From assembly GCF_014652575.1 (NCBI RefSeq), contig NZ_BMZB01000002.1, forward strand, positions 329,482 through 393,481: 64,000 bases of DNA, in the 5' to 3' direction. The notes under the pieces were generated by a model. It made no database searches. It saw only the letters and a list, made by a program, of their open reading frames with translations, and was not told the origin of the DNA. The stretch's first letter is position 1, and each line of letters begins with the position of its first letter. The stretch comes from Asticcacaulis endophyticus. Its GTDB lineage: Bacteria; Pseudomonadota; Alphaproteobacteria; Caulobacterales; Caulobacteraceae. A program made the position numbers and the translations under genes. Positions 1-64,000 of this stretch are shown in pieces.

Positions 1-34
1 GACCGTTTACGGTCGGGGTGGTGGGGGCTCTTAC

Positions 35-700
35 TTAACTTTGTGCGGGTTCAGTTTTCGCCTTGCCGAAGCGTAAGGCGCCGACCTTGGCGGCGATATC
101 GAGCATGGTCTGTTCGGGTTTGAAACCAGATTTCGCCTTGAACTTTTCGTAGGCCATGACCGCGTCGATATTTCGCGCGATCTGGTCGTCCTGTGCGGCC
201 TTGCCTTGCGCCAGTCGGGTGGTCAGCGCCGTGGTCAGAATCCCCGATACAATCAGCCGCTTGGAATAGTGGTTTTCATCCAGCGCCTGATCGCCAGCCT
301 TGCGCCAGATCATGTCGGCGCTGTCCCACACCAGAGATTTCAGCAATCCCAGATGCTGCGGCAGCATCAGATAACCGAACAGGCGGTGGGTGACCGATTC
401 TTCAACCGCGGCCTGATCCAGCCGCGCGGTTAGCAAAAAAGATATCTTCTCACGCACCTTCATGCCCATCATGTCGGTGGCCTCAACCACGGCCAACCAA
501 GCCGCATCATGGCTGCGCCACAGTACAGCCGCGATATCGCGCGGCCCGTTGGGGCAGATCAGGTCGGATTCGGCGGGTGTCAGGCCGATATGGGCGGCGG
601 CGCGGCGCAAACTCGTGCTATTGAGGCCCAAATCCGGCATCAATTTCGCGGTGGCGGCAGCCAGATCGGCTTCGAGGGCTTTGAGGGGTGAGGTCGTCAT
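35..700 (-). CDS. COQ9 family protein
   Basis: This is a COQ9-like protein. The family consists of lipid-binding helical proteins that assist ubiquinone biosynthesis, in mitochondria by presenting intermediates to COQ7. The family-like C-terminal part contains the segments HRLFGYLMLPQHLGLLKSL and DSADMIWRKAGDQALDENHYSKR, the latter being the usual conserved block around the lipid-binding helices. The start is placed at the Met opening MTTSPLKALEADL (position 700), because the 20 upstream residues to an earlier Met at 760 do not look like a family N-terminus. It is transcribed away from rpsU. The family assignment is from recognised sequence; the role in ubiquinone synthesis is inferred from the family. 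Confidence 0.85.
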   Translation of the reverse strand: MTTSPLKALEADLAAATAKLMPDLGLNSTSLRRAAAHIGLTPAESDLICPNGPRDIAAVLWRSHDAAWLAVVEATDMMGMKVREKISFLLTARLDQAAVEESVTHRLFGYLMLPQHLGLLKSLVWDSADMIWRKAGDQALDENHYSKRLIVSGILTTALTTRLAQGKAAQDDQIARNIDAVMAYEKFKAKSGFKPEQTMLDIAAKVGALRFGKAKTEPAQS

Positions 701-916
701 GGCTCCAAAGATACCCCTAAACCCCCGTCGCGCCAAGGGATTGGTAGCCGTGTGCGGCATTATGGCAAATTTCGCGCGAAATGCGCTTTTTCTTGTGCCA
801 GTTTGGCTAGACTCCTTGGTTGGGTTGTTGTATGTGCACTCCCCTACATGCCCGCAGACTGGTGTTTGCGGGTTTTCAGATTTTAATTGACCACGGTTGC
901 TATCGCTTCATTCAGA

Positions 917-955
917 GGGGCTGGTCGTAACCAGTCGCCGATCCGGGCAAGCCCC
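917..955 (+). promoter_or_regulatory. Possible rpsU leader structure with alternative hairpins
   Basis: GGGGCT (917-922) can pair with AGCCCC (950-955). A smaller hairpin, CTGGT (921-925) with ACCAG (930-934) around a CGTA loop, competes with it for bases 921-922. The element lies 30-70 bases upstream of the rpsU start. It may be a leader involved in autoregulation, which is common for ribosomal protein genes, but this is only structural inference. Confidence 0.3.
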
Positions 956-985
956 TCGGCATCAAGCAAGAATGGAGAGATTCCT

Positions 986-1222
986 CTGGTTCAGATTTTT
1001 GTCCGTGACAACAACGTCGATCAGGCCCTGAAAGCCCTCAAGAAGAAGATGCAGCGTGAAGGTTCCTTCCGCGAAATGAAGCGTCACGTACACTATGAGA
1101 AGCCCTCCGAGAAGCGCGCCCGTCAGCAGGCTGAAGCCGTGCGTCGCGCCCGCAAGCTGGCCCGCAAGCGTCTTCAACGCGAAGGTGGCGCGCCTATGCC
1201 CGCCCGCCCAGCGCGCGCTTAA
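986..1222 (+). CDS. rpsU: 30S ribosomal protein S21
   Basis: This is ribosomal protein S21, a small basic protein of the 30S subunit. The mature protein begins (M)[19 protein letters not shown] and ends in an Arg/Lys-rich helix, matching alphaproteobacterial S21. The family N-terminus lies directly at a CTG codon (986), with GGAGAG at 974-979, six bases upstream. No in-frame ATG is close; the next possible start is a TTG at 887, which would add 33 residues foreign to the family. I therefore call a CTG start giving 78 residues. A strong terminator follows at 1263-1297, so the gene appears to be monocistronic. Confidence 0.9.
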
Positions 1223-1262
1223 TTTACACCGCGCCTAAAGACACGTAATCTATTGCAGATAT

Positions 1263-1297
1263 AAAAGCGTTGTGATCATCTGGTTGCAACGCTTTTT
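1263..1297 (+). terminator. Rho-independent terminator of rpsU
   Basis: AAAAGCGTTG (1263-1272) pairs perfectly with CAACGCTTTT (1287-1296), and the right arm runs into a T tract. It lies 40 bases after the rpsU stop codon. Confidence 0.85.
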
Positions 1298-1326
1298 CTA
1301 TAAGTTTAAACTGAGACGCCCGACCC

Positions 1327-1731
1327 ATGTCCAACGACGCCCCTGACGCTATCCCTGAGCCCGGCGAGTTTGAACTGGCCATCCGCTCGATCGCCATGCC
1401 GTCCGATACCAATCCGGCGGGTGATATCTTTGGTGGCTGGCTGATGTCGCAGATGGACCTGGCGGCGGGCAATGTCGCCGGACGCAGGGCACGGGGGCGG
1501 TGCGCCACTGTGGCGGTTGACCGGATCGTGTTTCTGACGCCGGTCCATGTCGGGGATGAGGTCACCGTCTATGCGCGCCTGATCTCCACCGGCCGCACCT
1601 CGATGAAGTTTGAGGTCGAAGCCTATCGCCGCTCCCGCGACGGCGATGAGCGCATCAAGGTGACCGAAGCGGTGTTTACGTTTGTGGCGATTGATTCCGG
1701 TGGTCGGCCGCGGCCACTTCCACACCACTAA
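1327..1731 (+). CDS. YciA-type acyl-CoA thioesterase
   Basis: This is a 134-residue single hotdog-domain protein of the YciA/BFIT acyl-CoA thioesterase family, which hydrolyses acyl-CoA to free CoA and acid in the cytoplasm. The family signature is clear in PSDTNPAGDIFGGWLMSQMD (residues about 24-43), where the Asn-Pro and the Asp of GDIFGG belong to the active-site loop. VDRIVFLTPVHVGDEVTVYAR is the usual second beta/helix block. The length is typical. It follows the rpsU terminator and therefore probably has its own promoter. Substrate chain length cannot be read from the sequence. Confidence 0.9.
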   Translation: MSNDAPDAIPEPGEFELAIRSIAMPSDTNPAGDIFGGWLMSQMDLAAGNVAGRRARGRCATVAVDRIVFLTPVHVGDEVTVYARLISTGRTSMKFEVEAYRRSRDGDERIKVTEAVFTFVAIDSGGRPRPLPHH

Positions 1732-1883
1732 ATTGCGCAGGGTGCCGCTTTTGCTGTTCGCCAAAGGGTAAACAAACAATTGACCGCAACCCAAAGCCCT
1801 GACATCTTGGCGGTTCAAGAATGTGCCCAAAATGGGGCGAGCCTGTAACCCTAAGCGTACAGGTTGTGGGGGTAAGAAAACCT

Positions 1884-2408
1884 ATGGCTCAGACAAGTTT
1901 TAGCGATGTGATGCGGCGCTGGCTGCTGGAGTGGGATGACGAAAAGACCCGTCGCGCTTTGGTGAGCACGCTGGCGGTTTTGCTGGGCTTGCTGCTGGGG
2001 ATGGTGCTTCAGACCATTTTCAAGGAAGTCGGCGATTATCTGTTTCCGCCACCGCCGCTGCTGGACATGGTCACCCCCGAAGAGCGTCTGGAGCTGATGG
2101 GCACCATCCCATCGGCGGCCTTTGTCATCACGCTGGTGTCGTGGGCGGTCGGGGCCCTGTTTGGAGCCTATGTGGCGGTCCGGGTCGCCAAGACCGGGCA
2201 ATATCCCGGCTGGATCGTCGGCATACTGCTGTTTGCCGGTGATCTGATGACGATCATTTCCACGCCCCATCCGATGTGGTTCAACCTGATCAGCGTGCCG
2301 TTGGTGGCCGTGTCGGCCTTTGTCGGCGCATGGCTGGGCTATGTCGTGCTGCATCAGCAGTATGTGCGCGCCCAGCGCCGCGCCGCCGCCCGTCAGGAAA
2401 TCGCTTAG
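1884..2408 (+). CDS. Inner-membrane protein of unknown function
   Basis: This is a 174-residue protein with about four hydrophobic helices: RALVSTLAVLLGLLLGMVL, a segment around AAFVITLVSWAVGALFGAY, GWIVGILLFAGDLMTII and LISVPLVAVSAFVGAWLG. It ends in a basic tail (RAQRRAAARQ), probably cytoplasmic. The ATG at 1884 is preferred to 1821 because it gives a natural N-terminus (MAQTSFSDVMRRWL) and has a G-rich stretch upstream. I do not recognise a named family, and the neighbours give no functional hint. Confidence 0.6.
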   Translation: MAQTSFSDVMRRWLLEWDDEKTRRALVSTLAVLLGLLLGMVLQTIFKEVGDYLFPPPPLLDMVTPEERLELMGTIPSAAFVITLVSWAVGALFGAYVAVRVAKTGQYPGWIVGILLFAGDLMTIISTPHPMWFNLISVPLVAVSAFVGAWLGYVVLHQQYVRAQRRAAARQEIA

Positions 2409-2414
2409 GGCCTA

Positions 2415-3170
2415 TTACGGGTTATCGATTTCGATGCGCTGAGGCACGCGCTCGAAGTTCAGCGTTGTGGCCCCCGGATAATCGGACGGGTAGAAATAGG
2501 GCGTGCCGGACGGGTATTCGCCCTTGGTAGTCATGGGTAAGGTTTTGACCTGACCGTTCGACAGCGTGACCGTGCCTTTGCCGGCGCCCGCAAAGAACAC
2601 CCGGTCGGGCAGGGAAATCAGCATGGCGGCGGGACCGGCGGCTTTTTTGCCGACGGTCTGGGTCTGGTTGACGGCCTTGGTCATGTCAGCGGCCGACAGG
2701 GTGCGGGCCGGGGATTGGGTGGAATAGACCTTAAGCTTCATGGCCAGCGAGACATTGTTCGGGCCGGTCGCCACCACCACGGCATTGCGGTTGAGCTGCG
2801 CCAGCGTCGGCAGGGGCGTGATGCGGTTGTCGGGACCAAGGGTCAGCTTGGTGATATTGGCGCCGTCCTTAAGCTTGAAATCGAGGGCGCTGACCGGGAC
2901 GTGCTTGACGCGCACCACATAGGCCAACTGGATCTGATCGCGGGCCGAGGCGGGCTGAGCGAGAAAGCCTTTGAGCAACGGAAACAGGCGCGAGGCAGGG
3001 ACTTCCTTGGTCTCGATCTGGCCAACGGGGGCGGCCTCTGCGATTACCGGCGACAGAGCGACACCCAGCGCCGTCAGGCCAAACATGGCGGCAGCGAGAG
3101 GGGCCGCAAGGGCTTTCGAGGATAAGGCTTTAGCCTTAACAACGGGGGCGGCGGTTTTCGTGTGCATCAT
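2415..3170 (-). CDS. Hypothetical exported protein
   Basis: This protein of about 250 residues has an N-terminal hydrophobic segment (LAAPLAAAMFGLTALGVALSP followed by VIAEAAPVG), consistent with a signal peptide cleaved after AEA. The mature part is rich in beta-prone stretches and has no catalytic motif I can recognise. Several Met codons cluster at the start (3179, 3170, 3167); 3170 is chosen because GGAAAC lies just upstream of it. It is convergent with the membrane-protein gene, the stops being only six bases apart. No function is proposed. Confidence 0.5.
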   Translation of the reverse strand: MMHTKTAAPVVKAKALSSKALAAPLAAAMFGLTALGVALSPVIAEAAPVGQIETKEVPASRLFPLLKGFLAQPASARDQIQLAYVVRVKHVPVSALDFKLKDGANITKLTLGPDNRITPLPTLAQLNRNAVVVATGPNNVSLAMKLKVYSTQSPARTLSAADMTKAVNQTQTVGKKAAGPAAMLISLPDRVFFAGAGKGTVTLSNGQVKTLPMTTKGEYPSGTPYFYPSDYPGATTLNFERVPQRIEIDNP

Positions 3171-3317
3171 CGTTTCCATGGTTCGTCTTTACAGGCGTCA
3201 TATGACCATAGTTGGGCTGAATGGAAGATGAACCCCTAAATTTCAGTTTTGACGCGCATTTGATTCCGAAAACCGCCTAACGCTTTTGGCTACACCGAAC
3301 TTCGTTTCGGAATGCGC

Positions 3318-3731
3318 TTAATATCTCGCCTTCATCGCCTCATAGCCCCAGCGGATCAGAGCCCGCAGCCGGTCGGTATCCACATCCTTTAGCGACTTGA
3401 GGTAAAGGCACGATACGCTGGTCTTATACTTGCCTAAACCGTCCATAAGGTCGGGACGCTCAGAAAACCCCGGCATGATATAGAGCGTCAGGTTGGCGGC
3501 GCGCGGTGAAAAGCCGGTCAGGGGCCAGTCGGCGGGCTTTTTAGTCGTATTGATATAGGTATAGCGGCCAAAACCGACGATAGAAGCCCCCCACATGACC
3601 GGCGGCTCCCCGGTGACCTCGGCAAAGAGGGTGAGCAGGGCCTCACAATCAGCGCGCTTTTTCGGATCGGAAACGCTGGCGACGAAGGCGCTCGGATCAG
3701 CATCGGTGGGTTGGGTTTTAAGCTCGGCCAT
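3318..3731 (-). CDS. DUF1801 domain protein
   Basis: This is a 137-residue DUF1801 protein, related to the YdhG/YjdI-like family of small proteins of unclear biochemical role. Conserved features include PSAFVASVSDPKKRADCEAL near the N-terminus, VMWGASIVGFGRYTY in the middle and LTLYIMPGF with YKTSVSCLYLKSLKD toward the end. The start MAELKTQPTD at 3731 gives the usual family N-terminus; the 24 residues to the earlier Met at 3803 overlap the upstream lipoprotein gene and are not family-like. It is probably cotranscribed with that lipoprotein gene, from whose stop its start is two bases away. Confidence 0.8.
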   Translation of the reverse strand: MAELKTQPTDADPSAFVASVSDPKKRADCEALLTLFAEVTGEPPVMWGASIVGFGRYTYINTTKKPADWPLTGFSPRAANLTLYIMPGFSERPDLMDGLGKYKTSVSCLYLKSLKDVDTDRLRALIRWGYEAMKARY

Positions 3732-3733
3732 GA

Positions 3734-4012
3734 TCAGTCCTTTGAGGCCGCCGCTCCGCCGCCCCAGATGGACAGGCCCAGCAGAAAGCCGAAATCGTAC
3801 CAACGCCCAATATTGGGGACGGCGTACATGCGGATGTCATCGTTAAACAGGCTGATGACAAAGCTGATGGGGGCGATCAGCCCGTGCCACAGCCCCATCC
3901 AGAAGGCGGGCCCGCCCGGCGTGCCTGCGGGTTGATGGGCCATGCAGGCGCTTAAGGCCAATGCGGTGACCAGCGCCGCGCCAAAGGTGATCAGCCGTGT
4001 GGCTTTTGTCAT
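3734..4012 (-). CDS. Small predicted lipoprotein
   Basis: This is a 92-residue protein with a signal peptide ending in the lipobox LALSAC (MTKATRLITFGAALVTALALSAC), so it is probably lipidated and membrane-anchored. The rest contains a hydrophobic stretch, FWMGLWHGLIAPISFVISLF, and a second one near the C-terminus. This pattern resembles small conserved proteins annotated as hypothetical in many bacteria, including the segment IYAVPNIGRWYDFGFLLG with Met in place of Ile. It sits immediately upstream of the DUF1801 gene on the same strand. Function unknown. Confidence 0.65.
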   Translation of the reverse strand: MTKATRLITFGAALVTALALSACMAHQPAGTPGGPAFWMGLWHGLIAPISFVISLFNDDIRMYAVPNIGRWYDFGFLLGLSIWGGGAAASKD

Positions 4013-4125
4013 GCGCCCCTCCCGTTCGGGGGGAGGATAACGCCTCAACCTCGCGTGTGTCGAGGTCAGAACGTATGGCGGTTGGGGGCATTGCCATAAG
4101 CCACCAGATTGTCCAATATTACCGA

Positions 4126-4428
4126 ATGACAAAGACGCGAATTATGTACATCGAAAATAAGTCCGACTCTCTGAATGGTGAGGCGTGGATAGGACGTGTC
4201 ACCTTCTCTAAGACAGGTAAGTCGTTAAGCTATCGTGGCCGGACTTTTCGGAGTTTGAAAGGTACGGGCTTTAAAGCCAACTACGCCGATGTGGACACAG
4301 GCGAAGAGTTCTGGATTTCCGGCCCTCGAAAGGACGGACAGGACAGACTATATGGCGGCAATATTCCACCCGTAAATATCGATGCGGATGTTGCCGATGA
4401 ATATTGGTCTGACATCCGAAATAAGTAA
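4126..4428 (+). CDS. Conserved small protein of unknown function
   Basis: This is a soluble protein of about 100 residues (94 if the Met at 4144 is used). It carries the recognisable pattern MYIENKSD, then IGRVTFSKTGKSLSYRGRTF, and a tail with GEEFWISGPRKDGQDRLYGG. Similar proteins occur in many bacteria and are sometimes mislabelled deoxyxylulose-phosphate synthase in databases; nothing in the sequence supports that enzyme activity. It is transcribed convergently toward the pnt operon, with hairpins between the two. Confidence 0.65.
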   Translation: MTKTRIMYIENKSDSLNGEAWIGRVTFSKTGKSLSYRGRTFRSLKGTGFKANYADVDTGEEFWISGPRKDGQDRLYGGNIPPVNIDADVADEYWSDIRNK

Positions 4429-4433
4429 GTTGA

Positions 4434-4487
4434 GAGCCAGCGTTGCCGCTGGCTCCCAGTTTCGGGTGCAGGGGGCTTGCCCCTTGC
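4434..4487. terminator. Hairpins between convergent genes
   Basis: A perfect 9-bp stem, GAGCCAGCG (4434-4442) with CGCTGGCTC (4447-4455), is followed by a second imperfect G/C hairpin at 4468-4487. There is no clear T tract. The position between the stops of two convergent genes suggests transcription termination in both directions. Confidence 0.5.
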
Positions 4488-5905
4488 TACAAAGCTTTCA
4501 CGATGCCTTCGACCATTTTCTTCGCGTCGGCAAACAGCATCATGGTGTTGTCGCGGAAGAACAGTTCGTTCTCCACGCCGGCATAGCCTGACGACATACC
4601 GCGCTTGACGAACAGGACGGTGCCGGCCTTTTCGACATCGAGGATCGGCATACCGTAGATGGCCGAAGTCTTATCGGTCTTGGCCGCCGGATTGGTGACG
4701 TCGTTGGCCCCGATAACAAAGGCAACATCGGCGGTGGCGAACTCTGAGTTGATGTCTTCAAGCTCGAAAACTTCATCATAGGGGACGTTGGCTTCGGCCA
4801 GCAGTACGTTCATGTGACCGGGCATACGGCCAGCGACGGGGTGGATGGCGTATTTGACTTCCACACCTTCTTCTTTGAGCTTGTCGGCCATTTCACGCAG
4901 GGTGTGCTGGGCTTGGGCGACCGCCATACCGTAGCCGGGGACGATGATGACCTTTGAGGCGTTCTTCATGATGAATGCGGCGTCATCGGCCGAGCCTTGT
5001 TTCACAGGCCGCGTTTCGACCTTACCACCCGCTGCAGCGTCGGCTGTGGCCCCGAACCCGCCTAAGATGACCGAGATAAACGACCGGTTCATGGCCTTAC
5101 ACATGATGTAACTGAGGATCGCGCCGGATGAGCCGACCAGCGCGCCGGTGATGATCAGGGCTATGTTTTCCAGCGTGAACCCTAAGGCCGCGGCCGCCCA
5201 GCCGGAGTAGGAGTTGAGCATGGAGACAACGACCGGCATATCTGCGCCGCCGATCGGGATGATGAGGGTGATGCCTAAGATCAGCGCCAGAGCAAAGATC
5301 GCCCAGAACGCCCAGGTCGCCTGACCCGCTGTTGAGATCAGCACGCCGATCAGCACCACAATGCCGACCCCAAGCGCGATATTGAGCAAGTGGCGGGCAG
5401 GCAGGATGATCGGTGCGCCCGACATATTGCCGTTGAGCTTGGCAAAGGCGATGACCGAGCCGGTGAAGGTGATCGCCCCGATGGCCACGCCCAGTGCCAG
5501 TTCGATGATCGACTGGATCTTGATGCCGCCAAGGCCATCCGCGATATGGAAGGCTTCGGGGGCATAGAGCGCACCTACGGCGACCAGACAAGCGGCCATG
5601 CCGACAAGGCTGTGGAAAGCGGCCACAAGCTGCGGCATGGAGGTCATGGAGACCTTTTTGGCGATGGTGGCCCCCGCAAAGCCGCCGATGGCGATGCCGC
5701 CGACGATCAGGCCGATGGTCACCGGATCAAGCTCGCCGCCGATAAACAGACCAATCAGCGTGACGCCGACCGCAATGGCCATGCCGATCATGCCGTAAAG
5801 ATTGCCCTTACGGCTGGTTTCCGGCGACGACAGCCCGCGCAGGGCAAGGATGAACAGAACGCCGGACACCAGATAGGCGAGGGCAGAGATGTCAGAGAAG
5901 GTCAT
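4487..5905 (-). CDS. pntB: NAD(P) transhydrogenase subunit beta
   Basis: This is the beta subunit of proton-translocating NAD(P)+ transhydrogenase (472 residues), an inner-membrane enzyme that uses the proton gradient to reduce NADP+ with NADH. It has about nine N-terminal hydrophobic helices (residues 1-260) followed by the cytosolic NADP-binding domain III. That domain contains VIIVPGYGMAVAQAQHTLRE (dinucleotide-binding loop), KYAIHPVAGRMPGHMNVLLA and VIGANDVTNPAAKTD. It is the last gene of the operon pntA1 - NTF2-like - pntA2 - pntB. Its start overlaps the pntA2 stop as TGATG, so translation is coupled. Confidence 0.97.
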   Translation of the reverse strand: MTFSDISALAYLVSGVLFILALRGLSSPETSRKGNLYGMIGMAIAVGVTLIGLFIGGELDPVTIGLIVGGIAIGGFAGATIAKKVSMTSMPQLVAAFHSLVGMAACLVAVGALYAPEAFHIADGLGGIKIQSIIELALGVAIGAITFTGSVIAFAKLNGNMSGAPIILPARHLLNIALGVGIVVLIGVLISTAGQATWAFWAIFALALILGITLIIPIGGADMPVVVSMLNSYSGWAAAALGFTLENIALIITGALVGSSGAILSYIMCKAMNRSFISVILGGFGATADAAAGGKVETRPVKQGSADDAAFIMKNASKVIIVPGYGMAVAQAQHTLREMADKLKEEGVEVKYAIHPVAGRMPGHMNVLLAEANVPYDEVFELEDINSEFATADVAFVIGANDVTNPAAKTDKTSAIYGMPILDVEKAGTVLFVKRGMSSGYAGVENELFFRDNTMMLFADAKKMVEGIVKAL

Positions 5906-6240
5906 CAGTGTGCCCCTTCTTTTTTAACGGGAGCGTTACGCTCCTTCTTCTTGTACATAGCCAGCATCCGGCGCGTGACCATGAAGCCACCGAAGATATT
6001 GACCGCGGCAAAGGCTGAGGCGATGGCACCAGAGCCTTTGGATATCCATGCGTCTGATCCGGTGGCGGACGCCGCAGCGGCCAGCAAGGCCCCGACGATG
6101 ATGACCGATGATATCGCGTTGGTGACGGCCATCAGCGGCGTGTGCAGGGCCGGGGTGACGCTCCACACCACGTAATACCCCACGAAAATGGCCAGTACGA
6201 AAATGGCCAGACGAAAGATGGTTGGATCAACGACTTCCAT
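5905..6240 (-). CDS. pntAB: NAD(P) transhydrogenase subunit alpha, membrane part
   Basis: This is the small membrane subunit (alpha part 2) of the three-polypeptide transhydrogenase, 111 residues. It has three to four hydrophobic helices and the family segment [20 protein letters not shown]. The start [14 protein letters not shown] at 6240 is preferred because GAGGA lies just upstream and the 16 extra residues to an earlier Met do not fit the family. Its first 14 bases overlap the 3' end of the NTF2-like gene, and its stop overlaps the pntB start by one base. Confidence 0.95.
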
Positions 6241-6622
6241 AGTTTTTCCTCTTAAGCGGGGCGATGGAATAGGCGACGCTGGCCGCACGGATCAGGCCGT
6301 CCTGATCATATTCGTGGGTTTCCGTCACGACGTGGCTGGATTGGTTGCGGTAGACCAAGGTGTTGTGCGCAACACCCTGACAATTGGCGATGCCTTCAAA
6401 ATGCAGGTTCGGTACGCGCTCAAGGGCAGCCTTAACGTAGTGAAATAAGGCCTCGATACCGTTCAGGACGCCGTCTTCGGACAGGTCCATTCGGGTGACG
6501 AACGGCGATGAAAACACAATGTCGTCGGCATAAAGCTCGCAGATCCCTTGCGCGTCGCGGGCGTTCCAGGCGGCGTAAAAGGCCAGTTCGCGGGCGTGGG
6601 GTGTGGAGGCGTTAAGGCTCAT
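6227..6622 (-). CDS. NTF2/SnoaL-like protein inside the pnt operon
   Basis: This is a 131-residue protein of the NTF2/SnoaL-like fold, shown by [32 protein letters not shown] and the later [14 protein letters not shown]. These small cone-shaped proteins act as ligand-binding or isomerase domains; no catalytic residue pattern can be assigned. Its start overlaps the pntA1 stop as ATGA, and its end overlaps the pntA2 start by 14 bases. It is therefore translated as part of the transhydrogenase operon, between the two alpha-subunit genes that are normally adjacent. A role in that enzyme is only suggested by position. Confidence 0.75.
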
Positions 6623-7758
6623 GGGGTGGCTTTCAAAGAGGGATGGACGATGGCGCCATCCTTGGTGACCAGCGCGGCCTTGAGGATTTCATCCTCAAAA
6701 TCCGGGGCTAAGGCACCGTCTTTGGTGATCAGAAGGCCCACAAACGCCTGAAGGTTCTTGGCATACAGGGCGGAGGCATCCGTGGCGATAGCTGTGACGA
6801 TATTTGTCGGGCCATAGATTTTGACGCCGTTCACCTCAACGATCTGATCGGGGATGCAGCCTTCGACATTGCCGCCTTGCGGGGCCGCCAGATCAATCAG
6901 CACCGAACCGGGCTTCATCGAGGCGACCTGCTCTTTGGTCACGAGGATAGGTGCGGCGCGGCCGGGGATCAGGGCGGTGGTAATTACAATGTCCTGCTTG
7001 GCGATATGGGCGGTGACGAGGGCGGCCTGTTTGGCCTTATATTCCGCCGACATTTCCTTGGCATAGCCACCGGCGGTCTGGGCGTTTTTGAACTCTTCGT
7101 CCTCAACGGCGGTAAACTTGGCCCCCAGTGATTCGACCTGTTCCTTGGTGGCCGGGCGCACGTCGGTGGCGGAGACGACCGCGCCCAAACGACGGGCGGT
7201 GGCGATGGCCTGCAGACCCGCAACGCCGACGCCCATGATGAATGTCTTGGCCGGGGCGACCGTACCGGCGGCGGTCATCATCATCGGAAAGGCTTTGCCA
7301 TAGAGGGCGGCGGCATCGATGACGGCGCGGTAACCGGCCAGGTTAGCCTGCGACGACAGGGCGTCCATGACCTGAGCGCGGGTGATGCGCGGCACAAACT
7401 CCATGGCATAGGCCGTGGCCCCCGCCTTGGCCAAGGCGGCGAGGGGTTCCTTTTCGCGATAGGCATCGAGCAGGGCGACAAGGTGCGCGCCGGGTTTCAG
7501 GGCGGCGATCTCAGCCGCCTCCGGCCCGCGCACCTTAAGCACGATATCGGCGGTTTTTATGGTTTCGGTGGCCGATTTGGCGATGTGCGCGCCTGCATCC
7601 ACAAACGCCTGATCGGTGATGGCCGCCCCAAGACCTGCGCCGGTTTCAACCTGCACAGCTATGCCCGCGGCGGTCCATTTCTTCACGGTATCGGGGGTGG
7701 CGGCCACGCGGGTCTCACCGGCCCGCGTTTCCTTTGGTATGGCGATGGTAATGGCCAC
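6619..7758 (-). CDS. pntAA: NAD(P) transhydrogenase subunit alpha, NAD-binding part
   Basis: This is the soluble domain I subunit (379 residues) that binds NAD(H). It begins MAITIAIPKETRAGETRVAATP, the signature of the alanine dehydrogenase/PNT N-terminal domain. It carries the Rossmann loop GVGVAGLQAIATARRLGAVV and the conserved QDIVITTALIPGRAAP and GSVLIDLAAPQGGN blocks. It is the first gene of the four-gene operon, and the 268 bases upstream should hold the promoter. The stop overlaps the next start by ATGA. Confidence 0.96.
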   Translation of the reverse strand: MAITIAIPKETRAGETRVAATPDTVKKWTAAGIAVQVETGAGLGAAITDQAFVDAGAHIAKSATETIKTADIVLKVRGPEAAEIAALKPGAHLVALLDAYREKEPLAALAKAGATAYAMEFVPRITRAQVMDALSSQANLAGYRAVIDAAALYGKAFPMMMTAAGTVAPAKTFIMGVGVAGLQAIATARRLGAVVSATDVRPATKEQVESLGAKFTAVEDEEFKNAQTAGGYAKEMSAEYKAKQAALVTAHIAKQDIVITTALIPGRAAPILVTKEQVASMKPGSVLIDLAAPQGGNVEGCIPDQIVEVNGVKIYGPTNIVTAIATDASALYAKNLQAFVGLLITKDGALAPDFEDEILKAALVTKDGAIVHPSLKATP

Positions 7759-7973
7759 GTTCGCTCCCTTTTTGGCTTAACTGGCGCCAACCAAAGTATT
7801 CACGGCGTGCAAATACTCTCAATTGAAACCAGATGTGTCTCTGCGTACAAGTATTGCGTCATTATGGGGAAATAGTCACGCTGTCAAAGTGTGTTTATCA
7901 AATTTGAGACACCGGTGTCATTTTTGCGTATTGGTCTGACAATTAAAGTATTATTGTGCGGCGCACATGAAAA

Positions 7974-8000
7974 CGCCCTGACATCCGGGACGTCAGGGCG
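7974..8000 (-). terminator. Terminator of the oxidase subunit IV gene
   Basis: A perfect 9-bp stem, CGCCCTGAC (7974-7982) with GTCAGGGCG (7992-8000), is followed by TTTT on the minus strand. It lies 26 bases beyond the stop at 8027. Between this hairpin and pntAA (8000-7759) only AT-rich sequence suitable for a promoter is seen. Confidence 0.8.
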
Positions 8001-8026
8001 CAAAACTTGTAAAACGCTATAAGGGT

Positions 8027-8278
8027 TTAGTGCTTGGCGTCAGGCTTGGTTTTCAGCATCAGCCAGCCAATAACCACAAGCGCACCTGTCGAAATCACCG
8101 CCGGAATAAAACCCGCACCCTTAACGGCGAACATGACGGTGATGAACAGAACAAACGCGGCGGTGCCGAGTGATCCCCACTTGGTCATGCCCATGAACAG
8201 GTTATATGAATTCTGCTGATCGTGGATATCCATCTCACCCTTGACGTAGTCGTTGTGAGAATCGTGATGTCCGGCCAT
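8027..8278 (-). CDS. aa3-type cytochrome c oxidase subunit IV
   Basis: This is an 83-residue protein of the bacterial aa3 oxidase subunit IV family. It has a polar N-terminus rich in His, Asp and Asn (MAGHHDSHNDYVKGEMDIHDQ), a conserved QQNSYNLFMGMTKWGSL segment, and two hydrophobic helices at about residues 35-53 and 57-76. It is a small accessory subunit of the inner-membrane terminal oxidase. The other oxidase genes are not nearby, which is common for this subunit. It ends in a strong terminator, so it is probably monocistronic. Confidence 0.9.
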   Translation of the reverse strand: MAGHHDSHNDYVKGEMDIHDQQNSYNLFMGMTKWGSLGTAAFVLFITVMFAVKGAGFIPAVISTGALVVIGWLMLKTKPDAKH

Positions 8279-8362
8279 GAGAGGTTCCCTGATAAATCTT
8301 ATGTCTTACGGCTATTACAAAAGCCTGACGATCCGGTCAATACTAACCTATTGGCCACGCGG

Positions 8363-8884
8363 TTAAAGGAAAACAGAACTGCCGGCGTCAATATAGACCG
8401 AGATAGCATATTCCATATCGAGCAGGGCGATCTTGGTCACGGCAGCGATCAGGGCATAGAGCTTATCGGGTGTGTGGCCGGGATAATCCGCCGCAATCCG
8501 CGCATTGAGCAGAGCCAGAAACGCGCTGTAGCTGGCCATATAGTGGCTGGGTTGTATGCCTAAGCGGAAATGGACTTCGCCGACCCGGATGACGGCTGCG
8601 ACATAATCGGGATCAAACTTCGCCTGTACCAGCCGTTGCCAGTGAATGAACTGCTGATCCTTGGCCCGCTCCATATGGGCGGCATCGCGGAAATGCTGGG
8701 CAATGGCATCGTGGCGGGAGACATGCTGGTAAAACTGATCAAGCACATCCGGCAGCAGAGAGACGATGAAATCCTGATGGTCTTGGATCGTGTGGCAGAC
8801 GTCCTCATCAATCAGATGAAAATCCAGACGGCCATGAATATCGGTAATCGTATGGCCTTGGGTGACACGCGACGTGACGGACAT
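8363..8884 (-). CDS. Stand-alone sensor-globin (protoglobin-like) protein
   Basis: This is a 173-residue protein consisting only of the globin fold found in globin-coupled sensors and protoglobins. The segment VIRVGEVHFRLGIQPSHYMASY holds the likely proximal His (in GEVHFRLG), and the tail LLDMEYAISVYID matches the end of the sensor globin domain. No methyl-accepting or GGDEF output domain follows, so it is a single-domain globin that probably binds O2, NO or CO through haem. Its partner is unknown. It sits between the oxidase subunit gene and oligopeptidase F on the same strand. Confidence 0.8.
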   Translation of the reverse strand: MSVTSRVTQGHTITDIHGRLDFHLIDEDVCHTIQDHQDFIVSLLPDVLDQFYQHVSRHDAIAQHFRDAAHMERAKDQQFIHWQRLVQAKFDPDYVAAVIRVGEVHFRLGIQPSHYMASYSAFLALLNARIAADYPGHTPDKLYALIAAVTKIALLDMEYAISVYIDAGSSVFL

Positions 8885-8967
8885 GACGGTTTCCTTATGG
8901 GTACGCTACAAGCTCTAATTATCCACTCAAAGTTGATAACAAGGCGTAAAGTCCGCCGTCTTTTTGC

Positions 8968-9010
8968 CTAGTTGAGTGCCTCGAACTGGTCAATCCGGCT
9001 TTCCAGGTGG
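8968..9010 (-). pseudogene. Remnant of a duplicated pepF 3' end
   Basis: Just downstream of pepF, the minus strand encodes HLESRIDQFEALN followed by a stop. This is nearly identical to the end of pepF itself (LESLIDQFEALN and stop at 9041). About 43 bases are recognisably duplicated, with several substitutions. It looks like the leftover of a tandem duplication or of an earlier gene end displaced by recombination. It has no start codon and no wider reading frame. Confidence 0.7.
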
Positions 9011-9034
9011 TTTTTTAGGTTTGACTGGAAAGCC
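8997..9034. terminator. Inverted repeat after pepF
   Basis: GGCTTTCCAG (8997-9006) pairs with CTGGAAAGCC (9025-9034) as a perfect 10-bp inverted repeat, with TTTT on the plus-strand side. The left arm lies inside the pepF remnant, so the duplication itself may have supplied one arm. Direction of use is uncertain. Confidence 0.45.
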
Positions 9035-9040
9035 TTTTAA

Positions 9041-10843
9041 TCAGTTCAGGGCCTCAAACTGGTCGATCAGGCTTTCCAGTCGGGCACACCCCAATTTCCA
9101 GAACGCTTTTTCGCGTGGGTTCAGCCCGAACGGGGCCAAAGCCTCGATATAGGTCTTGGTGCCCCCGGCGGCCAGTAGCTGGGCATAAAGCGGCGTGAAC
9201 CCAGCCGGGTCCTGACGGCGCTTTTCCATCAGGGAGGATACCAGCAAATCGCCGAAGCTATAGGCGTAGACGTAAAACGGTACATGGACGAAGTGGCTGA
9301 TATAGGCCCACCAGTATTCATATCCATCGTTCAGTTTAATCGCGGGCCCTAGGCTTTCACCCATGATGTCTAGCCACAGGGCGTTCAGTTGATCAACGCT
9401 GACTTCGCCTTCCCTGCGGGCCGCGTGGAACCTCTCTTCAAAGCGGTGAAAGGCGATCTGACGAATGACGGAGTTGAGGCCATCCTCAATCTTACCGGCC
9501 AGCAGAGCCTTTTTTTCATCAGCCGTGGCACCCGCCACCAGATGCTCGAACACCAGACCTTCGGCGAAGATAGAGGCGGTTTCGGCCAGAGTCAGCGGTG
9601 TGTCGGCCAAGGTTGACCCCAGCGGGGCTGCGAGCGTCTGATGGACCGCATGGCCCAGTTCGTGGGCGAGGGTTAAGACTTCGCGCCGGTCGCCGGTGAA
9701 GTTGAGCATAACGTAAGGGTGGTGCGACGATGACACCGGATGGGCATAGGCCCCCGACGATTTCCCGGCCCGCGGGGCGGCATCGATCCACGGCTTTTCA
9801 AAGAACACGCGGGCGCGGGCTTCGAAATCGCCGCCCATCTGGGCAAAGCTTTTGAGGACGATGGATTTGGCCTCATCCCAGCTATATTTTTTCTGGACGT
9901 CACTGGTGATCGGGGCGTTACGGTCCCAGAAATCGAGCTGCTTTTTGCCCATCAGTTTGGCCTTGAGGGCATAGTAACGGTGCGAAAGGGCGGCGTAGGA
10001 TTCGCTGACCGCCTCGGCCATGGCATCGACCGCGTCGGCATCGACTTCGTTGGCGAGGTGGCGGGACGAGGCGGGCGTTGAGTATTTGCGCCAGCGGTCG
10101 TCGATCTGCTTTTCAAACGCCAATGTGTTGAGCGCCAGCGCCAGCACCGGCGCGTTGTCTTTTAACGCCGCACTCAGGCCGTTGGCCGCGGCTTTGCGTA
10201 CCGAACTTTGCGGCGCTGCCAGTCGCGACAGGGCTTCATTGAGGGTCAGGGTGTCTTTGCCGACCTTGGCACGCAGGCGGGCCAGCGTCTCATCAAACAG
10301 GCGCGTCCATTGGGTGGTGGCGGGCATCCGCTCCAGCATCAGTTTTTCAAGCTCAGGCGACAGTTCGTGGGGCCGTCCGGCGCGGATACGGCGCAGCCAA
10401 GGCCGCCACTTAGACGCACGGCTGGATTTGAGCGCCTGCTCGATTTCCCAGTCCTCAAGCTTATTCAGTTCCAGATTAAGGAACAAAGTATCGGTCGACA
10501 TCATGGCGACCTTGGCGCGCAGATCGGCATCCAGCTTGGCTATACGCGCATCTTCGCGGTTAAGCGTGGAGGCAAGGGTCGCATAGGCCATAGCCCCGCT
10601 CAAACTATCCATCGCCCGCTCATGCAGGGACGCCGCCTGATCGATTAACGCCCCCAATCGCTCGGCATCATGCCGTCCGGCCAGAAACGCGCCGTTTAGC
10701 TTGGCGAGGTCTTTTATGAGGCCCTGCGCCACCTCAAGGTCGGCATTGATGCGCGCATCATCCGGGCCACTATAGAGATCAGACAGGTCCCATACGGGCA
10801 ATTGGGTTTCAGGATCGACGGGCAGGGGGGCGTTTTGGGTCAT
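9041..10843 (-). CDS. pepF: Oligoendopeptidase F (M3 family)
   Basis: This is a 600-residue zinc metallopeptidase of family M3B, which cleaves small peptides in the cytoplasm. The metal-binding motif HELGHAVHQ lies in LTLAHELGHAVHQTLAAPLG, and the third ligand Glu is expected in TLAETASIFAEGLVFEH. The N-terminal helical half (residues 10-200) and the C-terminal FVHVPFYVYAYSFGDLLV are typical. The start MTQNAPLPVDPE at 10843 is preferred over a Met six residues upstream. There is no signal peptide. A short copy of its 3' end lies downstream. Confidence 0.95.
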   Translation of the reverse strand: MTQNAPLPVDPETQLPVWDLSDLYSGPDDARINADLEVAQGLIKDLAKLNGAFLAGRHDAERLGALIDQAASLHERAMDSLSGAMAYATLASTLNREDARIAKLDADLRAKVAMMSTDTLFLNLELNKLEDWEIEQALKSSRASKWRPWLRRIRAGRPHELSPELEKLMLERMPATTQWTRLFDETLARLRAKVGKDTLTLNEALSRLAAPQSSVRKAAANGLSAALKDNAPVLALALNTLAFEKQIDDRWRKYSTPASSRHLANEVDADAVDAMAEAVSESYAALSHRYYALKAKLMGKKQLDFWDRNAPITSDVQKKYSWDEAKSIVLKSFAQMGGDFEARARVFFEKPWIDAAPRAGKSSGAYAHPVSSSHHPYVMLNFTGDRREVLTLAHELGHAVHQTLAAPLGSTLADTPLTLAETASIFAEGLVFEHLVAGATADEKKALLAGKIEDGLNSVIRQIAFHRFEERFHAARREGEVSVDQLNALWLDIMGESLGPAIKLNDGYEYWWAYISHFVHVPFYVYAYSFGDLLVSSLMEKRRQDPAGFTPLYAQLLAAGGTKTYIEALAPFGLNPREKAFWKLGCARLESLIDQFEALN

Positions 10844-10899
10844 GTTGGCGTTCAACCACAACCGCTGTCAAAAATCGAGACAGAAATAACATTTCGTTA

Positions 10900-11286
10900 T
10901 TAGTGTCCGCCTCTTGTGGTCGCAAGCCTCCAGCCTGTACCGGACATGCCTTTGGCGTTAGGGTCGATACAGCCCTTTTTCATCTGGGCGGTGCGAATGG
11001 CCCCAACCTGTTCATACAAGGCAATTTCGGCATCGTTCTTGGCAATCATGTTGCCGAGGCCAAAATCCCGGTTGATTCCAACCCATGTTGCAAAATCAGC
11101 CTGAGACAGATCAGCAATCGCCAGTTCCGTGCCTTGGGTTTCAAGCAGCTTTACATACAGTTCCCTGCACGTTGACTGCTCATATTCTTGGGCGGTCATG
11201 AAAGGCTCGATGGGGTAATTTTTGGTCGCGCAGCCAGACAGCAAACAGATGGATGCAAGCGGCAGCATATATTTTATGATTTTCAT
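10900..11286 (-). CDS. Predicted lipoprotein, tandem paralogue 2
   Basis: This is a 128-residue protein with a lipoprotein signal (MKIIKYMLPLASICLLSGC). After the Cys the pattern ATKNYPIEPFMTAQEYEQ, then TCRELYVKL, closely parallels the upstream gene, which has ATKRYPMTGYMTPATAE, then TCRELYVKL. Both also share a Cys near the end (KKGCIDP versus DKGCIGG). The two genes are ten bases apart and are clearly duplicates that have diverged. Function unknown; they probably form an envelope-anchored pair. Confidence 0.7.
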   Translation of the reverse strand: MKIIKYMLPLASICLLSGCATKNYPIEPFMTAQEYEQSTCRELYVKLLETQGTELAIADLSQADFATWVGINRDFGLGNMIAKNDAEIALYEQVGAIRTAQMKKGCIDPNAKGMSGTGWRLATTRGGH

Positions 11287-11295
11287 GGCCGTGTC

Positions 11296-11682
11296 CTATT
11301 CGATCACAGCACCAAAACGTGTCATATCGCGGTTTGACACGTCGGGTCCCACGGCACCACCGATGCACCCCTTGTCACGATAGGCCGCATTGATAGCCAT
11401 CAAACGCTGGTTCACAACGCGCTCCGCATCATTGCGGGAGATGGCATTGGTAATACCCAGATCGCCCAGAAACGCCGCAACTGATCGGCCATTTACATCT
11501 GCGGTCTTAGCAATCTTGAGGCGGGCACCTTCCGCCTCGGTAAGTTTCACATACAACTCCCGACAGGTCAGCGTTTCGGCGGTGGCGGGAGTCATATATC
11601 CCGTCATGGGGTAGCGTTTTGTCGCGCAACCAGATGAAAATACAGCCGATGCTATAAGCACCAGCGCAGCGGTTTTTTTCAT
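11296..11682 (-). CDS. Predicted lipoprotein, tandem paralogue 1
   Basis: This is a 128-residue predicted lipoprotein: MKKTAALVLIASAVFSSGC is a signal peptide with the lipobox FSSGC. The start at 11682 is chosen because the upstream in-frame extension (to 11916) is unlike any leader and would hide the signal sequence. The mature protein shares the TCRELYVKL motif, equal length and a C-terminal Cys with its downstream neighbour at 10900-11286. Function unknown. Confidence 0.7.
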   Translation of the reverse strand: MKKTAALVLIASAVFSSGCATKRYPMTGYMTPATAETLTCRELYVKLTEAEGARLKIAKTADVNGRSVAAFLGDLGITNAISRNDAERVVNQRLMAINAAYRDKGCIGGAVGPDVSNRDMTRFGAVIE

Positions 11683-11944
11683 TGTTCCAAACCCCGATAA
11701 GCCCGTGGAAATAATGTCTGGGTATAGGAATAATGGGGAATGGTTGTGAATTTCTAAACAGGGTTGCGTTTGACGATTTTGATTAATGTTGAAATTACGT
11801 GTCAGACCCGTCCATCCGTACTGAAACGATACATTAACCACATGTCTTGACGTGATTTTCACCTGATGGGCGTAAACCTGTCTCAAAATAATCCGGTTTA
11901 GCGGAAATGTCCGCAACTGATAATTAGATGAGATGGGTGTTTAC

Positions 11945-13432
11945 ATGGCTAAGACGATACTGATCGCCGATGACGATCCGACGCAGCGTCGCCTGATTCA
12001 GGCCGTTTTGGAACGCGAAGGCTTTGGGGTGGTGCACGCTGAAAATGGCGCGCAGGCCTATGATCGCCTGTCGGGCGGGCAGACCATTGATGCGGTCATC
12101 CTTGATCTGGTCATGCCGGGGCAATCCGGCATCGACACCTTAAAAGACATTCGCGCCGCCGGTATCAAAACGCCGGTTGTGGTGCTGACCGCTTCGGGCG
12201 GGATCGACACGGTCGTCAAGGCCATGCAGGCCGGGGCGCAGGATTTCTTCATTAAGCCCGCGTCACCTGAGCGCATTGTCGTCAGCGTCCGTAACGCGCT
12301 GCAAATGGGCGATATGGTCGCCGAAGTTCAGCGGTTGAAGAAACACACCACGGGTCGTACGTCGTTTGATGATCTGGTGGGGGCGTCACAGGCCATGCTG
12401 ATGGTCCGCCGTCTGGGTGAACGCGCTGCCAAGTCCAACATTCCCGTTCTGATCCTGGGTGAAAGCGGGGTGGGGAAGGAACTCATCGCGCGCGCCATTC
12501 AAGGCTCATCAGAGCGGGCGGGCAAACCTTTTGTCGCCGTCAACTGCGGGGCTTTGCCGGAAAATCTGGTGGAATCAATCCTGTTCGGCCACGAAAAAGG
12601 CTCCTTCACCGGCGCGTCGGATAAGCATCTGGGCAAGTTCCAGGAAGCCAACGGCGGTACTTTGTTCCTTGATGAAATCGGTGAACTGCCGCTGGATATG
12701 CAGGTCAAACTGCTGCGCGCGCTTCAGGAAGGCGAGATTGATCCGGTCGGCTCCAAACGTCCGGTCAAGGTCGATGTCCGCATCATTTCCGCCACCAACC
12801 GTAATTTGCAGGATCAGGTTAAGGCGGGTGCCTTCCGCGAAGACCTGTTTTACCGTCTGAACGTCTTTCCGGTCGATGCGCCGAGTTTACGCGAACGCCG
12901 CGAAGATATACCGGCGCTGGTGGAACATTTCATCCGCCGCTTCAATATCGAAGAAGGCAAGCGCGTCACCGGCGTGTCGCCCGAAGCGCTGCACATGCTG
13001 ACCCAGTATGATTGGCCCGGCAATGTCCGTCAGTTGGAAAACACCATCTACCGCGCCATTGTGCTGTCGGATACGCCGCATTTACAGGCGTTCGATTTCC
13101 CGGCCATCAGCGGCCAGAGTGCGCCGATGCCGGCCCCGGCCAGCTATGCTACGGCGGTTGAGGCGGCCCCTGCGCCGACCTTGCCGCAGGTGATTGTTGA
13201 GCATCAGGCGGCCTTTAATGAACTGCATCAGGACGCGCCGGTGCGTATTCTGGACGACAAGGGGCACCTGCGTAAGCTTGAGGAGATCGAGCGCGACCTG
13301 ATCGAACATGCCATCGGCGTCTATGCCGGTCATATGTCCGAAGTTGCGCGCCGCTTAGGCATTGGCCGCTCAACGCTCTATCGCAAAGTGCGCGACTGCG
13401 GCCTTGAGGGCATGGTCAAGGACGCGAGTTAA
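11945..13432 (+). CDS. tacA: Sigma-54-dependent response regulator, TacA-like
   Basis: This is an NtrC-type activator of 495 residues with three domains. The receiver (residues 1-120) has the acidic pocket ADDDPTQRR, the phosphoacceptor Asp54 in VILDLVMPG and the conserved Lys in FFIKPAS. The AAA+ domain (about 145-375) has Walker A GESGVGKE, the sigma-54 contact loop GSFTGA (usual form GAFTGA) and Walker B GGTLFLDEIGELP. The C-terminal Fis-type helix-turn-helix contains EVARRLGIGRSTLYRKV. The N-terminus MAKTILIADDDPTQRRLIQAVLE resembles Caulobacter TacA, which takes phosphate from ShkA/ShpA and drives stalk genes. The TacA identity is from memory and is likely but not proven. The 262 bases upstream hold its promoter; a TTAACCA half-site near 11833 could be a CtrA site. 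Confidence 0.85.
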   Translation: MAKTILIADDDPTQRRLIQAVLEREGFGVVHAENGAQAYDRLSGGQTIDAVILDLVMPGQSGIDTLKDIRAAGIKTPVVVLTASGGIDTVVKAMQAGAQDFFIKPASPERIVVSVRNALQMGDMVAEVQRLKKHTTGRTSFDDLVGASQAMLMVRRLGERAAKSNIPVLILGESGVGKELIARAIQGSSERAGKPFVAVNCGALPENLVESILFGHEKGSFTGASDKHLGKFQEANGGTLFLDEIGELPLDMQVKLLRALQEGEIDPVGSKRPVKVDVRIISATNRNLQDQVKAGAFREDLFYRLNVFPVDAPSLRERREDIPALVEHFIRRFNIEEGKRVTGVSPEALHMLTQYDWPGNVRQLENTIYRAIVLSDTPHLQAFDFPAISGQSAPMPAPASYATAVEAAPAPTLPQVIVEHQAAFNELHQDAPVRILDDKGHLRKLEEIERDLIEHAIGVYAGHMSEVARRLGIGRSTLYRKVRDCGLEGMVKDAS

Positions 13433-13489
13433 AATCGTAAAAAAGTCCTTCGCTGACGCTCAGTGTACTTTTTCACGGATTCATAAGGT

Positions 13490-13534
13490 CACATCAAAGT
13501 TCGGGGCGGCCCGTCACTTTGATGTGGCTTTTAT
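13490..13534. terminator. Terminator between convergent tacA-like gene and DUF3833 gene
   Basis: CACATCAAAGT (13490-13500) pairs with ACTTTGATGTG (13516-13526), an 11-bp perfect stem followed by GCTTTTATT on the plus strand. It touches the stop of the convergent gene and may serve both strands. A weaker AAAAAGT/ACTTTTT inverted repeat lies just before it, at about 13438-13474. Confidence 0.8.
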
Positions 13535-14115
13535 TGTTGTGGAAACGATTTCCCCAATTCATCTGCGACAGGCCGATCCGCATCAGGCTTGATAAAGCTC
13601 AAGGTCGCGCGGCCGACATGGATGCCGAATTTCGAGACATCGGCGCGGTTGATCGCCACCCCATCGGCCACCAGATGCGACCAGTCATCGAACCTGAGTT
13701 TGATCGTTTTACCCTTATAAGGTACGTTCAGGTCATACTGGATGCGGATAGCATTGCCGCGATTGGTGATCTTGGCCACCCCTTCGACATCGCCGGCACG
13801 ACCTTCGTAGAGGCCTTCGCCGGTCTTGGTGAACACCCAGGTACGGCGCTGGCGCTCACCGTCGCTCCACAAAAACTGCTCATCCAGCGTAAAGCCGCTG
13901 TTGGTCTTGGTGCCGTAGGTCACGACCGTAAAGGTGCGCATGACCTTGGATGAGCGATCCTCAAACGTCCCGTAGGCCAGAGTCTTGCCCGCGAAATACT
14001 CTTCGAGAACGAACTTCGGTTCCGGTTGAGAATTGGTGGCCATATCCAGTGACGCACAGGCCGACAGGGCAAACGCGCTGATGGCTGCGATGAGGGCGGC
14101 GGGACGAATGAACAT
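13531..14115 (-). CDS. DUF3833 family lipoprotein
   Basis: This is a 194-residue DUF3833 protein with a lipoprotein signal (MFIRPAALIAAISAFALSAC). The mature part has the family pattern LEEYFAGKTLAYGTFEDRSS, then FTLDEQFLWSDGERQRRTW and WSHLVADGVAINRADVSKFG. DUF3833 proteins are small beta-rich envelope proteins related to lipocalin-like folds; no biochemical function is established to my knowledge. Monocistronic by context, ending at a shared terminator. Confidence 0.85.
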   Translation of the reverse strand: MFIRPAALIAAISAFALSACASLDMATNSQPEPKFVLEEYFAGKTLAYGTFEDRSSKVMRTFTVVTYGTKTNSGFTLDEQFLWSDGERQRRTWVFTKTGEGLYEGRAGDVEGVAKITNRGNAIRIQYDLNVPYKGKTIKLRFDDWSHLVADGVAINRADVSKFGIHVGRATLSFIKPDADRPVADELGKSFPQQ

Positions 14116-14186
14116 GGCTGTGACTCCGGTTGTGAAAACTTACGCTTTCTACGAACGGGGGCCGATTTTGGACTGATTTATTAGAA

Positions 14187-14309
14187 CCTCCCCTGATGCA
14201 GGGGAGGAGGAGGCCCAAAGGGCCGGAGGTGGGGTTAAACCCACTAAAGACTAACCCCCTCTTCTGTTTAAGCGCACTTAAACAGAAGCTCCCCCTGCCT
14301 CAGGGGGAG
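14187..14309. repeat. Cluster of four intergenic palindromes
   Basis: Four hairpin-forming palindromes follow each other: CCTCCCC/GGGGAGG (14187-14207), GGCCC/GGGCC (14212-14224), a perfect 12-bp stem CTTCTGTTTAAG/CTTAAACAGAAG with a CGCA loop (14261-14288), and CTCCCCCTG/CAGGGGGAG (14289-14309). This fills most of the 210-base gap between two genes. It resembles dispersed intergenic palindromes of alphaproteobacteria, and a similar CCTCCCC-type hairpin occurs at 46022-46043. Confidence 0.7.
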
Positions 14310-14326
14310 TTCTTAATAGGCTGTGG

Positions 14327-14722
14327 TTACCTATTTCGCTCTATCGTAACCGCCTTTTCAGCGACTAACCACATTTGGCGTGCAAACTGCCGCATAGCTG
14401 TAAGGTCGCTTTTCTCGGCATAAGTGGTCGGTATAAAACTCTCCAGACCCGTACTCAGCTTGCCGTGCCATTGCTGTAATCGAGCATACAATGCCGTAGC
14501 GTCATTTACGCCCGCGAAATAATCATCATTCCGGGCGTAAACATATGCGCAATTGCCATCGTTTATGATGCTGTAAATTGGCCCGGCCAGCGCGTCTTGC
14601 CAAATTTCGAGGTCGATCCAGCAGGAACGACCACGTTCGCTTTGCCAAGCGTATTGAGCCAGCGGAAAAATGTATGCAGCCTCAAATTCCGCAACAAGAT
14701 TTGTTGGATTTTCACCACTCAT
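14327..14722 (-). CDS. Hypothetical protein downstream of lepA
   Basis: This is a 131-residue soluble protein with no signal peptide. It is rich in aromatic residues (FEAAYIFPLAQYAWQSE, then CWIDLEIWQDALAGPIYSI, then ARNDDYFAGVND). I do not recognise a family. It begins 23 bases after the lepA stop on the same strand, so it is probably cotranscribed with lepA. Base composition is slightly more AT-rich than the surroundings. Confidence 0.5.
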   Translation of the reverse strand: MSGENPTNLVAEFEAAYIFPLAQYAWQSERGRSCWIDLEIWQDALAGPIYSIINDGNCAYVYARNDDYFAGVNDATALYARLQQWHGKLSTGLESFIPTTYAEKSDLTAMRQFARQMWLVAEKAVTIERNR

Positions 14723-14745
14723 GTAAGAAAGGCCGCCGTTCCCGA

Positions 14746-16563
14746 TCAGTCATTATCCATCTTAAGCGCGGCAATAAAGGCTTCCTGCGGGATTTCGACC
14801 TTGCCGAATTGCCGCATCTTCTTCTTGCCTTCCTTCTGCTTTTCCAGAAGCTTTTTCTTGCGGGTGGCGTCACCACCATAACATTTGGCGGTCACGTCCT
14901 TGCGCAGAGCCCGGACGGTTTCGCGCGCGATGATCCGCCCGCCGATGGCCGCTTGAATCGGAATGACAAACAGGTGCTGCGGGATCAGGTCTTTCATCTT
15001 TTCGCACATGCCGCGGCCACGCATTTCAGCGCGGTCTTTGTGAACCAGCATCGACAGGGCATCGACCGGCTCGGCATTCACCAGGATCGACATCTTCACC
15101 AGGTCACCTTCGCGGTATTCCTCAATCGTATAGTCGAACGACGCATAGCCCTTGGAGATCGACTTCAGGCGGTCATAGAAATCGAACACGACCTCATTGA
15201 GCGGCAGATTATAGACGATCATGGCGCGGGTGCCGACGTAAGACAGGTCAAGCTGCACCCCGCGGCGATCCTGACATAGCTTGATGACCGCGCCCAGATA
15301 ATCGTCGGGCGTGAAGATGGTCGCCTTGATCCACGGTTCTTCGATATGGTCGATCTTGACCACGTCGGGCATGTCGGCGGGATTGTGCAGGTCGATCTCA
15401 TCGCCGTTGTTCATATAAATCTTATAGACAACAGACGGTGCGGTGGCGATCAGATCAAGATTGAACTCACGCGACAGACGTTCCTGAATGATTTCAAGGT
15501 GCAAGAGCCCCAAAAACCCGCAGCGGAACCCGAACCCAAGGGCGGCTGAGGTTTCCATCTCATAGGAGAAACTGGCGTCATTCAGGCGCAAACGGCCCAT
15601 GGCGGCGCGCAGGTCTTCAAAATCGGCCGCATCGACCGGGAAGATACCGCAGAACACCACCGGTTGGACCTCTTTAAAGCCGGTCATGGCCTTGGCGGTC
15701 GGTTTGCGCTCATCGGTGATGGTGTCACCGACGGCGGCGTCAGAGACTTCCTTGATCTGAGCCGTGAAGAAGCCGATCTCACCGGGGCCAAGCGCCTCAA
15801 CGTCGGTCGCCTTGGGCTGGAAAACCCCCAGCTTGTCGATCTTATAGGTCGCACCGGCGTTCATCAGCTTGACCTGCTGGCCGGGCTTCATCACGCCGTC
15901 AAACACCCGCACCAGAACGATCACGCCCAGATAAGCGTCGTACCAGGCATCGACCAGCAGCGCCTTAAGAGGGGCAGTGACATCGCCCTTGGGCGGCGGC
16001 AACTTGGCGACGATGGCCTCCAGCACGTCCTCAATCCCGATACCGGACTTGGCCGAACACAGCACGGCCTCACTGGCGTCAATGCCGATCACGTCTTCGA
16101 TCTGGGCGCGGATACGCTCAGGCTCAGCCGCCGGCAGATCGACCTTATTCAGCACCGGCACGATTTCGTGGTTGTTATCAATCGCCTGATAGACGTTGGC
16201 CAGGGTCTGCGCCTCAACGCCCTGCGACGCATCGACCACCAGGATCGAGCCTTCGCAGGCGGCCAGCGACCGCGACACTTCGTAGGCAAAGTCAACGTGG
16301 CCCGGCGTGTCCATCAGGTTGAGGATATAGGACTTGCCGTCCTTGGCCTTATAGTTCAGGCGCACGGTCTGCGCCTTAATGGTGATGCCGCGCTCGCGCT
16401 CGATGTCCATATTGTCGAGCACCTGCTCCTTCATTTCCCGCGCGGTCAGGCCGCCGGTGAACTGGATCAGACGATCAGACAGGGTCGATTTCCCGTGGTC
16501 GATGTGGGCCACGATGGAAAAGTTACGGATATTGGACAAATCAGTTTTGGATTCTGCGCTCAT
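14746..16563 (-). CDS. lepA: Elongation factor 4 (LepA)
   Basis: This is a 605-residue translational GTPase that back-translocates or remodels stalled ribosomes. The N-terminal G domain has [19 protein letters not shown] (G1), [12 protein letters not shown] (G2), MDTPGHVDF (G3) and [10 protein letters not shown] (G4). The LepA-specific C-terminal domain ends [15 protein letters not shown], with the basic [24 protein letters not shown] loop typical of the family (positions 14830-14900 on the minus strand). Length and architecture are normal. Confidence 0.97.
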
Positions 16564-16615
16564 GCGCGTGGCGATAGCATGGGGCGTAAGGAAAGGGAAG
16601 GCTGTGCCGCCTACA

Positions 16616-17509
16616 TCACTGGTTTGGTTCTGGTTTCTCAGTGAACGTGATTGGCCACCTTAGAACGAGCTTTTTGGATTTTTGCTTAAGTTCTTTTTGG
16701 TCTTTAAAGCCTTGGAGCCATTCCTGATAATTCTCAATTGGAGGCAATAAGCCCATTGCTTCGGCTTTGTCAAAGGCAAGTATATTCAGTTTTGGCGGGT
16801 TGGTTTTGTGCTTTTTCTTATATTTATTTGTCAGCATGGTTCCGTGCTGTATAAGGTCTTCGCAGGCTATTTTGCTAAAAAATATAACGTCATCTGTGTA
16901 TCGTTCTATGCTTTCTAGGGTGTCAGGATAGATTTTATTTGTTCCGAGTTCGTTTTTTATACCCAAAAAGAATTCTAATGATTTTATGGGGTCTATTTTT
17001 TCTCTCATTTCGTATATGTCGGAAATAAGTTTGTTTCTATGTTCAATCATTTCTTTAAGGTGAAATGAAGTTGAGTCTAATCTGAATATTGCTGATAATA
17101 GTCGGCCATTTACTGTAATATTTTCAATTGTGAAATTTTTTAACTGCTCTGTTGAAGTTAGTGGCGCTTTAAATGTTTCGTAATCAGCTGTAAAAGAAAA
17201 AACACCATCAATTGCAGGATTGTGCTTTTCAAATCTTGATTTTATTTCATTGTAGTTGCCGATCATTGGAATCGTCATCTGTTTTTTGAGGACAATGTAA
17301 GCGTTGCAGATGTCGGCGACTAACGTGATGGCGACGTTTACACTTCTAATCTCGTCTAAAATTAGTTCACGAGATTTAGCCGATTGCGCTATCTTGTGCG
17401 CACCCCAAGCACCAGCGAATGCGCCAAATAAGGCACTAAAAAATCCTCCGTTCAGAAAGCCCATAATCTTTCCTAGGAGGCTTATTAGTGCGTCAGAATC
17501 AATGTTCAT
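16616..17509 (-). CDS. AT-rich hypothetical membrane-anchored protein
   Basis: This is a 297-residue protein starting [19 protein letters not shown], with one hydrophobic stretch near the N-terminus ([19 protein letters not shown]) followed by a long polar, helix-rich region. Charged segments such as [19 protein letters not shown] could form coiled coils. I do not recognise a family. The gene uses many AT-rich codons (ATT, AAA, TTT) and is visibly poorer in G+C than every neighbour, so it was probably acquired by transfer. It lies at the border between the lepA region and the catabolic island. Confidence 0.6.
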
Positions 17510-17553
17510 ACAGCTTTGAGTAGCATTACTGCTAAGCAAAGTACATGATCGCC

Positions 17554-18339
17554 TTAATAACTCTCCCCGATGATCTGGCCGTAGTTGATGACCTTGACGG
17601 CGTGGTCGTTTTTACGAACGGCGTTGCCCGCACCGCCGCCGGATCGGCTTAAGGACTGTCCGGCCATACCGGCATTGCCGCCGTTACCGCCCGGATTGCC
17701 CTTGGTGCCGCCAGCACCGCCCCCGGCTATGGTGCCGATGCGGCCTTTGTTGGCGACCTGATTATATTGATCTGTCGGATTGGTGGCTGAACCGGCCTCG
17801 CCTTCGCGACCGTTCGGGAAACCGCCTCCGCCGCCTGATCCGCCAACGCCGCTGCCATTGGCACCGGCACCGCCGCCACCTCCGGCTTTGAGCGAGCCCT
17901 TGGCTGTGACGATGATGTGGATTGGGGCGCGGGCAAAGATGGCATCGCCACCGCGTCCGCCGTCAGAAGCGCCCGGAATATCGCCGCCATTACCGCCGTC
18001 ACCGCCACCACCGTAGACATTGCCGTCGACGATCAGCCACAGTTGGGCGTCCTTTGGCCATTCGCCGGTGTCGATGCCGTGACCACCGCCCGATGCGCCC
18101 AAGATATTGGTCTTGGCGGGCACGACAAAGGCAAAGCTGACCGGACTTTGGCCGGTGTAGCCTGACTTGTCGGCCAGAGCGCGCAGATTGGTGCGGCGGT
18201 TAGCGATGTCCGTGATCTGAATGACCTTGGTGTTGTCATCAGGCATGACGGGCGGCATAGCGGGCGCTGCCTGCCCCCATGAGACGGCGGGCAGGAGAGA
18301 CAGGGCCGCCCCCGCCATGATAAACCTGCGCCGGATCAT
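17554..18339 (-). CDS. Secreted glycine-rich protein
   Basis: This is a 261-residue protein with a signal peptide carrying basic residues (MIRRRFIMAGAALSLLPAVS). From about residue 95 it is dominated by Gly-rich stretches (GGGGDGGNGGDIPGASDGG and similar). Such Gly-rich domains often form collagen-like or polyglycine-sandwich adhesin structures, but no domain name can be given with certainty. Its ATG overlaps the stop of the upstream Svx-like gene as ATGA, so translation is coupled. It is the third gene of the GH127 - Svx-like - Gly-rich operon and may form a secreted partner of the protease. Confidence 0.65.
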   Translation of the reverse strand: MIRRRFIMAGAALSLLPAVSWGQAAPAMPPVMPDDNTKVIQITDIANRRTNLRALADKSGYTGQSPVSFAFVVPAKTNILGASGGGHGIDTGEWPKDAQLWLIVDGNVYGGGGDGGNGGDIPGASDGGRGGDAIFARAPIHIIVTAKGSLKAGGGGGAGANGSGVGGSGGGGGFPNGREGEAGSATNPTDQYNQVANKGRIGTIAGGGAGGTKGNPGGNGGNAGMAGQSLSRSGGGAGNAVRKNDHAVKVINYGQIIGESY

Positions 18340-20243
18340 GGACGCCACACAAAATTAGGCTTGGCGGTGACACCGGCAGGTATAGCCGTAAGTTCTGACC
18401 CTTGTTTCGGATCGTTTTGCGACGCCTGATCGACCATGCCGGTATAGACGCCTTTGGAGAGTTTTGGCCCGCCGCGCACTTCGGCATCGCCGTAAATCTG
18501 GGCGGTGCCGGATATCTCCGTGCCGGGTTCAAACTCACCGATGCCCATAAAGGTGGTCTTCACCACCGCATTGTCTTTGACGACGACATTTTTGGAAATA
18601 ACGCTCATGCCACCCACAACCGCATTGTCGGAGATGTCGCCGCCGGTGACGATGGCGTGGTCTTCGATGCGGGCATTGCCTGACACTTTGCCACCCAGAA
18701 CGCGGGCATAGGGGCCGACGTATGCGCTTGAGGCAACATTGGCGGCATTGGCGACCCAGCCGCCGCCATTGGCGTGACGGTGGCCGCTGGCGGTTGGGTT
18801 AGGGGCACCCGCCTGAAAGCCTTCGGGTTTGGCGCCCTCAAGCTGCACCATCCACGGATAGCGGTAGAGCGAGTAATAGGCCTGATCCCATGCGATTTTC
18901 TGGTGGACCTTGGGCGTGCCGACCACGACCATATAGAGCGCCTTATCATCGGCCTTGACGGGGAAGATCATGTCACCTTCCGCGCCATCGACGGCGGGGC
19001 TGATGCGTGATTTGCCGTCCGCACCAATCGCCACCACGCCCCAACGCCAGTCGGAATTGGGATCAGCGACCGTGGCCGGTTCGTTATTCAGGCCGGGCAG
19101 GGTTGAGGCCGCTTTATCCTGCACCACGCCGCGGAAGGTGACGGTGACGCGGGTCGCCCCGGCATCTGGGTAAAGCCTGACCAAATTATAGCCCCAGCGC
19201 TGCGGTGCCCATAATTCTGGCACGGCAAAGCGGCCACCCGCCAGATCGATCGGATCAAGCTGGGTGACCCTGAGCGCGCGCTGACCGTCGCGGCTGTCGT
19301 ATGAGCCATATGAGTTGCGGTAAACTGCGCCCTGATCGCTGCCATCGGGATTGATATAGTCCCAGTTGACATTGCTCAGCGCCCAGTTGCCGAAGACAGT
19401 GTTAAGCTCATCAATCGTCCATTTTTGATTACGCATCAGGATCGCAAAAACGTCTTCCTCAAGGTAGCCTGACTGGCCCGTGTCGATGGCGCCGGTCCAG
19501 ATGTTATTGACGGCCTCATAGCCGTATTCGTTTTTCAGGTACTCCAGGAACTGCCAGTTGCAGTACCGGTCGCGGGTCGAGCCGTAATAGAGGTGCGGGA
19601 AGTTGACCAGCATTTCCGAGCAATGGACGTTGGAACGAAACTCCGGCAACTGATGGGTGATCCAGTTGGCGTGGCTTTCCCACAGCCAGCCGACATAGGG
19701 CGAATCGCGCAGGCCCCGCGTTGATCCTTGCAGGCCGTGGGCGAATTCGTGGGCCAGTCCCCAGTTGTCTTTCAGCGACAACGGGTGAATCCACATGCCC
19801 ATGTCGCGGTCGCCGGTCGGGCCGCCCGATAACGCAAACGACGGATCAAGGTTGATATTGGCCTTGCCCTTAACAGTGGTGTCGCAATAGGGCGTCGGGA
19901 ACTTAATCGGGCCCATATAGGCGGTCCAGATCTGCTCCAGCTTTTGACCGGCGGCGACCGCATCATTCATGTTGACCGTATCGCCCTTCCAGCGGAAGGC
20001 GTAGTGCGCGGTCTCATATCTGACGGCGGCTTCGTCAGGCGTGCCGGAGACAACCTTATAGTCACCCACCACGCAGCCGCTGGCGTCTACTGGCGGGTTG
20101 GTTGGCGGCGGGGTAGTCGGTGGTGTAACCGGCGGGGTTTGGGCCGAGGCTGATCCACCACCGCCACCGCAGGCTGACAGGGTAAGAGACAGTGACAGAC
20201 AAAGCGCAATCGTAGAGGCGCTATGGTGCAGGGTGCGGATCAT
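18336..20243 (-). CDS. Svx/AvrXca-like secreted metallopeptidase
   Basis: This is a 635-residue predicted lipoprotein (lipobox LTLSAC) with a Gly- and Pro/Thr-rich linker (TPPVTPPTTPPPTNPPVD). The catalytic region resembles DUF6055 proteins, the group of Xanthomonas AvrXca and Pectobacterium Svx. It has the zinc motif His165-Glu166-Phe-Ala-His169 in GLAHEFAHGLQG and a likely third ligand Glu189 in WLWESHANW, the gluzincin arrangement. A C-terminal region (about residues 505-585) shows hexapeptide-like repeats (VSGNARIEDHAIVTGGDISD), suggesting a left-handed beta-helix. As I recall, Pectobacterium Svx has been linked to plant extensins as substrates; that fits the hydroxyproline genes here. 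It is the second gene of an operon led by a GH127 enzyme. Confidence 0.75.
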   Translation of the reverse strand: MIRTLHHSASTIALCLSLSLTLSACGGGGGSASAQTPPVTPPTTPPPTNPPVDASGCVVGDYKVVSGTPDEAAVRYETAHYAFRWKGDTVNMNDAVAAGQKLEQIWTAYMGPIKFPTPYCDTTVKGKANINLDPSFALSGGPTGDRDMGMWIHPLSLKDNWGLAHEFAHGLQGSTRGLRDSPYVGWLWESHANWITHQLPEFRSNVHCSEMLVNFPHLYYGSTRDRYCNWQFLEYLKNEYGYEAVNNIWTGAIDTGQSGYLEEDVFAILMRNQKWTIDELNTVFGNWALSNVNWDYINPDGSDQGAVYRNSYGSYDSRDGQRALRVTQLDPIDLAGGRFAVPELWAPQRWGYNLVRLYPDAGATRVTVTFRGVVQDKAASTLPGLNNEPATVADPNSDWRWGVVAIGADGKSRISPAVDGAEGDMIFPVKADDKALYMVVVGTPKVHQKIAWDQAYYSLYRYPWMVQLEGAKPEGFQAGAPNPTASGHRHANGGGWVANAANVASSAYVGPYARVLGGKVSGNARIEDHAIVTGGDISDNAVVGGMSVISKNVVVKDNAVVKTTFMGIGEFEPGTEISGTAQIYGDAEVRGGPKLSKGVYTGMVDQASQNDPKQGSELTAIPAGVTAKPNFVWRP

Positions 20244-20264
20244 GTTCGGATTCCTGAGTGTGAA

Positions 20265-22631
20265 TTATTTGGCGGTGAACAACAGCATACCAAAGACCAT
20301 GCCGGTCGATCGTCCGCCGGACGGTTGCAGACGGATCAGCACCTGCGACTTGCCCTTGGTGAAGCGTTCCGGCACCGGATATTGCTCATCGAAGAACTCA
20401 CCGGGTTTCGGGGCCGTCGCATGGGTGACGGTCGTCAGCTTTTCACCGTCGATCAGGATATCGTATTGGCGGCGGTCATCGCCCCAGTAGCTGGCCTGAA
20501 GGATCAGCGGCACATCGGGACGCACCTTCATGGTGAACTGCATGAAGCCGCCCTGACGGGCATCGCGGCCATAGCGGCCACGATAGCTGCCCGGCCAGGA
20601 CACGTCGGATTCGAGATTATGGTCACGTTCCGGCTGCATTTCACCGAGGTGCATGACATCGACTGAGCGCGCCGCCAGGTCTTTCAGGCGGGCCTGTTCA
20701 GCGAGGAAGGCGGCTTCTTCGACCTTCCACTGGGCTTCGTCGAAGTTCTTGAAATAGACGGCGCTGCGGCGCTCATACTGGCTGTAGAATGGCACGAGGT
20801 TAAGCTCAGCCGGACGGCCGGAGCCTTCGGTGCGGAAGTGCGCTTTTTCAATCGCCACCGGCTTGATGGTCGCGATCAGGTCGTTGGCCACCAAGGCCGG
20901 TTCGGTGCCCTTGAACTCGGTTTCCACCGGCCCCAGATCACCGGCCAGAACCAGCGGGCCGTACAGGATGGCGCCGACCTTGGCGTCGTCGGTGGTGGCC
21001 TCAAAGCGCAGATCGAGCGGCAGGGTGAGGGTGGCCGAATCGCCCGCCGTCCACACGCGGTCGATGACCAGATAGCCGCCATCACGGGTGGCCTTGGCGG
21101 GCTTACCATTGACCGTAACCTCTGCCGATTTCGCCCAGCCCGGCACACGCAGGGCCAGCTTAAACCGTGTCGGGCGGCGGATCGAACTGACCGTCAGTTT
21201 CGAGGCACCGTCATAAGGATAGCGGGTATCGAGCGTTATCTGCGCGTTCTTAGCCGCCCACTTGGCAGTCGATGGGATGTAGAGGTTGACGAACAGGGCG
21301 TCTCCTCCCTCCCAGAAGATCGATTCCCCGTGCTTGGCGTGGCTTTCCATGCCGGTGCCGTGGCAGCAGGTCCAGTTATCGAACGGGCTGGAGAAGCCGC
21401 GCTCCGCCCCGGTAAACAGCGGAGTCATATAGCTGAACATGCCGGTCTTTGGGTTCTGTTGCGACAGGACGTGGTTGAAGTGGGCCCGCTCGAAATAGTC
21501 GAAATAGCTTGAATCCGTGTTCCAGCTATAGAGGCTGCGCGTCAGCTTGAGCATATTGTAAGTGTTGCAATGCTCGCACGTCGCTTCGGTAATGTGTTTT
21601 GAGATGGTGTCGGGCGCGAAGAAATACTCGCGATCAGCATTGCCGCCGATGACATAGGAATGGTGCTTGGTGACCCGCTCCCAGAAGAACGACGTAGCCT
21701 TATGGTGCTCAGGCTTGCCGGTGATTTCATACAGCGTGGCTTCGGCCAGCAGTTTCGGCACCTGAGTATTGGCGTGGTTGCCGCCGAGCTTATCCTCACC
21801 GGCCATTAGCGGGTCGATGATGCGCTTATGGTGCATACGGTTGGCCAGAGCCAGCCAGCGCGGGTTATTGGTGCGGCGGTGAAGCTCGGCAAAGCTGTCG
21901 TTCAGCCCGCCAAATTCGCAGTCGAGCACCTTTTGGACCTGCTCATCGTTGAGCGCCGCAAAGACTTTATCGATATAGACGCCCAGCTTTTCGCCGACAT
22001 AGAGGCCCTTATTGATGCCGCAAAAGGTCTGCGCATCGAACAGGCCGCCATAAAGCTTATGCCAGTTATAGAGCGGCACCCAGCAGCCGTTAAGATCAAA
22101 GCCGGCCGAGCGGATATCGCCGGCCATGATTTCGGGGAAGATTTCCTTGCCGTCAACGACCGTGCCGTCCTTACGCTTACGGGTGAAGCCGGCGACATAG
22201 CCGTCGCCCTGCATGCCCTGAATTAGCGCCAGTTCGTCAATGATATAGACGGCGCGGGTCTTAAACTCGGGATTGCCGGTCGAGGCATACATTAAGGAGA
22301 TGGCCGACAGATAATGCCCCAGGCTGTGACCGGCGATAGTGTCGCGCTCCCACCCGCCGTAGATTTCGGCTTTCGGTGTCAGGCCCGCACCCTTGCGGTA
22401 GTTATGCAGCAGGCTGTCGGCATTGACCGTCAGCAGGTACTTTTCATTGACATCGACCGCGGTTTTGAAGTCCGAAGCGAGCAACCGCACGTCCGACAGC
22501 GGCAATGACTTTGCCTTTTGTGGCAGTAATTTCGAGGCAGTCTGCGCCATGGCGGGCAGGGCCGTCAGGGCGGTCAAACCGGCGGCTCCGCACAGCAGGC
22601 GGCGGCGGGACGTGAGGGCAAATGAGGGCAT
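20265..22631 (-). CDS. GH127-type beta-L-arabinofuranosidase (first copy)
   Basis: This is a 788-residue secreted glycoside hydrolase of the DUF1680/GH127-GH146 group, which removes beta-L-arabinofuranose by a cysteine-based retaining mechanism. The zinc/catalytic set is visible: CEHC at residues 352-355 and the Cys422-Cys423 pair in WTCCHGTG, the position of the nucleophile and a Zn ligand in Bifidobacterium HypBA1. Glu335 in NADREYF is a candidate acid/base. A signal sequence with RRR and ALTALPAMAQ starts the protein; the Met at 22631 is chosen because an operator sits 25 bases upstream and longer reading frames cross it. It leads the operon with the Svx-like protease. GH146 rather than GH127 is possible. 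Confidence 0.88.
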   Translation of the reverse strand: MPSFALTSRRRLLCGAAGLTALTALPAMAQTASKLLPQKAKSLPLSDVRLLASDFKTAVDVNEKYLLTVNADSLLHNYRKGAGLTPKAEIYGGWERDTIAGHSLGHYLSAISLMYASTGNPEFKTRAVYIIDELALIQGMQGDGYVAGFTRKRKDGTVVDGKEIFPEIMAGDIRSAGFDLNGCWVPLYNWHKLYGGLFDAQTFCGINKGLYVGEKLGVYIDKVFAALNDEQVQKVLDCEFGGLNDSFAELHRRTNNPRWLALANRMHHKRIIDPLMAGEDKLGGNHANTQVPKLLAEATLYEITGKPEHHKATSFFWERVTKHHSYVIGGNADREYFFAPDTISKHITEATCEHCNTYNMLKLTRSLYSWNTDSSYFDYFERAHFNHVLSQQNPKTGMFSYMTPLFTGAERGFSSPFDNWTCCHGTGMESHAKHGESIFWEGGDALFVNLYIPSTAKWAAKNAQITLDTRYPYDGASKLTVSSIRRPTRFKLALRVPGWAKSAEVTVNGKPAKATRDGGYLVIDRVWTAGDSATLTLPLDLRFEATTDDAKVGAILYGPLVLAGDLGPVETEFKGTEPALVANDLIATIKPVAIEKAHFRTEGSGRPAELNLVPFYSQYERRSAVYFKNFDEAQWKVEEAAFLAEQARLKDLAARSVDVMHLGEMQPERDHNLESDVSWPGSYRGRYGRDARQGGFMQFTMKVRPDVPLILQASYWGDDRRQYDILIDGEKLTTVTHATAPKPGEFFDEQYPVPERFTKGKSQVLIRLQPSGGRSTGMVFGMLLFTAK

Positions 22632-22657
22632 ATGGGTCTCCAATATTGCGTCAAGTT

Positions 22658-22670
22658 GTATACAATATAC
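22658..22670. promoter_or_regulatory. GntR-type operator, site 1 (GH127/Svx operon)
   Basis: GTATACAATATAC is a perfect GTATA-CAA-TATAC inverted repeat; it also contains most of the 10-bp palindrome TTGTATACAA (22656-22665). It lies about 25 bases before the GH127 start codon, a position suited to repression. Confidence 0.75.
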
Positions 22671-22773
22671 GGATATATGCAAGGCTTTACGCAGACAATT
22701 GGGTGAGTTTGTACCGAGGTCTGCCGATGAATCGCCTCTTGGAGCATTTGAGGGAAGTTCGGCTCCAAATTTT

Positions 22774-22786
22774 GTATTCCGTATAT
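22774..22786. promoter_or_regulatory. GntR-type operator, weak site 2
   Basis: GTATT-CCG-TATAT matches the shared operator pattern with two mismatches. It sits midway in the divergent region between the GH127 operon and the TonB receptor. Confidence 0.4.
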
Positions 22787-22942
22787 GGTATCCGTTGTCG
22801 TGCGCCGCTAAATGCAAAAATGTGCCGCTATAACAGAAGCTTGTTTATTTGAGACGCGGCCTATCATAGGTGAAAACTGCGTGGCATAACCGCAACACTA
22901 TTTGTCCGGTTAATAAAATCGTCACGAAAATGCCCGTATATC

Positions 22943-22960
22943 GTATAAAATATTTTGACG
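22943..22960 (+). promoter_or_regulatory. Operator site 3 with abutting -35 box (TonB receptor)
   Basis: GTATA-AAA-TATTT (22943-22955) runs directly into TTGACG (22955-22960), a Caulobacter-type -35 box. The surrounding 22-24 bases are almost identical to those at 28458-28479 before another unit of the island. The receptor start lies 58 bases downstream; no strong -10 is evident. Confidence 0.65.
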
Positions 22961-23017
22961 TTCCCGGTTTTTCATGGCCTTTTACCCTTCAGGCGACATT
23001 CGCTTAAAGGGAAAATT

Positions 23018-25798
23018 ATGATGCACACGAACAGAAACGCCAGGCGGTGGGTACTGGCGGCCACTGGGTTGATTGCCGCAGTTATCAGCGCGCCCGCGAT
23101 TGCTCAAGAAGTTACAGCCACGACCGACGCGCCGACTGCCGCTGAGGCCGAAGAGCTTGAAACCGTCGTCGTTAAGGGCCTGCGTAAGAGCCTTCAGTCG
23201 GCCGTCAACAAAAAGCGCCGCGCCGCGCAAATCGTTGACGCGATCGACGCCGAAGACGCCGGTAAGCTGCCGGACAACAACGTCACCGAAGCTATTTCGC
23301 GTATCACCGGCGTGCAGATCACGCGCGCCCGCGGTGAAGGCGGCGAGGTCATGATTCGCGGCATGAGCGATGTTCAGACAACTCTGAACGGCAGCCCTAA
23401 CAATGCGGGTGTCGGTCGTGCGGCGTCACTCAATGATATTCCCGCTGAACTTTTGAAATCGGTTCAGGTCTACAAAACCCGCACCGCTGATCAGGTCGAA
23501 GGCGGCATCGCCGGTACGGTCAACGTCGATCTGCGTCGTCCTTTGGATCTGAAGAAGGGCTGGACCCTGGCTGGCAGCGTCCGTAATGTTTACGGCAGCA
23601 TTGGCGATACGGAAAGCCCTTACGGCAGTGCGCTTATTGCCAAGCGTTTCGATACCGAACTCGGCGAGATGGGCTTCCTGCTGAATCTGTCCTATCAGGA
23701 AAATAACTACAACGAACAGTACGTTATCAGCGAGACGCCTGCCCTGTTCTGGTGCTGTAGCACGCAGTGGGACAGCGTACCTGATCAGGCCAATGATATT
23801 TCGATCTACCGCTCACAGTATGGCGTTGAAAGCGGCAAGGTTCGCCGCCCGTCGTTCAATGCTGCATATCAGTGGCGTGTGAATGAATATCTGGACTTTG
23901 TGCTGGAGGCTTCGTCATTCACGTCGAAGGAAAACCGCGCCTATAGTGCTCTGAATACGCGCATCAAGGATAGCCCCGGCGTATTGTCGAACATTGTTTA
24001 CGGTGACGGCCCAGGTACACGCCGCACAATCACCTCGATGACAGTGACTGACCCGGACACGACAGACACCAACGTTCTGCCGGTTGGGCCGACCTCGCGC
24101 GATGATCGTAACGAGGCGGAAAATACCCGTCTTAACTTCGAGACACACTGGCGCAAAGATCGCACGACGATCAACTTCACGGCCTATCGCGATGAGAACA
24201 CCTTCAACAATCAGTGGATGACCCAAACCCTGCGCCTGAACGGGCTGACCGGTTTCAACATCGACATGAATTCGAATAAGGTGCCCGGTGGCGGCCCGTT
24301 CGTCGAGTATCTGGGGGCCTCTCCGGATGACGCCAGCGCCTATGGCCTGAAAGAATTTGAAGACGGCAAGGGTTTTGAAAAGAGCGATGAAACCGTTTTT
24401 GCGCTTGATCTGACCTATCGTCTCAGTGAAGATAAGTTCCTGCGCGCATTCCAGACCGGCTATCGCCGCAGTGAGCGTAACCTGAGCCGTTCCTATGGTT
24501 ATCGTTATGCTGGTTTCAACAATCCGGTGGATATTTCCGATGTGCCGGGCGCTGAACTTGAACTGGTGCAAAGCAATGTCGGCGGCAGTGATGAGCCAAG
24601 CTGGTATCGCATGTCCCGCAAGGGCCTGGTGAGCAATTATGATGCTTTCCGGAATTTCCTGTTCACAGAGCGTGATTATCAAGGCGGTTCGGGCGACTGG
24701 GATGACGTAGTTGTGGACACCGAGCGTCTGCTCGGCAGCTTCGAGTCCAACGAAAAGACAGCCGCTATCTACGCTCAGCTAACCTATGGTTTCAAGATCG
24801 GTGAGATTCCGGTCGACGGTATCATCGGTGCGCGTAACGTACGAACCTGGGGTGACAGCACCACTATGAACCGCCGTAACCAACTGGTTGGCGGTGTCTA
24901 TCAGGAAACGTCCTATGAAGTGACTCAAGAAGGCTCTGGTATGGATTTCATGCCAAATGCCAATGCGGTCATTCACTTCACACCAAAACTGCAATTACGT
25001 CTGGCCTATACGGTCAACATCCAGCGTCCGAATTTCACGGATACCAGCACTTTTGTGTTCTATGACACACTCGGCTGTAACTGTGGCTGGGGCGGTAACC
25101 CGAATCTGCGCCCGAACAAGGAAACGAGCTATGATGCATCGCTCGAATACTATTTCGGTCGTGGCGGCATAGTTTCGGCGGCCGTTTACTCGAAAGAACC
25201 TGATGGCTTTATCATCTACGGCTACGACAACGTAGATTACAACGGTACCAACTACCGTATCGGCCGTCCGGTGAACGCGGCGGGTGGTAAGTTCGAAGGT
25301 ATTGAGTTGAACGCTCAGGGCTTCTTCGAGTTCCTGCCTTCGCCTTGGGATAATTTCGGGGCTCAGGCGAACTTTACGCACAACACCAAGGCTGAGATCC
25401 TCTTTGAATACTACAATGGTCAACCGATCACACAAAGCCAGATCGACACCATTCCGGGCATCTTCGATGCGCCGAACAACTCAAAGAACACCTATAACCT
25501 GGCTCTGTATTACGATACACCGAAGTTCAGCGCCCGCGTGGCTTACAACTATCGTGACACATGGCGGGCGAACCTTGATGGTTACTCGGCCCTGGGTTAC
25601 AGCACCTATTTTGAGCCGACCGAACGTCTTGACGCCGCTATCAACTGGACACCGGTTAAGTACATGACCCTGTCTCTGGAAGGCACAAACCTTACCGAAG
25701 ACATGTCGCAAGCCCATTACGGTGCTGATAACCTGATCCCGCAAGGGGTTCGCGTTGCCGCCCGTACCGTTCAGCTTAGTGCGCGTTTCCGCTACTAA
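23018..25798 (+). CDS. TonB-dependent receptor
   Basis: This is a 926-residue outer-membrane TonB-dependent receptor of the Caulobacter type. It has a signal peptide (WVLAATGLIAAVISAPAIAQ), a probable TonB box in ELETVVVKGLRKSL, and a plug domain with DNNVTEAISRITGVQITRARG and QVEGGIAGTVNVDLRRPLDL. A long beta-barrel region ends in the outer-membrane type C-terminus QLSARFRY. Start at 23018; the neighbouring ATG at 23021 is equally possible. It most likely imports arabino- or galacto-oligosaccharides, or glycopeptides, released by the island's enzymes. It is divergent from the GH127/Svx operon and ends at a strong terminator. Confidence 0.95.
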   Translation: MMHTNRNARRWVLAATGLIAAVISAPAIAQEVTATTDAPTAAEAEELETVVVKGLRKSLQSAVNKKRRAAQIVDAIDAEDAGKLPDNNVTEAISRITGVQITRARGEGGEVMIRGMSDVQTTLNGSPNNAGVGRAASLNDIPAELLKSVQVYKTRTADQVEGGIAGTVNVDLRRPLDLKKGWTLAGSVRNVYGSIGDTESPYGSALIAKRFDTELGEMGFLLNLSYQENNYNEQYVISETPALFWCCSTQWDSVPDQANDISIYRSQYGVESGKVRRPSFNAAYQWRVNEYLDFVLEASSFTSKENRAYSALNTRIKDSPGVLSNIVYGDGPGTRRTITSMTVTDPDTTDTNVLPVGPTSRDDRNEAENTRLNFETHWRKDRTTINFTAYRDENTFNNQWMTQTLRLNGLTGFNIDMNSNKVPGGGPFVEYLGASPDDASAYGLKEFEDGKGFEKSDETVFALDLTYRLSEDKFLRAFQTGYRRSERNLSRSYGYRYAGFNNPVDISDVPGAELELVQSNVGGSDEPSWYRMSRKGLVSNYDAFRNFLFTERDYQGGSGDWDDVVVDTERLLGSFESNEKTAAIYAQLTYGFKIGEIPVDGIIGARNVRTWGDSTTMNRRNQLVGGVYQETSYEVTQEGSGMDFMPNANAVIHFTPKLQLRLAYTVNIQRPNFTDTSTFVFYDTLGCNCGWGGNPNLRPNKETSYDASLEYYFGRGGIVSAAVYSKEPDGFIIYGYDNVDYNGTNYRIGRPVNAAGGKFEGIELNAQGFFEFLPSPWDNFGAQANFTHNTKAEILFEYYNGQPITQSQIDTIPGIFDAPNNSKNTYNLALYYDTPKFSARVAYNYRDTWRANLDGYSALGYSTYFEPTERLDAAINWTPVKYMTLSLEGTNLTEDMSQAHYGADNLIPQGVRVAARTVQLSARFRY

Positions 25799-25818
25799 TT
25801 GGACAATGTAAAAATAAG

Positions 25819-25850
25819 GCCGCCCGGTGGTTCATCGGGCGGCTTTTTTT
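25819..25850 (+). terminator. Terminator of the TonB receptor gene
   Basis: GCCGCCCG (25819-25826) pairs with CGGGCGGC (25836-25843) and is followed by seven T residues. Confidence 0.9.
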
Positions 25851-25874
25851 ATGGCTTAAAAAGATGAAAAAATA

Positions 25875-26873
25875 TCAGCGGGACAGGCGCGACTTATGTT
25901 GATCGATCTGTGCTGACGAAAGACCCGACCTGAACACACTGTCAACATGATCCGGCAGATGGGCGATAGGGTCACCTTTGTCTTCAAAAACAAAAAACTC
26001 TAAAAGTTCGCGCCAGGCCGCGCGCTCCGTCGGCGGCAAATGCCTATAGGCCAGACCGGCAATCTCCAATGCCTTCATAGGATTGAACAGATTGGCCGCG
26101 GCCTCATTCCACCAGTAGTTCACCAGCATGTTCAGCGGGCCTGTGGTCTGCACATGATGCCACCACAACGGGGGAATAAAAAGGCCATCTCCCGGTTCCA
26201 ATTCAGCTACATAGGCGTTATCAAGTGCGTCGCGCAGACGCGGGAATGTGTCAAAATCCGGCGCTTCCAGAGAGGCCATACTGATCGGCACGCCGGCCGG
26301 TGTTCGATCAAGTGGGCCGGGATAGAGATTGCCGGTTTGATCTGGCGCAAAGAGTGTAAAGGTCTTTTTACCGGACACATGAACGGCAATGTTGGCGGCA
26401 TAATCAAAATGCGTCTGAGTGCGCAAGGTATTGCCAACCCATAGCCGCGGCCGGACTGAGGCATCAAGCAGACCCAGGGGGAGGGCCGGGCTCATACCAG
26501 GGGCAATCAGGTCCACGGATTGAGCTTGCAAATATACGGCCTGCGGATTGGCGTCATATCTGTTGGCAATACACCAGTCGGCCAGATAGCTAAGCGTTTG
26601 GCTGAAAGTCTTGTAATTCAGGCCCGTGAGGGCATCGTTATAGAAAAACTGGCCCTTCAAATCGGCATCACAGACCGCAACGCCGACCGGCTTTCCGTTA
26701 TCGTGGCGTTTTAAATAGCTGCAAAGGGCGTCCGGTGAGGTCTTTGCCGCCTGAACGGCTGGCCAGTGCTCAGCAATATTTTTGAAAATGACAGGCTGTC
26801 CGGAAAACCGGATATCATTGTCGAAGGTGTGCCGGTCAATATGATTTACTACGGGTACTGATAATATTGACAC
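25875..26873 (-). CDS. JmjC-type cupin (Cupin_8) protein
   Basis: This is a 332-residue member of the Cupin_8/JmjC-like Fe(II)- and 2-oxoglutarate-dependent oxygenase family. The iron ligands are visible in the HxD of TQTHFDYAANIAVHV and the distal His in WWHHVQ, with a Lys in SGKKTFTLF for 2-oxoglutarate. There is no signal peptide, so it is probably cytoplasmic. It starts five bases after the halogenase-like gene and forms an operon with it. Such cupins accompany halogenase-like genes and TonB receptors in Caulobacterales and Xanthomonadales carbohydrate loci; the substrate is unknown. Confidence 0.85.
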   Translation of the reverse strand: MSILSVPVVNHIDRHTFDNDIRFSGQPVIFKNIAEHWPAVQAAKTSPDALCSYLKRHDNGKPVGVAVCDADLKGQFFYNDALTGLNYKTFSQTLSYLADWCIANRYDANPQAVYLQAQSVDLIAPGMSPALPLGLLDASVRPRLWVGNTLRTQTHFDYAANIAVHVSGKKTFTLFAPDQTGNLYPGPLDRTPAGVPISMASLEAPDFDTFPRLRDALDNAYVAELEPGDGLFIPPLWWHHVQTTGPLNMLVNYWWNEAAANLFNPMKALEIAGLAYRHLPPTERAAWRELLEFFVFEDKGDPIAHLPDHVDSVFRSGLSSAQIDQHKSRLSR

Positions 26874-26878
26874 TTACT

Positions 26879-28390
26879 TTACACCGCGACCAGTTGCGGG
26901 GAGGGGCAAGCCTTGGCCAGATAGGTTTCGTGCGGGGGCATCATGTCGGCTAAACCCGCGCTGCCTTCGCGGATACGCTGCATCCGCCAAAGGAATTCAT
27001 CGTTCGGCATGACATCGGCTGCGGGGCTGTAGGATTTGGGCACCATACCCTGACCGGCCAGAACGGCGAACCAACTGGCGTCCTTAAACAGTTCGGTGGG
27101 CTCAACCAGCGGGGCGTTGTGCTCAGCAAAGGACTCCAGCCGGAATTTCAGACTGTCAGGGATATCCATATGCTTGCAGTAGGCCCAGAACGGCGTGTCT
27201 TCGCGTTCGGTGACCTTATAGTGCGCAATCAGGAAGTCTTTGACGTTATCATAGGCCGCCAACATATCGCGGTTAAAGCAGGTGCGCTGAATTTCCGTGA
27301 TCCGTTCCTTTGGGAAGTATTTCAGCAGTTTGGTGATCGCATCCTGCACCAGCCAGATCGAGGTTGATTCCAACGGTTCCAGGAACCCCGACGCCAAGCC
27401 CATGGCGATGACGTTCTTGTTCCACATCTGCTTGCGGTGGCCGGTGACAAAGCGGATGACGCGTGGCTCAGCCTGAGCCTGGCCATCCAGCCGTTGCAGG
27501 ATCAGGTCGCTGGCCTTGTCCTCGCTCATATAGGCATCGCAGAACACATAGCCGTTGCCGGTGCGGTGCTGGAGCGGAATGCGCCACTGCCAGCCGGCTT
27601 CTTGTGCGGTCGATGTCGTGTAAGGCGTCGCAGGCCCGACCTTATCGCACGGCACAGCGACGGCGCGGTTGCATGGCAGCCATTTTGACCAGTCCTCATA
27701 ACCGCTATTCAGCGTTTGCTCGATCAGCAACCCACGGAAACCAGAACAATCGATAAACAGGTCCCCGGTGATCGCCTGACCATTGGCGAGCGTCACCGAG
27801 GTGATATCGCCGCTTTCGGGGTGCTGCGTGACCTCTGTGATCTTGCCTTCCTGACGCACGACGCCGTTTTTCTCGCAGTAACCGCGCAGGAATTTGGCGT
27901 ACAATGAGGCGTCGAAATGGAAGGCATAGTTGACGTTGGGTGCCTGCGGGTTGATCTCAGCCATGCGGCCAAATCGGCCTTTGCGGGCAGCCAGGGTCTG
28001 CGGATTGAACAGGCCGAAATCGCCTGAGCCACCGGCCTTATGGTAGCGCATCCAGAAATGGTTGAAGTTCAAACCACCCATATCGACGCCGTAGACGCCG
28101 AATGGGTGAAAATAGGAACTGCCGGGTTTTGACCAGTTATCAAAGCGGATGCCGAGCTTAAACGTGCCATTGACCGCCTTCATGAAGTCGTTTTCATCGA
28201 TCCCCAGCAGGGTGTTAAATTCCTGAATGGTCGGGATGGTCGCTTCGCCGACGCCGACCGTGCCGATTTCGTCCGACTCGATCAGGGTGATCTGATAATT
28301 GCGCGTGCCCATGACGCGCGACAGGGCCGCCGCGGCCATCCATCCGGCGGTGCCGCCGCCGACGATTACCAGTTTACGAATTTGGCTCAT
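26879..28390 (-). CDS. Tryptophan-halogenase-like flavoprotein
   Basis: This is a 503-residue FAD-dependent protein of the tryptophan halogenase family. The dinucleotide loop GGGTAGWMAAAAL is at residues 10-22, and the family motif WxWxIP is present as WQWRIPLQHR. The active-site Lys region and GLASGFLEPLESTSIWLVQ are also conserved. It starts at MSQIRKLVIVGGG (28390). Proteins of this group next to TonB receptors in carbohydrate loci are widespread, and to my knowledge none has a confirmed halogenation substrate there. It is divergent from the LecA-like/S9 operon and shares its operator site 4. Confidence 0.88.
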   Translation of the reverse strand: MSQIRKLVIVGGGTAGWMAAAALSRVMGTRNYQITLIESDEIGTVGVGEATIPTIQEFNTLLGIDENDFMKAVNGTFKLGIRFDNWSKPGSSYFHPFGVYGVDMGGLNFNHFWMRYHKAGGSGDFGLFNPQTLAARKGRFGRMAEINPQAPNVNYAFHFDASLYAKFLRGYCEKNGVVRQEGKITEVTQHPESGDITSVTLANGQAITGDLFIDCSGFRGLLIEQTLNSGYEDWSKWLPCNRAVAVPCDKVGPATPYTTSTAQEAGWQWRIPLQHRTGNGYVFCDAYMSEDKASDLILQRLDGQAQAEPRVIRFVTGHRKQMWNKNVIAMGLASGFLEPLESTSIWLVQDAITKLLKYFPKERITEIQRTCFNRDMLAAYDNVKDFLIAHYKVTEREDTPFWAYCKHMDIPDSLKFRLESFAEHNAPLVEPTELFKDASWFAVLAGQGMVPKSYSPAADVMPNDEFLWRMQRIREGSAGLADMMPPHETYLAKACPSPQLVAV

Positions 28391-28463
28391 GAATATCACC
28401 CTTTTAGGTCGTATGTTTATGACCCTAGGTCTGTGGTGACAATTGTCAATAGCGCGGTATATC

Positions 28464-28502
28464 GTATAAAATATTTGACTGTTTAATGAAATTGCCCATT
28501 AT
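28464..28502 (+). promoter_or_regulatory. Operator site 4 and promoter (LecA-like/S9 operon, halogenase)
   Basis: GTATA-AAA-TATTT (28464-28476) overlaps TTGACT (28475-28480), and CATTAT follows after 16 bases (28497-28502) as a -10 candidate. The block from GTATATCG to TTGAC is nearly the same as that before the TonB receptor gene. The site also lies about 75 bases upstream of the divergent halogenase-like gene. Confidence 0.65.
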
Positions 28503-28534
28503 GTCTGACAATATTAATATCGAGGGGAACAGAT

Positions 28535-29083
28535 ATGTCGGTTAAGGTCGCAGCGGTCATTTTGGCCGCGTTTTCAGTCATGGCGGGCGCCACATTTGCA
28601 GAGCCAGTGACGGTCACGGTGCCGGGCACGTCCATGCCGTGGAGCCTGAAGGCCAATAAGAATATTCCGTTTGGCCGCAACGATGGCACCAAGCCGATTG
28701 AGGTTAAGGGCGGCGATATTGTGGCGGGTAAGGAAATCACGATCACCGCGACGGGCGGCACTTCGACCATTCCGGGTGGGCCGACCTTTGGGCCGGCGGG
28801 GCAGGAGTCGTTCATCGCCACCGATCAGGTCGGCGGATCGGGCTCGATCTTTCCGGCGCGGTTTATCGATCCGGCCATGTATCCTGTGCATCTTAATGAA
28901 CTGATCGGCGTGTTTGTCGACGATAAGGGCGCGTTGGTCGCCCGTCCGTTCGCGGTCGGCGAGGCGTTTCAGGTTATCGTGCCGCCGAATGCCAAAAAGC
29001 TTCAGTTCGGCCTGAACGACGATATCTTTGCCGATAATGCCGGGGAACTGACGGTTGTGGTCACAGCGGTCGCCGCGCAATAA
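28535..29083 (+). CDS. Secreted LecA-like (PA-IL type) beta-sandwich protein
   Basis: This is a 182-residue exported protein (signal VAAVILAAFSVMAGATFAEP). The rest resembles the PA-IL/LecA galactose-binding jelly-roll: PGTSMPWSLKANKNI, then GGDIVAGKEITITATG, LNELIGVFVDDKGAL and finally LQFGLNDDIFADNAGELTVV. The final ND....DN.G pattern corresponds to the calcium and sugar site in LecA. It probably binds galactose- or arabinose-containing glycans in the periplasm or at the surface. It ends 12 bases before the S9 peptidase gene in the same operon. Binding itself is inferred. Confidence 0.65.
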   Translation: MSVKVAAVILAAFSVMAGATFAEPVTVTVPGTSMPWSLKANKNIPFGRNDGTKPIEVKGGDIVAGKEITITATGGTSTIPGGPTFGPAGQESFIATDQVGGSGSIFPARFIDPAMYPVHLNELIGVFVDDKGALVARPFAVGEAFQVIVPPNAKKLQFGLNDDIFADNAGELTVVVTAVAAQ

Positions 29084-29095
29084 TTTTTCTTTTCA

Positions 29096-31384
29096 ATGAG
29101 TATGTTCGTGAAATTCAAATCCTCCCTTCTGGCCTCATCGGTCATGGCCGCCTGTCTTGCTGTGGTTCCGCTGGCTTATGCGCAAGCCCCTACGCCCGCC
29201 ACGCAACGCACAGAGCGGTTCAAGGCGGCCGATGCCTATATGTACGCCAACCTATCGGCTCTGGTGACCGACCTGAATCTGCAGGCGTCGTTTACGGGCG
29301 GCGGCAGCGGCGTGATCTATCGCAAGGGGCCTAAAGGGCAGGGGCGGATCATGCTGGCCGATCCGGCCAAGACCACACAGACCGAGCTGACGACCGAGGC
29401 GATGCTGACACCTAAACTCAAAGCCGCAGGCGTCAAGGCAGACGGTAATATTGATGTCCGTCCGGTGGATTATGATGCGGATAAAAACGTGCTCAAACTG
29501 TCAGCGGGCGGGCGCGAATGGAGCTATGAGCTTGCCACCGACAAACTGACGGCCAATGACCCGTTTGTGGCGCCGGACGGGATGGTATCGCCCGACGGCA
29601 AGTATAAGGTCATTGCTCGCGACTATAATCTGTACCTGATTGAAGTCGCTACCAATCGAGAGACGCCGTTGACGTTCGATGGCGGTTATGATCAGCGCTA
29701 CGGTCAGAACTATCCGCAGTTTGGCGATATGGCCGATGCCAATTCCGAAACCCCGAAGATGCGCCTGAGTGTGCAGTGGTCAGAAGATTCGCAAAAGATC
29801 CTGACCTACCGCCTGGACCGCAACGGCGCCTATATCTGGACCGGCGTACAACAGTCGCCACAGGGCAGCCATTTCCCGCGTGCGTTCACTTACGTCTACC
29901 CGAGCGCCGGTGCGCCTAATTTGCCGCTGGTCAAGCCGGTCCTGATCGACCTTAAGGGCAAGGCGACCTATCTGGACGTACCGCCGACGGAGCTGCTGTG
30001 GCCCGGCGATCCGGCATCCTATTGGTCGGGCGATAAGGTCATCTATGAGTGGTCAAAGCGCGGCTACGGTGAAATCGTGTTGTTTGAAGTCGATCCGGCG
30101 ACGGCCAAAGGCGTGGTGCGCGTGCGTGAGGCGCTGAAACCGATCGTGACCGTGACCTCCAGCGGTATCCGCCATGCGCCGGAATGGGGCGGCAACTTCG
30201 TCATTTCGGAGCGTAGCGGGTGGGCACAGCTTTATTTCATTAAGACCGGCGAAAATCCTGATGGGGGCAAGGCCCTGACGAGCGGCGAATGGGAAGTCAC
30301 GGGCATTGAACGCATCGACAAGGATGATGTGATCATCGCCGGTATTGGCCGCGAAAAAGGTGTCAACCCGTATGCTGCGTCGCTGTACCGTGTCACCAAA
30401 GGTGGCAAGATCACCCAGCTGACACCGGAACCGCTTGATCACAACACGACGATTTCGCCGGATGGCAAATGGATCATCGATCGCATGTCATCGCCCACTA
30501 ACCCCACGCGCACCGTGCTGCGGGACGCGAGGGATGGCCGGATAGTGTCTGAGCTTGGGGTGGGCGATATCTCGGCTTTGCTGGCGACCGGCTTTACTCC
30601 GCCGGAGCCGTTTGAGACCCTGGCCGATGACGGTAAGACCAAGCTGTACGGCATGATCCACCGCCCGAAGAACTTCGATCCGTCAAAGACTTATCCAATC
30701 ATTGAGAACGTCTATACCGGCCCTACGACCCACCGCTTTACCGAAGATTACGGTGGCAATATCGTCAATGGTCTGAACGCGATGGCGCAACTGGGGGCGA
30801 TTGTCGTCACCATTGACGGGCGCGGCACCTCCCAGCGCGGTAAGGCGTTCCGGTCGTCGGCCTATCAGAACTTAGGCGAAGTTGGGCTTGACGACCACAT
30901 CTGGGTGCTTAAGGCGATGAAGGCGAAATATTCGTATTTCGACCTCAGTCGCGTGGGTGTTTATGGCGGTTCGGCCGGTGGCTATGATACGGCGCGCTTT
31001 GTGCTGCGCCGGCCCGATTTCTATAAGGTCGGGGTGGCCTCATCCGGCAACCACGATCAACGCATCGATAAGGCCTGGTGGCCGGAAGTGTCGATGGGCA
31101 TTGCCGATGACGCGACCTGGGAAGCCAATTCCAATATTCCAGTCGCCAAAAACCTTAAGGGTAAGCTGATGCTGATCCACGGCGACATTGACGACAATGT
31201 GCCGATTGCGGCGACCATGAAGCTGTCCAAGGCCCTGATCGATGCCGGTAAGGATCACGAACTGGTCATCCTGCCCAACACCAAGCACAATGTCAGCCAG
31301 CCCTATTACTTCCAGAAAATGTTCGGGTTTTTCTACGATAACCTGATCGAACCCAGAGCCGACGACCCCATCGTTCAGAAATAA
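29096..31384 (+). CDS. Secreted S9 dipeptidyl peptidase (DPP IV-like)
   Basis: This is a 762-residue serine peptidase of family S9 with signal peptide (ASSVMAACLAVVPLAYAQ). A beta-propeller region spans about residues 120-500, and the alpha/beta-hydrolase domain follows. The catalytic triad is Ser626 in GVYGGSAGGYDT, Asp699 in HGDIDDNVP and His731 in PNTKHNVS. The family typically removes X-Pro dipeptides, which suits a Pro/Hyp-rich backbone such as extensin or AGP protein. It is cotranscribed with the LecA-like protein from the operator-controlled promoter at 28464-28502. Acceptance of hydroxyproline at P1 is not readable from sequence. Confidence 0.88.
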   Translation: MSMFVKFKSSLLASSVMAACLAVVPLAYAQAPTPATQRTERFKAADAYMYANLSALVTDLNLQASFTGGGSGVIYRKGPKGQGRIMLADPAKTTQTELTTEAMLTPKLKAAGVKADGNIDVRPVDYDADKNVLKLSAGGREWSYELATDKLTANDPFVAPDGMVSPDGKYKVIARDYNLYLIEVATNRETPLTFDGGYDQRYGQNYPQFGDMADANSETPKMRLSVQWSEDSQKILTYRLDRNGAYIWTGVQQSPQGSHFPRAFTYVYPSAGAPNLPLVKPVLIDLKGKATYLDVPPTELLWPGDPASYWSGDKVIYEWSKRGYGEIVLFEVDPATAKGVVRVREALKPIVTVTSSGIRHAPEWGGNFVISERSGWAQLYFIKTGENPDGGKALTSGEWEVTGIERIDKDDVIIAGIGREKGVNPYAASLYRVTKGGKITQLTPEPLDHNTTISPDGKWIIDRMSSPTNPTRTVLRDARDGRIVSELGVGDISALLATGFTPPEPFETLADDGKTKLYGMIHRPKNFDPSKTYPIIENVYTGPTTHRFTEDYGGNIVNGLNAMAQLGAIVVTIDGRGTSQRGKAFRSSAYQNLGEVGLDDHIWVLKAMKAKYSYFDLSRVGVYGGSAGGYDTARFVLRRPDFYKVGVASSGNHDQRIDKAWWPEVSMGIADDATWEANSNIPVAKNLKGKLMLIHGDIDDNVPIAATMKLSKALIDAGKDHELVILPNTKHNVSQPYYFQKMFGFFYDNLIEPRADDPIVQK

Positions 31385-31386
31385 CC

Positions 31387-31420
31387 AAAACCCCTCCCGA
31401 AGCCTTCGGGAGGGGTTTTT
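31387..31420. terminator. Bidirectional terminator
   Basis: CCCCTCCCGAA (31391-31401) pairs with TTCGGGAGGGG (31405-31415), with AAAA before and TTTTT after it. It separates the S9 peptidase gene from the convergent SDR gene and can work on both strands. Confidence 0.9.
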
Positions 31421-31461
31421 AGTTTATCGGTTGGACTTGCAGGCATAACGGCTGTTGTACT

Positions 31462-32457
31462 TTATGCCATTTCGTCGAGACCTTCCCGCCAACTCACGCG
31501 AGGACGGTATCCGAGAATTCTCTGGGCTTTGTCAGTGTTCACTGTGAAAGGTTTTCCGATCATTTGCAGCAATTGGCGTGTGATAGGTGGCTCGCCTTTG
31601 AGACCGAACAGTCGCCAGACGAAGGCCATGACTCCCGCAAGCCTCCATGCCATCGCAAATGAAACCGATTTGTCATCTGCCTTTACGCCGCGTGTGGCGA
31701 GTAAGTCGGTCATGACCCCTTTCAGCGTGCCGTCCTTCGCATCGGCCACGAAGTATGCTTCGCCACCTTGACCGCCATCCGCAGCCAATAGCAAAGCGTC
31801 AACAAGGTTATCGACGTGACAGGTTGATATGGCCTGTGAGCCGCCCCCGACCCACTGCCACTGACCTTTACGGACCGTCTCGACCAAGTGGTCCAGCATA
31901 GGCATACCTTTGCCCCAGATCATCGGTGGACGGATAGCTATGGCCTCGAAACCGGGCCGACAGTTGTTTGACGCGAGCAGGATTTTCTCTGCCTCAGCTT
32001 TTGACGAACTGTAGGGGGCGAAGCCACGCTGATGGGTGGGGGCCGTTTCATCGACTCTTATAAACGACTTTGGGTCTCCCATGACGACGGCGGCGGCGCT
32101 GACGTAGACGACCTTGCGAACCGAAGGTGAAGCGGCGGCGGCGTTGACCAGAATACGCATGCCTTCGACATTTACAGCATTGAAGTCCTTGCGATTACCC
32201 CAAAGCTTGAACATCGCGGCAACATGAAACACGACAACACTTCCGCCTATATTGTTTCGTAATGCCTCCTGGTTGCTCATGTCGCCTTGAACCGGGGTCG
32301 CGCCAAGCGCACGCACCTCAGTCATGGCCTTTGGACTTCGTGCCAAAGCGCGGACATCCCAGCCCATGGCCACCAGGCGCTGGATAAGTTTGCCACCGAC
32401 GAAGCCCGATCCTCCGGTTACGAAAGCGGTTCGTTTGCTTGTGTAGTTGTCTGACAT
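31462..32457 (-). CDS. NAD(P)-dependent epimerase/dehydratase-like SDR
   Basis: This is a 331-residue extended short-chain dehydrogenase. The Rossmann loop TGGSGFVGGKLIQRL is at residues 14-28 and the catalytic Tyr-x3-Lys appears in PYSSSKAEAEK. The middle AAFHVAAMFKLW-like region and IRPPMIWGKGMP resemble the 3-beta-hydroxysteroid dehydrogenase/isomerase branch. The substrate is unknown. It is divergent from a TetR-family gene with a perfect operator between them and is probably controlled by that regulator. No GTATA-type operator is seen, so it may be unrelated to the island. Confidence 0.85.
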   Translation of the reverse strand: MSDNYTSKRTAFVTGGSGFVGGKLIQRLVAMGWDVRALARSPKAMTEVRALGATPVQGDMSNQEALRNNIGGSVVVFHVAAMFKLWGNRKDFNAVNVEGMRILVNAAAASPSVRKVVYVSAAAVVMGDPKSFIRVDETAPTHQRGFAPYSSSKAEAEKILLASNNCRPGFEAIAIRPPMIWGKGMPMLDHLVETVRKGQWQWVGGGSQAISTCHVDNLVDALLLAADGGQGGEAYFVADAKDGTLKGVMTDLLATRGVKADDKSVSFAMAWRLAGVMAFVWRLFGLKGEPPITRQLLQMIGKPFTVNTDKAQRILGYRPRVSWREGLDEMA

Positions 32458-32510
32458 TTTGAGCGCTCCTGTGCTGGGCAGGAGGGATACACCAAGTAAA
32501 AAGAGAATTC

Positions 32511-32538
32511 AACGAACAAAATATGAATTTTGTTCGTT
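32511..32538. promoter_or_regulatory. TetR-type operator between SDR and TetR genes
   Basis: A perfect 12-bp inverted repeat, AACGAACAAAAT (32511-32522) and ATTTTGTTCGTT (32527-32538), with four central bases, lies in the divergent promoter region. Its placement suggests that the TetR protein represses both itself and the SDR gene. It also argues against translation starting at the ATG at 32523. Confidence 0.85.
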
Positions 32539-32573
32539 GTGGCAAAGCGAGCCTTCCTGAGTTATGTAGGGGT

Positions 32574-33209
32574 ATGAGCGATGATAAAAAAAAACCCGCC
32601 GATGACGGCTTAAACACAACGAAGATTCTTGATACGGCGCGTGCACAGATCAGGCGGCACGGTCAGGCCAAGACAAACATAGTTGATATTGCGAAGGCCC
32701 TCGGCACATCGCACACCACTATTTATCGTCATTTTCGTTCCAAAACGGATGTCTTTGATGCCATCGTGGTGGACGCCATGAAGGACGAGGAAGCGCTTGC
32801 CAAAGCATTCGTCGCGTCATCGGCCCCGGCGTCAGAGCGGCTGCTGGGGATGGTACTGGCTCTGCACCGCCGCAAACGCGAACGCCTCGAAGGTGATCCC
32901 GAAGTTTATGAACTATACCGGCGTGTATTGGAGGCGCGGCCCGAATTGGTGAAAAACTATACGGCCGCCATGACGCGATTGCTTGCCGCCATCATCGAAG
33001 ACGGAGTGAAGAGACGCGAATTTGTAGTTGATGACGTTGATCTCGCCGCGGGCATTGTGCGGGATGCGGTCACGGTTTACGTCCATCCCGCGCATGTCGA
33101 GTTGGCATTCAAGGCTGGGCTCGACCTTGAACCTTCTGTACGACGGATGATCGAAACTCTCGCTATCGCCATGAGGCGCGGCTTGTCATTGGGCAATATC
33201 CCAGACTAA
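32574..33209 (+). CDS. TetR family regulator
   Basis: This is a 211-residue TetR-type repressor. The N-terminal helix-turn-helix is TNIVDIAKALGTSHTTIYRHFRSK (positions about 32676-32747), with the recognition helix around SHTTIYRHF. The C-terminal ligand domain is helical and contains a segment YELYRRVLEARPELV, similar to YbjK/AefR-like members. The start at 32574 follows AGGGGT and lies beyond the palindromic operator. The ligand is unknown; the likely target is the divergent SDR gene. Confidence 0.88.
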   Translation: MSDDKKKPADDGLNTTKILDTARAQIRRHGQAKTNIVDIAKALGTSHTTIYRHFRSKTDVFDAIVVDAMKDEEALAKAFVASSAPASERLLGMVLALHRRKRERLEGDPEVYELYRRVLEARPELVKNYTAAMTRLLAAIIEDGVKRREFVVDDVDLAAGIVRDAVTVYVHPAHVELAFKAGLDLEPSVRRMIETLAIAMRRGLSLGNIPD

Positions 33210-33233
33210 CGCTTGAGCCGCATGCGGCCGTCA

Positions 33234-34862
33234 TTATCCCCCCGGATGGAGGCCGGGGGCTTCCTGACCGGTGCGGGCGACATATTCGCTGTAGCCGCCG
33301 CCGTACTGGTGGATGCCGTCGGGCGTCAGTTCCAGCACGCGGTTCGACAGCGCCCCCAGAAAATGGCGGTCGTGGGACACGAACAACATGGTGCCTTCGA
33401 AATCAGCCAATGCCGCCACCAGCATTTCCTTGGTGGCCATATCGAGGTGGTTGGTCGGCTCATCCAGCACCAGCAGATTGGGCGGATCGAACAGCATCTT
33501 GGCCATGACCAGTCGCGCCTTTTCACCGCCCGACAGCACACGGCACGGTTTTTCGACATCGTCGCCGGAAAAACCGAAACATCCCGCCAGCGTGCGTAAA
33601 GCGCCCTGACCCGCCTGCGGGAACGAGCCTTCGAGTGACTCGAAGATCGTCTCTTCGCCGTCCAGAAGGTCCATAGAATGCTGGGCGAAATAACCCATCC
33701 TGACGCTGGCGCCGATGGTCACGCTGCCCTCATCCGGCGTCGTATCGCCGGCCACCAGTTTCAGCAAAGTCGATTTGCCGGCACCGTTAGCCCCCAGCAC
33801 GGCCCAGCGTTCCTTGCGCCGGACTTTGAAATCCAGCCCGGCATAGATCGACTGACTGCCATAGCGCTTATGGACATCGCGCAGGTTCAGGACATCGTCA
33901 CCTGAGCGCGGAGGGCTGCGGAAATCAAACTGGACGGTCTGCCGACGACGGGGGGCTTCGACCCGTTCGATTTTGTCCAGTTTCTTAACCCGGCTTTGGA
34001 CCTGCGCGGCGTGGGAGGCGCGCGCCTTGAACCGCTCGATGAACTTGATTTCCTTGGCGAGCATGGCCTGCTGGCGTTCATACTGGGCCTGCCGTTGGGC
34101 TTCGGTGAGGGCACGTTGCTGGTCATAAAAATCGAGATCGCCCGAATAGGTGATGAGCGAGCCGCCGTCGATTTCCACCACCTTATTGATGATGCGGTTC
34201 ATGAAGGCGCGGTCGTGCGAGGTCATCAGTAGCGCGCCGTCGTAGTTTTTAAGGAAGGCCTCCAGCCAGATCAGGCTTTCGAGATCAAGGTGGTTGGACG
34301 GTTCGTCCAGCAACATCCCATCAGGCCGCATCAACAGAATACGCGCCAGGGCCACCCGCATCTTCCAGCCACCGGACAGAAGTCCGACATCGCCGTCCAT
34401 GCGTTCCTGACTGAAACTCAGGCCCGCCAGAACTTCACGCGCGCGGGCCTCAACAGAGTAACCGTCCAGTTCTTCAAAGCGGGCCTGTACCTCGCCGTAG
34501 CGCTCGATGATGGCGTCGAACGCGTCAGCCTGATCTGGGTCGGCCATGGCGGCCTCTAGCTGCGCCATTTCGGTGGCCAGCGCGCTCACCGGGCCGACAC
34601 CGTCCATGACCGCAGCCACCGCGCTCTGGCCCGACATTTCGCCCACGTCCTGACTGAAATAGCCGATCTTCATGCCAGTATCGATGGCGACCTGACCGTC
34701 ATCGGGCTGTTCCTGATCGGTAATCATGCGGAACAGGGTCGATTTGCCCGCACCGTTCGGCCCGACCAGCCCGACCTTTTCGCCCTTCTGGAGGCCCATC
34801 GACGCATCGATGAACAGGATCTGGTGGCCGTTTTGCTTACTGATATTATCGAGGCGGATCAT
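33234..34862 (-). CDS. ABC-F family ATPase
   Basis: This is a 542-residue soluble protein with two ABC nucleotide-binding domains and no membrane segments, the ABC-F type that acts on ribosomes. The first domain has Walker A GPNGAGKST and signature LSGGWKMRVALARIL with DEPSNHLDLES. The second has GANGAGKST, LSGGEKARLVMAKML and DEPTNHLDMAT. The interdomain linker is rich in Arg/Lys and helix-forming (QALTEAQRQAQYERQQAMLAK begins it). The exact subfamily is not resolved. It separates the SDR/TetR pair from the GH27 gene and probably belongs to the ordinary chromosome. Confidence 0.93.
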   Translation of the reverse strand: MIRLDNISKQNGHQILFIDASMGLQKGEKVGLVGPNGAGKSTLFRMITDQEQPDDGQVAIDTGMKIGYFSQDVGEMSGQSAVAAVMDGVGPVSALATEMAQLEAAMADPDQADAFDAIIERYGEVQARFEELDGYSVEARAREVLAGLSFSQERMDGDVGLLSGGWKMRVALARILLMRPDGMLLDEPSNHLDLESLIWLEAFLKNYDGALLMTSHDRAFMNRIINKVVEIDGGSLITYSGDLDFYDQQRALTEAQRQAQYERQQAMLAKEIKFIERFKARASHAAQVQSRVKKLDKIERVEAPRRRQTVQFDFRSPPRSGDDVLNLRDVHKRYGSQSIYAGLDFKVRRKERWAVLGANGAGKSTLLKLVAGDTTPDEGSVTIGASVRMGYFAQHSMDLLDGEETIFESLEGSFPQAGQGALRTLAGCFGFSGDDVEKPCRVLSGGEKARLVMAKMLFDPPNLLVLDEPTNHLDMATKEMLVAALADFEGTMLFVSHDRHFLGALSNRVLELTPDGIHQYGGGYSEYVARTGQEAPGLHPGG

Positions 34863-34974
34863 GCGGACTAACTATGTAATTGGGCGTTGAGACGCCTCTA
34901 CAATGGCGCGCAGGTTTAGGAAAGGGTAAGTTTGACCTCACCCTTCCTGACTGAGCCGAAAGACGATCGTCAGA

Positions 34975-36477
34975 TTAGCGGCTGACCGTCAGCAGCACCG
35001 CACCATGAGCGGGCAGGGTGTAACTATAGGCAGCGCTGGCTTTGGCGTCCTTATGGGCCCAGACATCGCGCACTTTAACCGCATCACTAAGGCCGATTTC
35101 CGCCCAGTTGCCGTTGACCGTGACGGGGGTATCCGCGCGGTTAAACAGGCCGACCGCCGTGGAGCCATCGCTCAGTTTTTTGGTCCAGATTTCGGTGGTG
35201 CCGTTCTTTTTGACCGGCAGGCCCTGAACGCCGGCGACATCCTGATCGATGGCGATGACCTCACGGTTTGTCAAAAGCTCGATCGTTTCAGGCGTCATGG
35301 TGCGCACATCATTGCCGAGCAACAGCGGGGCGGCCATCAGCGCCCACAGCGACATGTGGGTTTTGTACTCATCATGGCTCATGCCGCCATTGCCGACCTC
35401 CAGCATGTCCGGGTCGTTCCAGCCGTTGGGGCCGGTGTGGTTGGGCACGCCATTGGCGTCAAAGCCGATCCACGACATGCGGGCATAGGTGTCTTCGATA
35501 TCGCTGGTCGTGCGCCACAGGTGCCCGCCGACATCGCGCCCCCATGAGCCGACATCGAAACGGCCGTACTGGCACAGGCTGAAGACGATATCGCGGCCGG
35601 TGGCGGCCAGAGCCTCACCCATCTGCTGATAGGTGGCGTAGACGGTTTCCTTGGTGTGGTAGAACGCTTCGCCCGAACATAGGTCGTATTTCAGGTAGTC
35701 CATGCCCCAGGCGGCAAAGATCCTGGCGTCCTGCTCGACATGGCCATAAGAGCCTTCAAAGCCGCCGCAGGTCTTTGGCCCTTGCGAACTGTAGATGCCG
35801 ATCTTCAGGCCTTTGGAATGGACATAATCGGCCAGGGCCTTCATGTCGGGGAACTTTTCATTGGGTTGCAGCACGCCGTTTTGGTCGCGCTTGCCTTGCC
35901 AGCCGTCGTCGATATTGACGTAGATATAGCCTGCGTCGCGCAGACCCGATGCCACCATAGCATCGGCGATTTCGCGCACGGTTTTGTCGTCAATGGCTGT
36001 GGCGAACTTGTTCCACGAATTCCAGCCCATCGGCGGTTTGGCGGCCAGATTTTTCTGCGGCACGACGCGGTGCGGCGGCAGGGGATAGGACGGGAAATCG
36101 AGCGCCTTTAATTCTGCTGCGGTGCCTTTGTGGGCAGTGATATCAAAGTCCTGATACCACAACTTACCTGTCATGCGCACGGCCTCGCCGTCGGCGGCGA
36201 TCGTGATGTCTGTGGGGGTGATTTTCGGATTGCCGTTATAAATTTTGAACTTGAGCACATCACCGTCGGCGCGCAGGTCTTTCATGGGCAGGTCGCCGTA
36301 CCAGCGCGAGGTGATGGTGCCGGAAAGTTTGCCTGCGTCATCCGAAACCTTGACGCGGGTGAAGTCAGGATACTCAGGCGAACTGTCGAAAACCCACGCG
36401 CCGGTCGGCGGGGCGGCGATAGCGGTGGTCGACAATAATGTGCTTATCACAAAGGTCGCAGTCGTCAGGCGGCGCAT
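34975..36477 (-). CDS. GH27 alpha-galactosidase-like enzyme
   Basis: This is a 500-residue secreted enzyme (signal TATFVISTLLSTTAIAAP) with an N-terminal beta-rich domain (residues 25-140). The GH27 barrel starts KPPMGWNSWNKFATAI. The nucleophile is Asp265 in YLKYDLCSGE and the acid/base Asp357 in WNDPDMLEVG. A C-terminal beta domain ends the protein. GH27 enzymes remove alpha-galactose or, in some members, beta-L-arabinopyranose, both found on arabinogalactan proteins. It is divergent from the GH97 gene with operator site 5 between them. Confidence 0.92.
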   Translation of the reverse strand: MRRLTTATFVISTLLSTTAIAAPPTGAWVFDSSPEYPDFTRVKVSDDAGKLSGTITSRWYGDLPMKDLRADGDVLKFKIYNGNPKITPTDITIAADGEAVRMTGKLWYQDFDITAHKGTAAELKALDFPSYPLPPHRVVPQKNLAAKPPMGWNSWNKFATAIDDKTVREIADAMVASGLRDAGYIYVNIDDGWQGKRDQNGVLQPNEKFPDMKALADYVHSKGLKIGIYSSQGPKTCGGFEGSYGHVEQDARIFAAWGMDYLKYDLCSGEAFYHTKETVYATYQQMGEALAATGRDIVFSLCQYGRFDVGSWGRDVGGHLWRTTSDIEDTYARMSWIGFDANGVPNHTGPNGWNDPDMLEVGNGGMSHDEYKTHMSLWALMAAPLLLGNDVRTMTPETIELLTNREVIAIDQDVAGVQGLPVKKNGTTEIWTKKLSDGSTAVGLFNRADTPVTVNGNWAEIGLSDAVKVRDVWAHKDAKASAAYSYTLPAHGAVLLTVSR

Positions 36478-36511
36478 CCGGTTTCCTTTAAGTGCTTTAC
36501 AGATATGTATC

Positions 36512-36524
36512 GTATACAGTATTC
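36512..36524. promoter_or_regulatory. GntR-type operator, site 5 (GH27/GH97)
   Basis: GTATA-CAG-TATTC lies between the divergent GH27 and GH97 genes, 35 and 38 bases from their starts. It matches the island-wide operator with two mismatches in the right arm. Confidence 0.65.
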
Positions 36525-36561
36525 ATATTTTGAATTGTCCGTCTATTGAAAAAGGCTCGCC

Positions 36562-38544
36562 ATGCTCCGCTCATTATTACCGCTCATGCTCGTGACCGTG
36601 GCGGGTGCAGCGTCAGCCGAAATCTATACCGCCGCTTCGCCGGACGGGCAGGTGGTGGTGACGCTCGATAAATCAGGCGCTGAACTGCCGACATGGCGTG
36701 TCGCTTACAAAGGCCAGCCGGTGATAGCACCTTCGGCGACGGGCCTGCGCACGGATGTGGCGGGCTTTGGGCTTAAGGGCTTCAAGGCGCCGAAGGTTGC
36801 CACACGCACGGTCAATGAAACCTACAACATCGTGGTGGGGAAGGCCAAATCCGCCCCGGATCATTTTAACGAGACGACCCTGACCTTTGAAGAGATTGAG
36901 GGCGGGCGTAAGATGGCGATCGTCGTGCGCGCCTATGATAACGGGGCGGCGGTGCGTTATGTCCTGCCCAATCAGCCGGGCTTTGAAAGTTTTGGGATTT
37001 TGGGCGAAAAGACCGAATTTGCTTTCCCCAAGGATTATGACTGCTGGGGTCTGAATCTCGGTAAATTCCACAATGCCCACGAAGGTGAATTCGATGCGGT
37101 CAAGGCGTCTCTGATCCGCGACCATTACCTGCTCGATTCGCCGCTGGTCTGTAAGACCGGCACCGGTGAGACCGCGTTTGCGCTGGCTGAATCCGACGTG
37201 AAGCACTATCCGGCGGCTTTTTATAACCGCAAAGGCGACAATGGCTTAGGCGTCTCGGTCAAGCTGCCGCCGCGTCTGGACAGCGATTCGATTAAGCCCT
37301 ACGTCGCCAAAATCACCCAGACCGAGTCTGACTTCAAAACCCCGTGGCGGGTGGTCATGATCGGCGACAACGCGCGCGCGTTGGTCGAGTCCAACCTGAT
37401 CGCGACGCTGGGGGAGCCGTCAAAGATTGCCGACACGAGTTGGATCAAGGGCGGCAAGAGCGCCTGGGACTGGTGGAACGGCTTTAATGCGCCGGTCAAA
37501 AACCCCGGCATTAATACCGAGACCTATCTGGCCTATATCGATTTCGCCAAAGAGATGGGGCTGGACTACATGCTGATCGACGAAGGCTGGTCGGTTGGAT
37601 CGTCAACCCGCCCTAAGCCCGGATCGGATGTCACCAAGGCGATCCCAGCCCTCGATATGCCCGCGATCCTCAAATATGCTAAGGATCGTAACGTCAAGAT
37701 CATGCTGTGGCTGCAATGGCAGCAACTGGACTGGCAGATGGATGAGGCGCTGGCGACCTATGAACAATGGGGCATTGCCGGCATCAAGATCGACTTCATG
37801 GACCGCTCCGATCAGGACATGGTCGATTATTATCATAAGGTGCTGTCCAAGGCCGCCAAGCATAAGCTGCTGGTCGATCTGCACGGGGCCTATGCGCCGA
37901 ACGGGCTGGTGCGGACCTATCCGAACTACATCACCCAGGAAGGTGTGCTGGGGGCGGAATATAATAAATGGACGACGCGTATCACCGCCACGCACAATGT
38001 GACCTTGCCCTATACCCGCATGATTCTGGGCCCGATCGACTATACGCCGGGCGGGTTTGCCCATCGCACGCCGGAAACCTTTGAGATCCAGATTGACCGT
38101 CCGATGACCATGACCACCCGCGGTCAGGCCGTGGCCATGTATGTGGTTTACGACAGTCCGTTGACCATGCTGTCTGACGCCCCGCAGGCCTATAAGAAGG
38201 CTAGTGGTGAGTGGGAAGACGGTGTTGATTTTATCAAATCCGTGCCGGTGACCTGGGATGAAACCCGCGTGCTGCAAGGCGATATCGGTCAGTTTATCGT
38301 CACCGCCCGCCGTAAAGGCGACACTTGGTACATTGGGGCCATGACCAATGAGCAGGGTCGCACTATCACTCTACCTCTGTCGTTCTTGAAGGGCGGCAAT
38401 TACGATGCCCGTCTGTGGCAGGACGGGGCCACGGTTTCGAGCCTTACCACCACGTCGCAAAAGACCACCGCATCGGACAGCCTGACCTTGACGCTGGCGC
38501 CCTCCGGCGGAGCGGTGGCCGTCATCGCACCAAGGATAAGATGA
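36562..38544 (+). CDS. GH97 glycosidase, retaining type
   Basis: This is a 660-residue secreted GH97 enzyme (signal LLPLMLVTVAGAASAE) with an N-terminal beta-sandwich (about residues 20-280), a catalytic barrel and a C-terminal beta domain. Asp411 in GIAGIKIDFMDRSDQD corresponds to the nucleophile of retaining GH97 members such as the Bacteroides alpha-galactosidase, and not to the inverting SusB type. Alpha-galactosidase or beta-L-arabinopyranosidase activity is therefore likelier than alpha-glucosidase. It is divergent from GH27 under operator site 5, suggesting the two act on the same glycan. Confidence 0.9.
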   Translation: MLRSLLPLMLVTVAGAASAEIYTAASPDGQVVVTLDKSGAELPTWRVAYKGQPVIAPSATGLRTDVAGFGLKGFKAPKVATRTVNETYNIVVGKAKSAPDHFNETTLTFEEIEGGRKMAIVVRAYDNGAAVRYVLPNQPGFESFGILGEKTEFAFPKDYDCWGLNLGKFHNAHEGEFDAVKASLIRDHYLLDSPLVCKTGTGETAFALAESDVKHYPAAFYNRKGDNGLGVSVKLPPRLDSDSIKPYVAKITQTESDFKTPWRVVMIGDNARALVESNLIATLGEPSKIADTSWIKGGKSAWDWWNGFNAPVKNPGINTETYLAYIDFAKEMGLDYMLIDEGWSVGSSTRPKPGSDVTKAIPALDMPAILKYAKDRNVKIMLWLQWQQLDWQMDEALATYEQWGIAGIKIDFMDRSDQDMVDYYHKVLSKAAKHKLLVDLHGAYAPNGLVRTYPNYITQEGVLGAEYNKWTTRITATHNVTLPYTRMILGPIDYTPGGFAHRTPETFEIQIDRPMTMTTRGQAVAMYVVYDSPLTMLSDAPQAYKKASGEWEDGVDFIKSVPVTWDETRVLQGDIGQFIVTARRKGDTWYIGAMTNEQGRTITLPLSFLKGGNYDARLWQDGATVSSLTTTSQKTTASDSLTLTLAPSGGAVAVIAPRIR

Positions 38545-38591
38545 AAAAAACCAAGTGATAACGCTGTCGTTATGAGTTTACGGTCTAAATC

Positions 38592-38634
38592 GTATAATTT
38601 ATATTTGACGCTATTGTCATATGGTGGTTACTAT
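38592..38634 (+). promoter_or_regulatory. Operator site 6 and promoter of the DUF5695-like gene
   Basis: GTATA-ATT-TATAT (38592-38604) abuts TTGACG (38605-38610), and TACTAT (38629-38634) follows after 18 bases as the -10. The arrangement copies that at 22943 and 28464. Confidence 0.65.
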
Positions 38635-38741
38635 CGAACCTAGTCGTCCGCGACTGTTGTAGATTTGTTTTGCGTATCCTCACTCCGGCACTGAAATCTC
38701 TGGTCCTCCCTGGTGCAGAGCATTTTGTCGGCAACTTTAGG

Positions 38742-38777
38742 CGTCTGCCGTGGAAGGACTGCGGCAGACGTTCTTTT
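38742..38777 (+). promoter_or_regulatory. Terminator-like hairpin in the leader
   Basis: CGTCTGCCG (38742-38750) pairs with CGGCAGACG (38762-38770), followed by TTCTTTTC. It sits about 100 bases downstream of the predicted promoter and 33 bases before the ATG, in the position of an attenuator. Together with site 6 it accounts for the 265-base gap between GH97 and this gene. Confidence 0.5.
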
Positions 38778-38809
38778 CGTCCTAAATACCCATTCGGAGA
38801 CTGACCCTA

Positions 38810-41584
38810 ATGACCCGCATCCCCGCCCCGCATTTAACGAGACGGACGAGCCTGATTTCATTAGCGGCCGCCGCGACGGCTGGCCCATCGCTGGCCCAAA
38901 GCGCACCCCATGCCCAAGGAAATTCATGGAACAGCCCGGATGCGAAGACCACGATCTTTGAAACGCCTGATTTTCTGATTTCATTACAAGATAGCTCTCA
39001 GACCCTCGTGTCGCTGGCGCCCAAGGGTGTCGCCGGTGGGTTTGATTTCGCCCCGTCGGGCAAGTTTACGCAGCGTCTTGCGGACGGTTGCTATCGTTTG
39101 GGCGATCTGGATCTGCGGGTGCGCTCAGAAGGCGACACCGCATGGAGCGATCATTCGACGGCCTTCAAGCGCGTGAAGGTCAAGGCCTTGCCTAAACCGA
39201 AAGGGGCACTTGCGTCCGCCGATATCACCGCGTCTCTGGGCGACAATCTGCCGCTGAAAGTTGTCCGTACCTGGGCCGTAGTCGGCGGCAAGCTGGTATT
39301 GCGCTTTACCCTGACCAATCCGACCTCAAAGACCGTCGAAGTCGGTGGCTTAGGGATTGCGATGGTGTTTGATAACATCATCACCGGTCGTCATCTGGAC
39401 GAAGCCCATGATGTGGCGTCGTTCTATGACCCTTATGTGGGTCTGAACGCGGGCTATTTGCAGGTCAACCGTTTGAACGGGCAGGGGCCGTCGCTGCTGG
39501 TGCTGCCGGACACCGATACCGCCAAATTTGAGCTTTATAAGCCGATCCTCAATGAGGTTGATGCCGACAAGAAGCTCAAAATCTATAATGATGCCGAGCG
39601 CCGCAACATGACGTTTGAAGGCTTCTATAGCTGGATGACCAATGCCAAGGGCTTTGCCGACACCGAATGGAAAGGTATCGAACAATGGAACACGCCGACC
39701 TCGCTGTTTATCAAGCCCGGTCAATCGACCACGGTGGCGGTCAAGTTCGTGCTGTCGCCGACCATCCGTGAGATCGAGCCGACCCTGATGAAGCATAACC
39801 GTCCGGTGGCCGTGGGCCTGCCGGGCTATGTGGTGCCGACCGATTTGCCCGCCGACCTGTTCCTCCATGCCCCGAAGCCCGTCAAGTCGCTGGCGGTTCA
39901 CCCGGCGGGTGCGCTTGAGGTCTCATCGGCCAGCACCGTCAAGGGCGGTTGGGTGAAGTATTCGGTGGCCGGTAAGGTTCTGGGCCGCGCCCGCATCGAC
40001 GTGACCTATGCTGATAACACCGTTCAGACCATCCACTACAAGGTCACCAAACCACAAGCCGAAGCCGTGGCCGATATGGGCCATTTCCTGACCACCAAGC
40101 AGTGGTATGAGAACCCGAACGATCCGTTCAAGCGTTCGCCGTCGATCATGATCTATGATCGCGATAAGAACGAGATCGTGCTTCAGGACAACCGCATCTG
40201 GATTTCCGGCCTGTCTGACGAAGGCGGGGCCGGGGCGTGGCTGGCGGCGATCATGAAGCAGCTTGATAACCCCAAGAAGGAAGAAGTCGCCAAGTTCGAG
40301 CGCTTCGCCAACACGACTTTGTGGGGCCAGATTCAGACACCTGACGGCCCTGATAAGTACGGCGTGCGCAAGTCGGTCATGTTCTATGACCCCGAAGGCA
40401 TGCCCGCAGGCACTTATGATTCGTCGATCAACTGGAAAGTCTGGTCGGCATGGGATCGCAAAGGGGCCGGGGATCTTGGCCGTTCCTACAACTACCCGCA
40501 CCCGGCAGCGGCGTGGTGGACGCTGTACCGGCTTGGGCGTTATCACACCGGCATGACGGCGGGCGAGACCTGGCAGACCTATCTGACGCGGGCGGCGGAA
40601 ACCACCAAGGCCATGATGACCAAGGCGCCGTACTATACCCAGTTCGGCCAGATGGAAGGCGATGTCTTCCTCTATATCCTGCTGGACTTGAAGCGCGAGA
40701 ACATGACCGAACTGGCCGGTGAGGTCGAAGCGCTGATGAAAAAGCGTGTCGAAATCTGGCAAAAGCTCAAATATCCGTTCGGCTCGGAAATGCCGTGGGA
40801 TTCAACCGGCCAAGCCGAAGTTTACATGTGGATGCGCTATTTCGGCCATCAGGATAAGGCCGATGTCACCCGCGAAGTGATCATGGCCTATGATCCGGCC
40901 ATTCCGCACTGGGGCTATAATGGCTCGGCGCGCCGGTTCTGGGACTTCCTCTATGCCGGTAAGCAGTCGCGGATTGAGCGGCAATTGCACCACTATGGCT
41001 CATCGCTTAATGCGGTGCCGTTGTTCGATGCCTTCCGGGAGACGCCGGATGATCTCTACATGCTGCGGGTCGCTTACGGCGGGCTGATGGGGTCGCTGAC
41101 CAATATCGACACCGAAGGCTTTGCGTCGGCGGCGTTCCATTCCTTCCCCGATGCCATGAAGTGGGACGCCATCAACGGCGACTACGGCATGAGCTTCTTT
41201 GGCCATGCGGTGACGACGGCGTCATACCTCGTCAACCATCCGACCTTTGGCTGGGCAGGCTTTGGCGGTGTGGTCACCCAATCGGGCTCGGTGGTAACGA
41301 TCGCCCCGAAAGACAGTGGTCGCCGGCGCGTATTCATCGCCCCTGCCGGTCTGTGGATCACGCTCGATGCCGGTAAGATCGCGTCGGTCGCCTTTGACAC
41401 CGCCACGGGCAAGGTCAGCGTCACGTTTGAAGCCGCCGATCAATATACGCCCAAGGCCTATGTCAACCTTGAGGCGACGGTCAAGGGTGCCAAGACTTAC
41501 ACCGCCAAGGCCGCCAAGGAACTTGGGGCCTATGCGGTCAAGCTGGGAACTGGAGCAACCACGATTGAGTTGCTCCCCGCGTAA
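38810..41584 (+). CDS. DUF5695-like secreted protein, putative glycoside hydrolase
   Basis: This is a 924-residue exported protein with a twin-arginine-like signal (LTRRTSLISLAAAATAGPSLA). The N-terminal half is beta-rich. The second half (from about residue 420) has helical aromatic segments such as HPAAAWWTLYRLGRYHTGM, YTQFGQMEGDVFLYILLDL and SEMPWDSTGQAEVYMWMRYFG, typical of an (alpha/alpha)6 barrel. From memory it matches DUF5695 proteins, which have no activity established that I know of. Acidic residues in GQMEGD and PWDSTGQAE are catalytic candidates. It has its own operator-controlled promoter inside the island, so a glycan substrate is likely. Confidence 0.65.
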   Translation: MTRIPAPHLTRRTSLISLAAAATAGPSLAQSAPHAQGNSWNSPDAKTTIFETPDFLISLQDSSQTLVSLAPKGVAGGFDFAPSGKFTQRLADGCYRLGDLDLRVRSEGDTAWSDHSTAFKRVKVKALPKPKGALASADITASLGDNLPLKVVRTWAVVGGKLVLRFTLTNPTSKTVEVGGLGIAMVFDNIITGRHLDEAHDVASFYDPYVGLNAGYLQVNRLNGQGPSLLVLPDTDTAKFELYKPILNEVDADKKLKIYNDAERRNMTFEGFYSWMTNAKGFADTEWKGIEQWNTPTSLFIKPGQSTTVAVKFVLSPTIREIEPTLMKHNRPVAVGLPGYVVPTDLPADLFLHAPKPVKSLAVHPAGALEVSSASTVKGGWVKYSVAGKVLGRARIDVTYADNTVQTIHYKVTKPQAEAVADMGHFLTTKQWYENPNDPFKRSPSIMIYDRDKNEIVLQDNRIWISGLSDEGGAGAWLAAIMKQLDNPKKEEVAKFERFANTTLWGQIQTPDGPDKYGVRKSVMFYDPEGMPAGTYDSSINWKVWSAWDRKGAGDLGRSYNYPHPAAAWWTLYRLGRYHTGMTAGETWQTYLTRAAETTKAMMTKAPYYTQFGQMEGDVFLYILLDLKRENMTELAGEVEALMKKRVEIWQKLKYPFGSEMPWDSTGQAEVYMWMRYFGHQDKADVTREVIMAYDPAIPHWGYNGSARRFWDFLYAGKQSRIERQLHHYGSSLNAVPLFDAFRETPDDLYMLRVAYGGLMGSLTNIDTEGFASAAFHSFPDAMKWDAINGDYGMSFFGHAVTTASYLVNHPTFGWAGFGGVVTQSGSVVTIAPKDSGRRRVFIAPAGLWITLDAGKIASVAFDTATGKVSVTFEAADQYTPKAYVNLEATVKGAKTYTAKAAKELGAYAVKLGTGATTIELLPA

Positions 41585-41591
41585 AAAATCT

Positions 41592-41627
41592 AAGGCCATG
41601 TCGCACATCCGCGGCATGGCCTTTTTT
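41592..41627 (+). terminator. Terminator of the DUF5695-like gene
   Basis: AAGGCCATG (41592-41600) pairs with CATGGCCTT (41615-41623), ending in six T residues. Confidence 0.9.
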
Positions 41628-41668
41628 CGTTCCAGGGGAATATGTTGCATTTGCAACAAGGTGTCGGA

Positions 41669-41697
41669 TTGACAGAGTTCAGTTTTCGGCACCTAAT
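41669..41697 (+). promoter_or_regulatory. Candidate promoter of the permease gene
   Basis: TTGACA (41669-41674) is followed after 17 bases by CCTAAT (41692-41697). A short hairpin GTTGC/GCAAC lies upstream at 41644-41657. No GTATA-type operator is seen here. Confidence 0.45.
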
Positions 41698-41731
41698 TTG
41701 AGTATCACAGTCAGTTCAAGGGGACTTCACA

Positions 41732-43138
41732 ATGGGATTATTCGGGCCGTTAAAGCCTCTGCATAGGGCAGAAGAAGATGGCAAGGCGCTCGCTAAGACG
41801 CTGAGCTGGCCGCACCTTATGGCGCTTGGGATCGGTGGCATCATCGGTACCGGCATTTATACGCTCACCGGCGTGGGCGCAGGCCTTGCCGGGCCGGGCG
41901 TGATTTTGTCGTTTGCGTTGTGCGGACTGGTCTGCGCGTGTGCGGCCCTTTGCTACACGGAAATGTCGACCATGATCCCGGCGGCGGGTTCGGCCTACAC
42001 CTACACCTATTCCGCCATCGGTGAGATCGCGGGCTGGGTCGTCGGCTGGGCGCTGATTCTCGAATACTCGCTGGCCTGTTCCAGTGTGGCGGTCGGCTGG
42101 TCGGCCCACCTTGTCGGGTTCCTGAATGAAACCATAGGATTGCAGTTACCGGCGGCGCTGATGAACGCACCGCACGCGGGCGGTCTGGTCAATCTGCCGG
42201 CAGTGTTGGTGTCTTTGTCGGTCATGGGGCTGCTGCTGGTGGGGGCGCGCGAAAGTGCCACCATCAATATCTTCCTGGTCATCATCAAGATCGTCGCTCT
42301 GGGTGCTTTTATAGTGCTGGGTCTGCCCGCCATTCAGGCCGGAAACTATGATCCGTTCGCGCCCTTTGGCTTTATTGGTCAGCAGATGGGTGGCGAAAAA
42401 GTCGGCATCATGGCGGCTGCCGCTATCGTATTCTTCGCTTTCTTTGGCTTTGACGCGGTCTCAACCTCGGCCGAAGAAGCCAAGAACCCCGGTCGTGACC
42501 TGACAGTTGGTATTCTGGGGTCGATGGGTGTCTCGACCCTGATCTACATGCTGGTCGCCGCCGTGGCTGTGGGGGTTGTTCCCTTCGCCGAAATCGCCAG
42601 TAGTGCCGAACCTTTGCCGCACATCCTGCGTGAGATCGGCTATACTACCGTGGCCGCGTTCGTGGGTGGGGCTGCGATTGTCGCCTTGCCATCGGTCATT
42701 CTGGTCATGATGTACGGCCAAAGCCGTATCTTCTTCGTTATGGCCCGCGATGGTCTGCTGCCGCCTGCCGTGGCTAAGGTCAACAAAAAGGGTTCACCCG
42801 CCCTGATTACCCTGATCACCGGCGTGTTTGTGGCGATCTTTGCGGGCTTTGTGCCGCTGAAAGAAATCGCCGCCCTGTCGAATGCCGGGACCCTGATTGC
42901 GTTTATCGCGGTGGCGCTGTCCATGATCATCCTGCGCAAGAAAATGCCGGACGTTACGCGCACATTCAAAGTGCCCGCCCATTTGCTGGTCGGTGGTGCG
43001 GCAATACTGGGCTGCGGGTTCATCTTCTACAGCCTGCCGGTTCAGAGCCAGTTGTTTACCTTCGTGTGGATGATTGCCGGACTGATCGTCTATTTCTCCT
43101 ATGGTCGTTGGAATAGCCGTCTGCGTAAAGGCACGTAA
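41732..43138 (+). CDS. APC family amino-acid permease
   Basis: This is a 468-residue inner-membrane transporter with about 12 hydrophobic helices, of the APC superfamily, cationic amino-acid transporter-like branch. The substrate-binding loop of helix 1 is GIGGIIGTGIYTLTGVGAG, and helix 6 shows AIVFFAFFGFDAVSTSAEEAKNP, both diagnostic. The start at 41732 follows AAGGGGAC. It lies between the glycoside hydrolase genes and the GntR/hydroxyproline genes, so uptake of hydroxyproline, proline or a released amino acid is plausible. The specificity cannot be read from sequence. Confidence 0.9.
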   Translation: MGLFGPLKPLHRAEEDGKALAKTLSWPHLMALGIGGIIGTGIYTLTGVGAGLAGPGVILSFALCGLVCACAALCYTEMSTMIPAAGSAYTYTYSAIGEIAGWVVGWALILEYSLACSSVAVGWSAHLVGFLNETIGLQLPAALMNAPHAGGLVNLPAVLVSLSVMGLLLVGARESATINIFLVIIKIVALGAFIVLGLPAIQAGNYDPFAPFGFIGQQMGGEKVGIMAAAAIVFFAFFGFDAVSTSAEEAKNPGRDLTVGILGSMGVSTLIYMLVAAVAVGVVPFAEIASSAEPLPHILREIGYTTVAAFVGGAAIVALPSVILVMMYGQSRIFFVMARDGLLPPAVAKVNKKGSPALITLITGVFVAIFAGFVPLKEIAALSNAGTLIAFIAVALSMIILRKKMPDVTRTFKVPAHLLVGGAAILGCGFIFYSLPVQSQLFTFVWMIAGLIVYFSYGRWNSRLRKGT

Positions 43139-43155
43139 GCGACAATCGGAATAAC

Positions 43156-43192
43156 AAAAAGGCCCCGGAAGATATCTTCCGGGGCCTTTTTT
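43156..43192. terminator. Bidirectional terminator, permease / GntR1
   Basis: A long perfect palindrome has arms AAAAAGGCCCCGGAAGAT and ATCTTCCGGGGCCTTTTT. Both flanks are A or T tracts, so it can end transcription from either side. Confidence 0.93.
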
Positions 43193-43210
43193 ATGCCATG
43201 CAGCCAAAAC

Positions 43211-43849
43211 TCAGTAGTGATCTTTAAGTTCTTCAAACGTCGCATGGATATGGTCATAGACCAGCCTTGCGACCTCATCGCCCTTGCCGGACATCCAGGC
43301 GTCATACATGATCTGATGTTCCTGGTGGGCGCGGTCTTCGCTGCCGGCGGCCACCAGATGCTCACAGACATTGCGCTCTGAGATCAGGTGCAGGCGTTCG
43401 ATAAAGTTGATCGTCACGGGCTTACGCACCGGCTGAATCAGCGACAGGTGGAACAGGCGGTTGCAGCGGCCGACATCACCCCGATCGGATTCGGCGGCAT
43501 GTTGCAGCCCGTTGAGGGCGGCGGTCACCGCCAGCCGATCTTCGGGCGTGGCGCGCACGGCGGCCATGGCGGCGGCTTGTGGTTCCATGGTCAGGCGCAG
43601 ACCATAGGCATCTTCGGCCTCTTCGAGCGACAGCGGCGAAACAAAGAAGCCGCGATTGGCTTCCAACACCACCAGTCCCTCGTTCTGGAGGCGGATCAGC
43701 GCTTCACGCACCGGGATTTTACTGACCCCCAGTTCCGCCGCGATGGCCTCCTGACGGATGGCGTCGTGCGGACTCAAAGTGCCGGACACCAGCCGGTTGC
43801 GCAAAAGACTATAGACCTGTTCGGAAACGGTCTGGACATGTATTCCCAT
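43211..43849 (-). CDS. GntR family regulator, FCD subfamily (GntR1)
   Basis: This is a 212-residue repressor-like protein. The winged helix (residues 1-75) contains the recognition region ELGVSKIPVREALIRLQNEG, and the C-terminal FCD ligand domain has the metal-type His and Asp residues around CNRLFHLSLIQP and HQEHQIMYDAW. It closely resembles GntR2 downstream of the epimerase gene, with almost identical recognition helices. An operator-like site (43907-43919) lies 58 bases before its start, so autoregulation is likely. Inferred role: control of the island in response to a hydroxyproline or sugar intermediate. Confidence 0.9.
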   Translation of the reverse strand: MGIHVQTVSEQVYSLLRNRLVSGTLSPHDAIRQEAIAAELGVSKIPVREALIRLQNEGLVVLEANRGFFVSPLSLEEAEDAYGLRLTMEPQAAAMAAVRATPEDRLAVTAALNGLQHAAESDRGDVGRCNRLFHLSLIQPVRKPVTINFIERLHLISERNVCEHLVAAGSEDRAHQEHQIMYDAWMSGKGDEVARLVYDHIHATFEELKDHY

Positions 43850-43906
43850 GATAGCACCACTGAATGATTACCAGCGCTTCCGGGGGCGTTCGTACCTGAT
43901 AGATTG

Positions 43907-43919
43907 TTATATCTTATAC
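43907..43919. promoter_or_regulatory. GntR-type operator, site 7 (GntR1)
   Basis: On the minus strand this reads GTATA-AGA-TATAA; flanking bases extend it to ATTGT and ACAAT arms (43903-43922). It is placed for autoregulation of GntR1. Confidence 0.6.
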
Positions 43920-43991
43920 AATCCATATATCCGAGATGTGGTGATTTTACGACGGATGACTGTAAATCCGCCTACACATATTGTTTCGTTA

Positions 43992-44028
43992 GAGCGTGTT
44001 CCGATCGGACACTTTTTGAAATGCGCTC
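43992..44028. repeat. Intergenic palindromic element
   Basis: GAGCG and CGCTC ends enclose a near-perfect palindrome around TCCGATCGGA (44000-44009). The whole resembles dispersed intergenic repeats of alphaproteobacteria that begin with TTAGAGC. It lies in the 235-base gap between the two GntR genes. Confidence 0.45.
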
Positions 44029-44033
44029 AAATC

Positions 44034-44060
44034 AAAAAAGCCGCAGGTGACTGCGGCTTT
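44034..44060 (-). terminator. Terminator of GntR2
   Basis: AAAGCCGCAG and CTGCGGCTTT form a 10-bp stem with a four-base loop; on the minus strand it ends in six T residues. It lies 24 bases after the GntR2 stop. Confidence 0.88.
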
Positions 44061-44084
44061 GTGACAAACGATTTTGGACTTAGA

Positions 44085-44741
44085 TCAACCGGCCTTTTCA
44101 GACTCGAATTGCTTGCGCAGGTCTTCAAGGGTTGAGGCGATGTGATCGTGCATGACGGCGGCGACTTCATCACCCTTACCCGCGGCCCACAGCGCCAGCA
44201 TAGTGCTGTGCTCATTGTGGGCGCGGTCGTCGCGTCCGGCAGGCTCCAGATGCTTGCCGACATAACGCTCGGAAATGATATTGAGGCGCTCGATAATCTG
44301 AATCGTGACTTGCTTATGCAACGGGCGAACCAAAGACATGTGAAAGGCGCGGTTAAGTCGGCCAACCTGAGTTTTATCGGTGATGGCAGCCTGATCAAGG
44401 GCGTCGAGGGCGTCGCGTGCCGCCTTGCGGTCGGCATCCGTGGCCATCTTTGAGGCCAGACCGACGGCTTCGGGTTCGATCTTAAGGCGCAGGGCATAGA
44501 CTTCATCGACCTCATCGGCATTGAGCGGGCGGACAAAAAAGCCGCGATTGGCCTGAGACAGCAACAGCCCGTCCTGTTCCAGACGCGCCAGAGCTTCGCG
44601 CAACGGGATCTTGCTGACGCCCAGTTCCGCCGCCAGGGCGTCCTGTCGGATGGCAACATCAACCGGGAACTTACCTGAGATGATGCGGTCACGCACCAGG
44701 GAGAATATTTGCTCTGAGAGCGTCTGAACCACAATGGCCAT
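44085..44741 (-). CDS. GntR family regulator, FCD subfamily (GntR2)
   Basis: This is a 218-residue paralogue of GntR1. The N-terminal winged helix has ELGVSKIPLREALARLEQDG, differing from GntR1 at very few positions, and the FCD domain has LNRAFHMSLVRPLH and DRAHNEHSTMLALWAAGKGDE with the ligand-site residues. It is downstream of the hydroxyproline epimerase gene on the same strand but separated by 149 bases that hold operator site 8. The two regulators probably see related ligands and the same DNA sites. Which one controls which promoter cannot be told. Confidence 0.9.
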   Translation of the reverse strand: MAIVVQTLSEQIFSLVRDRIISGKFPVDVAIRQDALAAELGVSKIPLREALARLEQDGLLLSQANRGFFVRPLNADEVDEVYALRLKIEPEAVGLASKMATDADRKAARDALDALDQAAITDKTQVGRLNRAFHMSLVRPLHKQVTIQIIERLNIISERYVGKHLEPAGRDDRAHNEHSTMLALWAAGKGDEVAAVMHDHIASTLEDLRKQFESEKAG

Positions 44742-44816
44742 CTATAAAATCCATTAAAACCGAATAATCGGCGTTCCCCTGCGGCCTTTATTCCGTAAGA
44801 ATTCTGGCGCTTTTAC

Positions 44817-44829
44817 TTATAAAGTATAC
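44817..44829. promoter_or_regulatory. GntR-type operator, site 8 (GntR2)
   Basis: On the minus strand this reads GTATA-CTT-TATAA. It lies 76 bases before the GntR2 start, in the gap after the epimerase gene. Confidence 0.55.
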
Positions 44830-44890
44830 CAGTATTTCATTAAAATGTTACGAAAGGCAAGGGGGGATTTATGCGGATGTGTTACCGCTA

Positions 44891-45910
44891 TCAAACGACC
44901 TGAAAGCCTTGCCAGAACGGGTCTTCGCGGTCAATCCAGATGGTGTTGAAGCCGGTAGACATGGCCGAGCCTTCGATGGACGGAATAATGGCGGCCACAC
45001 CGTTCAGATCGACCTCTTCGGTCACCACGCCGGTAAAGCGGCTGGTGATATAGCTTTGATGTATAAAGGCTTCTCCGACTTTCAGCTTACCCTTGGCGTG
45101 CAGGTGCGCCAGTCTGGCCGAAGTGCCGGTGCCGCAGGGTGAGCGATCAATGGCGCGCTCACCATAGAATACCGCATTGCGACCGTGGGCCGGGTTGGGT
45201 TCACCTTCGGCGTTCTTTGGCTTGTCGGCCCACAGGACATGGCTGACGCCGCGGATGGTCGAATCAAGCGGGTGAACCGGCTCATAGACCTCGCGGACCA
45301 GAGTGCGGATCGTGCGTGACAGCTCGATGATTCGCGCCGCCCCCAGATCATCAAGGCCGGTATAGGGGCCGTCGGTGGTGGGCTCAATGATGGCGTAATA
45401 GTTGCCGCCGTAAGACACATCCAGCGTCAGGTGACCGAAATCCGGCACGTCGATCTCAATGCCGGTCTTGGCCAGATAGGCCGGGACATTAGTGATCTTG
45501 ACCGCCGTGACCTTGGGGCCTTCGGACTTATAATCGATATTGATGATGCCGGCGGGGACTTCGAGCTTAAGCTTGCCCGGCGTGCGCGGGGTGATCAGGC
45601 CGTTTTCGAGCGCAAAGGTCACCATGCCGATGGTGCCGTGACCACACATAGGCAAACAGCCGGAAGTTTCGATAAACAGGATACCGGCGTCGGTGTCTTC
45701 GCGGGTCGGCGGATAGAGAAATCCGCCTGACATCATGTCGTGACCGCGTGGCTCATAGCACAGGCCGGTTCTGATCCAGTCGAAGCGGTTCATGAAATCC
45801 TGCCGCCGCTCGGACATGTTGCTGCCCGTAAGCAGGGGCGCGCCACCCGCCACAAGACGTACCGGATTACCGGCGGTATGACCATCGATGCAGAAGAAGG
45901 TATGACGCAT
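44891..45910 (-). CDS. 4-hydroxyproline 2-epimerase
   Basis: This is a 339-residue member of the proline racemase superfamily that converts trans-4-hydroxy-L-proline to cis-4-hydroxy-D-proline. Both catalytic Cys residues are present, Cys89 in CLPMCGHGT and Cys259 in RSPCGTGTSA. This separates it from trans-3-hydroxyproline dehydratases, which have Thr at the second position. The start MRHTFFCIDGHTAGNP at 45910 is chosen because GAGG lies seven bases upstream and the family begins this way. It is the first catabolic step for free hydroxyproline, in the cytoplasm. Preceded by an attenuator-like hairpin. Confidence 0.93.
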   Translation of the reverse strand: MRHTFFCIDGHTAGNPVRLVAGGAPLLTGSNMSERRQDFMNRFDWIRTGLCYEPRGHDMMSGGFLYPPTREDTDAGILFIETSGCLPMCGHGTIGMVTFALENGLITPRTPGKLKLEVPAGIINIDYKSEGPKVTAVKITNVPAYLAKTGIEIDVPDFGHLTLDVSYGGNYYAIIEPTTDGPYTGLDDLGAARIIELSRTIRTLVREVYEPVHPLDSTIRGVSHVLWADKPKNAEGEPNPAHGRNAVFYGERAIDRSPCGTGTSARLAHLHAKGKLKVGEAFIHQSYITSRFTGVVTEEVDLNGVAAIIPSIEGSAMSTGFNTIWIDREDPFWQGFQVV

Positions 45911-45921
45911 GGGGCACCTCA

Positions 45922-45957
45922 TAAAAAAGTTTCTCGATAAGATCGAGAATACTTTTT
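45922..45957 (-). terminator. Terminator or attenuator just before the epimerase gene
   Basis: On the minus strand, TTCTCGAT and ATCGAGAA form a hairpin with a three-base loop, followed by ACTTTTTT, and the ribosome site GAGG comes immediately after. It can end the deaminase transcript or regulate entry into the epimerase gene. Confidence 0.65.
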
Positions 45958-45979
45958 CATGTAAATCAATATCGACACA

Positions 45980-46070
45980 TTCAGCCTCGGGGCGGCCCTT
46001 CGGCTGAACGAGAAACTTTTACCTCCCCGGCGTGCCGGGGAGGGGGACCAAGCCCGTATTGCGGGCTTGG
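45980..46070. repeat. Three consecutive intergenic palindromes
   Basis: TTCAGCC/GGCTGAA (45980-46008), CCTCCCCGG/CCGGGGAGG (46022-46043) and CCAAGCCCG/CGGGCTTGG (46048-46070) lie between the deaminase and epimerase genes. The second is of the same kind as the CCTCCCC hairpin at 14187. They may be dispersed palindromic repeats that also stabilise the mRNA. Confidence 0.65.
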
Positions 46071-46083
46071 TGGTGGTGGCTCT

Positions 46084-46998
46084 TTAGGCTGCTTTATGGA
46101 TGCTCAAAGAGGGACGCGAAGCGGCGGCCTCTTCAACCATCTTGGTGACTTCAGCGCGGCGCGCACCCGTCAGCGGCAGGCGCGGCATACGCACGCGTTC
46201 CGAACCACGGCCCATGATCTGCTCAGCCAGCTTGATCGACTGAACGAGGTCATGATCGGCATCAAGGTGCAGCAGCGGCAGGAACCAACGGTAAATTTCC
46301 AGCGCGGTCTTCAGGTCGCCAGCTTTCAGAGCCTTAACCAGCAGAACCGATTCGGCTGGGAAGGCCGAGGTCAGGCCGGAGACCCAGCCCTGGGCACCCA
46401 GCAGCAGGCCTTCGTAAGCCACGTCATCCAGACCGGCAAAGATCGAATAACGGTCACCGAAAGCGTTATGGACATCGGTGAAGCGGCGGGTATCAGCGGC
46501 CGATTCCTTGATGGCGACGATGTTCTTAACCGGACGCAGGGCTTCCAGCGCATCGTTACCGATGTTTACGCGGTAGGCGGTCGGATTATTATAAAGCATG
46601 ATCGGCAGCGAGGTCGCATTGGCCACCTGCGTGAAGTGCTCAACCAGTTCAGCGGTCTTAGGCACATAGACCATGGCCGGCAGCAGCATCAGGCCGGTGG
46701 CACCGATCTTTTCGGCGTCCTTGGCAAATGATACCGCGCGCGGGGTGGTCAGTTCAGAGGTGCCGACAACAACCGGCACGCGACCGGCGACGACTTCGAC
46801 GATAGCGGTCAGGAGTTTACGCTTTTCGTCGGGCTCAAGAGAATTGTTTTCGCCGCAGGTGCCGAGCGCGATGATACCGGTGACACCGTCATTGATCAGG
46901 TCATCGACGACGCGCTGACTGTCAGCATAATCGATTGAAAGATCTTCGTTAAATTGCGTGGTAACGGCCGGAAACACACCCTGCCAATCGATTTTCAT
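46084..46998 (-). CDS. Pyrroline-4-hydroxy-2-carboxylate deaminase (DapA-like)
   Basis: This is a 304-residue aldolase-type barrel of the dihydrodipicolinate synthase superfamily. The Schiff-base Lys164 lies in NIVAIKESAAD and the Tyr in IMLYNNPTAYRV. GTCGENNSL replaces the GTTGE loop of true DapA. Placed with the epimerase and a D-hydroxyproline dehydrogenase, it is most likely the deaminase that makes 2-oxoglutarate semialdehyde from pyrroline-4-hydroxy-2-carboxylate. DapA itself or a sugar-acid aldolase is less likely in this context. It is divergent from the dehydrogenase gene with operator site 9 between them. Confidence 0.85.
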   Translation of the reverse strand: MKIDWQGVFPAVTTQFNEDLSIDYADSQRVVDDLINDGVTGIIALGTCGENNSLEPDEKRKLLTAIVEVVAGRVPVVVGTSELTTPRAVSFAKDAEKIGATGLMLLPAMVYVPKTAELVEHFTQVANATSLPIMLYNNPTAYRVNIGNDALEALRPVKNIVAIKESAADTRRFTDVHNAFGDRYSIFAGLDDVAYEGLLLGAQGWVSGLTSAFPAESVLLVKALKAGDLKTALEIYRWFLPLLHLDADHDLVQSIKLAEQIMGRGSERVRMPRLPLTGARRAEVTKMVEEAAASRPSLSIHKAA

Positions 46999-47029
46999 TT
47001 TATACTACTCCTGAGTCTTGTATAGGAAC

Positions 47030-47042
47030 ATATACCGTATAC
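47030..47042. promoter_or_regulatory. GntR-type operator, site 9 (hydroxyproline operons)
   Basis: On the minus strand this reads GTATA-CGG-TATAT, one mismatch from the consensus inverted repeat. It lies between the deaminase gene (32 bases from its start) and the dehydrogenase/prolidase operon (40 bases). Confidence 0.7.
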
Positions 47043-47082
47043 TATATGCGATGGTGTAATGCAACACAGATTGGTCGGTTAA

Positions 47083-48309
47083 ATGAAGGCGATTGTGGTC
47101 GGCGGTGGCGTGGTGGGTTTGAACATCGCTCTGGCGCTCCAGAACAAGAATATCAGCGTTATCCTGCTGGAAGCCGAGCCGGTGCGCAAGGCCGCATCCT
47201 ATGGCAATGCCGGACATATTGCGATCGAGCAGGTTGAGCCTTTGGCGTCGGTCGCCATGGTTAAATCGGCGTTTAAGCGCTGGTTTGCGCTGGGCGGGGC
47301 ATTGTCGTTTCCGGCGGCCGGTTTTAGGGAATGGCTGCCGTTTTCGTTTCGGCTGCTTAAGGCCTCGGCACCCGCACAGTTTGCCAAAGGCAAAACCGCC
47401 CTGTCGGCCCTGATCGCGGAGGCCATGCCGGCCTGGAAGCGCAGGGTGGCGGACATAGGTGCGACTGACCTGCTGCGCGAAGACGGACACTTTGTTATAT
47501 GGGAAACGCCGGAAAGTGCGGCTAAGGGGCTCGCGGACTGGAAGTCCACCGACACCGGCACGGCGCGCTTTCATGAGGCAACCGATGATGAAATGGCGCA
47601 GCTTACGTCCATTACCAAAGCACCGATCGCAGGCGCTATCCGGTTTGAAAACACCGGGCAGGTCAGCGACACCGCCCGTCTTCTGAAAACGCTGGAAGCG
47701 GTCTTTATTGAACGGGGCGGGGTGATCTACTATAAGTCCGTGGCCGCTCTTAACGTCGAAGGCGGGCAGGCTTTCGTAAAACTTAAAGGCGGAGAGATAC
47801 TGACCGCAGATCGCGTTGTCATTAGTGCGGGCGTGGCATCAAAGACCCTGCTGGAGCCTTTGGGGCACCGCGTCCCCATCATTGCCGAGCGCGGTTATCA
47901 CATTCAGACGGCGCAGCATGGCTGGCCGCAAAGCTTGCCGCCGGTGGTGTTTGAAGACCGCTCGATGATCGTGACGGGCTTTGAAAGCGGGCTGCGCGCG
48001 GCCAGCTTTGTGGAGCTTAACCGGCCTGACGCCCCCGCGGATGCGCGCAAGTGGCAACGGTTGCGTGGTCATGTGAAGGCGCTCGGCCTGCCGTTTGAAG
48101 GCGAGGGGGCGGAATGGATCGGATCGCGACCGACCCTGCCGGACTATTTGCCTGCCATCGGCAAAAGCGATAAGGCGGATAATCTTTATTATGCGTTCGG
48201 CCATCAGCACCTGGGCCTGACGCTGGGGCCGGTGACCGGTGAGATTGTGGCCGATATGGTCACGACCGGCCATGCGCCCAAGGCCTTTGATTTAAAACGA
48301 TTTGCGTAA
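47083..48309 (+). CDS. FAD-dependent D-hydroxyproline dehydrogenase (DadA-like)
   Basis: This is a 408-residue flavoprotein of the DAO/DadA family. The FAD loop is VVGGGVVGLNIALALQNKN at residues 5-23, with SYGNAGHIAIEQVEP next and a C-terminal GSRPTLPDYLPAIG and YYAFGHQHLGLTLGPVTG, the usual closing motifs. In hydroxyproline loci this type oxidises cis-4-hydroxy-D-proline to pyrroline-4-hydroxy-2-carboxylate, linking the epimerase to the deaminase. It is followed after ten bases by the prolidase gene, and AAAGGA overlapping its stop serves as the ribosome site of that gene. Confidence 0.88.
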   Translation: MKAIVVGGGVVGLNIALALQNKNISVILLEAEPVRKAASYGNAGHIAIEQVEPLASVAMVKSAFKRWFALGGALSFPAAGFREWLPFSFRLLKASAPAQFAKGKTALSALIAEAMPAWKRRVADIGATDLLREDGHFVIWETPESAAKGLADWKSTDTGTARFHEATDDEMAQLTSITKAPIAGAIRFENTGQVSDTARLLKTLEAVFIERGGVIYYKSVAALNVEGGQAFVKLKGGEILTADRVVISAGVASKTLLEPLGHRVPIIAERGYHIQTAQHGWPQSLPPVVFEDRSMIVTGFESGLRAASFVELNRPDAPADARKWQRLRGHVKALGLPFEGEGAEWIGSRPTLPDYLPAIGKSDKADNLYYAFGHQHLGLTLGPVTGEIVADMVTTGHAPKAFDLKRFA

Positions 48310-48319
48310 AGGACTAACT

Positions 48320-49498
48320 ATGATTGGTGGATCGACGATTGAGGCCGAACTGGCCAAACTTAAGCCCCCTGTCGCGGCAGAGGCTATTTCTGGGGCGGAA
48401 TATCAGGCGCGTATGGATAAGGCCCGCAAACTGACCCGCGACATGGGCGCCAAGGCGCTGCTGGTTGGGGCAGGGGCGTCGTTGCGCTATTTCGCCGGGG
48501 TGCCGTGGGGTGCGTCGGAGCGGCTGGTGGCCATGCTGCTGCCCGTGGATGGCGAGCCGGTCATTATCTGCCCGTTTTTTGAGCGCGGATCGCTTGAGGC
48601 CGATCTTAAAATTCCGGCGGAGTTGCGTCTGTGGCAGGAGGACGAAAGCCCTCATGCCTTGATCAAGCAGGCCATGTCCGACTGGGGCGGCGGGGTCATT
48701 GCCGTCGATCCGGCCCTGTCGTTTGAAATGGTTAGCCGCCTGATGCGCGAAACGGGACTGCCGATTCAGGAAGCCTCATCGGTCATCAATGGCTGCCGGA
48801 TGTATAAATCCTCTGCAGAACTGGCCCTGATGCAGCAGGCGAAATCGATGACCGAGATCGTCCATAGGGCGACGGCGCGAATCCTGCGCGATGGTATCAC
48901 GACGACCGAGGTGATCAACTTTATCGAGGCCGCTCACCGCAAGATGGGGGCGGCGGGCAATTCGTTCGTGATTGTGCAGTTCGGCCACGCCACCGCCTAT
49001 CCGCATGGTCTGCCGGGTGTGCAGATCTTAAGCGAAAACGATCTGGTGCTGATTGATACCGGCTGCTACGTGCAGGGCTACACCTCCGATATCACCCGCA
49101 CTTATATCTACGGTCAGGCCACGCCGGATCAACTGCGTATCTGGGATATCGAAAAGGAGGCCCAAGCGGCGGCCTTTGCGGCGGTCGAGGTCGGTAAGCC
49201 GTGCGAAAGCGTTGATTATGCCGCCCGCGCGATCCTTGAGAAACACGGTTTGGGGCCGGACTATAATCTGCCGGGCACACCGCACCGTACAGGGCATGGT
49301 ATTGGGCTGGCGATCCACGAACCGGCCTACCTGGTGCGCGGGGATAAAACGCTTCTAGCCCCCGGCATGTGCTTTTCCAATGAGCCGATGATCGTGGTTC
49401 CGGAACGATTTGGTATCCGTCTTGAAGACCATATGTATGTCACCGAATCCTGTGCCAAATGGTTCACCGAACCGCAAGCGGCGATTGACCGATTGTAG
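48320..49498 (+). CDS. Xaa-Pro dipeptidase/aminopeptidase (M24)
   Basis: This is a 392-residue metallopeptidase of family M24B. The five metal ligands are visible: Asp in VLIDTGCY, Asp in YTSDITRTY, His in HRTGHGIGLAIHEP, Glu in SNEPMIV and Glu in IRLEDHMYV. The start MIGGSTIEAEL at 48320 is preceded by AAAGGA; an earlier Met overlaps the previous gene. There is no signal peptide, so it acts in the cytoplasm on imported X-Pro or X-Hyp dipeptides. Cotranscription with the D-hydroxyproline dehydrogenase suggests it releases Hyp or Pro that feeds the pathway. Confidence 0.9.
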   Translation: MIGGSTIEAELAKLKPPVAAEAISGAEYQARMDKARKLTRDMGAKALLVGAGASLRYFAGVPWGASERLVAMLLPVDGEPVIICPFFERGSLEADLKIPAELRLWQEDESPHALIKQAMSDWGGGVIAVDPALSFEMVSRLMRETGLPIQEASSVINGCRMYKSSAELALMQQAKSMTEIVHRATARILRDGITTTEVINFIEAAHRKMGAAGNSFVIVQFGHATAYPHGLPGVQILSENDLVLIDTGCYVQGYTSDITRTYIYGQATPDQLRIWDIEKEAQAAAFAAVEVGKPCESVDYAARAILEKHGLGPDYNLPGTPHRTGHGIGLAIHEPAYLVRGDKTLLAPGMCFSNEPMIVVPERFGIRLEDHMYVTESCAKWFTEPQAAIDRL

Positions 49499-49504
49499 GC
49501 TAGG

Positions 49505-49532
49505 TACTCACGGTGTATATACATCGTGAGTA
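49505..49532. promoter_or_regulatory. Operator of the toxin-antitoxin pair
   Basis: TACTCACG (49505-49512) and CGTGAGTA (49525-49532) form an inverted repeat around a central GTATATAC. It lies 18 bases before the antitoxin start, where ribbon-helix-helix antitoxins usually autoregulate. Confidence 0.75.
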
Positions 49533-49549
49533 TGTTCGCGGAGGTCGCC

Positions 49550-49846
49550 ATGTCCAAGGAAGCCGTCTTTACGCTGAAGATCGAGCCGGAATTGCGTGAA
49601 GCCTTTATGGCAGAAGCGGCCGCGGTGCATCGTCCGGCGTCGCAGATCGTGCGGGAGTTCATGCGCGATTATGTCGAGCAGCAGCAAAAGGCCCGCGAAT
49701 ATGATGACTGGTTCCGGGCTGAGGTTGAGGCCGGGCTGAAAGAAGCTGATGACCCCAATACCGTCTGGCATAGCCATGAAGACGTTGTGGCTGATATGGA
49801 GCGCCAGCGTCAGTCGTTCCTCGCCCGGATTAAGGCGGTAGAATGA
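49550..49846 (+). CDS. ParD-like ribbon-helix-helix antitoxin
   Basis: This is a 98-residue protein whose N-terminal part MSKEAVFTLKIEPELREAF, then HRPASQIVREFMRDYVEQ, is a ribbon-helix-helix DNA-binding domain. The acidic C-terminal tail would wrap the toxin. The start at 49550 is chosen over an earlier Met because it gives the RHH beta-strand at the very N-terminus. Its stop overlaps the toxin start as ATGA. Confidence 0.85.
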   Translation: MSKEAVFTLKIEPELREAFMAEAAAVHRPASQIVREFMRDYVEQQQKAREYDDWFRAEVEAGLKEADDPNTVWHSHEDVVADMERQRQSFLARIKAVE

Positions 49847-50118
49847 GGGCTGTTGTCTGGATGACAGCAGCGCGCAACCGGCGCAATGAGGCTATGGAAT
49901 ATATCGCCAGTGACAGTCCGCAGGCGGCGTTATCGCAATTGGACGAAATTCAGCGTCAGACCCGGTTGCTGATGGATCAACCCAATATCGGTCGCCCCGG
50001 TCGTATCAAAGGGACGCGGGAACTGGTCATCCGCAACACGCCGTTCATTATCATCTATCGCGTCACGGATCAGGCGGTGCAGATACTCCGGTTTCTTCAC
50101 ACCGCCCAAAACCGATAA
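49843..50118 (+). CDS. ParE/RelE-family toxin
   Basis: This is a 91-residue protein with the ParE-type pattern: WMTAARNRRNEAMEYIASDSP, then LDEIQRQTRLLMDQPNIGRPGR, a central RELVIRNTPFIIIYRV and the C-terminal VQILRFLHTAQNR. ParE toxins poison DNA gyrase; RelE relatives cut mRNA, and the sequence alone favours ParE. It is paired and translationally coupled with the antitoxin, and its stop lies three bases from the stop of the convergent DUF885 gene. Confidence 0.88.
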   Translation: MRAVVWMTAARNRRNEAMEYIASDSPQAALSQLDEIQRQTRLLMDQPNIGRPGRIKGTRELVIRNTPFIIIYRVTDQAVQILRFLHTAQNR

Positions 50119-50121
50119 ATA

Positions 50122-51876
50122 TTAGTCTTTGCCTTCGTAGGGGCTGGTGCCGCCACGGGCGATGAACTTATCGATGGCCGAATCCAACACCGGCAGAGGC
50201 ACAGAGCCCAGTTCCAGCACCGTGTCGTGGAAGGCGCGTATGTCGAACTTTTCACCCAGAGCGGCTTCGGCCTTGGCACGGGCTTTCCAGATCGCCATTT
50301 CGCCGAGGTAGTAGCTTAAGGCCTGACCGGGCCAGGCGATATAGCGGTCGGTTTCGGTGGTGATTTCGTGCTCAGACAGGGCGGTATTGTCGCGCATGAA
50401 GGCCATGGTCTGATCGCGGGTCCAGCCCTTGGCGTGGATGCCGGTGTCGACCACCAGACGGGCAGCGCGCCACATCTGATAGCTCAGCATCCCAAAATGT
50501 TCGTAAGGCGTATGGTACATGCCCATTTCAACGCCTAAGCGCTCAGAGTAGAGCGCCCAGCCTTCGCCGTAAGCGGAGATGTAGGTGTTCTGGCGGAATT
50601 CCGGCAAGCCTTTGTTCTCCATCGCCAGCGGCATCTGGAAGGCATGGCCGGGGGCCGATTCATGCAAGGTCAGCGCGGGCAGCGAATAGAGCGGACGCGC
50701 CGGCAGGTTATAGGTATTGACCCAATAGCCGCCGGGGCCGCCGCGACCGCCGGTATAGAATGGCGCCAATTCAGGGGCGACAGGGAATATGCCAAATCTC
50801 ATGCGCGGCTGACGGCCGAAATATTTGCCGGAGACGGCATCAAATTCCTTGGCGGTCCAGGCGGCACGATCGAGCAGATCCTGGGGCTTCGTCACATAAA
50901 ACTGCGGGTCGGTGCGCAGGAAGTTCAGAAACGCGGACAGGTCGCCCTGAAACTTGACCTCTTTCATGACGGTGAGCATTTCAGCCTTGATCTTGGCGAC
51001 TTCATCGAGGCCGATCTGGTGGATTTGCTCCGGCGTCAGATCCAGCGTGGTATATTCGCGGCTTTGGGAGGCATAAAACGCCTTGCCGTCGGGCAGGTCA
51101 TAGGCGCCGATTTTGGTCGTCGCCTTGGGCTCATATTCCTTGGTGATAAAGGTCAGAACCGACTGATGGGCAGGGATGACGCTTTTGGCGATGGCCTCAA
51201 GCGCCAGTTTTTTGAGTTGCGCCTGTTTGTCGGCGGGGATGCTGGCGGGCATGGATTTGAAGGGTTTGTAGAATGAGTTGTTCTCGCCCTTGGCATCAAT
51301 CACGGTGGTCAGCGACACATCGCGCCCGGCCAGAGACACCTTCGGCACGGTAAAGCCACGCTTCATACCGCTACGCATATTGTCCATGTTCTGGCCGAAA
51401 TAGCGCGGCATGTCGTTCAACTGGCGCAGATAATTGCGGTAGTCGGCCTCAGTCCGGTAGGTGCCGCCCGTGATGTAGTTGAGGTCGCTCCAGAACGACG
51501 TGTCGCCCGCCAGTGGACGCTCATAGGTCTTAAACTTTTGCGCGTTCGCCAGGGTTTCGATCTGAAAACGGTAGATCTGATAATCGACGGCGGCGGCTTC
51601 CGACAGTTTGGTTTTGTCGATGCCGTCCAGTTGTTTCAGCACGTTTTCCCAATAGGCCAGTTTCTTATCTTGCGCCGCCCTGGAGACGTCGGGCAGACCT
51701 GAGCCGCGCTGATCCGCCGGGATATCTTCGCTGACCGACATTTGCTGGCCGCGCCATGTCCATTCGGCCTTATATATAGACTCAAATTTCGCGTCGGTGG
51801 CGGCGTCGGCTAGGGCGGTCATGGGGCTTATGGTCATAATGGCAACCAGAGCGGTGGCGGCGAGCAGGGCTTTCAT
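50122..51876 (-). CDS. Secreted DUF885 family metallopeptidase
   Basis: This is a 584-residue exported protein (signal LLAATALVAIMTISPMTALA) of the DUF885 family. It has the zinc motif HESAPGH in LPALTLHESAPGHAFQMP and a downstream Glu in AYGEGWALYSERLG that can be the third ligand. The helical scaffold resembles M2/M3-like metallopeptidases. Members are found in many Caulobacterales, mostly untested. It shares operator site 10 with the divergent GH127-GH43-GH127 operon, so it is probably one of the peptidases of the island. Confidence 0.85.
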   Translation of the reverse strand: MKALLAATALVAIMTISPMTALADAATDAKFESIYKAEWTWRGQQMSVSEDIPADQRGSGLPDVSRAAQDKKLAYWENVLKQLDGIDKTKLSEAAAVDYQIYRFQIETLANAQKFKTYERPLAGDTSFWSDLNYITGGTYRTEADYRNYLRQLNDMPRYFGQNMDNMRSGMKRGFTVPKVSLAGRDVSLTTVIDAKGENNSFYKPFKSMPASIPADKQAQLKKLALEAIAKSVIPAHQSVLTFITKEYEPKATTKIGAYDLPDGKAFYASQSREYTTLDLTPEQIHQIGLDEVAKIKAEMLTVMKEVKFQGDLSAFLNFLRTDPQFYVTKPQDLLDRAAWTAKEFDAVSGKYFGRQPRMRFGIFPVAPELAPFYTGGRGGPGGYWVNTYNLPARPLYSLPALTLHESAPGHAFQMPLAMENKGLPEFRQNTYISAYGEGWALYSERLGVEMGMYHTPYEHFGMLSYQMWRAARLVVDTGIHAKGWTRDQTMAFMRDNTALSEHEITTETDRYIAWPGQALSYYLGEMAIWKARAKAEAALGEKFDIRAFHDTVLELGSVPLPVLDSAIDKFIARGGTSPYEGKD

Positions 51877-51914
51877 CGGACGCGTAACCTCATATTAGAT
51901 CAAAACAAAGTGGG

Positions 51915-51937
51915 TTGACAATTGTATACAGTATAAT
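51915..51937 (+). promoter_or_regulatory. Operator site 10 within a promoter (GH127-GH43-GH127 / DUF885)
   Basis: TTGACA (51915-51920) is followed by GTATA-CAG-TATAA (51924-51936), which overlaps a TATAAT (51932-51937). The operator lies inside the promoter spacer, so binding should block RNA polymerase. Spacing of 11 bases between boxes is in the range reported for Caulobacter promoters. Confidence 0.65.
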
Positions 51938-51985
51938 GATGTTGGTGCAACTGTCTGACTATTCAAAAAGCGAGGCCGCTTCCCT

Positions 51986-54400
51986 ATGTCCCGACCCGTT
52001 CTTTTCACCGACCGTCGCGCCCTGTTGCGCGGTGTGGCCGCAACGACCCTGCTGAGCGGTGTGGCCGGACAGGCGCTGTCCGCGCCCGCTGCATTCCCTT
52101 CAACCGCCAGCGCCGTGCCGATGAAGGATGTGCGCCTGCTGCCGTCGCCGTTCCTGAACGCGGTTGAGGTCAATACCAAGTATCTGATGGTACTTGAGCC
52201 TGACCGCCTGCTGCATAACTACCATAAGTTTGCAGGCCTGCCGGTCAAGGGCGAAATCTATGGCGGCTGGGAATCAGACACGATTGCCGGGGAAGCCCTG
52301 GGCCACTATCTGTCGGCTCTGTCGCTGATGTACGCCCAGACGGGCAACACAGAGTGTATTACGCGCATCAACTACATCATTGCCGAACTGAAAAAAGTTC
52401 AGGCCGCCCACGGTGATGGCTATGTTGCGGGCTTTATGCGTAAGCGCAAAGACGGCACGGTCGTGGATGGCAAGGAAATCTTCCCCGAAATCATGGCCGG
52501 TGATATTCGCTCGGCCGGGTTTGACCTCAATGGCTGCTGGGTGCCGTTCTATAACTGGCATAAGCTCTATGCAGGCCTGATGGATGTGCAGGCCCTGACC
52601 GGCAATGATGCGGGTATCCCGATTTTGGTCGGCCTTGGCGGCTACATCGAAAAGGTGTTTGCGGCCCTGAATGACGAGCAGGTTCAAAAGGTTCTGGCCT
52701 GCGAATACGGTGGCATCAACGAATCCTTTGCCGAACTTTATGTGCGCACCAAGGATGCCCGTTGGCTGGCTTTGGCTGAGCGCATCTATGACAACCGCGT
52801 CCTTGATCCGCTGAAAGCCGGTGAGGATAAACTGGCCAATTTCCACGCCAATACCCAGGTGCCAAAGCTGGTCGGGCTGGCGCGGCTTTATGAGATCACC
52901 GGTAAGCCGGAATATCAAAAGGCATCGTCGTTTTTCTGGGAGCGGGTGGTCAACCACCATTCGTTTGCTATTGGTGGTAATGCCGACCGCGAATACTTCT
53001 TCGAGCCGGACACCATTTCGGCCCACATTACCGAGCAGACCTGCGAAAGCTGCAACACCTATAATATGATGAAGCTGACGCGCCATCTCTATAGCTGGTC
53101 GCCGCAGGCCTCCTATTTTGACTATTATGAGCGCGCACACCTGAACCACATTCTGGCGCACCAGCATCCTGAAACCGGCATGTTCACCTATATGATGCCG
53201 CTGATGTCGGGCATGGCGCGGGAATATTCGACCCCGTTTGATTCGTTCTGGTGCTGTGTGCTGTCGGGGATCGAGAGCCATTCCAAGCATGGTGACTCGA
53301 TCTACTGGGAAAGCGGTGATACGCTGTTTGTGAACCTGTTTATCCCCTCTACCCTGAACTGGGCGGCGAAAAAGGCTGAGTTCGAGCTTCTGACTAAGTA
53401 TCCCTATGAGGGCAATATCGCGCTGAAGCTCAAGCGCGTGCAGGGGGCGAAAGCCTTCACCGTCGCGGTGCGGATTCCGGCATGGGCTAAATCCAACACG
53501 CTTTTGGTCAATGGCAAACCGGCGCTGGCTAAAATGGATAAGGGCTATGCCCTGATCACGCGCACATGGCGCTCCGGCGATGTGGTCACGCTTGATCTGC
53601 CGCTTGATCTGCGGTTTGAAGGCACGGCGGGGAATGATAAGGTCGTGGCGCTGATGCGTGGGCCGATGGTTATGGCCGCTGATCTGGGGCCAGCGCCTAA
53701 CAAGGACGAAGACCCGGAATATAAGGGCGATGCACCCGCTCTGGTCGGAGCGGATCTGCTGGCTGGTATTGTGCCGGTATCGGCAACCGAGGCGGTCTAT
53801 AAAACCAATGGTATTGGCCGTCCGGGCGACCTGACGTTCAAGCCGTTCTATGCGCAGTATGAGCGCCGCAACGCCGTCTATTTCAACCGCTATAATGATG
53901 CCGAATGGGCGACGGCTCAGGTCGCCTTCCGCGAAGAGCAGGCCCGTCTTAAGGAACTGGCGGCGCGGTCGGTCGATGTCATGTATCTGGGCGAAATGCA
54001 GCCGGAACGGGATCATAATCTGACGACCGGTGGTAATTCCTATCCGGTCGTTTATCGCGGTCGTAAGGGGCGCGATGCCCGCACCATGGGCTTCTTCCAG
54101 TTTGATATGAAGGTCACCAAAGACGGCAAGGATGCCGGGCCGTTAGTGTTGCAGGCGACCTATTGGGGTTCGGAGTTCAACCGCAGCTTCACGATTGAGA
54201 TCGATGGCACCGTCATCGCCCATGAACGTCTGTCGGGCCGTCAGCCAGGCGACTGGATCGACGTCAGCTACCCGATCCCGCACAACCTGACCAAGAGCAA
54301 ACAAAAGGTCACGGTCAAGTTCAACCCGCAGGAAGGCAAGACCGCCGGGCCTGTGTTCGGCGTGCGTTTGTTCACCACGGCAGCTGCCAAAACGGCTTAA
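51986..54400 (+). CDS. GH127-type beta-L-arabinofuranosidase (second copy)
   Basis: This is an 804-residue exported paralogue of the first GH127 enzyme. Long stretches are shared, for example DGTVVDGKEIFPEIMAGDIR, and both carry NADREYFF and the CxxC/CC pattern. The Zn/catalytic residues are CESC at 353-356 and Cys423-Cys424. After the Cys pair this copy has VLSGIESHSKHG where the first has HGTGMESHAKHG, so the active-site rim differs and a different linkage may be cut. The signal sequence contains DRRALLRGVAA, a possible Tat motif. It is the first gene of a three-gene operon with GH43 and another GH127. Confidence 0.88.
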   Translation: MSRPVLFTDRRALLRGVAATTLLSGVAGQALSAPAAFPSTASAVPMKDVRLLPSPFLNAVEVNTKYLMVLEPDRLLHNYHKFAGLPVKGEIYGGWESDTIAGEALGHYLSALSLMYAQTGNTECITRINYIIAELKKVQAAHGDGYVAGFMRKRKDGTVVDGKEIFPEIMAGDIRSAGFDLNGCWVPFYNWHKLYAGLMDVQALTGNDAGIPILVGLGGYIEKVFAALNDEQVQKVLACEYGGINESFAELYVRTKDARWLALAERIYDNRVLDPLKAGEDKLANFHANTQVPKLVGLARLYEITGKPEYQKASSFFWERVVNHHSFAIGGNADREYFFEPDTISAHITEQTCESCNTYNMMKLTRHLYSWSPQASYFDYYERAHLNHILAHQHPETGMFTYMMPLMSGMAREYSTPFDSFWCCVLSGIESHSKHGDSIYWESGDTLFVNLFIPSTLNWAAKKAEFELLTKYPYEGNIALKLKRVQGAKAFTVAVRIPAWAKSNTLLVNGKPALAKMDKGYALITRTWRSGDVVTLDLPLDLRFEGTAGNDKVVALMRGPMVMAADLGPAPNKDEDPEYKGDAPALVGADLLAGIVPVSATEAVYKTNGIGRPGDLTFKPFYAQYERRNAVYFNRYNDAEWATAQVAFREEQARLKELAARSVDVMYLGEMQPERDHNLTTGGNSYPVVYRGRKGRDARTMGFFQFDMKVTKDGKDAGPLVLQATYWGSEFNRSFTIEIDGTVIAHERLSGRQPGDWIDVSYPIPHNLTKSKQKVTVKFNPQEGKTAGPVFGVRLFTTAAAKTA

Positions 54401-54410
54401 GGATCACATT

Positions 54411-55997
54411 ATGAAACGTCTCGCGGCTTTAAGCCTTTTGCCGCTCATTGCGGCGTGCGCGCCCACCGTAGCCCAAACGGCGCTGGAAACCCGTCAGGTC
54501 ACAGCCCCCCATAACCCGATCCTGTCGGACGGAGCGGACTATACGACCGATCCGGCGCCGCTGGTGGTGGGCGATAAGTTCTATATCCTGACCGGCCGCG
54601 ATATGGCGGAACCGGGCGTCAATGACTTCATCATGCCGGAATGGCAGATGCTGGAAACCAGTGACCCCAAGTCGGGCCAGTGGACCCACTATCCGCATTT
54701 TGTTAAGCCCAACGATGTCTTTAAGTGGGCGACACCGGGCCGCGCCTATGCCGCTCAGATCGTGCAGGGGCCGGATAAGAAATTCTATCTCTATGCGCCG
54801 GTGATGCAGCAGGGGTCGACCAACAAGGACGGCTTTGCCATCGGCGTCGCCGTGTCAGACAGCCCGACCGGGCCGTGGGTCGATGCCCATCCGTCAGGGC
54901 CGGTGATCTCGCAGTCCTATCCGGTCGCCAATGACATTCAGAATATTGATCCGACCATATTGGTGGACGAAGATCAGCGCATCTACCTCTATTGGGGCAC
55001 GTTTGGCCGCCTGAAAGGCGTCGAGCTTGAGGCTGACATGGTGACCTTTAAGGGCAAGCCGGTTGATGTGAACACCCTGACCGGTTTCTTTGAGGCCCCG
55101 TGGATTTTCAAGCGCAAGGGCACCTATTACATGGCCTATGCCGGTAATAAGGCCGGGCCGGATTCCGAATGTACCGAAGCCGTTTACTACGCCTGCATCG
55201 CCTATGGCACCGCCAAATCACCATTAGGGCCGTGGACTTACCGCGGCGTGATGCTCGATCCGGTATCGTCAACCACGTCGCATCCCGGTATTGTTGAATA
55301 TAAGGGTGAGTGGTACATCGCCTATCACAATGCCGACGCCAAAAATGGCGGCCATTTCCGCCGTTCGGTCGCCCTCGATAAGTTCACATGGGACGACAGC
55401 GTGTCACCGCCCGCCATTGAATTGGTAGAGACCACCAAGGCCCCGCCACCGGCACCTGTCCCGACCCGCAACTTAGCCCCCGCCGCTCGTATCGTGGCCT
55501 CTAACTCGCCCGTGCCGGTGCAATACTGGATCAAGGCGCTCAATGACGGCAAGGTGCGCGAAGCGCCGCTGCCGCCCGACACTTGGGGCACCTGGTCGCC
55601 CAATAACCCCAAGCAGCAATGGGTAGTGTACCAGTGGGAACAGCCGCTGAAGTTCAATGGTTCACGCCTCTATTTCTGGGGTGATCAGCCCGCCGGTTCC
55701 GGTATTGGTGTCGCGCCGCCCAAGGCCTGGCATCTGGAATACTGGTCGGATACCGACAACAAATGGACGCCGATCAGCGCCCAATATCCGACCGCGACGC
55801 TCAATACTTTCAACGAGGTGGCTTTCCCGACCGTAACTACGCGCTGTCTGCGGGCCGTGTTTGACGCCTCGACTGATGGCAAGTCTTACGCCGCCGTCGC
55901 GGCTCAGGAATGGGAAGCCCTGTACCCCAAGCCGGTGCTGGTCGAAGCGGCCGACACCAAGCTTGCGGCCTCTGCGACCTGCGTCCCGTCCGAATAA
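54411..55997 (+). CDS. GH43 lipoprotein with discoidin-like domain
   Basis: This is a 528-residue predicted lipoprotein (lipobox LIAAC). The GH43 five-blade propeller (residues about 35-340) has the catalytic set Asp47 in YTTDPAPLV, Asp180 in QNIDPTILVD and Glu228 in GFFEAPWIF. A C-terminal beta-sandwich (about 355-515) resembles F5/8 type C/CBM32 modules and matches the N-terminal module of the next gene product. GH43 enzymes are alpha-L-arabinofuranosidases, xylosidases or galactosidases; arabinose removal fits best here. It begins ten bases after the GH127 stop. Confidence 0.88.
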   Translation: MKRLAALSLLPLIAACAPTVAQTALETRQVTAPHNPILSDGADYTTDPAPLVVGDKFYILTGRDMAEPGVNDFIMPEWQMLETSDPKSGQWTHYPHFVKPNDVFKWATPGRAYAAQIVQGPDKKFYLYAPVMQQGSTNKDGFAIGVAVSDSPTGPWVDAHPSGPVISQSYPVANDIQNIDPTILVDEDQRIYLYWGTFGRLKGVELEADMVTFKGKPVDVNTLTGFFEAPWIFKRKGTYYMAYAGNKAGPDSECTEAVYYACIAYGTAKSPLGPWTYRGVMLDPVSSTTSHPGIVEYKGEWYIAYHNADAKNGGHFRRSVALDKFTWDDSVSPPAIELVETTKAPPPAPVPTRNLAPAARIVASNSPVPVQYWIKALNDGKVREAPLPPDTWGTWSPNNPKQQWVVYQWEQPLKFNGSRLYFWGDQPAGSGIGVAPPKAWHLEYWSDTDNKWTPISAQYPTATLNTFNEVAFPTVTTRCLRAVFDASTDGKSYAAVAAQEWEALYPKPVLVEAADTKLAASATCVPSE

Positions 55998-56021
55998 TTC
56001 TGTTAAATAAAGACCCATATC

Positions 56022-58859
56022 ATGACCCGCAAATTTACCGCCGATATCAACCCTCATCTGTGCCAGCCCGATTGCCGCTGCCTTGACCGGCGGGGCTTTC
56101 TGGCGGGTGCTGCGGGCGCGTCTGTGGTTGGCGGGTTAGGGCTTGGGGCCTCATTTGCCTTTGCCGACACAACCGTGGTCAATCTGGCCAAGGTGGCCAC
56201 GCCTTCGACCTCGTTCATGTCCGGTGATGGCAAGCTGACCGCGCTCAATGACGGGGTTGAGCCTAAAAACTCAGCCGACAATGCCGCCACCTCTTACGGT
56301 AACTGGCCCAAGACTGGCACGGAATGGGTGCAGTATGACTGGAGCCAGCCCATCACGACCAACAAAGTCGATGTCTACTGGTGGATCGACGGGCAGGGCG
56401 TGGGCGCACCGAAATCGTGCCGCGTGCTCTACTGGAACGGCAAGGCCTTCGTACCGGTGCCCAACGCCAAAGGTTTGGGCGTCAAGGCCAATGGCTACAA
56501 CACCACCACCTTTGATGAGATCACAACCGACAAACTGCGCCTTGAGATCGTCTCGGACGGTAAGATGTCAACCGGCGTGCTGGAATGGAAGGTCTATAGC
56601 TTTGGCGTCGTGCCGGCGTTCGCGCCGGTCGTGGTCGCCGGTGTTGACCGCACCGTCATCATGGGCGGCAAGACCTATCTGATGGGTAAGGCCGACTGGC
56701 TCAATCCCGGTGCCGAAACGGGCAGTTTGTGGCGTAAGGTCTCCGGTCCCGGTCAGGTCAGCTTTGCCGATGCTCTGTCGGCGGATACGACCGCGACGTT
56801 CTCGGAAACCGGCGACTATGTGCTGGAACTGGCCGCCCATTCCGGTCAGCGGATCACCACCTCACGCCTGCGGGTACGGGCTCAGGCCGCCCCGCCGAAG
56901 GAGCGCCTCGATGTGGTCTATACCCGCCGCTACAGCCTCGACAGTCCGCTGTGGAACGCGCGCGCCAAGTCTTTGATCGTTAACTGGATTCCGCACTGCA
57001 TCAATTACTGTGAGCGCACCGATCTGCCGACGGGGCAGGGCGGTATCGACAACTTCATTGAGGCCGCCAAGGCCAATCGCGGCGAACCGCACGGCCCGCA
57101 TAAGGGCCTTGTCTTCTCGAACGCCTGGGTGCTGCAAACGGTTGAGGCCATCTGTATCGCCCTGATGGTTGACCCGCAAGGCGATGCCGACATGATGAAG
57201 GCGCAAGTCCACATGAAGGCAACGCTGGAGCGCTGGATACCGCCGATTCTAGCCGCGCAGGAATCCGACGGTTACATGCAAACGGCTAAGACACTGGCGC
57301 CACCGGGCGCGTGGGATAAGCGCTGGGACCCTGCCCACCGCGCCGACCACGAAGGCTATATCGCCGGTTATTTCATCGAATCGGCCATCAATCACTACAC
57401 CCTGACCAATGGGCAGGATGTGCGGCTTTATAATGGTGCCAAGAAACTGGCTGACTGCTGGGTCGCTAATGTCGGCCCCGGTAAGATCGAATGGTTCGAT
57501 GGCCACCAGGAGATGGAGCAGGCGCTGGTGCGTTTTGGCCGCTTCGTCAATGACATGGAAGGTAACGGCCGCGGCGATGCCTATATCGCTTTGGCGCGAT
57601 TCCTGCTCGAATCCCGCCAAGGTGGCCATGAATATGACCAGAGCCACCTGCCGCCCGAAAAGCAGTACGAAGCCGTCGGCCATGCCGTCCGCGCCGTTTA
57701 TTCCTATTCCGCTATGGCCGATATTGCCGCCGAAACCGGTGATGTCGATTATCAGAGCGCGGTCATGTCGCTGTGGGACAATATCGTTAATCGCAAATAC
57801 TATGTCACCGGCGGCATAGGCTCAGGCGAAACCGCCGAAGGCTTTGGCGCGGACTATTCTTTGCGCAATAATGCCTACTGCGAATCCTGTTCGTCGGCGG
57901 GGGAAATCTTCTTCCAGTATAAGCTCAATCTTGCCTATCACGACGCCAAGTACGCCGACCTCTATGAGCAGACCATGTATAACGCCCTGCTGGGGGGCAC
58001 CGATCTCAACGGCACCAGCTTTGGCTACACCAATCCGCTCGTGAATACGGAGCGCACCCTGTGGCACGTCTGTCCGTGCTGTGTTGGCAATATTCCGCGC
58101 ACACTTTTGATGGTGCCGACCTGGACCTACGTCAAGGATAAGGCGGGTATCTACGTCAACATGTTCGTCGGCTCAAAGATCGTGGTTGATCGTGTCGCCG
58201 GCACAGATGTTGAGATGGTGCAAAAGACCGATTATCCGTGGAACGGGGCGGTCTCGATCACCGTCAATCCGAAAGAGACCAAAACCTTCACGGTCTATGT
58301 CCGCATCCCGAACCGCAAGACTAGCGATCTCTATACCCTGACTCCGGCGGTCAGTGGCGTGAAATCGTTCAAGGTCAACGGTAAGGCCGTCACGCCGACC
58401 ATCGAAAAAGGCTATGCCGTCGTCACCCGCGAATGGAAAGCCGGTGACCGTATTGAGCTTGACCTGCCAATGGCGCCGCAACGCATCCATGCCGATGAGC
58501 GCATTGAGGCCGATCGAGGCCGGGTGGCGCTGGGCTACGGCCCGCTGGTTTACAATGTCGAAAAAGCCGATCAACCCAATATCGAGCAGGCTTTGAGCGG
58601 TGCGGCCATTAAGGCGGAGTGGCGCGGCGATCTGCTGGGTGGGGTCATGGCCCTGACCGGCAAGTGGCAGGACGGCTCGCCCATGCTGGCGATCCCGAAC
58701 TATGCGCGCATGAACCGGGTGGGTGAAGCGGCGGCTATCGGCAGCGGCGATGTCGACTTTGCGCCCGGTGCGACCACACCGGCGGCTCAGGCGCAGGTCG
58801 GCCCACGGGTGCGGGTGACAGGGTTACAGTCTCAGGTCTGGATACGCGACAAGGTATAA
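56022..58859 (+). CDS. GH127-type enzyme with N-terminal discoidin-like domain (third copy)
   Basis: This is a 945-residue exported enzyme with a twin-arginine signal (LDRRGFLAGAAGASVVGG). An N-terminal beta-sandwich (about residues 45-195) is similar to the C-terminal module of the preceding GH43. The DUF1680/GH127 (alpha/alpha)6 domain follows, with CESC at 620-623 and the CPCC motif at 684-687 in WHVCPCCVGNIPRTL. This third copy is distant from the two others and closer to the HypBA1 pattern (Cys-Cys followed by a Pro/Asn-type segment). It is the last gene of the operon. It probably removes beta-L-arabinofuranose; substrate unproven. Confidence 0.85.
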   Translation: MTRKFTADINPHLCQPDCRCLDRRGFLAGAAGASVVGGLGLGASFAFADTTVVNLAKVATPSTSFMSGDGKLTALNDGVEPKNSADNAATSYGNWPKTGTEWVQYDWSQPITTNKVDVYWWIDGQGVGAPKSCRVLYWNGKAFVPVPNAKGLGVKANGYNTTTFDEITTDKLRLEIVSDGKMSTGVLEWKVYSFGVVPAFAPVVVAGVDRTVIMGGKTYLMGKADWLNPGAETGSLWRKVSGPGQVSFADALSADTTATFSETGDYVLELAAHSGQRITTSRLRVRAQAAPPKERLDVVYTRRYSLDSPLWNARAKSLIVNWIPHCINYCERTDLPTGQGGIDNFIEAAKANRGEPHGPHKGLVFSNAWVLQTVEAICIALMVDPQGDADMMKAQVHMKATLERWIPPILAAQESDGYMQTAKTLAPPGAWDKRWDPAHRADHEGYIAGYFIESAINHYTLTNGQDVRLYNGAKKLADCWVANVGPGKIEWFDGHQEMEQALVRFGRFVNDMEGNGRGDAYIALARFLLESRQGGHEYDQSHLPPEKQYEAVGHAVRAVYSYSAMADIAAETGDVDYQSAVMSLWDNIVNRKYYVTGGIGSGETAEGFGADYSLRNNAYCESCSSAGEIFFQYKLNLAYHDAKYADLYEQTMYNALLGGTDLNGTSFGYTNPLVNTERTLWHVCPCCVGNIPRTLLMVPTWTYVKDKAGIYVNMFVGSKIVVDRVAGTDVEMVQKTDYPWNGAVSITVNPKETKTFTVYVRIPNRKTSDLYTLTPAVSGVKSFKVNGKAVTPTIEKGYAVVTREWKAGDRIELDLPMAPQRIHADERIEADRGRVALGYGPLVYNVEKADQPNIEQALSGAAIKAEWRGDLLGGVMALTGKWQDGSPMLAIPNYARMNRVGEAAAIGSGDVDFAPGATTPAAQAQVGPRVRVTGLQSQVWIRDKV

Positions 58860-58941
58860 GGCATTAAGGGGGGGCGGCAACAATCGTCCCCCTAATTTTT
58901 TGAATCCATTCAGATAATAAAATGTTCCAAATTTTTTGCGA

Positions 58942-58956
58942 GAACATATTGCGAAC
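58942..58956. promoter_or_regulatory. LexA (SOS) box before recA
   Basis: GAAC-N7-GAAC (58942-58945 and 58953-58956) is an exact match to the direct-repeat SOS box of alphaproteobacteria. It lies about 95 bases before the recA start. Confidence 0.9.
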
Positions 58957-59048
58957 TTGGAACAAATGGGGTACGAATTGGGTGTCGCAAAGATTTCGAG
59001 ATTTAGGGCAGCCCTGAATGGGAATCGTGACATAGGGAAGGGATTGGT

Positions 59049-60131
59049 ATGTCGCAAGCGGTATTGAAACTCGTGGGAAAAGACGAAGCAGAAAAACAAC
59101 GCGCCCTGGAATCGGCGCTGGCGCAAATTGATCGCGCCTTTGGTAAGGGCTCAGTGATGAAACTGGGCGCGTCGGGCAAATTTGCCGAAGTGGAGTCTAT
59201 ATCCACCGGCTCACTGGGCCTCGACATCGCGCTCGGTATCGGCGGCTTGCCGAAGGGCCGCGTGATTGAAATTTATGGGCCAGAATCGTCGGGTAAGACG
59301 ACGCTGGCTCTGCATACGGTTGCTGAAATTCAAAAAGCTGGCGGTACGGCGGCGTTTGTGGATGCCGAACACGCCCTTGATCCCGCCTATGCCCAAAAGC
59401 TGGGTGTGAATCTGGATGAGCTTTTGGTGTCGCAGCCCGATAATGGTGAGCAGGCGCTGGAAATCACCGATACGCTGGTGCGCTCAGGTGCCGTTGATAT
59501 CGTTGTGATCGATTCGGTGGCGGCTTTGACACCGCGCGCCGAAATCGAAGGCGATATGGGTGACAGCCTGCCCGGCCTTCAGGCGCGTCTGATGTCGCAG
59601 GCTCTGCGTAAGCTGACCGGCTCGATCTCTAAATCAAAATGCATCGTGCTCTTTATCAACCAGATCCGCATGAAAATCGGCGTCATGTATGGTTCGCCCG
59701 AAACGACGACCGGCGGTAATGCGCTGAAATTCTATGCTTCGGTGCGTCTGGATATCCGCAGCATCGGTAAGATCAAGGTCCGCGACGAAATCATCGGCAA
59801 CAATGTCAAGGTCAAGGTCGTCAAGAACAAGGTCGCCCCTCCGTTCCGCGAAGTCGAATTTGATATCCTTTACGGCGAAGGTATCTCCAAGCTGGGCGAA
59901 ATCATCGATATGGGCGTCAAGGCCGGCATCGTTGAGAAATCCGGGTCGTGGTTCTCCTATAATTCGACCCGTATTGGTCAGGGGCGCGAAAATGCCCGTG
60001 AATTCCTGAAAGCCAATCCGGCCATGGCGAATGAAATCGAGATGGGTGTCCGCAAAAAGACGGAAAAACTGTCCGAAGATCTGCTGGGCACTCCTGAACC
60101 GGACGCTAATGAGGGCGATGAGTCGCTGTAA
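59049..60131 (+). CDS. recA: Recombinase A
   Basis: This is the 360-residue RecA recombinase, which forms filaments on single-stranded DNA, exchanges strands and triggers LexA self-cleavage. Walker [10 protein letters not shown] is at residues 78-86, and [36 protein letters not shown] and [20 protein letters not shown] (loop 2 region) are canonical. The acidic C-terminus ends [12 protein letters not shown]. The start follows GGAAGGGATTGGT. A LexA box and its own terminator frame it as a single-gene SOS unit. Confidence 0.98.
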
Positions 60132-60195
60132 GGCATTCGGTTAGGGCGCGGGGACGAATCCCTAAACCAACCCGATCCCACCCTCTAACCGTCTT

Positions 60196-60226
60196 AAAAG
60201 CCGCTCTGACCAAGGGCGGCTTTTTT
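60196..60226 (+). terminator. Terminator of recA
   Basis: AAAAGCCGC (60196-60204) pairs with GCGGCTTTT (60216-60224) and continues into T residues. Confidence 0.88.
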
Positions 60227-60347
60227 GTAAATTTCTCACGTAAACTTCAAATATCGCGCAAACCCCTTTGCGCTCAGGCATAAGCCCTTTATATACGCCT
60301 GAATTTTGTAATCCTCATGAACGCGGAGCGGTTATTCCGTCTTATCC

Positions 60348-62984
60348 ATGCCCTCATTAAACGACATTCGTAAGACCTTTCTGGACTACTTTGCCCGCAA
60401 CGACCATGAGGTGGTGTCATCTTCCTCACTTGTGCCGCAAAATGACCCGACTCTGATGTTCACCAATGCGGGCATGGTGCAGTTCAAAAACGTCTTCACC
60501 GGTGCCGAAACCCGCCCCTACAAACGTGCCACGACCTCGCAAAAGGTTGTCCGGGCGGGCGGCAAGCATAACGACCTCGATAATGTAGGCTATACCGCGC
60601 GTCACCACACCTTTTTTGAAATGCTGGGCAATTTCTCCTTTGGCGATTACTTTAAGGAACAGGCGATTGAACATGCCTGGAACCTGATCACCAAGGATTA
60701 CGGCCTGAACAAAGACCGTCTGCTGGCCACCGTCTATATTGACGATGATGAGGCGTTTGGTCTGTGGCAGAAAATCGCTGGCCTGCCGGAATCGCGCATT
60801 ATCCGCATCGCCGGTTCGGACAATTTTTGGAGCATGGGCGATACTGGCCCGTGCGGTCCGTGCACGGAAATATTCTACGACCACGGTGAGCACATCTGGG
60901 GCGGCCCTCCGGGCTCACCCGAAGAAGACGGGGACCGCTTTGTCGAAATCTGGAACCTTGTGTTCATGCAGTTCGACCAGCAGGCCGACGGCACGCGCCT
61001 GAACCTGCCGAAGCCCTCAATCGACACCGGCATGGGCTTAGAGCGGGTCGCGGCGGTTTTGCAAGGCGTGCATAACAACTATGACATCGACCTTTTCCAG
61101 GCCCTGATTGGGGCCAGCGTTGACCTGACCGGCGTCAAGGCCGAAGGCGACGCTTTGCCGTCGCACCGGGTTATCGCTGACCATTTGCGTTCAACCGCAT
61201 TCCTGATTGCCGATGGGGTGACCCCGTCTAACGAAGGTCGCGGCTATGTTTTGCGCCGGATCATGCGCCGCGCCATGCGCCACGCTTATCTGCTGGGCGC
61301 TAATGAGCCGTTGATGCCGCGTTTGGCGCCGGTGCTGGTGCAGGAAATGGGCGGCCATTATGGTGAGCTGAAACGCGCCGAAGCCACCATTGTCGAAACC
61401 CTGCGTCAGGAGGAAGAACGCTTCCGCCGCACCCTGGGCCGCGGCATGACCCTGCTCGACGAAGCCACTGAAAACCTGAATGACGGCGATGTTTTGTCGG
61501 GTGATACGGCGTTCAAGCTTTACGACACCTATGGTTTCCCGCTCGATCTGACCCAGGACGCCGTGCGTGCCAAGGGACTGACGGTCGATACGGCCGCGTT
61601 CGAGATCGCCATGGAAGCGCAGCGCACCCGTGCGCGCGAACACTGGACCGGCTCCGGTGAAAAAGCAGTGGCGGCCGAATGGTTCTCGATCAAGGACCAG
61701 ATCGGGGCCTCTGAATTTGTTGGCTACGACCACCTTAATGCCCAGGCCCATGCCCAATTTATCGTCCATGACGGTGAGGGCATCGAATCCGCCCATGCTG
61801 GCGATACGGTTGAGGTTGTGTTTGAGAAAACCTCCTTTTACCCCGAAGGCGGCGGGCAGGCCGGGGACACCGGCGTGGTCGATTTCATCCACGGTCATGG
61901 CCGCGTGCTCGATACCCAAAAACAAGCCGGTGATCTGATCGTTCATCGCATTGAAATCATTGAGGGTGTTCTGAAAGTTGGCGATAAGGCTGAACTTCAG
62001 GTCGATCCGGCAAAGCGCAAAACCACGCGCGCCAACCACTCGGCGGCGCACTTGCTGCATGCTGCGCTGAGAAACGTGCTGGGGCCGCATGTGGCGCAAA
62101 AAGGCCAGTTGGTCGACGCTGAGCGCCTGCGTTTTGACTTCAGCCACGGTGGTCCGGTCACGGCCGAAGAGATCGAGCGCATCGAATCCGAAGTCAATGC
62201 GGTCATCCTGCAAAATCAGGCGGCGGCGACCAAGATGATGTCACCCGAAGCCGCCATCGAAGAAGGGGCGGTCGCCCTGTTCGGTGAAAAATACGGCGAT
62301 GAAGTGCGCGTCCTGTCGCTCGGCACCAAGTTGGCAGGCGAGGGCGGTTATTCGGTCGAACTGTGCGGTGGCACCCATGTGGCGCGCACCGGCGATATTG
62401 CCCTGTTCAAGATCGTGTCTGAAACCGGCATTGCCGCCGGTATTCGCCGGATCGAAGCGGTGACCGGTGAGGCGGCGCGGCAGTACCTGCTGGAACAAGC
62501 GGGTATCGCCAAGGGATTAGCCGATCAATTCAAGGTGCCGGTGGCGCAGGTCTCCGCCCGCGTTGAGGCCCTGATCGCTGATCGTAAACGCCTTGAGAAA
62601 GAGCTGTCTGACGCCAAGCGCGCTTTAGCGGTCGGTGGCGGTGGGGCCGCGTCTGGCCCCGAAGAGATCAATGGCATCAAGGTTATTGCTCGGGTGCTTG
62701 ACGGGGTCGGGGGCAAGGATTTGCGGCCACTGGCTGAGGATTTTAAAAAGTCGATTGGGAGCGGTATCGTCATATTGGTTGGAACTATTGATGGTAAAGC
62801 TGCTAACACTGTTGCTATTACTACTGATCTAATAGGCACCTACAACGCTGTGGACTTGGCTAAAGCGTCTGTTATCGCTATGGGCGGTCAGGGGGCAGGC
62901 GGAAAACCTGACTTCGCGCAAGGCGGCGCACCAGATGCCTCAAAGGCACAGGCCGGTTTAGATGCAGCTAAAAAGCTGATTTAG
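60348..62984 (+). CDS. alaS: Alanine-tRNA ligase
   Basis: This is the 878-residue alanyl-tRNA synthetase. The class II catalytic core starts with [17 protein letters not shown] and contains [17 protein letters not shown]. The editing domain has [16 protein letters not shown] and the Cys/His zinc site [17 protein letters not shown]-terminal DHHA1-type domain ends the protein. From about position 62750 the codons change to T- and A-ending forms (ACT ATT GAT GGT AAA GCT GCT), unlike the GC-rich remainder, though the protein remains family-like. Confidence 0.98.
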
Positions 62985-63056
62985 CCAGTTTAAGAAATTG
63001 CGTTTGGGGTGTTCCCATTGACGCAAAACCGCTTTATAGATGGTGGCAACAACCCG

Positions 63057-63079
63057 CGCCCGGCCGAAAAGGCCGGGCG
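63057..63079 (+). terminator. Hairpin after alaS
   Basis: CGCCCGGCC (63057-63065) and GGCCGGGCG (63071-63079) form a perfect 9-bp stem with a GAAAA loop, 73 bases after the alaS stop. There is no T tract, so it may stabilise the mRNA 3' end instead of terminating. Confidence 0.5.
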
Positions 63080-63145
63080 TAGCCGTTTCTGAATGGCGGT
63101 TTTCATGATGAGAGCCGACATTCCCCGCTCAGGAAAGATGCATCT

Positions 63146-63847
63146 ATGTCTGATATTTTGATGCCAAAAGCGACCGCTGTGTGGCTGGTCGACAATACCT
63201 CGCTCTCGTTCGAGCAGATCGCCGATTTCTGTGGCCTGCACTTCCTTGAAGTCAAGGGCATTGCCGATGGCGAAGTCGCTCGCGATATCCGCGGCGCCGA
63301 CCCGATTGCCAATGGTCAGTTGACCCGCGAAGAGCTGGATAAGGCCGTAAGCACGCCGTCCTACCGCATGAAGGCGCTGGTCAGCCGTCACGCGGAATTG
63401 TTGAAGCCCGCCAAAAAAGCCCCGCGCTATACACCGGTGTCGCGTCGTCAGGATCGCCCGGACGCCATCAAGTGGTTCGTGCGCCACCACCCCGAAGTGA
63501 CCGACGCCCAGATTTCTAAGCTGCTCGGCACCACCAAATCGACCATCGAGCAGGTGCGCAACAATACGCACTGGAATTCGACCAATATCAAGCCGGTCGA
63601 TCCGGTGACGCTCGGCCTCGTGTCGCAGATTGAACTTGACGCCGCCGTGCGCAAGGCTGCCGCCGTCAAGATCAAGCAGGCCGAAAAGCTGGGTATCCCG
63701 CTCGACGATCCGTCGCTGAAACCGGCAGCCGCTATCATTCCGGATGAGGAAGAAGATACCTACAACAGCCGCCCTGACCTCAGCGTCGAAGACGTGTTCG
63801 GTTCGGCACCGTCGCGTCCCGTTCACGATGAGGACGACGAGGATTAA
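63146..63847 (+). CDS. trcR: TrcR-type cell-cycle regulator (DUF1013)
   Basis: This is a 233-residue DUF1013 protein, the family of the alphaproteobacterial cell-cycle transcriptional regulator TrcR. It begins MSDILMPKATAVWLVDNT, with the first helix-turn-helix-like region around LSFEQIADFCGLHFLEVKGIADGE and a second around HPEVTDAQISKLLGTTKSTIEQV (positions about 63490-63558). The C-terminus is strongly acidic (HDEDDED). The protein is nearly restricted to alphaproteobacteria, which supports the taxonomic call. A strong terminator follows. Confidence 0.92.
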   Translation: MSDILMPKATAVWLVDNTSLSFEQIADFCGLHFLEVKGIADGEVARDIRGADPIANGQLTREELDKAVSTPSYRMKALVSRHAELLKPAKKAPRYTPVSRRQDRPDAIKWFVRHHPEVTDAQISKLLGTTKSTIEQVRNNTHWNSTNIKPVDPVTLGLVSQIELDAAVRKAAAVKIKQAEKLGIPLDDPSLKPAAAIIPDEEEDTYNSRPDLSVEDVFGSAPSRPVHDEDDED

Positions 63848-63868
63848 TCCTTAAACATAAACGTCATC

Positions 63869-63896
63869 AAAGGCCTCCCGCGTGGAGGCCTTTTTT
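63869..63896 (+). terminator. Terminator of trcR
   Basis: AAAGGCCTCC (63869-63878) pairs with GGAGGCCTTT (63884-63893), followed by further T residues. Confidence 0.92.
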
Positions 63897-63961
63897 GTGT
63901 GATAAATCCTGAAAATATAATGGCCGGGGCGGGTTGTCCGTTGCAGGGGCACGCGTTAACT

Positions 63962-63971
63962 TTAGCGCTAA
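63962..63971. promoter_or_regulatory. Possible LacI-family operator at the window edge
   Basis: TTAGCGCTAA is a perfect 10-bp palindrome with the central CG typical of LacI-family operators, preceded by GTTAACT. It lies in AT-rich sequence that probably starts a control region of a gene beyond the window. No gene is seen from 63848 to 64000. Confidence 0.4.
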
Positions 63972-64000
63972 CATAAATAATAATTCAGGGAAGATTCACA

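What the first reader, a model, noticed from the sequence alone, without database searches (positions are those of the whole stretch)
17554..58859. Candidate complete utilisation system for plant hydroxyproline-rich glycoproteins
Seen: three GH127-type enzymes, GH43, GH27, GH97 and a DUF5695-like protein sit with four proline-tolerant or metallo-type peptidases (Svx-like, S9 DPP, DUF885, M24 prolidase), a TonB receptor, a permease and three successive enzymes of 4-hydroxyproline catabolism. Known: HypBA1-type GH127 enzymes act on Hyp-linked beta-L-arabinooligosaccharides of extensins; 4-hydroxyproline epimerase, D-Hyp dehydrogenase and the deaminase form one pathway. Inference: one locus covers the substrate from sugar coat to amino-acid backbone, degrading both the glycan and the hydroxyproline of extensins or arabinogalactan proteins. 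I know of no described bacterial locus that joins both halves under one operator.
Basis: partly seen in the sequence, partly recalled or inferred. Interest (0 to 1): 0.95.

Follow-up and report, generated by a model that had tools for sequence, protein, structure and literature searches.

The report
Plant glycoprotein-eating gene regulon in Asticcacaulis
A bacterium of the genus Asticcacaulis carries genes, apparently under one shared switch, that look built to strip the sugars from plant hydroxyproline-rich wall proteins, cut the protein and burn the released hydroxyproline, and the combination recurs, rearranged, in several other bacterial groups.

Summary
The window lies in an Asticcacaulis genome. 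Two of the three "GH127" enzymes are nearest GH146; the hydroxyproline (Hyp) epimerase and Svx peptidase pass curated cut-offs. A palindromic operator (ATATCGTATACGATAT), modelled only on Hyp genes of relatives without a linked glycosidase, gives 10 hits in the window against 0.37 expected, all upstream of cluster genes, on both the sugar and amino-acid sides. Elsewhere in the genome it lies before an aldehyde dehydrogenase that fits the missing last Hyp step, and in a second GH146 locus. The association recurs rearranged in Caulobacter, Sphingomonadales and Steroidobacteraceae; in three loci of the last the Hyp oxidase and GH146 genes are 9 nt apart. Betaproteobacterial GH146 loci show neither Hyp genes nor the operator. 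The closest known parallel is the HypR regulon with collagenases; my searches found no plant version. DUF5695, a frequent partner, folds like a Bacteroides polysaccharide lyase. Inferred only: enzyme specificity, inducer, extensin versus arabinogalactan protein. The link is lineage-restricted: 1 of 61 other sampled alphaproteobacterial genomes with the epimerase shows it, and Svx is often absent or more distant.

The parts
17554..18348 (-). 264-aa protein of unknown family, downstream of Svx
   Evidence: No Pfam or NCBIfam hit; homologues near the GH43/GH127 end of L189 and L190
18336..20243 (-). Svx/AvrXca-type gluzincin metallopeptidase; lipoprotein-like signal by eye
   Evidence: NF040510 945 bits vs cut-off 625; HEFAH at residue 165 followed by a Glu
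20265..22631 (-). GH146-type beta-L-arabinofuranosidase (GH146a), start re-assigned to ATG 22631
   Evidence: 5opj best PDB match 3e-134; EHC and CC motif; start
22653..22668 (.). operator AAGTTGTATACAATAT, 30 bp upstream of GH146a (further overlapping hits at 22769 and 22776, 11.2 and 16.2 bits)
   Evidence: 15.9 bits by the matrix made without the window
22938..22953 (.). operator ATATCGTATAAAATAT upstream of the TonB receptor
   Evidence: 20.8 bits; 2 mismatches to the consensus
22955..25798 (+). TonB-dependent receptor
   Evidence: TIGR01782 501 bits vs 310
25875..26873 (-). cupin_8 protein
   Evidence: PF13621
26879..28399 (-). tryptophan-halogenase-family flavoprotein
   Evidence: PF04820
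28459..28474 (.). operator ATATCGTATAAAATAT between halogenase gene and orf182-S9 genes
   Evidence: 20.8 bits; 68 bp from both starts
28535..29083 (+). 182-aa protein of unknown family
   Evidence: no Pfam hit
29096..31384 (+). S9 DPPIV-type peptidase
   Evidence: PF00326, PF00930
34975..36477 (-). GH27 alpha-galactosidase family
   Evidence: PF16499; best PDB matches are alpha-galactosidases 6f4c, 1uas
36507..36522 (.). operator GTATCGTATACAGTAT between GH27 and GH97
   Evidence: 19.5 bits; 38 and 47 bp from starts
36562..38544 (+). GH97
   Evidence: PF10566, PF14508, PF14509
38587..38602 (.). weaker operator AAATCGTATAATTTAT, 215 bp upstream of DUF5695
   Evidence: 11.0 bits
38810..41584 (+). 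DUF5695 protein, candidate carbohydrate-active enzyme
   Evidence: PF18951 1246.7 bits; predicted fold matches 5no8 at E 2.3e-24
41732..43138 (+). APC amino-acid permease
   Evidence: PF13520; best NCBIfam models are amino-acid transporters, below cut-off
43211..43849 (-). GntR/FCD regulator 1 (operator hit 43909, 68 bp upstream)
   Evidence: PF00392+PF07729; 13.0 bits
44085..44741 (-). GntR/FCD regulator 2, likely HypR-like repressor; GTATAC at 44824 about 86 bp upstream (below 11 bits by the matrix)
   Evidence: PF00392+PF07729; homologue in the fetched stretch of 28 of 29 relatives
44891..45922 (-). 4-hydroxyproline 2-epimerase
   Evidence: NF010578 522 bits vs 376; Cys93 and Cys263 in the MCGHGT and SPCGTGT motifs
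46084..46998 (-). DHDPS-family protein, probable pyrroline-4-hydroxy-2-carboxylate deaminase
   Evidence: PF00701; function inferred from context
47032..47047 (.). operator ATACCGTATACTATAT between deaminase and oxidase genes
   Evidence: 23.1 bits; 42 and 43 bp from starts
47083..48309 (+). DAO-family protein, probable cis-4-hydroxy-D-proline oxidase/dehydrogenase
   Evidence: PF01266; D-amino-acid dehydrogenase models below cut-off
48302..49498 (+). M24 Xaa-Pro-type peptidase
   Evidence: PF00557, PF01321
50122..51876 (-). DUF885 protein (putative metallopeptidase)
   Evidence: PF05960 526.8 bits; in 18 of 18 linked and 0 of 11 Hyp-only stretches; peptidase role recalled, not tested
51919..51934 (.). 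operator CAATTGTATACAGTAT between DUF885 and GH146b
   Evidence: 14.6 bits; 51 and 59 bp from starts
51986..54400 (+). GH146-type beta-L-arabinofuranosidase (GH146b)
   Evidence: 5opj 3e-138; ESC and CC motif
54411..55997 (+). GH43, subfamily not assigned
   Evidence: PF04616; 4nov best PDB match
56022..58859 (+). GH127 family protein with F5/8C-like domain
   Evidence: 6ex6 and 4qjy best PDB matches; ESC and CC motif

Best explanation
It is a regulon for eating plant hydroxyproline-rich glycoproteins, most likely extensins. Exported GH43, GH146 and GH127 enzymes take off the Hyp-linked arabinose chains; GH27 (perhaps GH97) takes alpha-galactose off serine; the Svx peptidase cuts the extensin backbone; S9, M24 and DUF885 peptidases trim Pro/Hyp peptides; a TonB receptor and a permease take up products; epimerase, D-Hyp oxidase and deaminase turn Hyp into alpha-ketoglutarate semialdehyde, which an unlinked aldehyde dehydrogenase finishes. 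A HypR-like FCD-GntR repressor binding ATATCGTATACGATAT-type sites controls both halves, with Hyp or a near product as the likely inducer. Shown here: gene content, shared operator sequence, conserved linkage. Inferred: enzyme specificities, cellular locations, which regulator binds, the inducer, the substrate.
For: Gene content. Shared operator: a matrix built from 9 sites of relatives whose Hyp genes have no linked GH127-family gene gives 10 window hits of 11 bits or more; 30 random Markov sequences gave a mean of 0.37, maximum 2; all 10 lie upstream of cluster genes. In the 18 linked relatives hits above the 98th percentile of random segments lie upstream of GH146a 3 of 3, GH97 6 of 7, orf182 5 of 6, GH146b 9 of 17, GH27 5 of 10, DUF885 10 of 23, TonB receptor 4 of 9; recA 0 of 3, alaS 0 of 3. 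Genome-wide 18 sites at up to 3 mismatches, 6 for the reversed pattern; they include one between a KGSADH-like aldehyde dehydrogenase and a divergent aminotransferase gene, and two in a second DUF885|GH146 locus. Named loci: GTATAC within 150 bp before GH146 in 42 of 54 loci outside the Betaproteobacteria, 0 of 24 in them; Hyp genes in 24 of 54 against 0 of 25. Hyp oxidase and GH146 9 nt apart in L223, L224, L228. Linkage 19 of 30 against 1.0 expected. DUF885 in 18 of 18 linked, 0 of 11 Hyp-only stretches. DUF5695: 21 of 22 genomes with it also have the epimerase. Svx beside a GH127-family gene in 14 of 15 Asticcacaulis genomes with Svx.
Against: Sampled genomes are related, so counts are not independent events, and the GTATAC core was picked after looking at the window. 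In one search few or no sites of their own lie before DUF5695 (1 of 11), GntR2 (1 of 18), S9 (2 of 10), cupin (2 of 7), halogenase (3 of 8), permease (0 of 16), M24 (0 of 18), GH43 (0 of 11), GH127c (0 of 4), GntR1 (0 of 4), epimerase (0 of 18); M24, GH43, GH127c and S9 may be served by the site of the gene before them. ABC-F scored 1 of 3, in G089 where it adjoins GH97. In G042, G094, G104 and G099 no GH127-family gene lies within the 25 kb examined (contig end near in G099), and L191-L193 have no exact site before GH146. The aldehyde-dehydrogenase site is absent in 6 of 18 relatives. Svx is missing from 8 of 23 Asticcacaulis genomes and from g22, and lies within 20 kb of the epimerase in 1 of 18 linked relatives. 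Of 61 other alphaproteobacterial genomes with the epimerase, 1 has a GH127-family gene nearby.
Confidence: 0.78

Rival explanations
1. Same regulon, but the main food is arabinogalactan protein (or algal HRGP) rather than extensin; the beta-L-arabinofuranosidases trim AGP side chains.
For: DUF5695, a frequent partner, folds like the polysaccharide lyase BACCELL_00875 (that this enzyme acts on AGP side chains is recalled). A GH146 of Bifidobacterium acts on AGP, and one exo-galactanase there is a GH43 (PMC10850190, passages), so the unassigned GH43 could be one. The second operator-bearing locus holds a GH2. GH97 present.
Against: Svx adjoins a GH127-family gene and P. atrosepticum Svx cleaves extensins (PMC13164431, passages and part 1 of 2 of the discussion). 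No GH30, GH78 or GH79 family turned up among the window proteins scanned.
Confidence: 0.3
2. The shared operator answers to a sugar signal (arabinose or a sugar acid); Hyp genes are co-opted into a glycan regulon.
For: FCD regulators bind many small acids (recalled); alpha-ketoglutarate semialdehyde is also where oxidative arabinose breakdown ends (recalled).
Against: The same operator sits before the deaminase|oxidase pair in 9 of 11 relatives whose Hyp genes lack a linked GH127-family gene, and 10 of those 11 stretches hold a GntR2 homologue.
Confidence: 0.12
3. Unrelated plant-polymer genes and an amino-acid locus happen to be neighbours.
For: SDR, TetR and ABC-F passengers show that the stretch is not pure.
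Against: Recurrence with rearranged order in several genera, shared operator, 9-nt gene pair.
Confidence: 0.03

Closest known systems
HypR regulon of Proteobacteria, with collagenases in Alteromonadales (PMC5343134; its HypR section read, other passages)
   Same: GntR-family control of Hyp catabolic genes, extended to secreted collagenases, proline peptidases and a TonB receptor that free or take up Hyp from a protein
   Different: There the protein is collagen; here the enzymes are glycosidases plus an Svx peptidase, fitting plant glycoproteins. The section read names no glycosidases.
HypBA1/HypBA2/HypAA system of Bifidobacterium longum and Xanthomonas euvesicatoria (PMC6085000; discussion read, passages)
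   Same: GH127/GH146 beta-L-arabinofuranosidase and GH43; a (frameshifted) prolyl oligopeptidase gene adjoins the Xanthomonas genes
   Different: No Hyp catabolism in the text seen; X. euvesicatoria cannot use L-arabinose as carbon source; GH121 (1452 aa in Xanthomonas) has no equal in the window, whose longest ORF is 947 aa
Svx peptidases of Pectobacterium (PMC13164431 and PMC9266454; passages and part of one discussion)
   Same: Svx family with HExxH motif; the 2022 paper lists Asticcacaulis Svx-like proteins with lipoprotein signals
   Different: Described in the text seen as a virulence factor; here paired with a GH127-family gene and an operator shared with Hyp catabolism
Latescibacteria HRGP prediction (PMC4454575; passages)
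   Same: GH127 proposed to act on extensins
   Different: No Hyp pathway or shared operator in the passages seen

Membership tests
HypR regulon | GntR/FCD regulator next to hyp genes | tested here: met
HypR regulon | hypE, hypO, hypD enzymes under a shared site | tested here: met
   epimerase passes its curated cut-off, the other two at Pfam-family level only; operator at 47032 between deaminase and oxidase genes
HypR regulon | hypH (KGSA dehydrogenase) in the regulon | tested here: inconclusive
   ALDH with operator 99 bp upstream; two best NCBIfam models are KGSA/2,5-dioxovalerate dehydrogenases but below cut-offs (500 of 770, 488 of 750); site not in all relatives; a divergent aminotransferase gene shares the site
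HypR regulon | regulator orthologous to S. meliloti HypR, induced by Hyp | not tested
   No HypR sequence was fetched
HypBA1/BA2/AA system | GH127 or GH146 beta-L-arabinofuranosidase with Zn/Cys motif | tested here: met
HypBA1/BA2/AA system | GH121 beta-L-arabinobiosidase present | tested here: not met
   No ORF over 947 aa in the window; the rest of the genome was not searched for it
HypBA1/BA2/AA system | GH43 alpha-L-arabinofuranosidase | tested here: inconclusive
   GH43 of 528 aa, the length given for XeHypAA; subfamily not assigned
Svx peptidases | NF040510 equivalog score and HExxH...E motif | tested here: met
Svx peptidases | cleaves extensin | not testable with these tools
   needs an enzyme assay
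SusCD polysaccharide utilisation locus | SusD lipoprotein beside SusC | tested here: not met
   No SusD family among the locus proteins scanned

The most novel reading that the evidence does not exclude
A plant counterpart of the collagen-HypR regulons, spread over several proteobacterial lineages: free hydroxyproline, sensed by a HypR-like repressor, switches on the enzymes that strip and cut the plant wall glycoprotein it came from, and DUF5695 is a new carbohydrate-active enzyme family acting on that glycoprotein, taking the place of GH121.
Probability: 0.42. Interest if true: 0.85.

Novelty: new variant of a known kind. Interest (0 to 1): 0.75.

Why it matters
In the papers I saw, bacterial breakdown of plant extensins appears in fragments: an arabinosidase set, a virulence peptidase, and Hyp catabolism on its own. 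This locus ties them into one testable regulon, suggests a nutritional role for an Svx-type peptidase, offers a candidate for the last Hyp step through an operator-linked aldehyde dehydrogenase, and points to DUF5695 and DUF885 as uncharacterised partners with a clear substrate hypothesis.

Tried and rejected
Rejected: 'three GH127' (two are nearest GH146); 'one operon' (both strands, divergent promoters); counting SDR, TetR and ABC-F as parts (no matrix hit beside them in the window; kept in 1, 1 and 3 of 18 linked relatives). The looser pattern WYNGTATACNRW is not enriched genome-wide (14 sites, 20 for the reversed control), so the 16-bp form was used. GH127c counts are cross-hits of GH146 and were not used. 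Phmmer of the DHDPS-family protein against the PDB at 1e-40 gave nothing, so its deaminase role rests on context. DUF5695 against the PDB by sequence gave only 5no8 at E 0.03. A class-level check limited the claim: 62 of 385 genomes have the epimerase over cut-off; of the 61 other than this one, 4 have a GH127-family gene over cut-off and 1 of them (G480) has it within 25 kb. DUF5695 in 1 of 289 class genomes, the own one.
Full report
What is there. In the same way two members of genus g22 match Caulobacter records (G116, G091). Two of the three GH127-Pfam proteins match the structure 5opj best and one matches GH127 structures (that 5opj is the GH146 enzyme BT0349 is recalled). All three carry an E-x-C and a Cys-Cys motif, which fits the zinc ligands (Glu, Cys, Cys, Cys) named in PMC10850190 (passages). 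The epimerase has both motif cysteines (Cys93, Cys263); PMC4113996 (passages) says that dehydratases have a Thr in place of the second.

The shared operator. Reading the intergenic stretches showed a GTATAC palindrome. The five exact copies in the 64 kb all lie upstream of cluster genes once the GH146a start is moved to ATG 22631. I then built a matrix only from the deaminase|oxidase promoter of relatives whose Hyp genes have no GH127-family gene within 25 kb on the contig; 9 of 11 such genomes gave a site (in G064 and G099 the contig ends within that distance). This matrix, made without the window, gives 10 window hits of at least 11 bits and 6 of at least 15; 30 random first-order Markov sequences of the window's make-up gave means of 0.37 (maximum 2) and 0. 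The hits lie before GH146a-Svx, the TonB receptor, the halogenase and orf182-S9 genes, GH27|GH97, DUF5695, GntR1, the deaminase|oxidase pair and DUF885|GH146b. The core was chosen after seeing the window, so this tests recurrence, not first discovery. In the 18 linked relatives sites are frequent before GH146a, GH97, orf182, the deaminase and oxidase genes (15 of 18 each), about half before GH146b, GH27, DUF885 and the TonB receptor, and rare or absent before the rest (the full list is under evidence against).

Beyond the window. At up to 3 mismatches the own genome holds 18 sites, 6 for the reversed pattern. Outside the window they include one 99 bp upstream of a 514-aa aldehyde dehydrogenase and also upstream of a divergent DegT-type aminotransferase gene. 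The two best NCBIfam models of the dehydrogenase are alpha-ketoglutaric semialdehyde and 2,5-dioxovalerate dehydrogenases, below their cut-offs. Two more sites lie in a second locus with a TonB receptor, a DUF885|GH146 pair, a GH2 and an alpha/beta hydrolase. Other sites of the 18 were not all examined; one lies by an EamA transporter gene. Of 18 own-genus genomes, 12 have a site of 13 bits or more upstream of the aldehyde dehydrogenase (8 within about 220 bp of the matched start, 4 at 625-655 bp) and 6 do not.

Conservation. In 149 family genomes the epimerase is over cut-off in 30 and PF07944 in 40. They lie within 25 kb in 19 of 30: 14 of 18 in the own genus, 4 of 7 in g22, 1 of 5 others; 1.0 expected, maximum 6 in 20,000 draws. 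Gene order differs between genera. In the fetched stretches around the epimerase of 18 linked and 11 Hyp-only relatives, DUF885 is found in 18 and 0, GH146b in 17 and 0, DUF5695 in 13 and 0, S9 in 13 and 1, GH43 in 11 and 0, GH27 in 10 and 0, permease in 15 and 1, Svx in 1 and 0. DUF5695 occurs in 22 of 149 genomes and 21 of these have the epimerase. Svx is over cut-off in 17 of 149, 15 of them among 23 Asticcacaulis genomes; in 14 of the 15 a GH127-family gene adjoins it (in G099 the GH127 type) and the fifteenth (G133) is at a contig end.

Named loci. A scan with 11 GH146b proteins found 522 relatives and kept the best 80, 79 distinct loci. I sorted them by record title into 25 Oxalobacteraceae and other betaproteobacteria and 54 others. 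GTATAC lies within 150 bp upstream (or 30 bp inside) in 42 of 54 and 0 of 24 (one had too little upstream sequence); elsewhere in the 54 loci there are 78 copies in 1.12 Mb. Hyp genes occur in 24 of 54 and 0 of 25 loci; some loci are cut short by contig ends, and one betaproteobacterial locus (L220) does hold DUF885 and M24 homologues. Several loci come from one genome, so these are loci, not species. In Peristeroidobacter and Steroidobacter (L223, L224, L228) the oxidase gene ends 9 nt before the GH146 start. In L223 the epimerase fits the other 4-hydroxyproline epimerase models best, just below their cut-offs (409 of 450 and 390 of 442), beside DUF5695 and DUF885: the function seems kept although the gene differs. 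I take this as the strongest single piece of evidence.

DUF5695. The AlphaFold2 model (mean pLDDT 77.3, pTM 0.79, 24 sequences) matches the polysaccharide lyase BACCELL_00875 (5no8, E 2.3e-24, TM 0.74 by target and 0.56 by query length, 15% identity). It is probably a carbohydrate-active enzyme; whether lyase or hydrolase, and on which sugar, is open.

Against. The link is not general: 62 of 385 class genomes have the epimerase, and of the 61 others only G480 has a GH127-family gene within 25 kb. Four own-genus genomes (G042, G094, G104, G099) show no such link, and their GH146 and DUF5695 genes lie together on other contigs or far away. Loci L191-L193 have no exact site before GH146, though L191 has a 17.6-bit match some 8.5 kb away. 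Nothing here tests activity or induction.

Literature. The searches listed no paper whose title or abstract joins glycosidases on Hyp-rich glycoproteins to Hyp catabolism; I read only the papers named here. The library holds open-licence papers only. The nearest are the HypR-collagenase regulon (PMC5343134), the Xanthomonas enzymes (PMC6085000) and Svx (PMC13164431; PMC9266454). I judge this a new variant of the HypR-type regulon, most likely for extensin.

Noticed in passing
window 49526-50118: A ribbon-helix-helix plus ParE-type toxin-antitoxin pair sits between the M24 and DUF885 genes.
   Followed up: partly
L154 (own genome C1:1233276-1247276): Second operator-bearing locus: TonB receptor, an 812-aa protein with no Pfam or NCBIfam hit, DUF885|GH146, GH2, alpha/beta hydrolase.
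   Followed up: partly
L162:5651-9769: A 1372-aa protein joins a GH127-family domain to an alpha-L-arabinofuranosidase C-terminal domain.
   Followed up: no
L223:17988-20711: In the Peristeroidobacter locus a class A beta-lactamase-like and an AmpH-like gene lie beside the DUF885 gene.
   Followed up: no
window 26879-28399 and 25875-26873: Tryptophan-halogenase-family and cupin_8 genes lie behind the operator at 28459; their role in a glycoprotein regulon is unexplained.
   Followed up: no
L067-L068, L079-L082, L121-L122: In four Asticcacaulis genomes the Hyp genes lie beside TonB/halogenase/cupin homologues instead of glycosidases; three of the four keep the operator before the deaminase gene.
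   Followed up: partly
window 4487-7758: NAD(P) transhydrogenase genes, then a protoglobin and an M3 peptidase gene, to the left of the locus.
   Followed up: no
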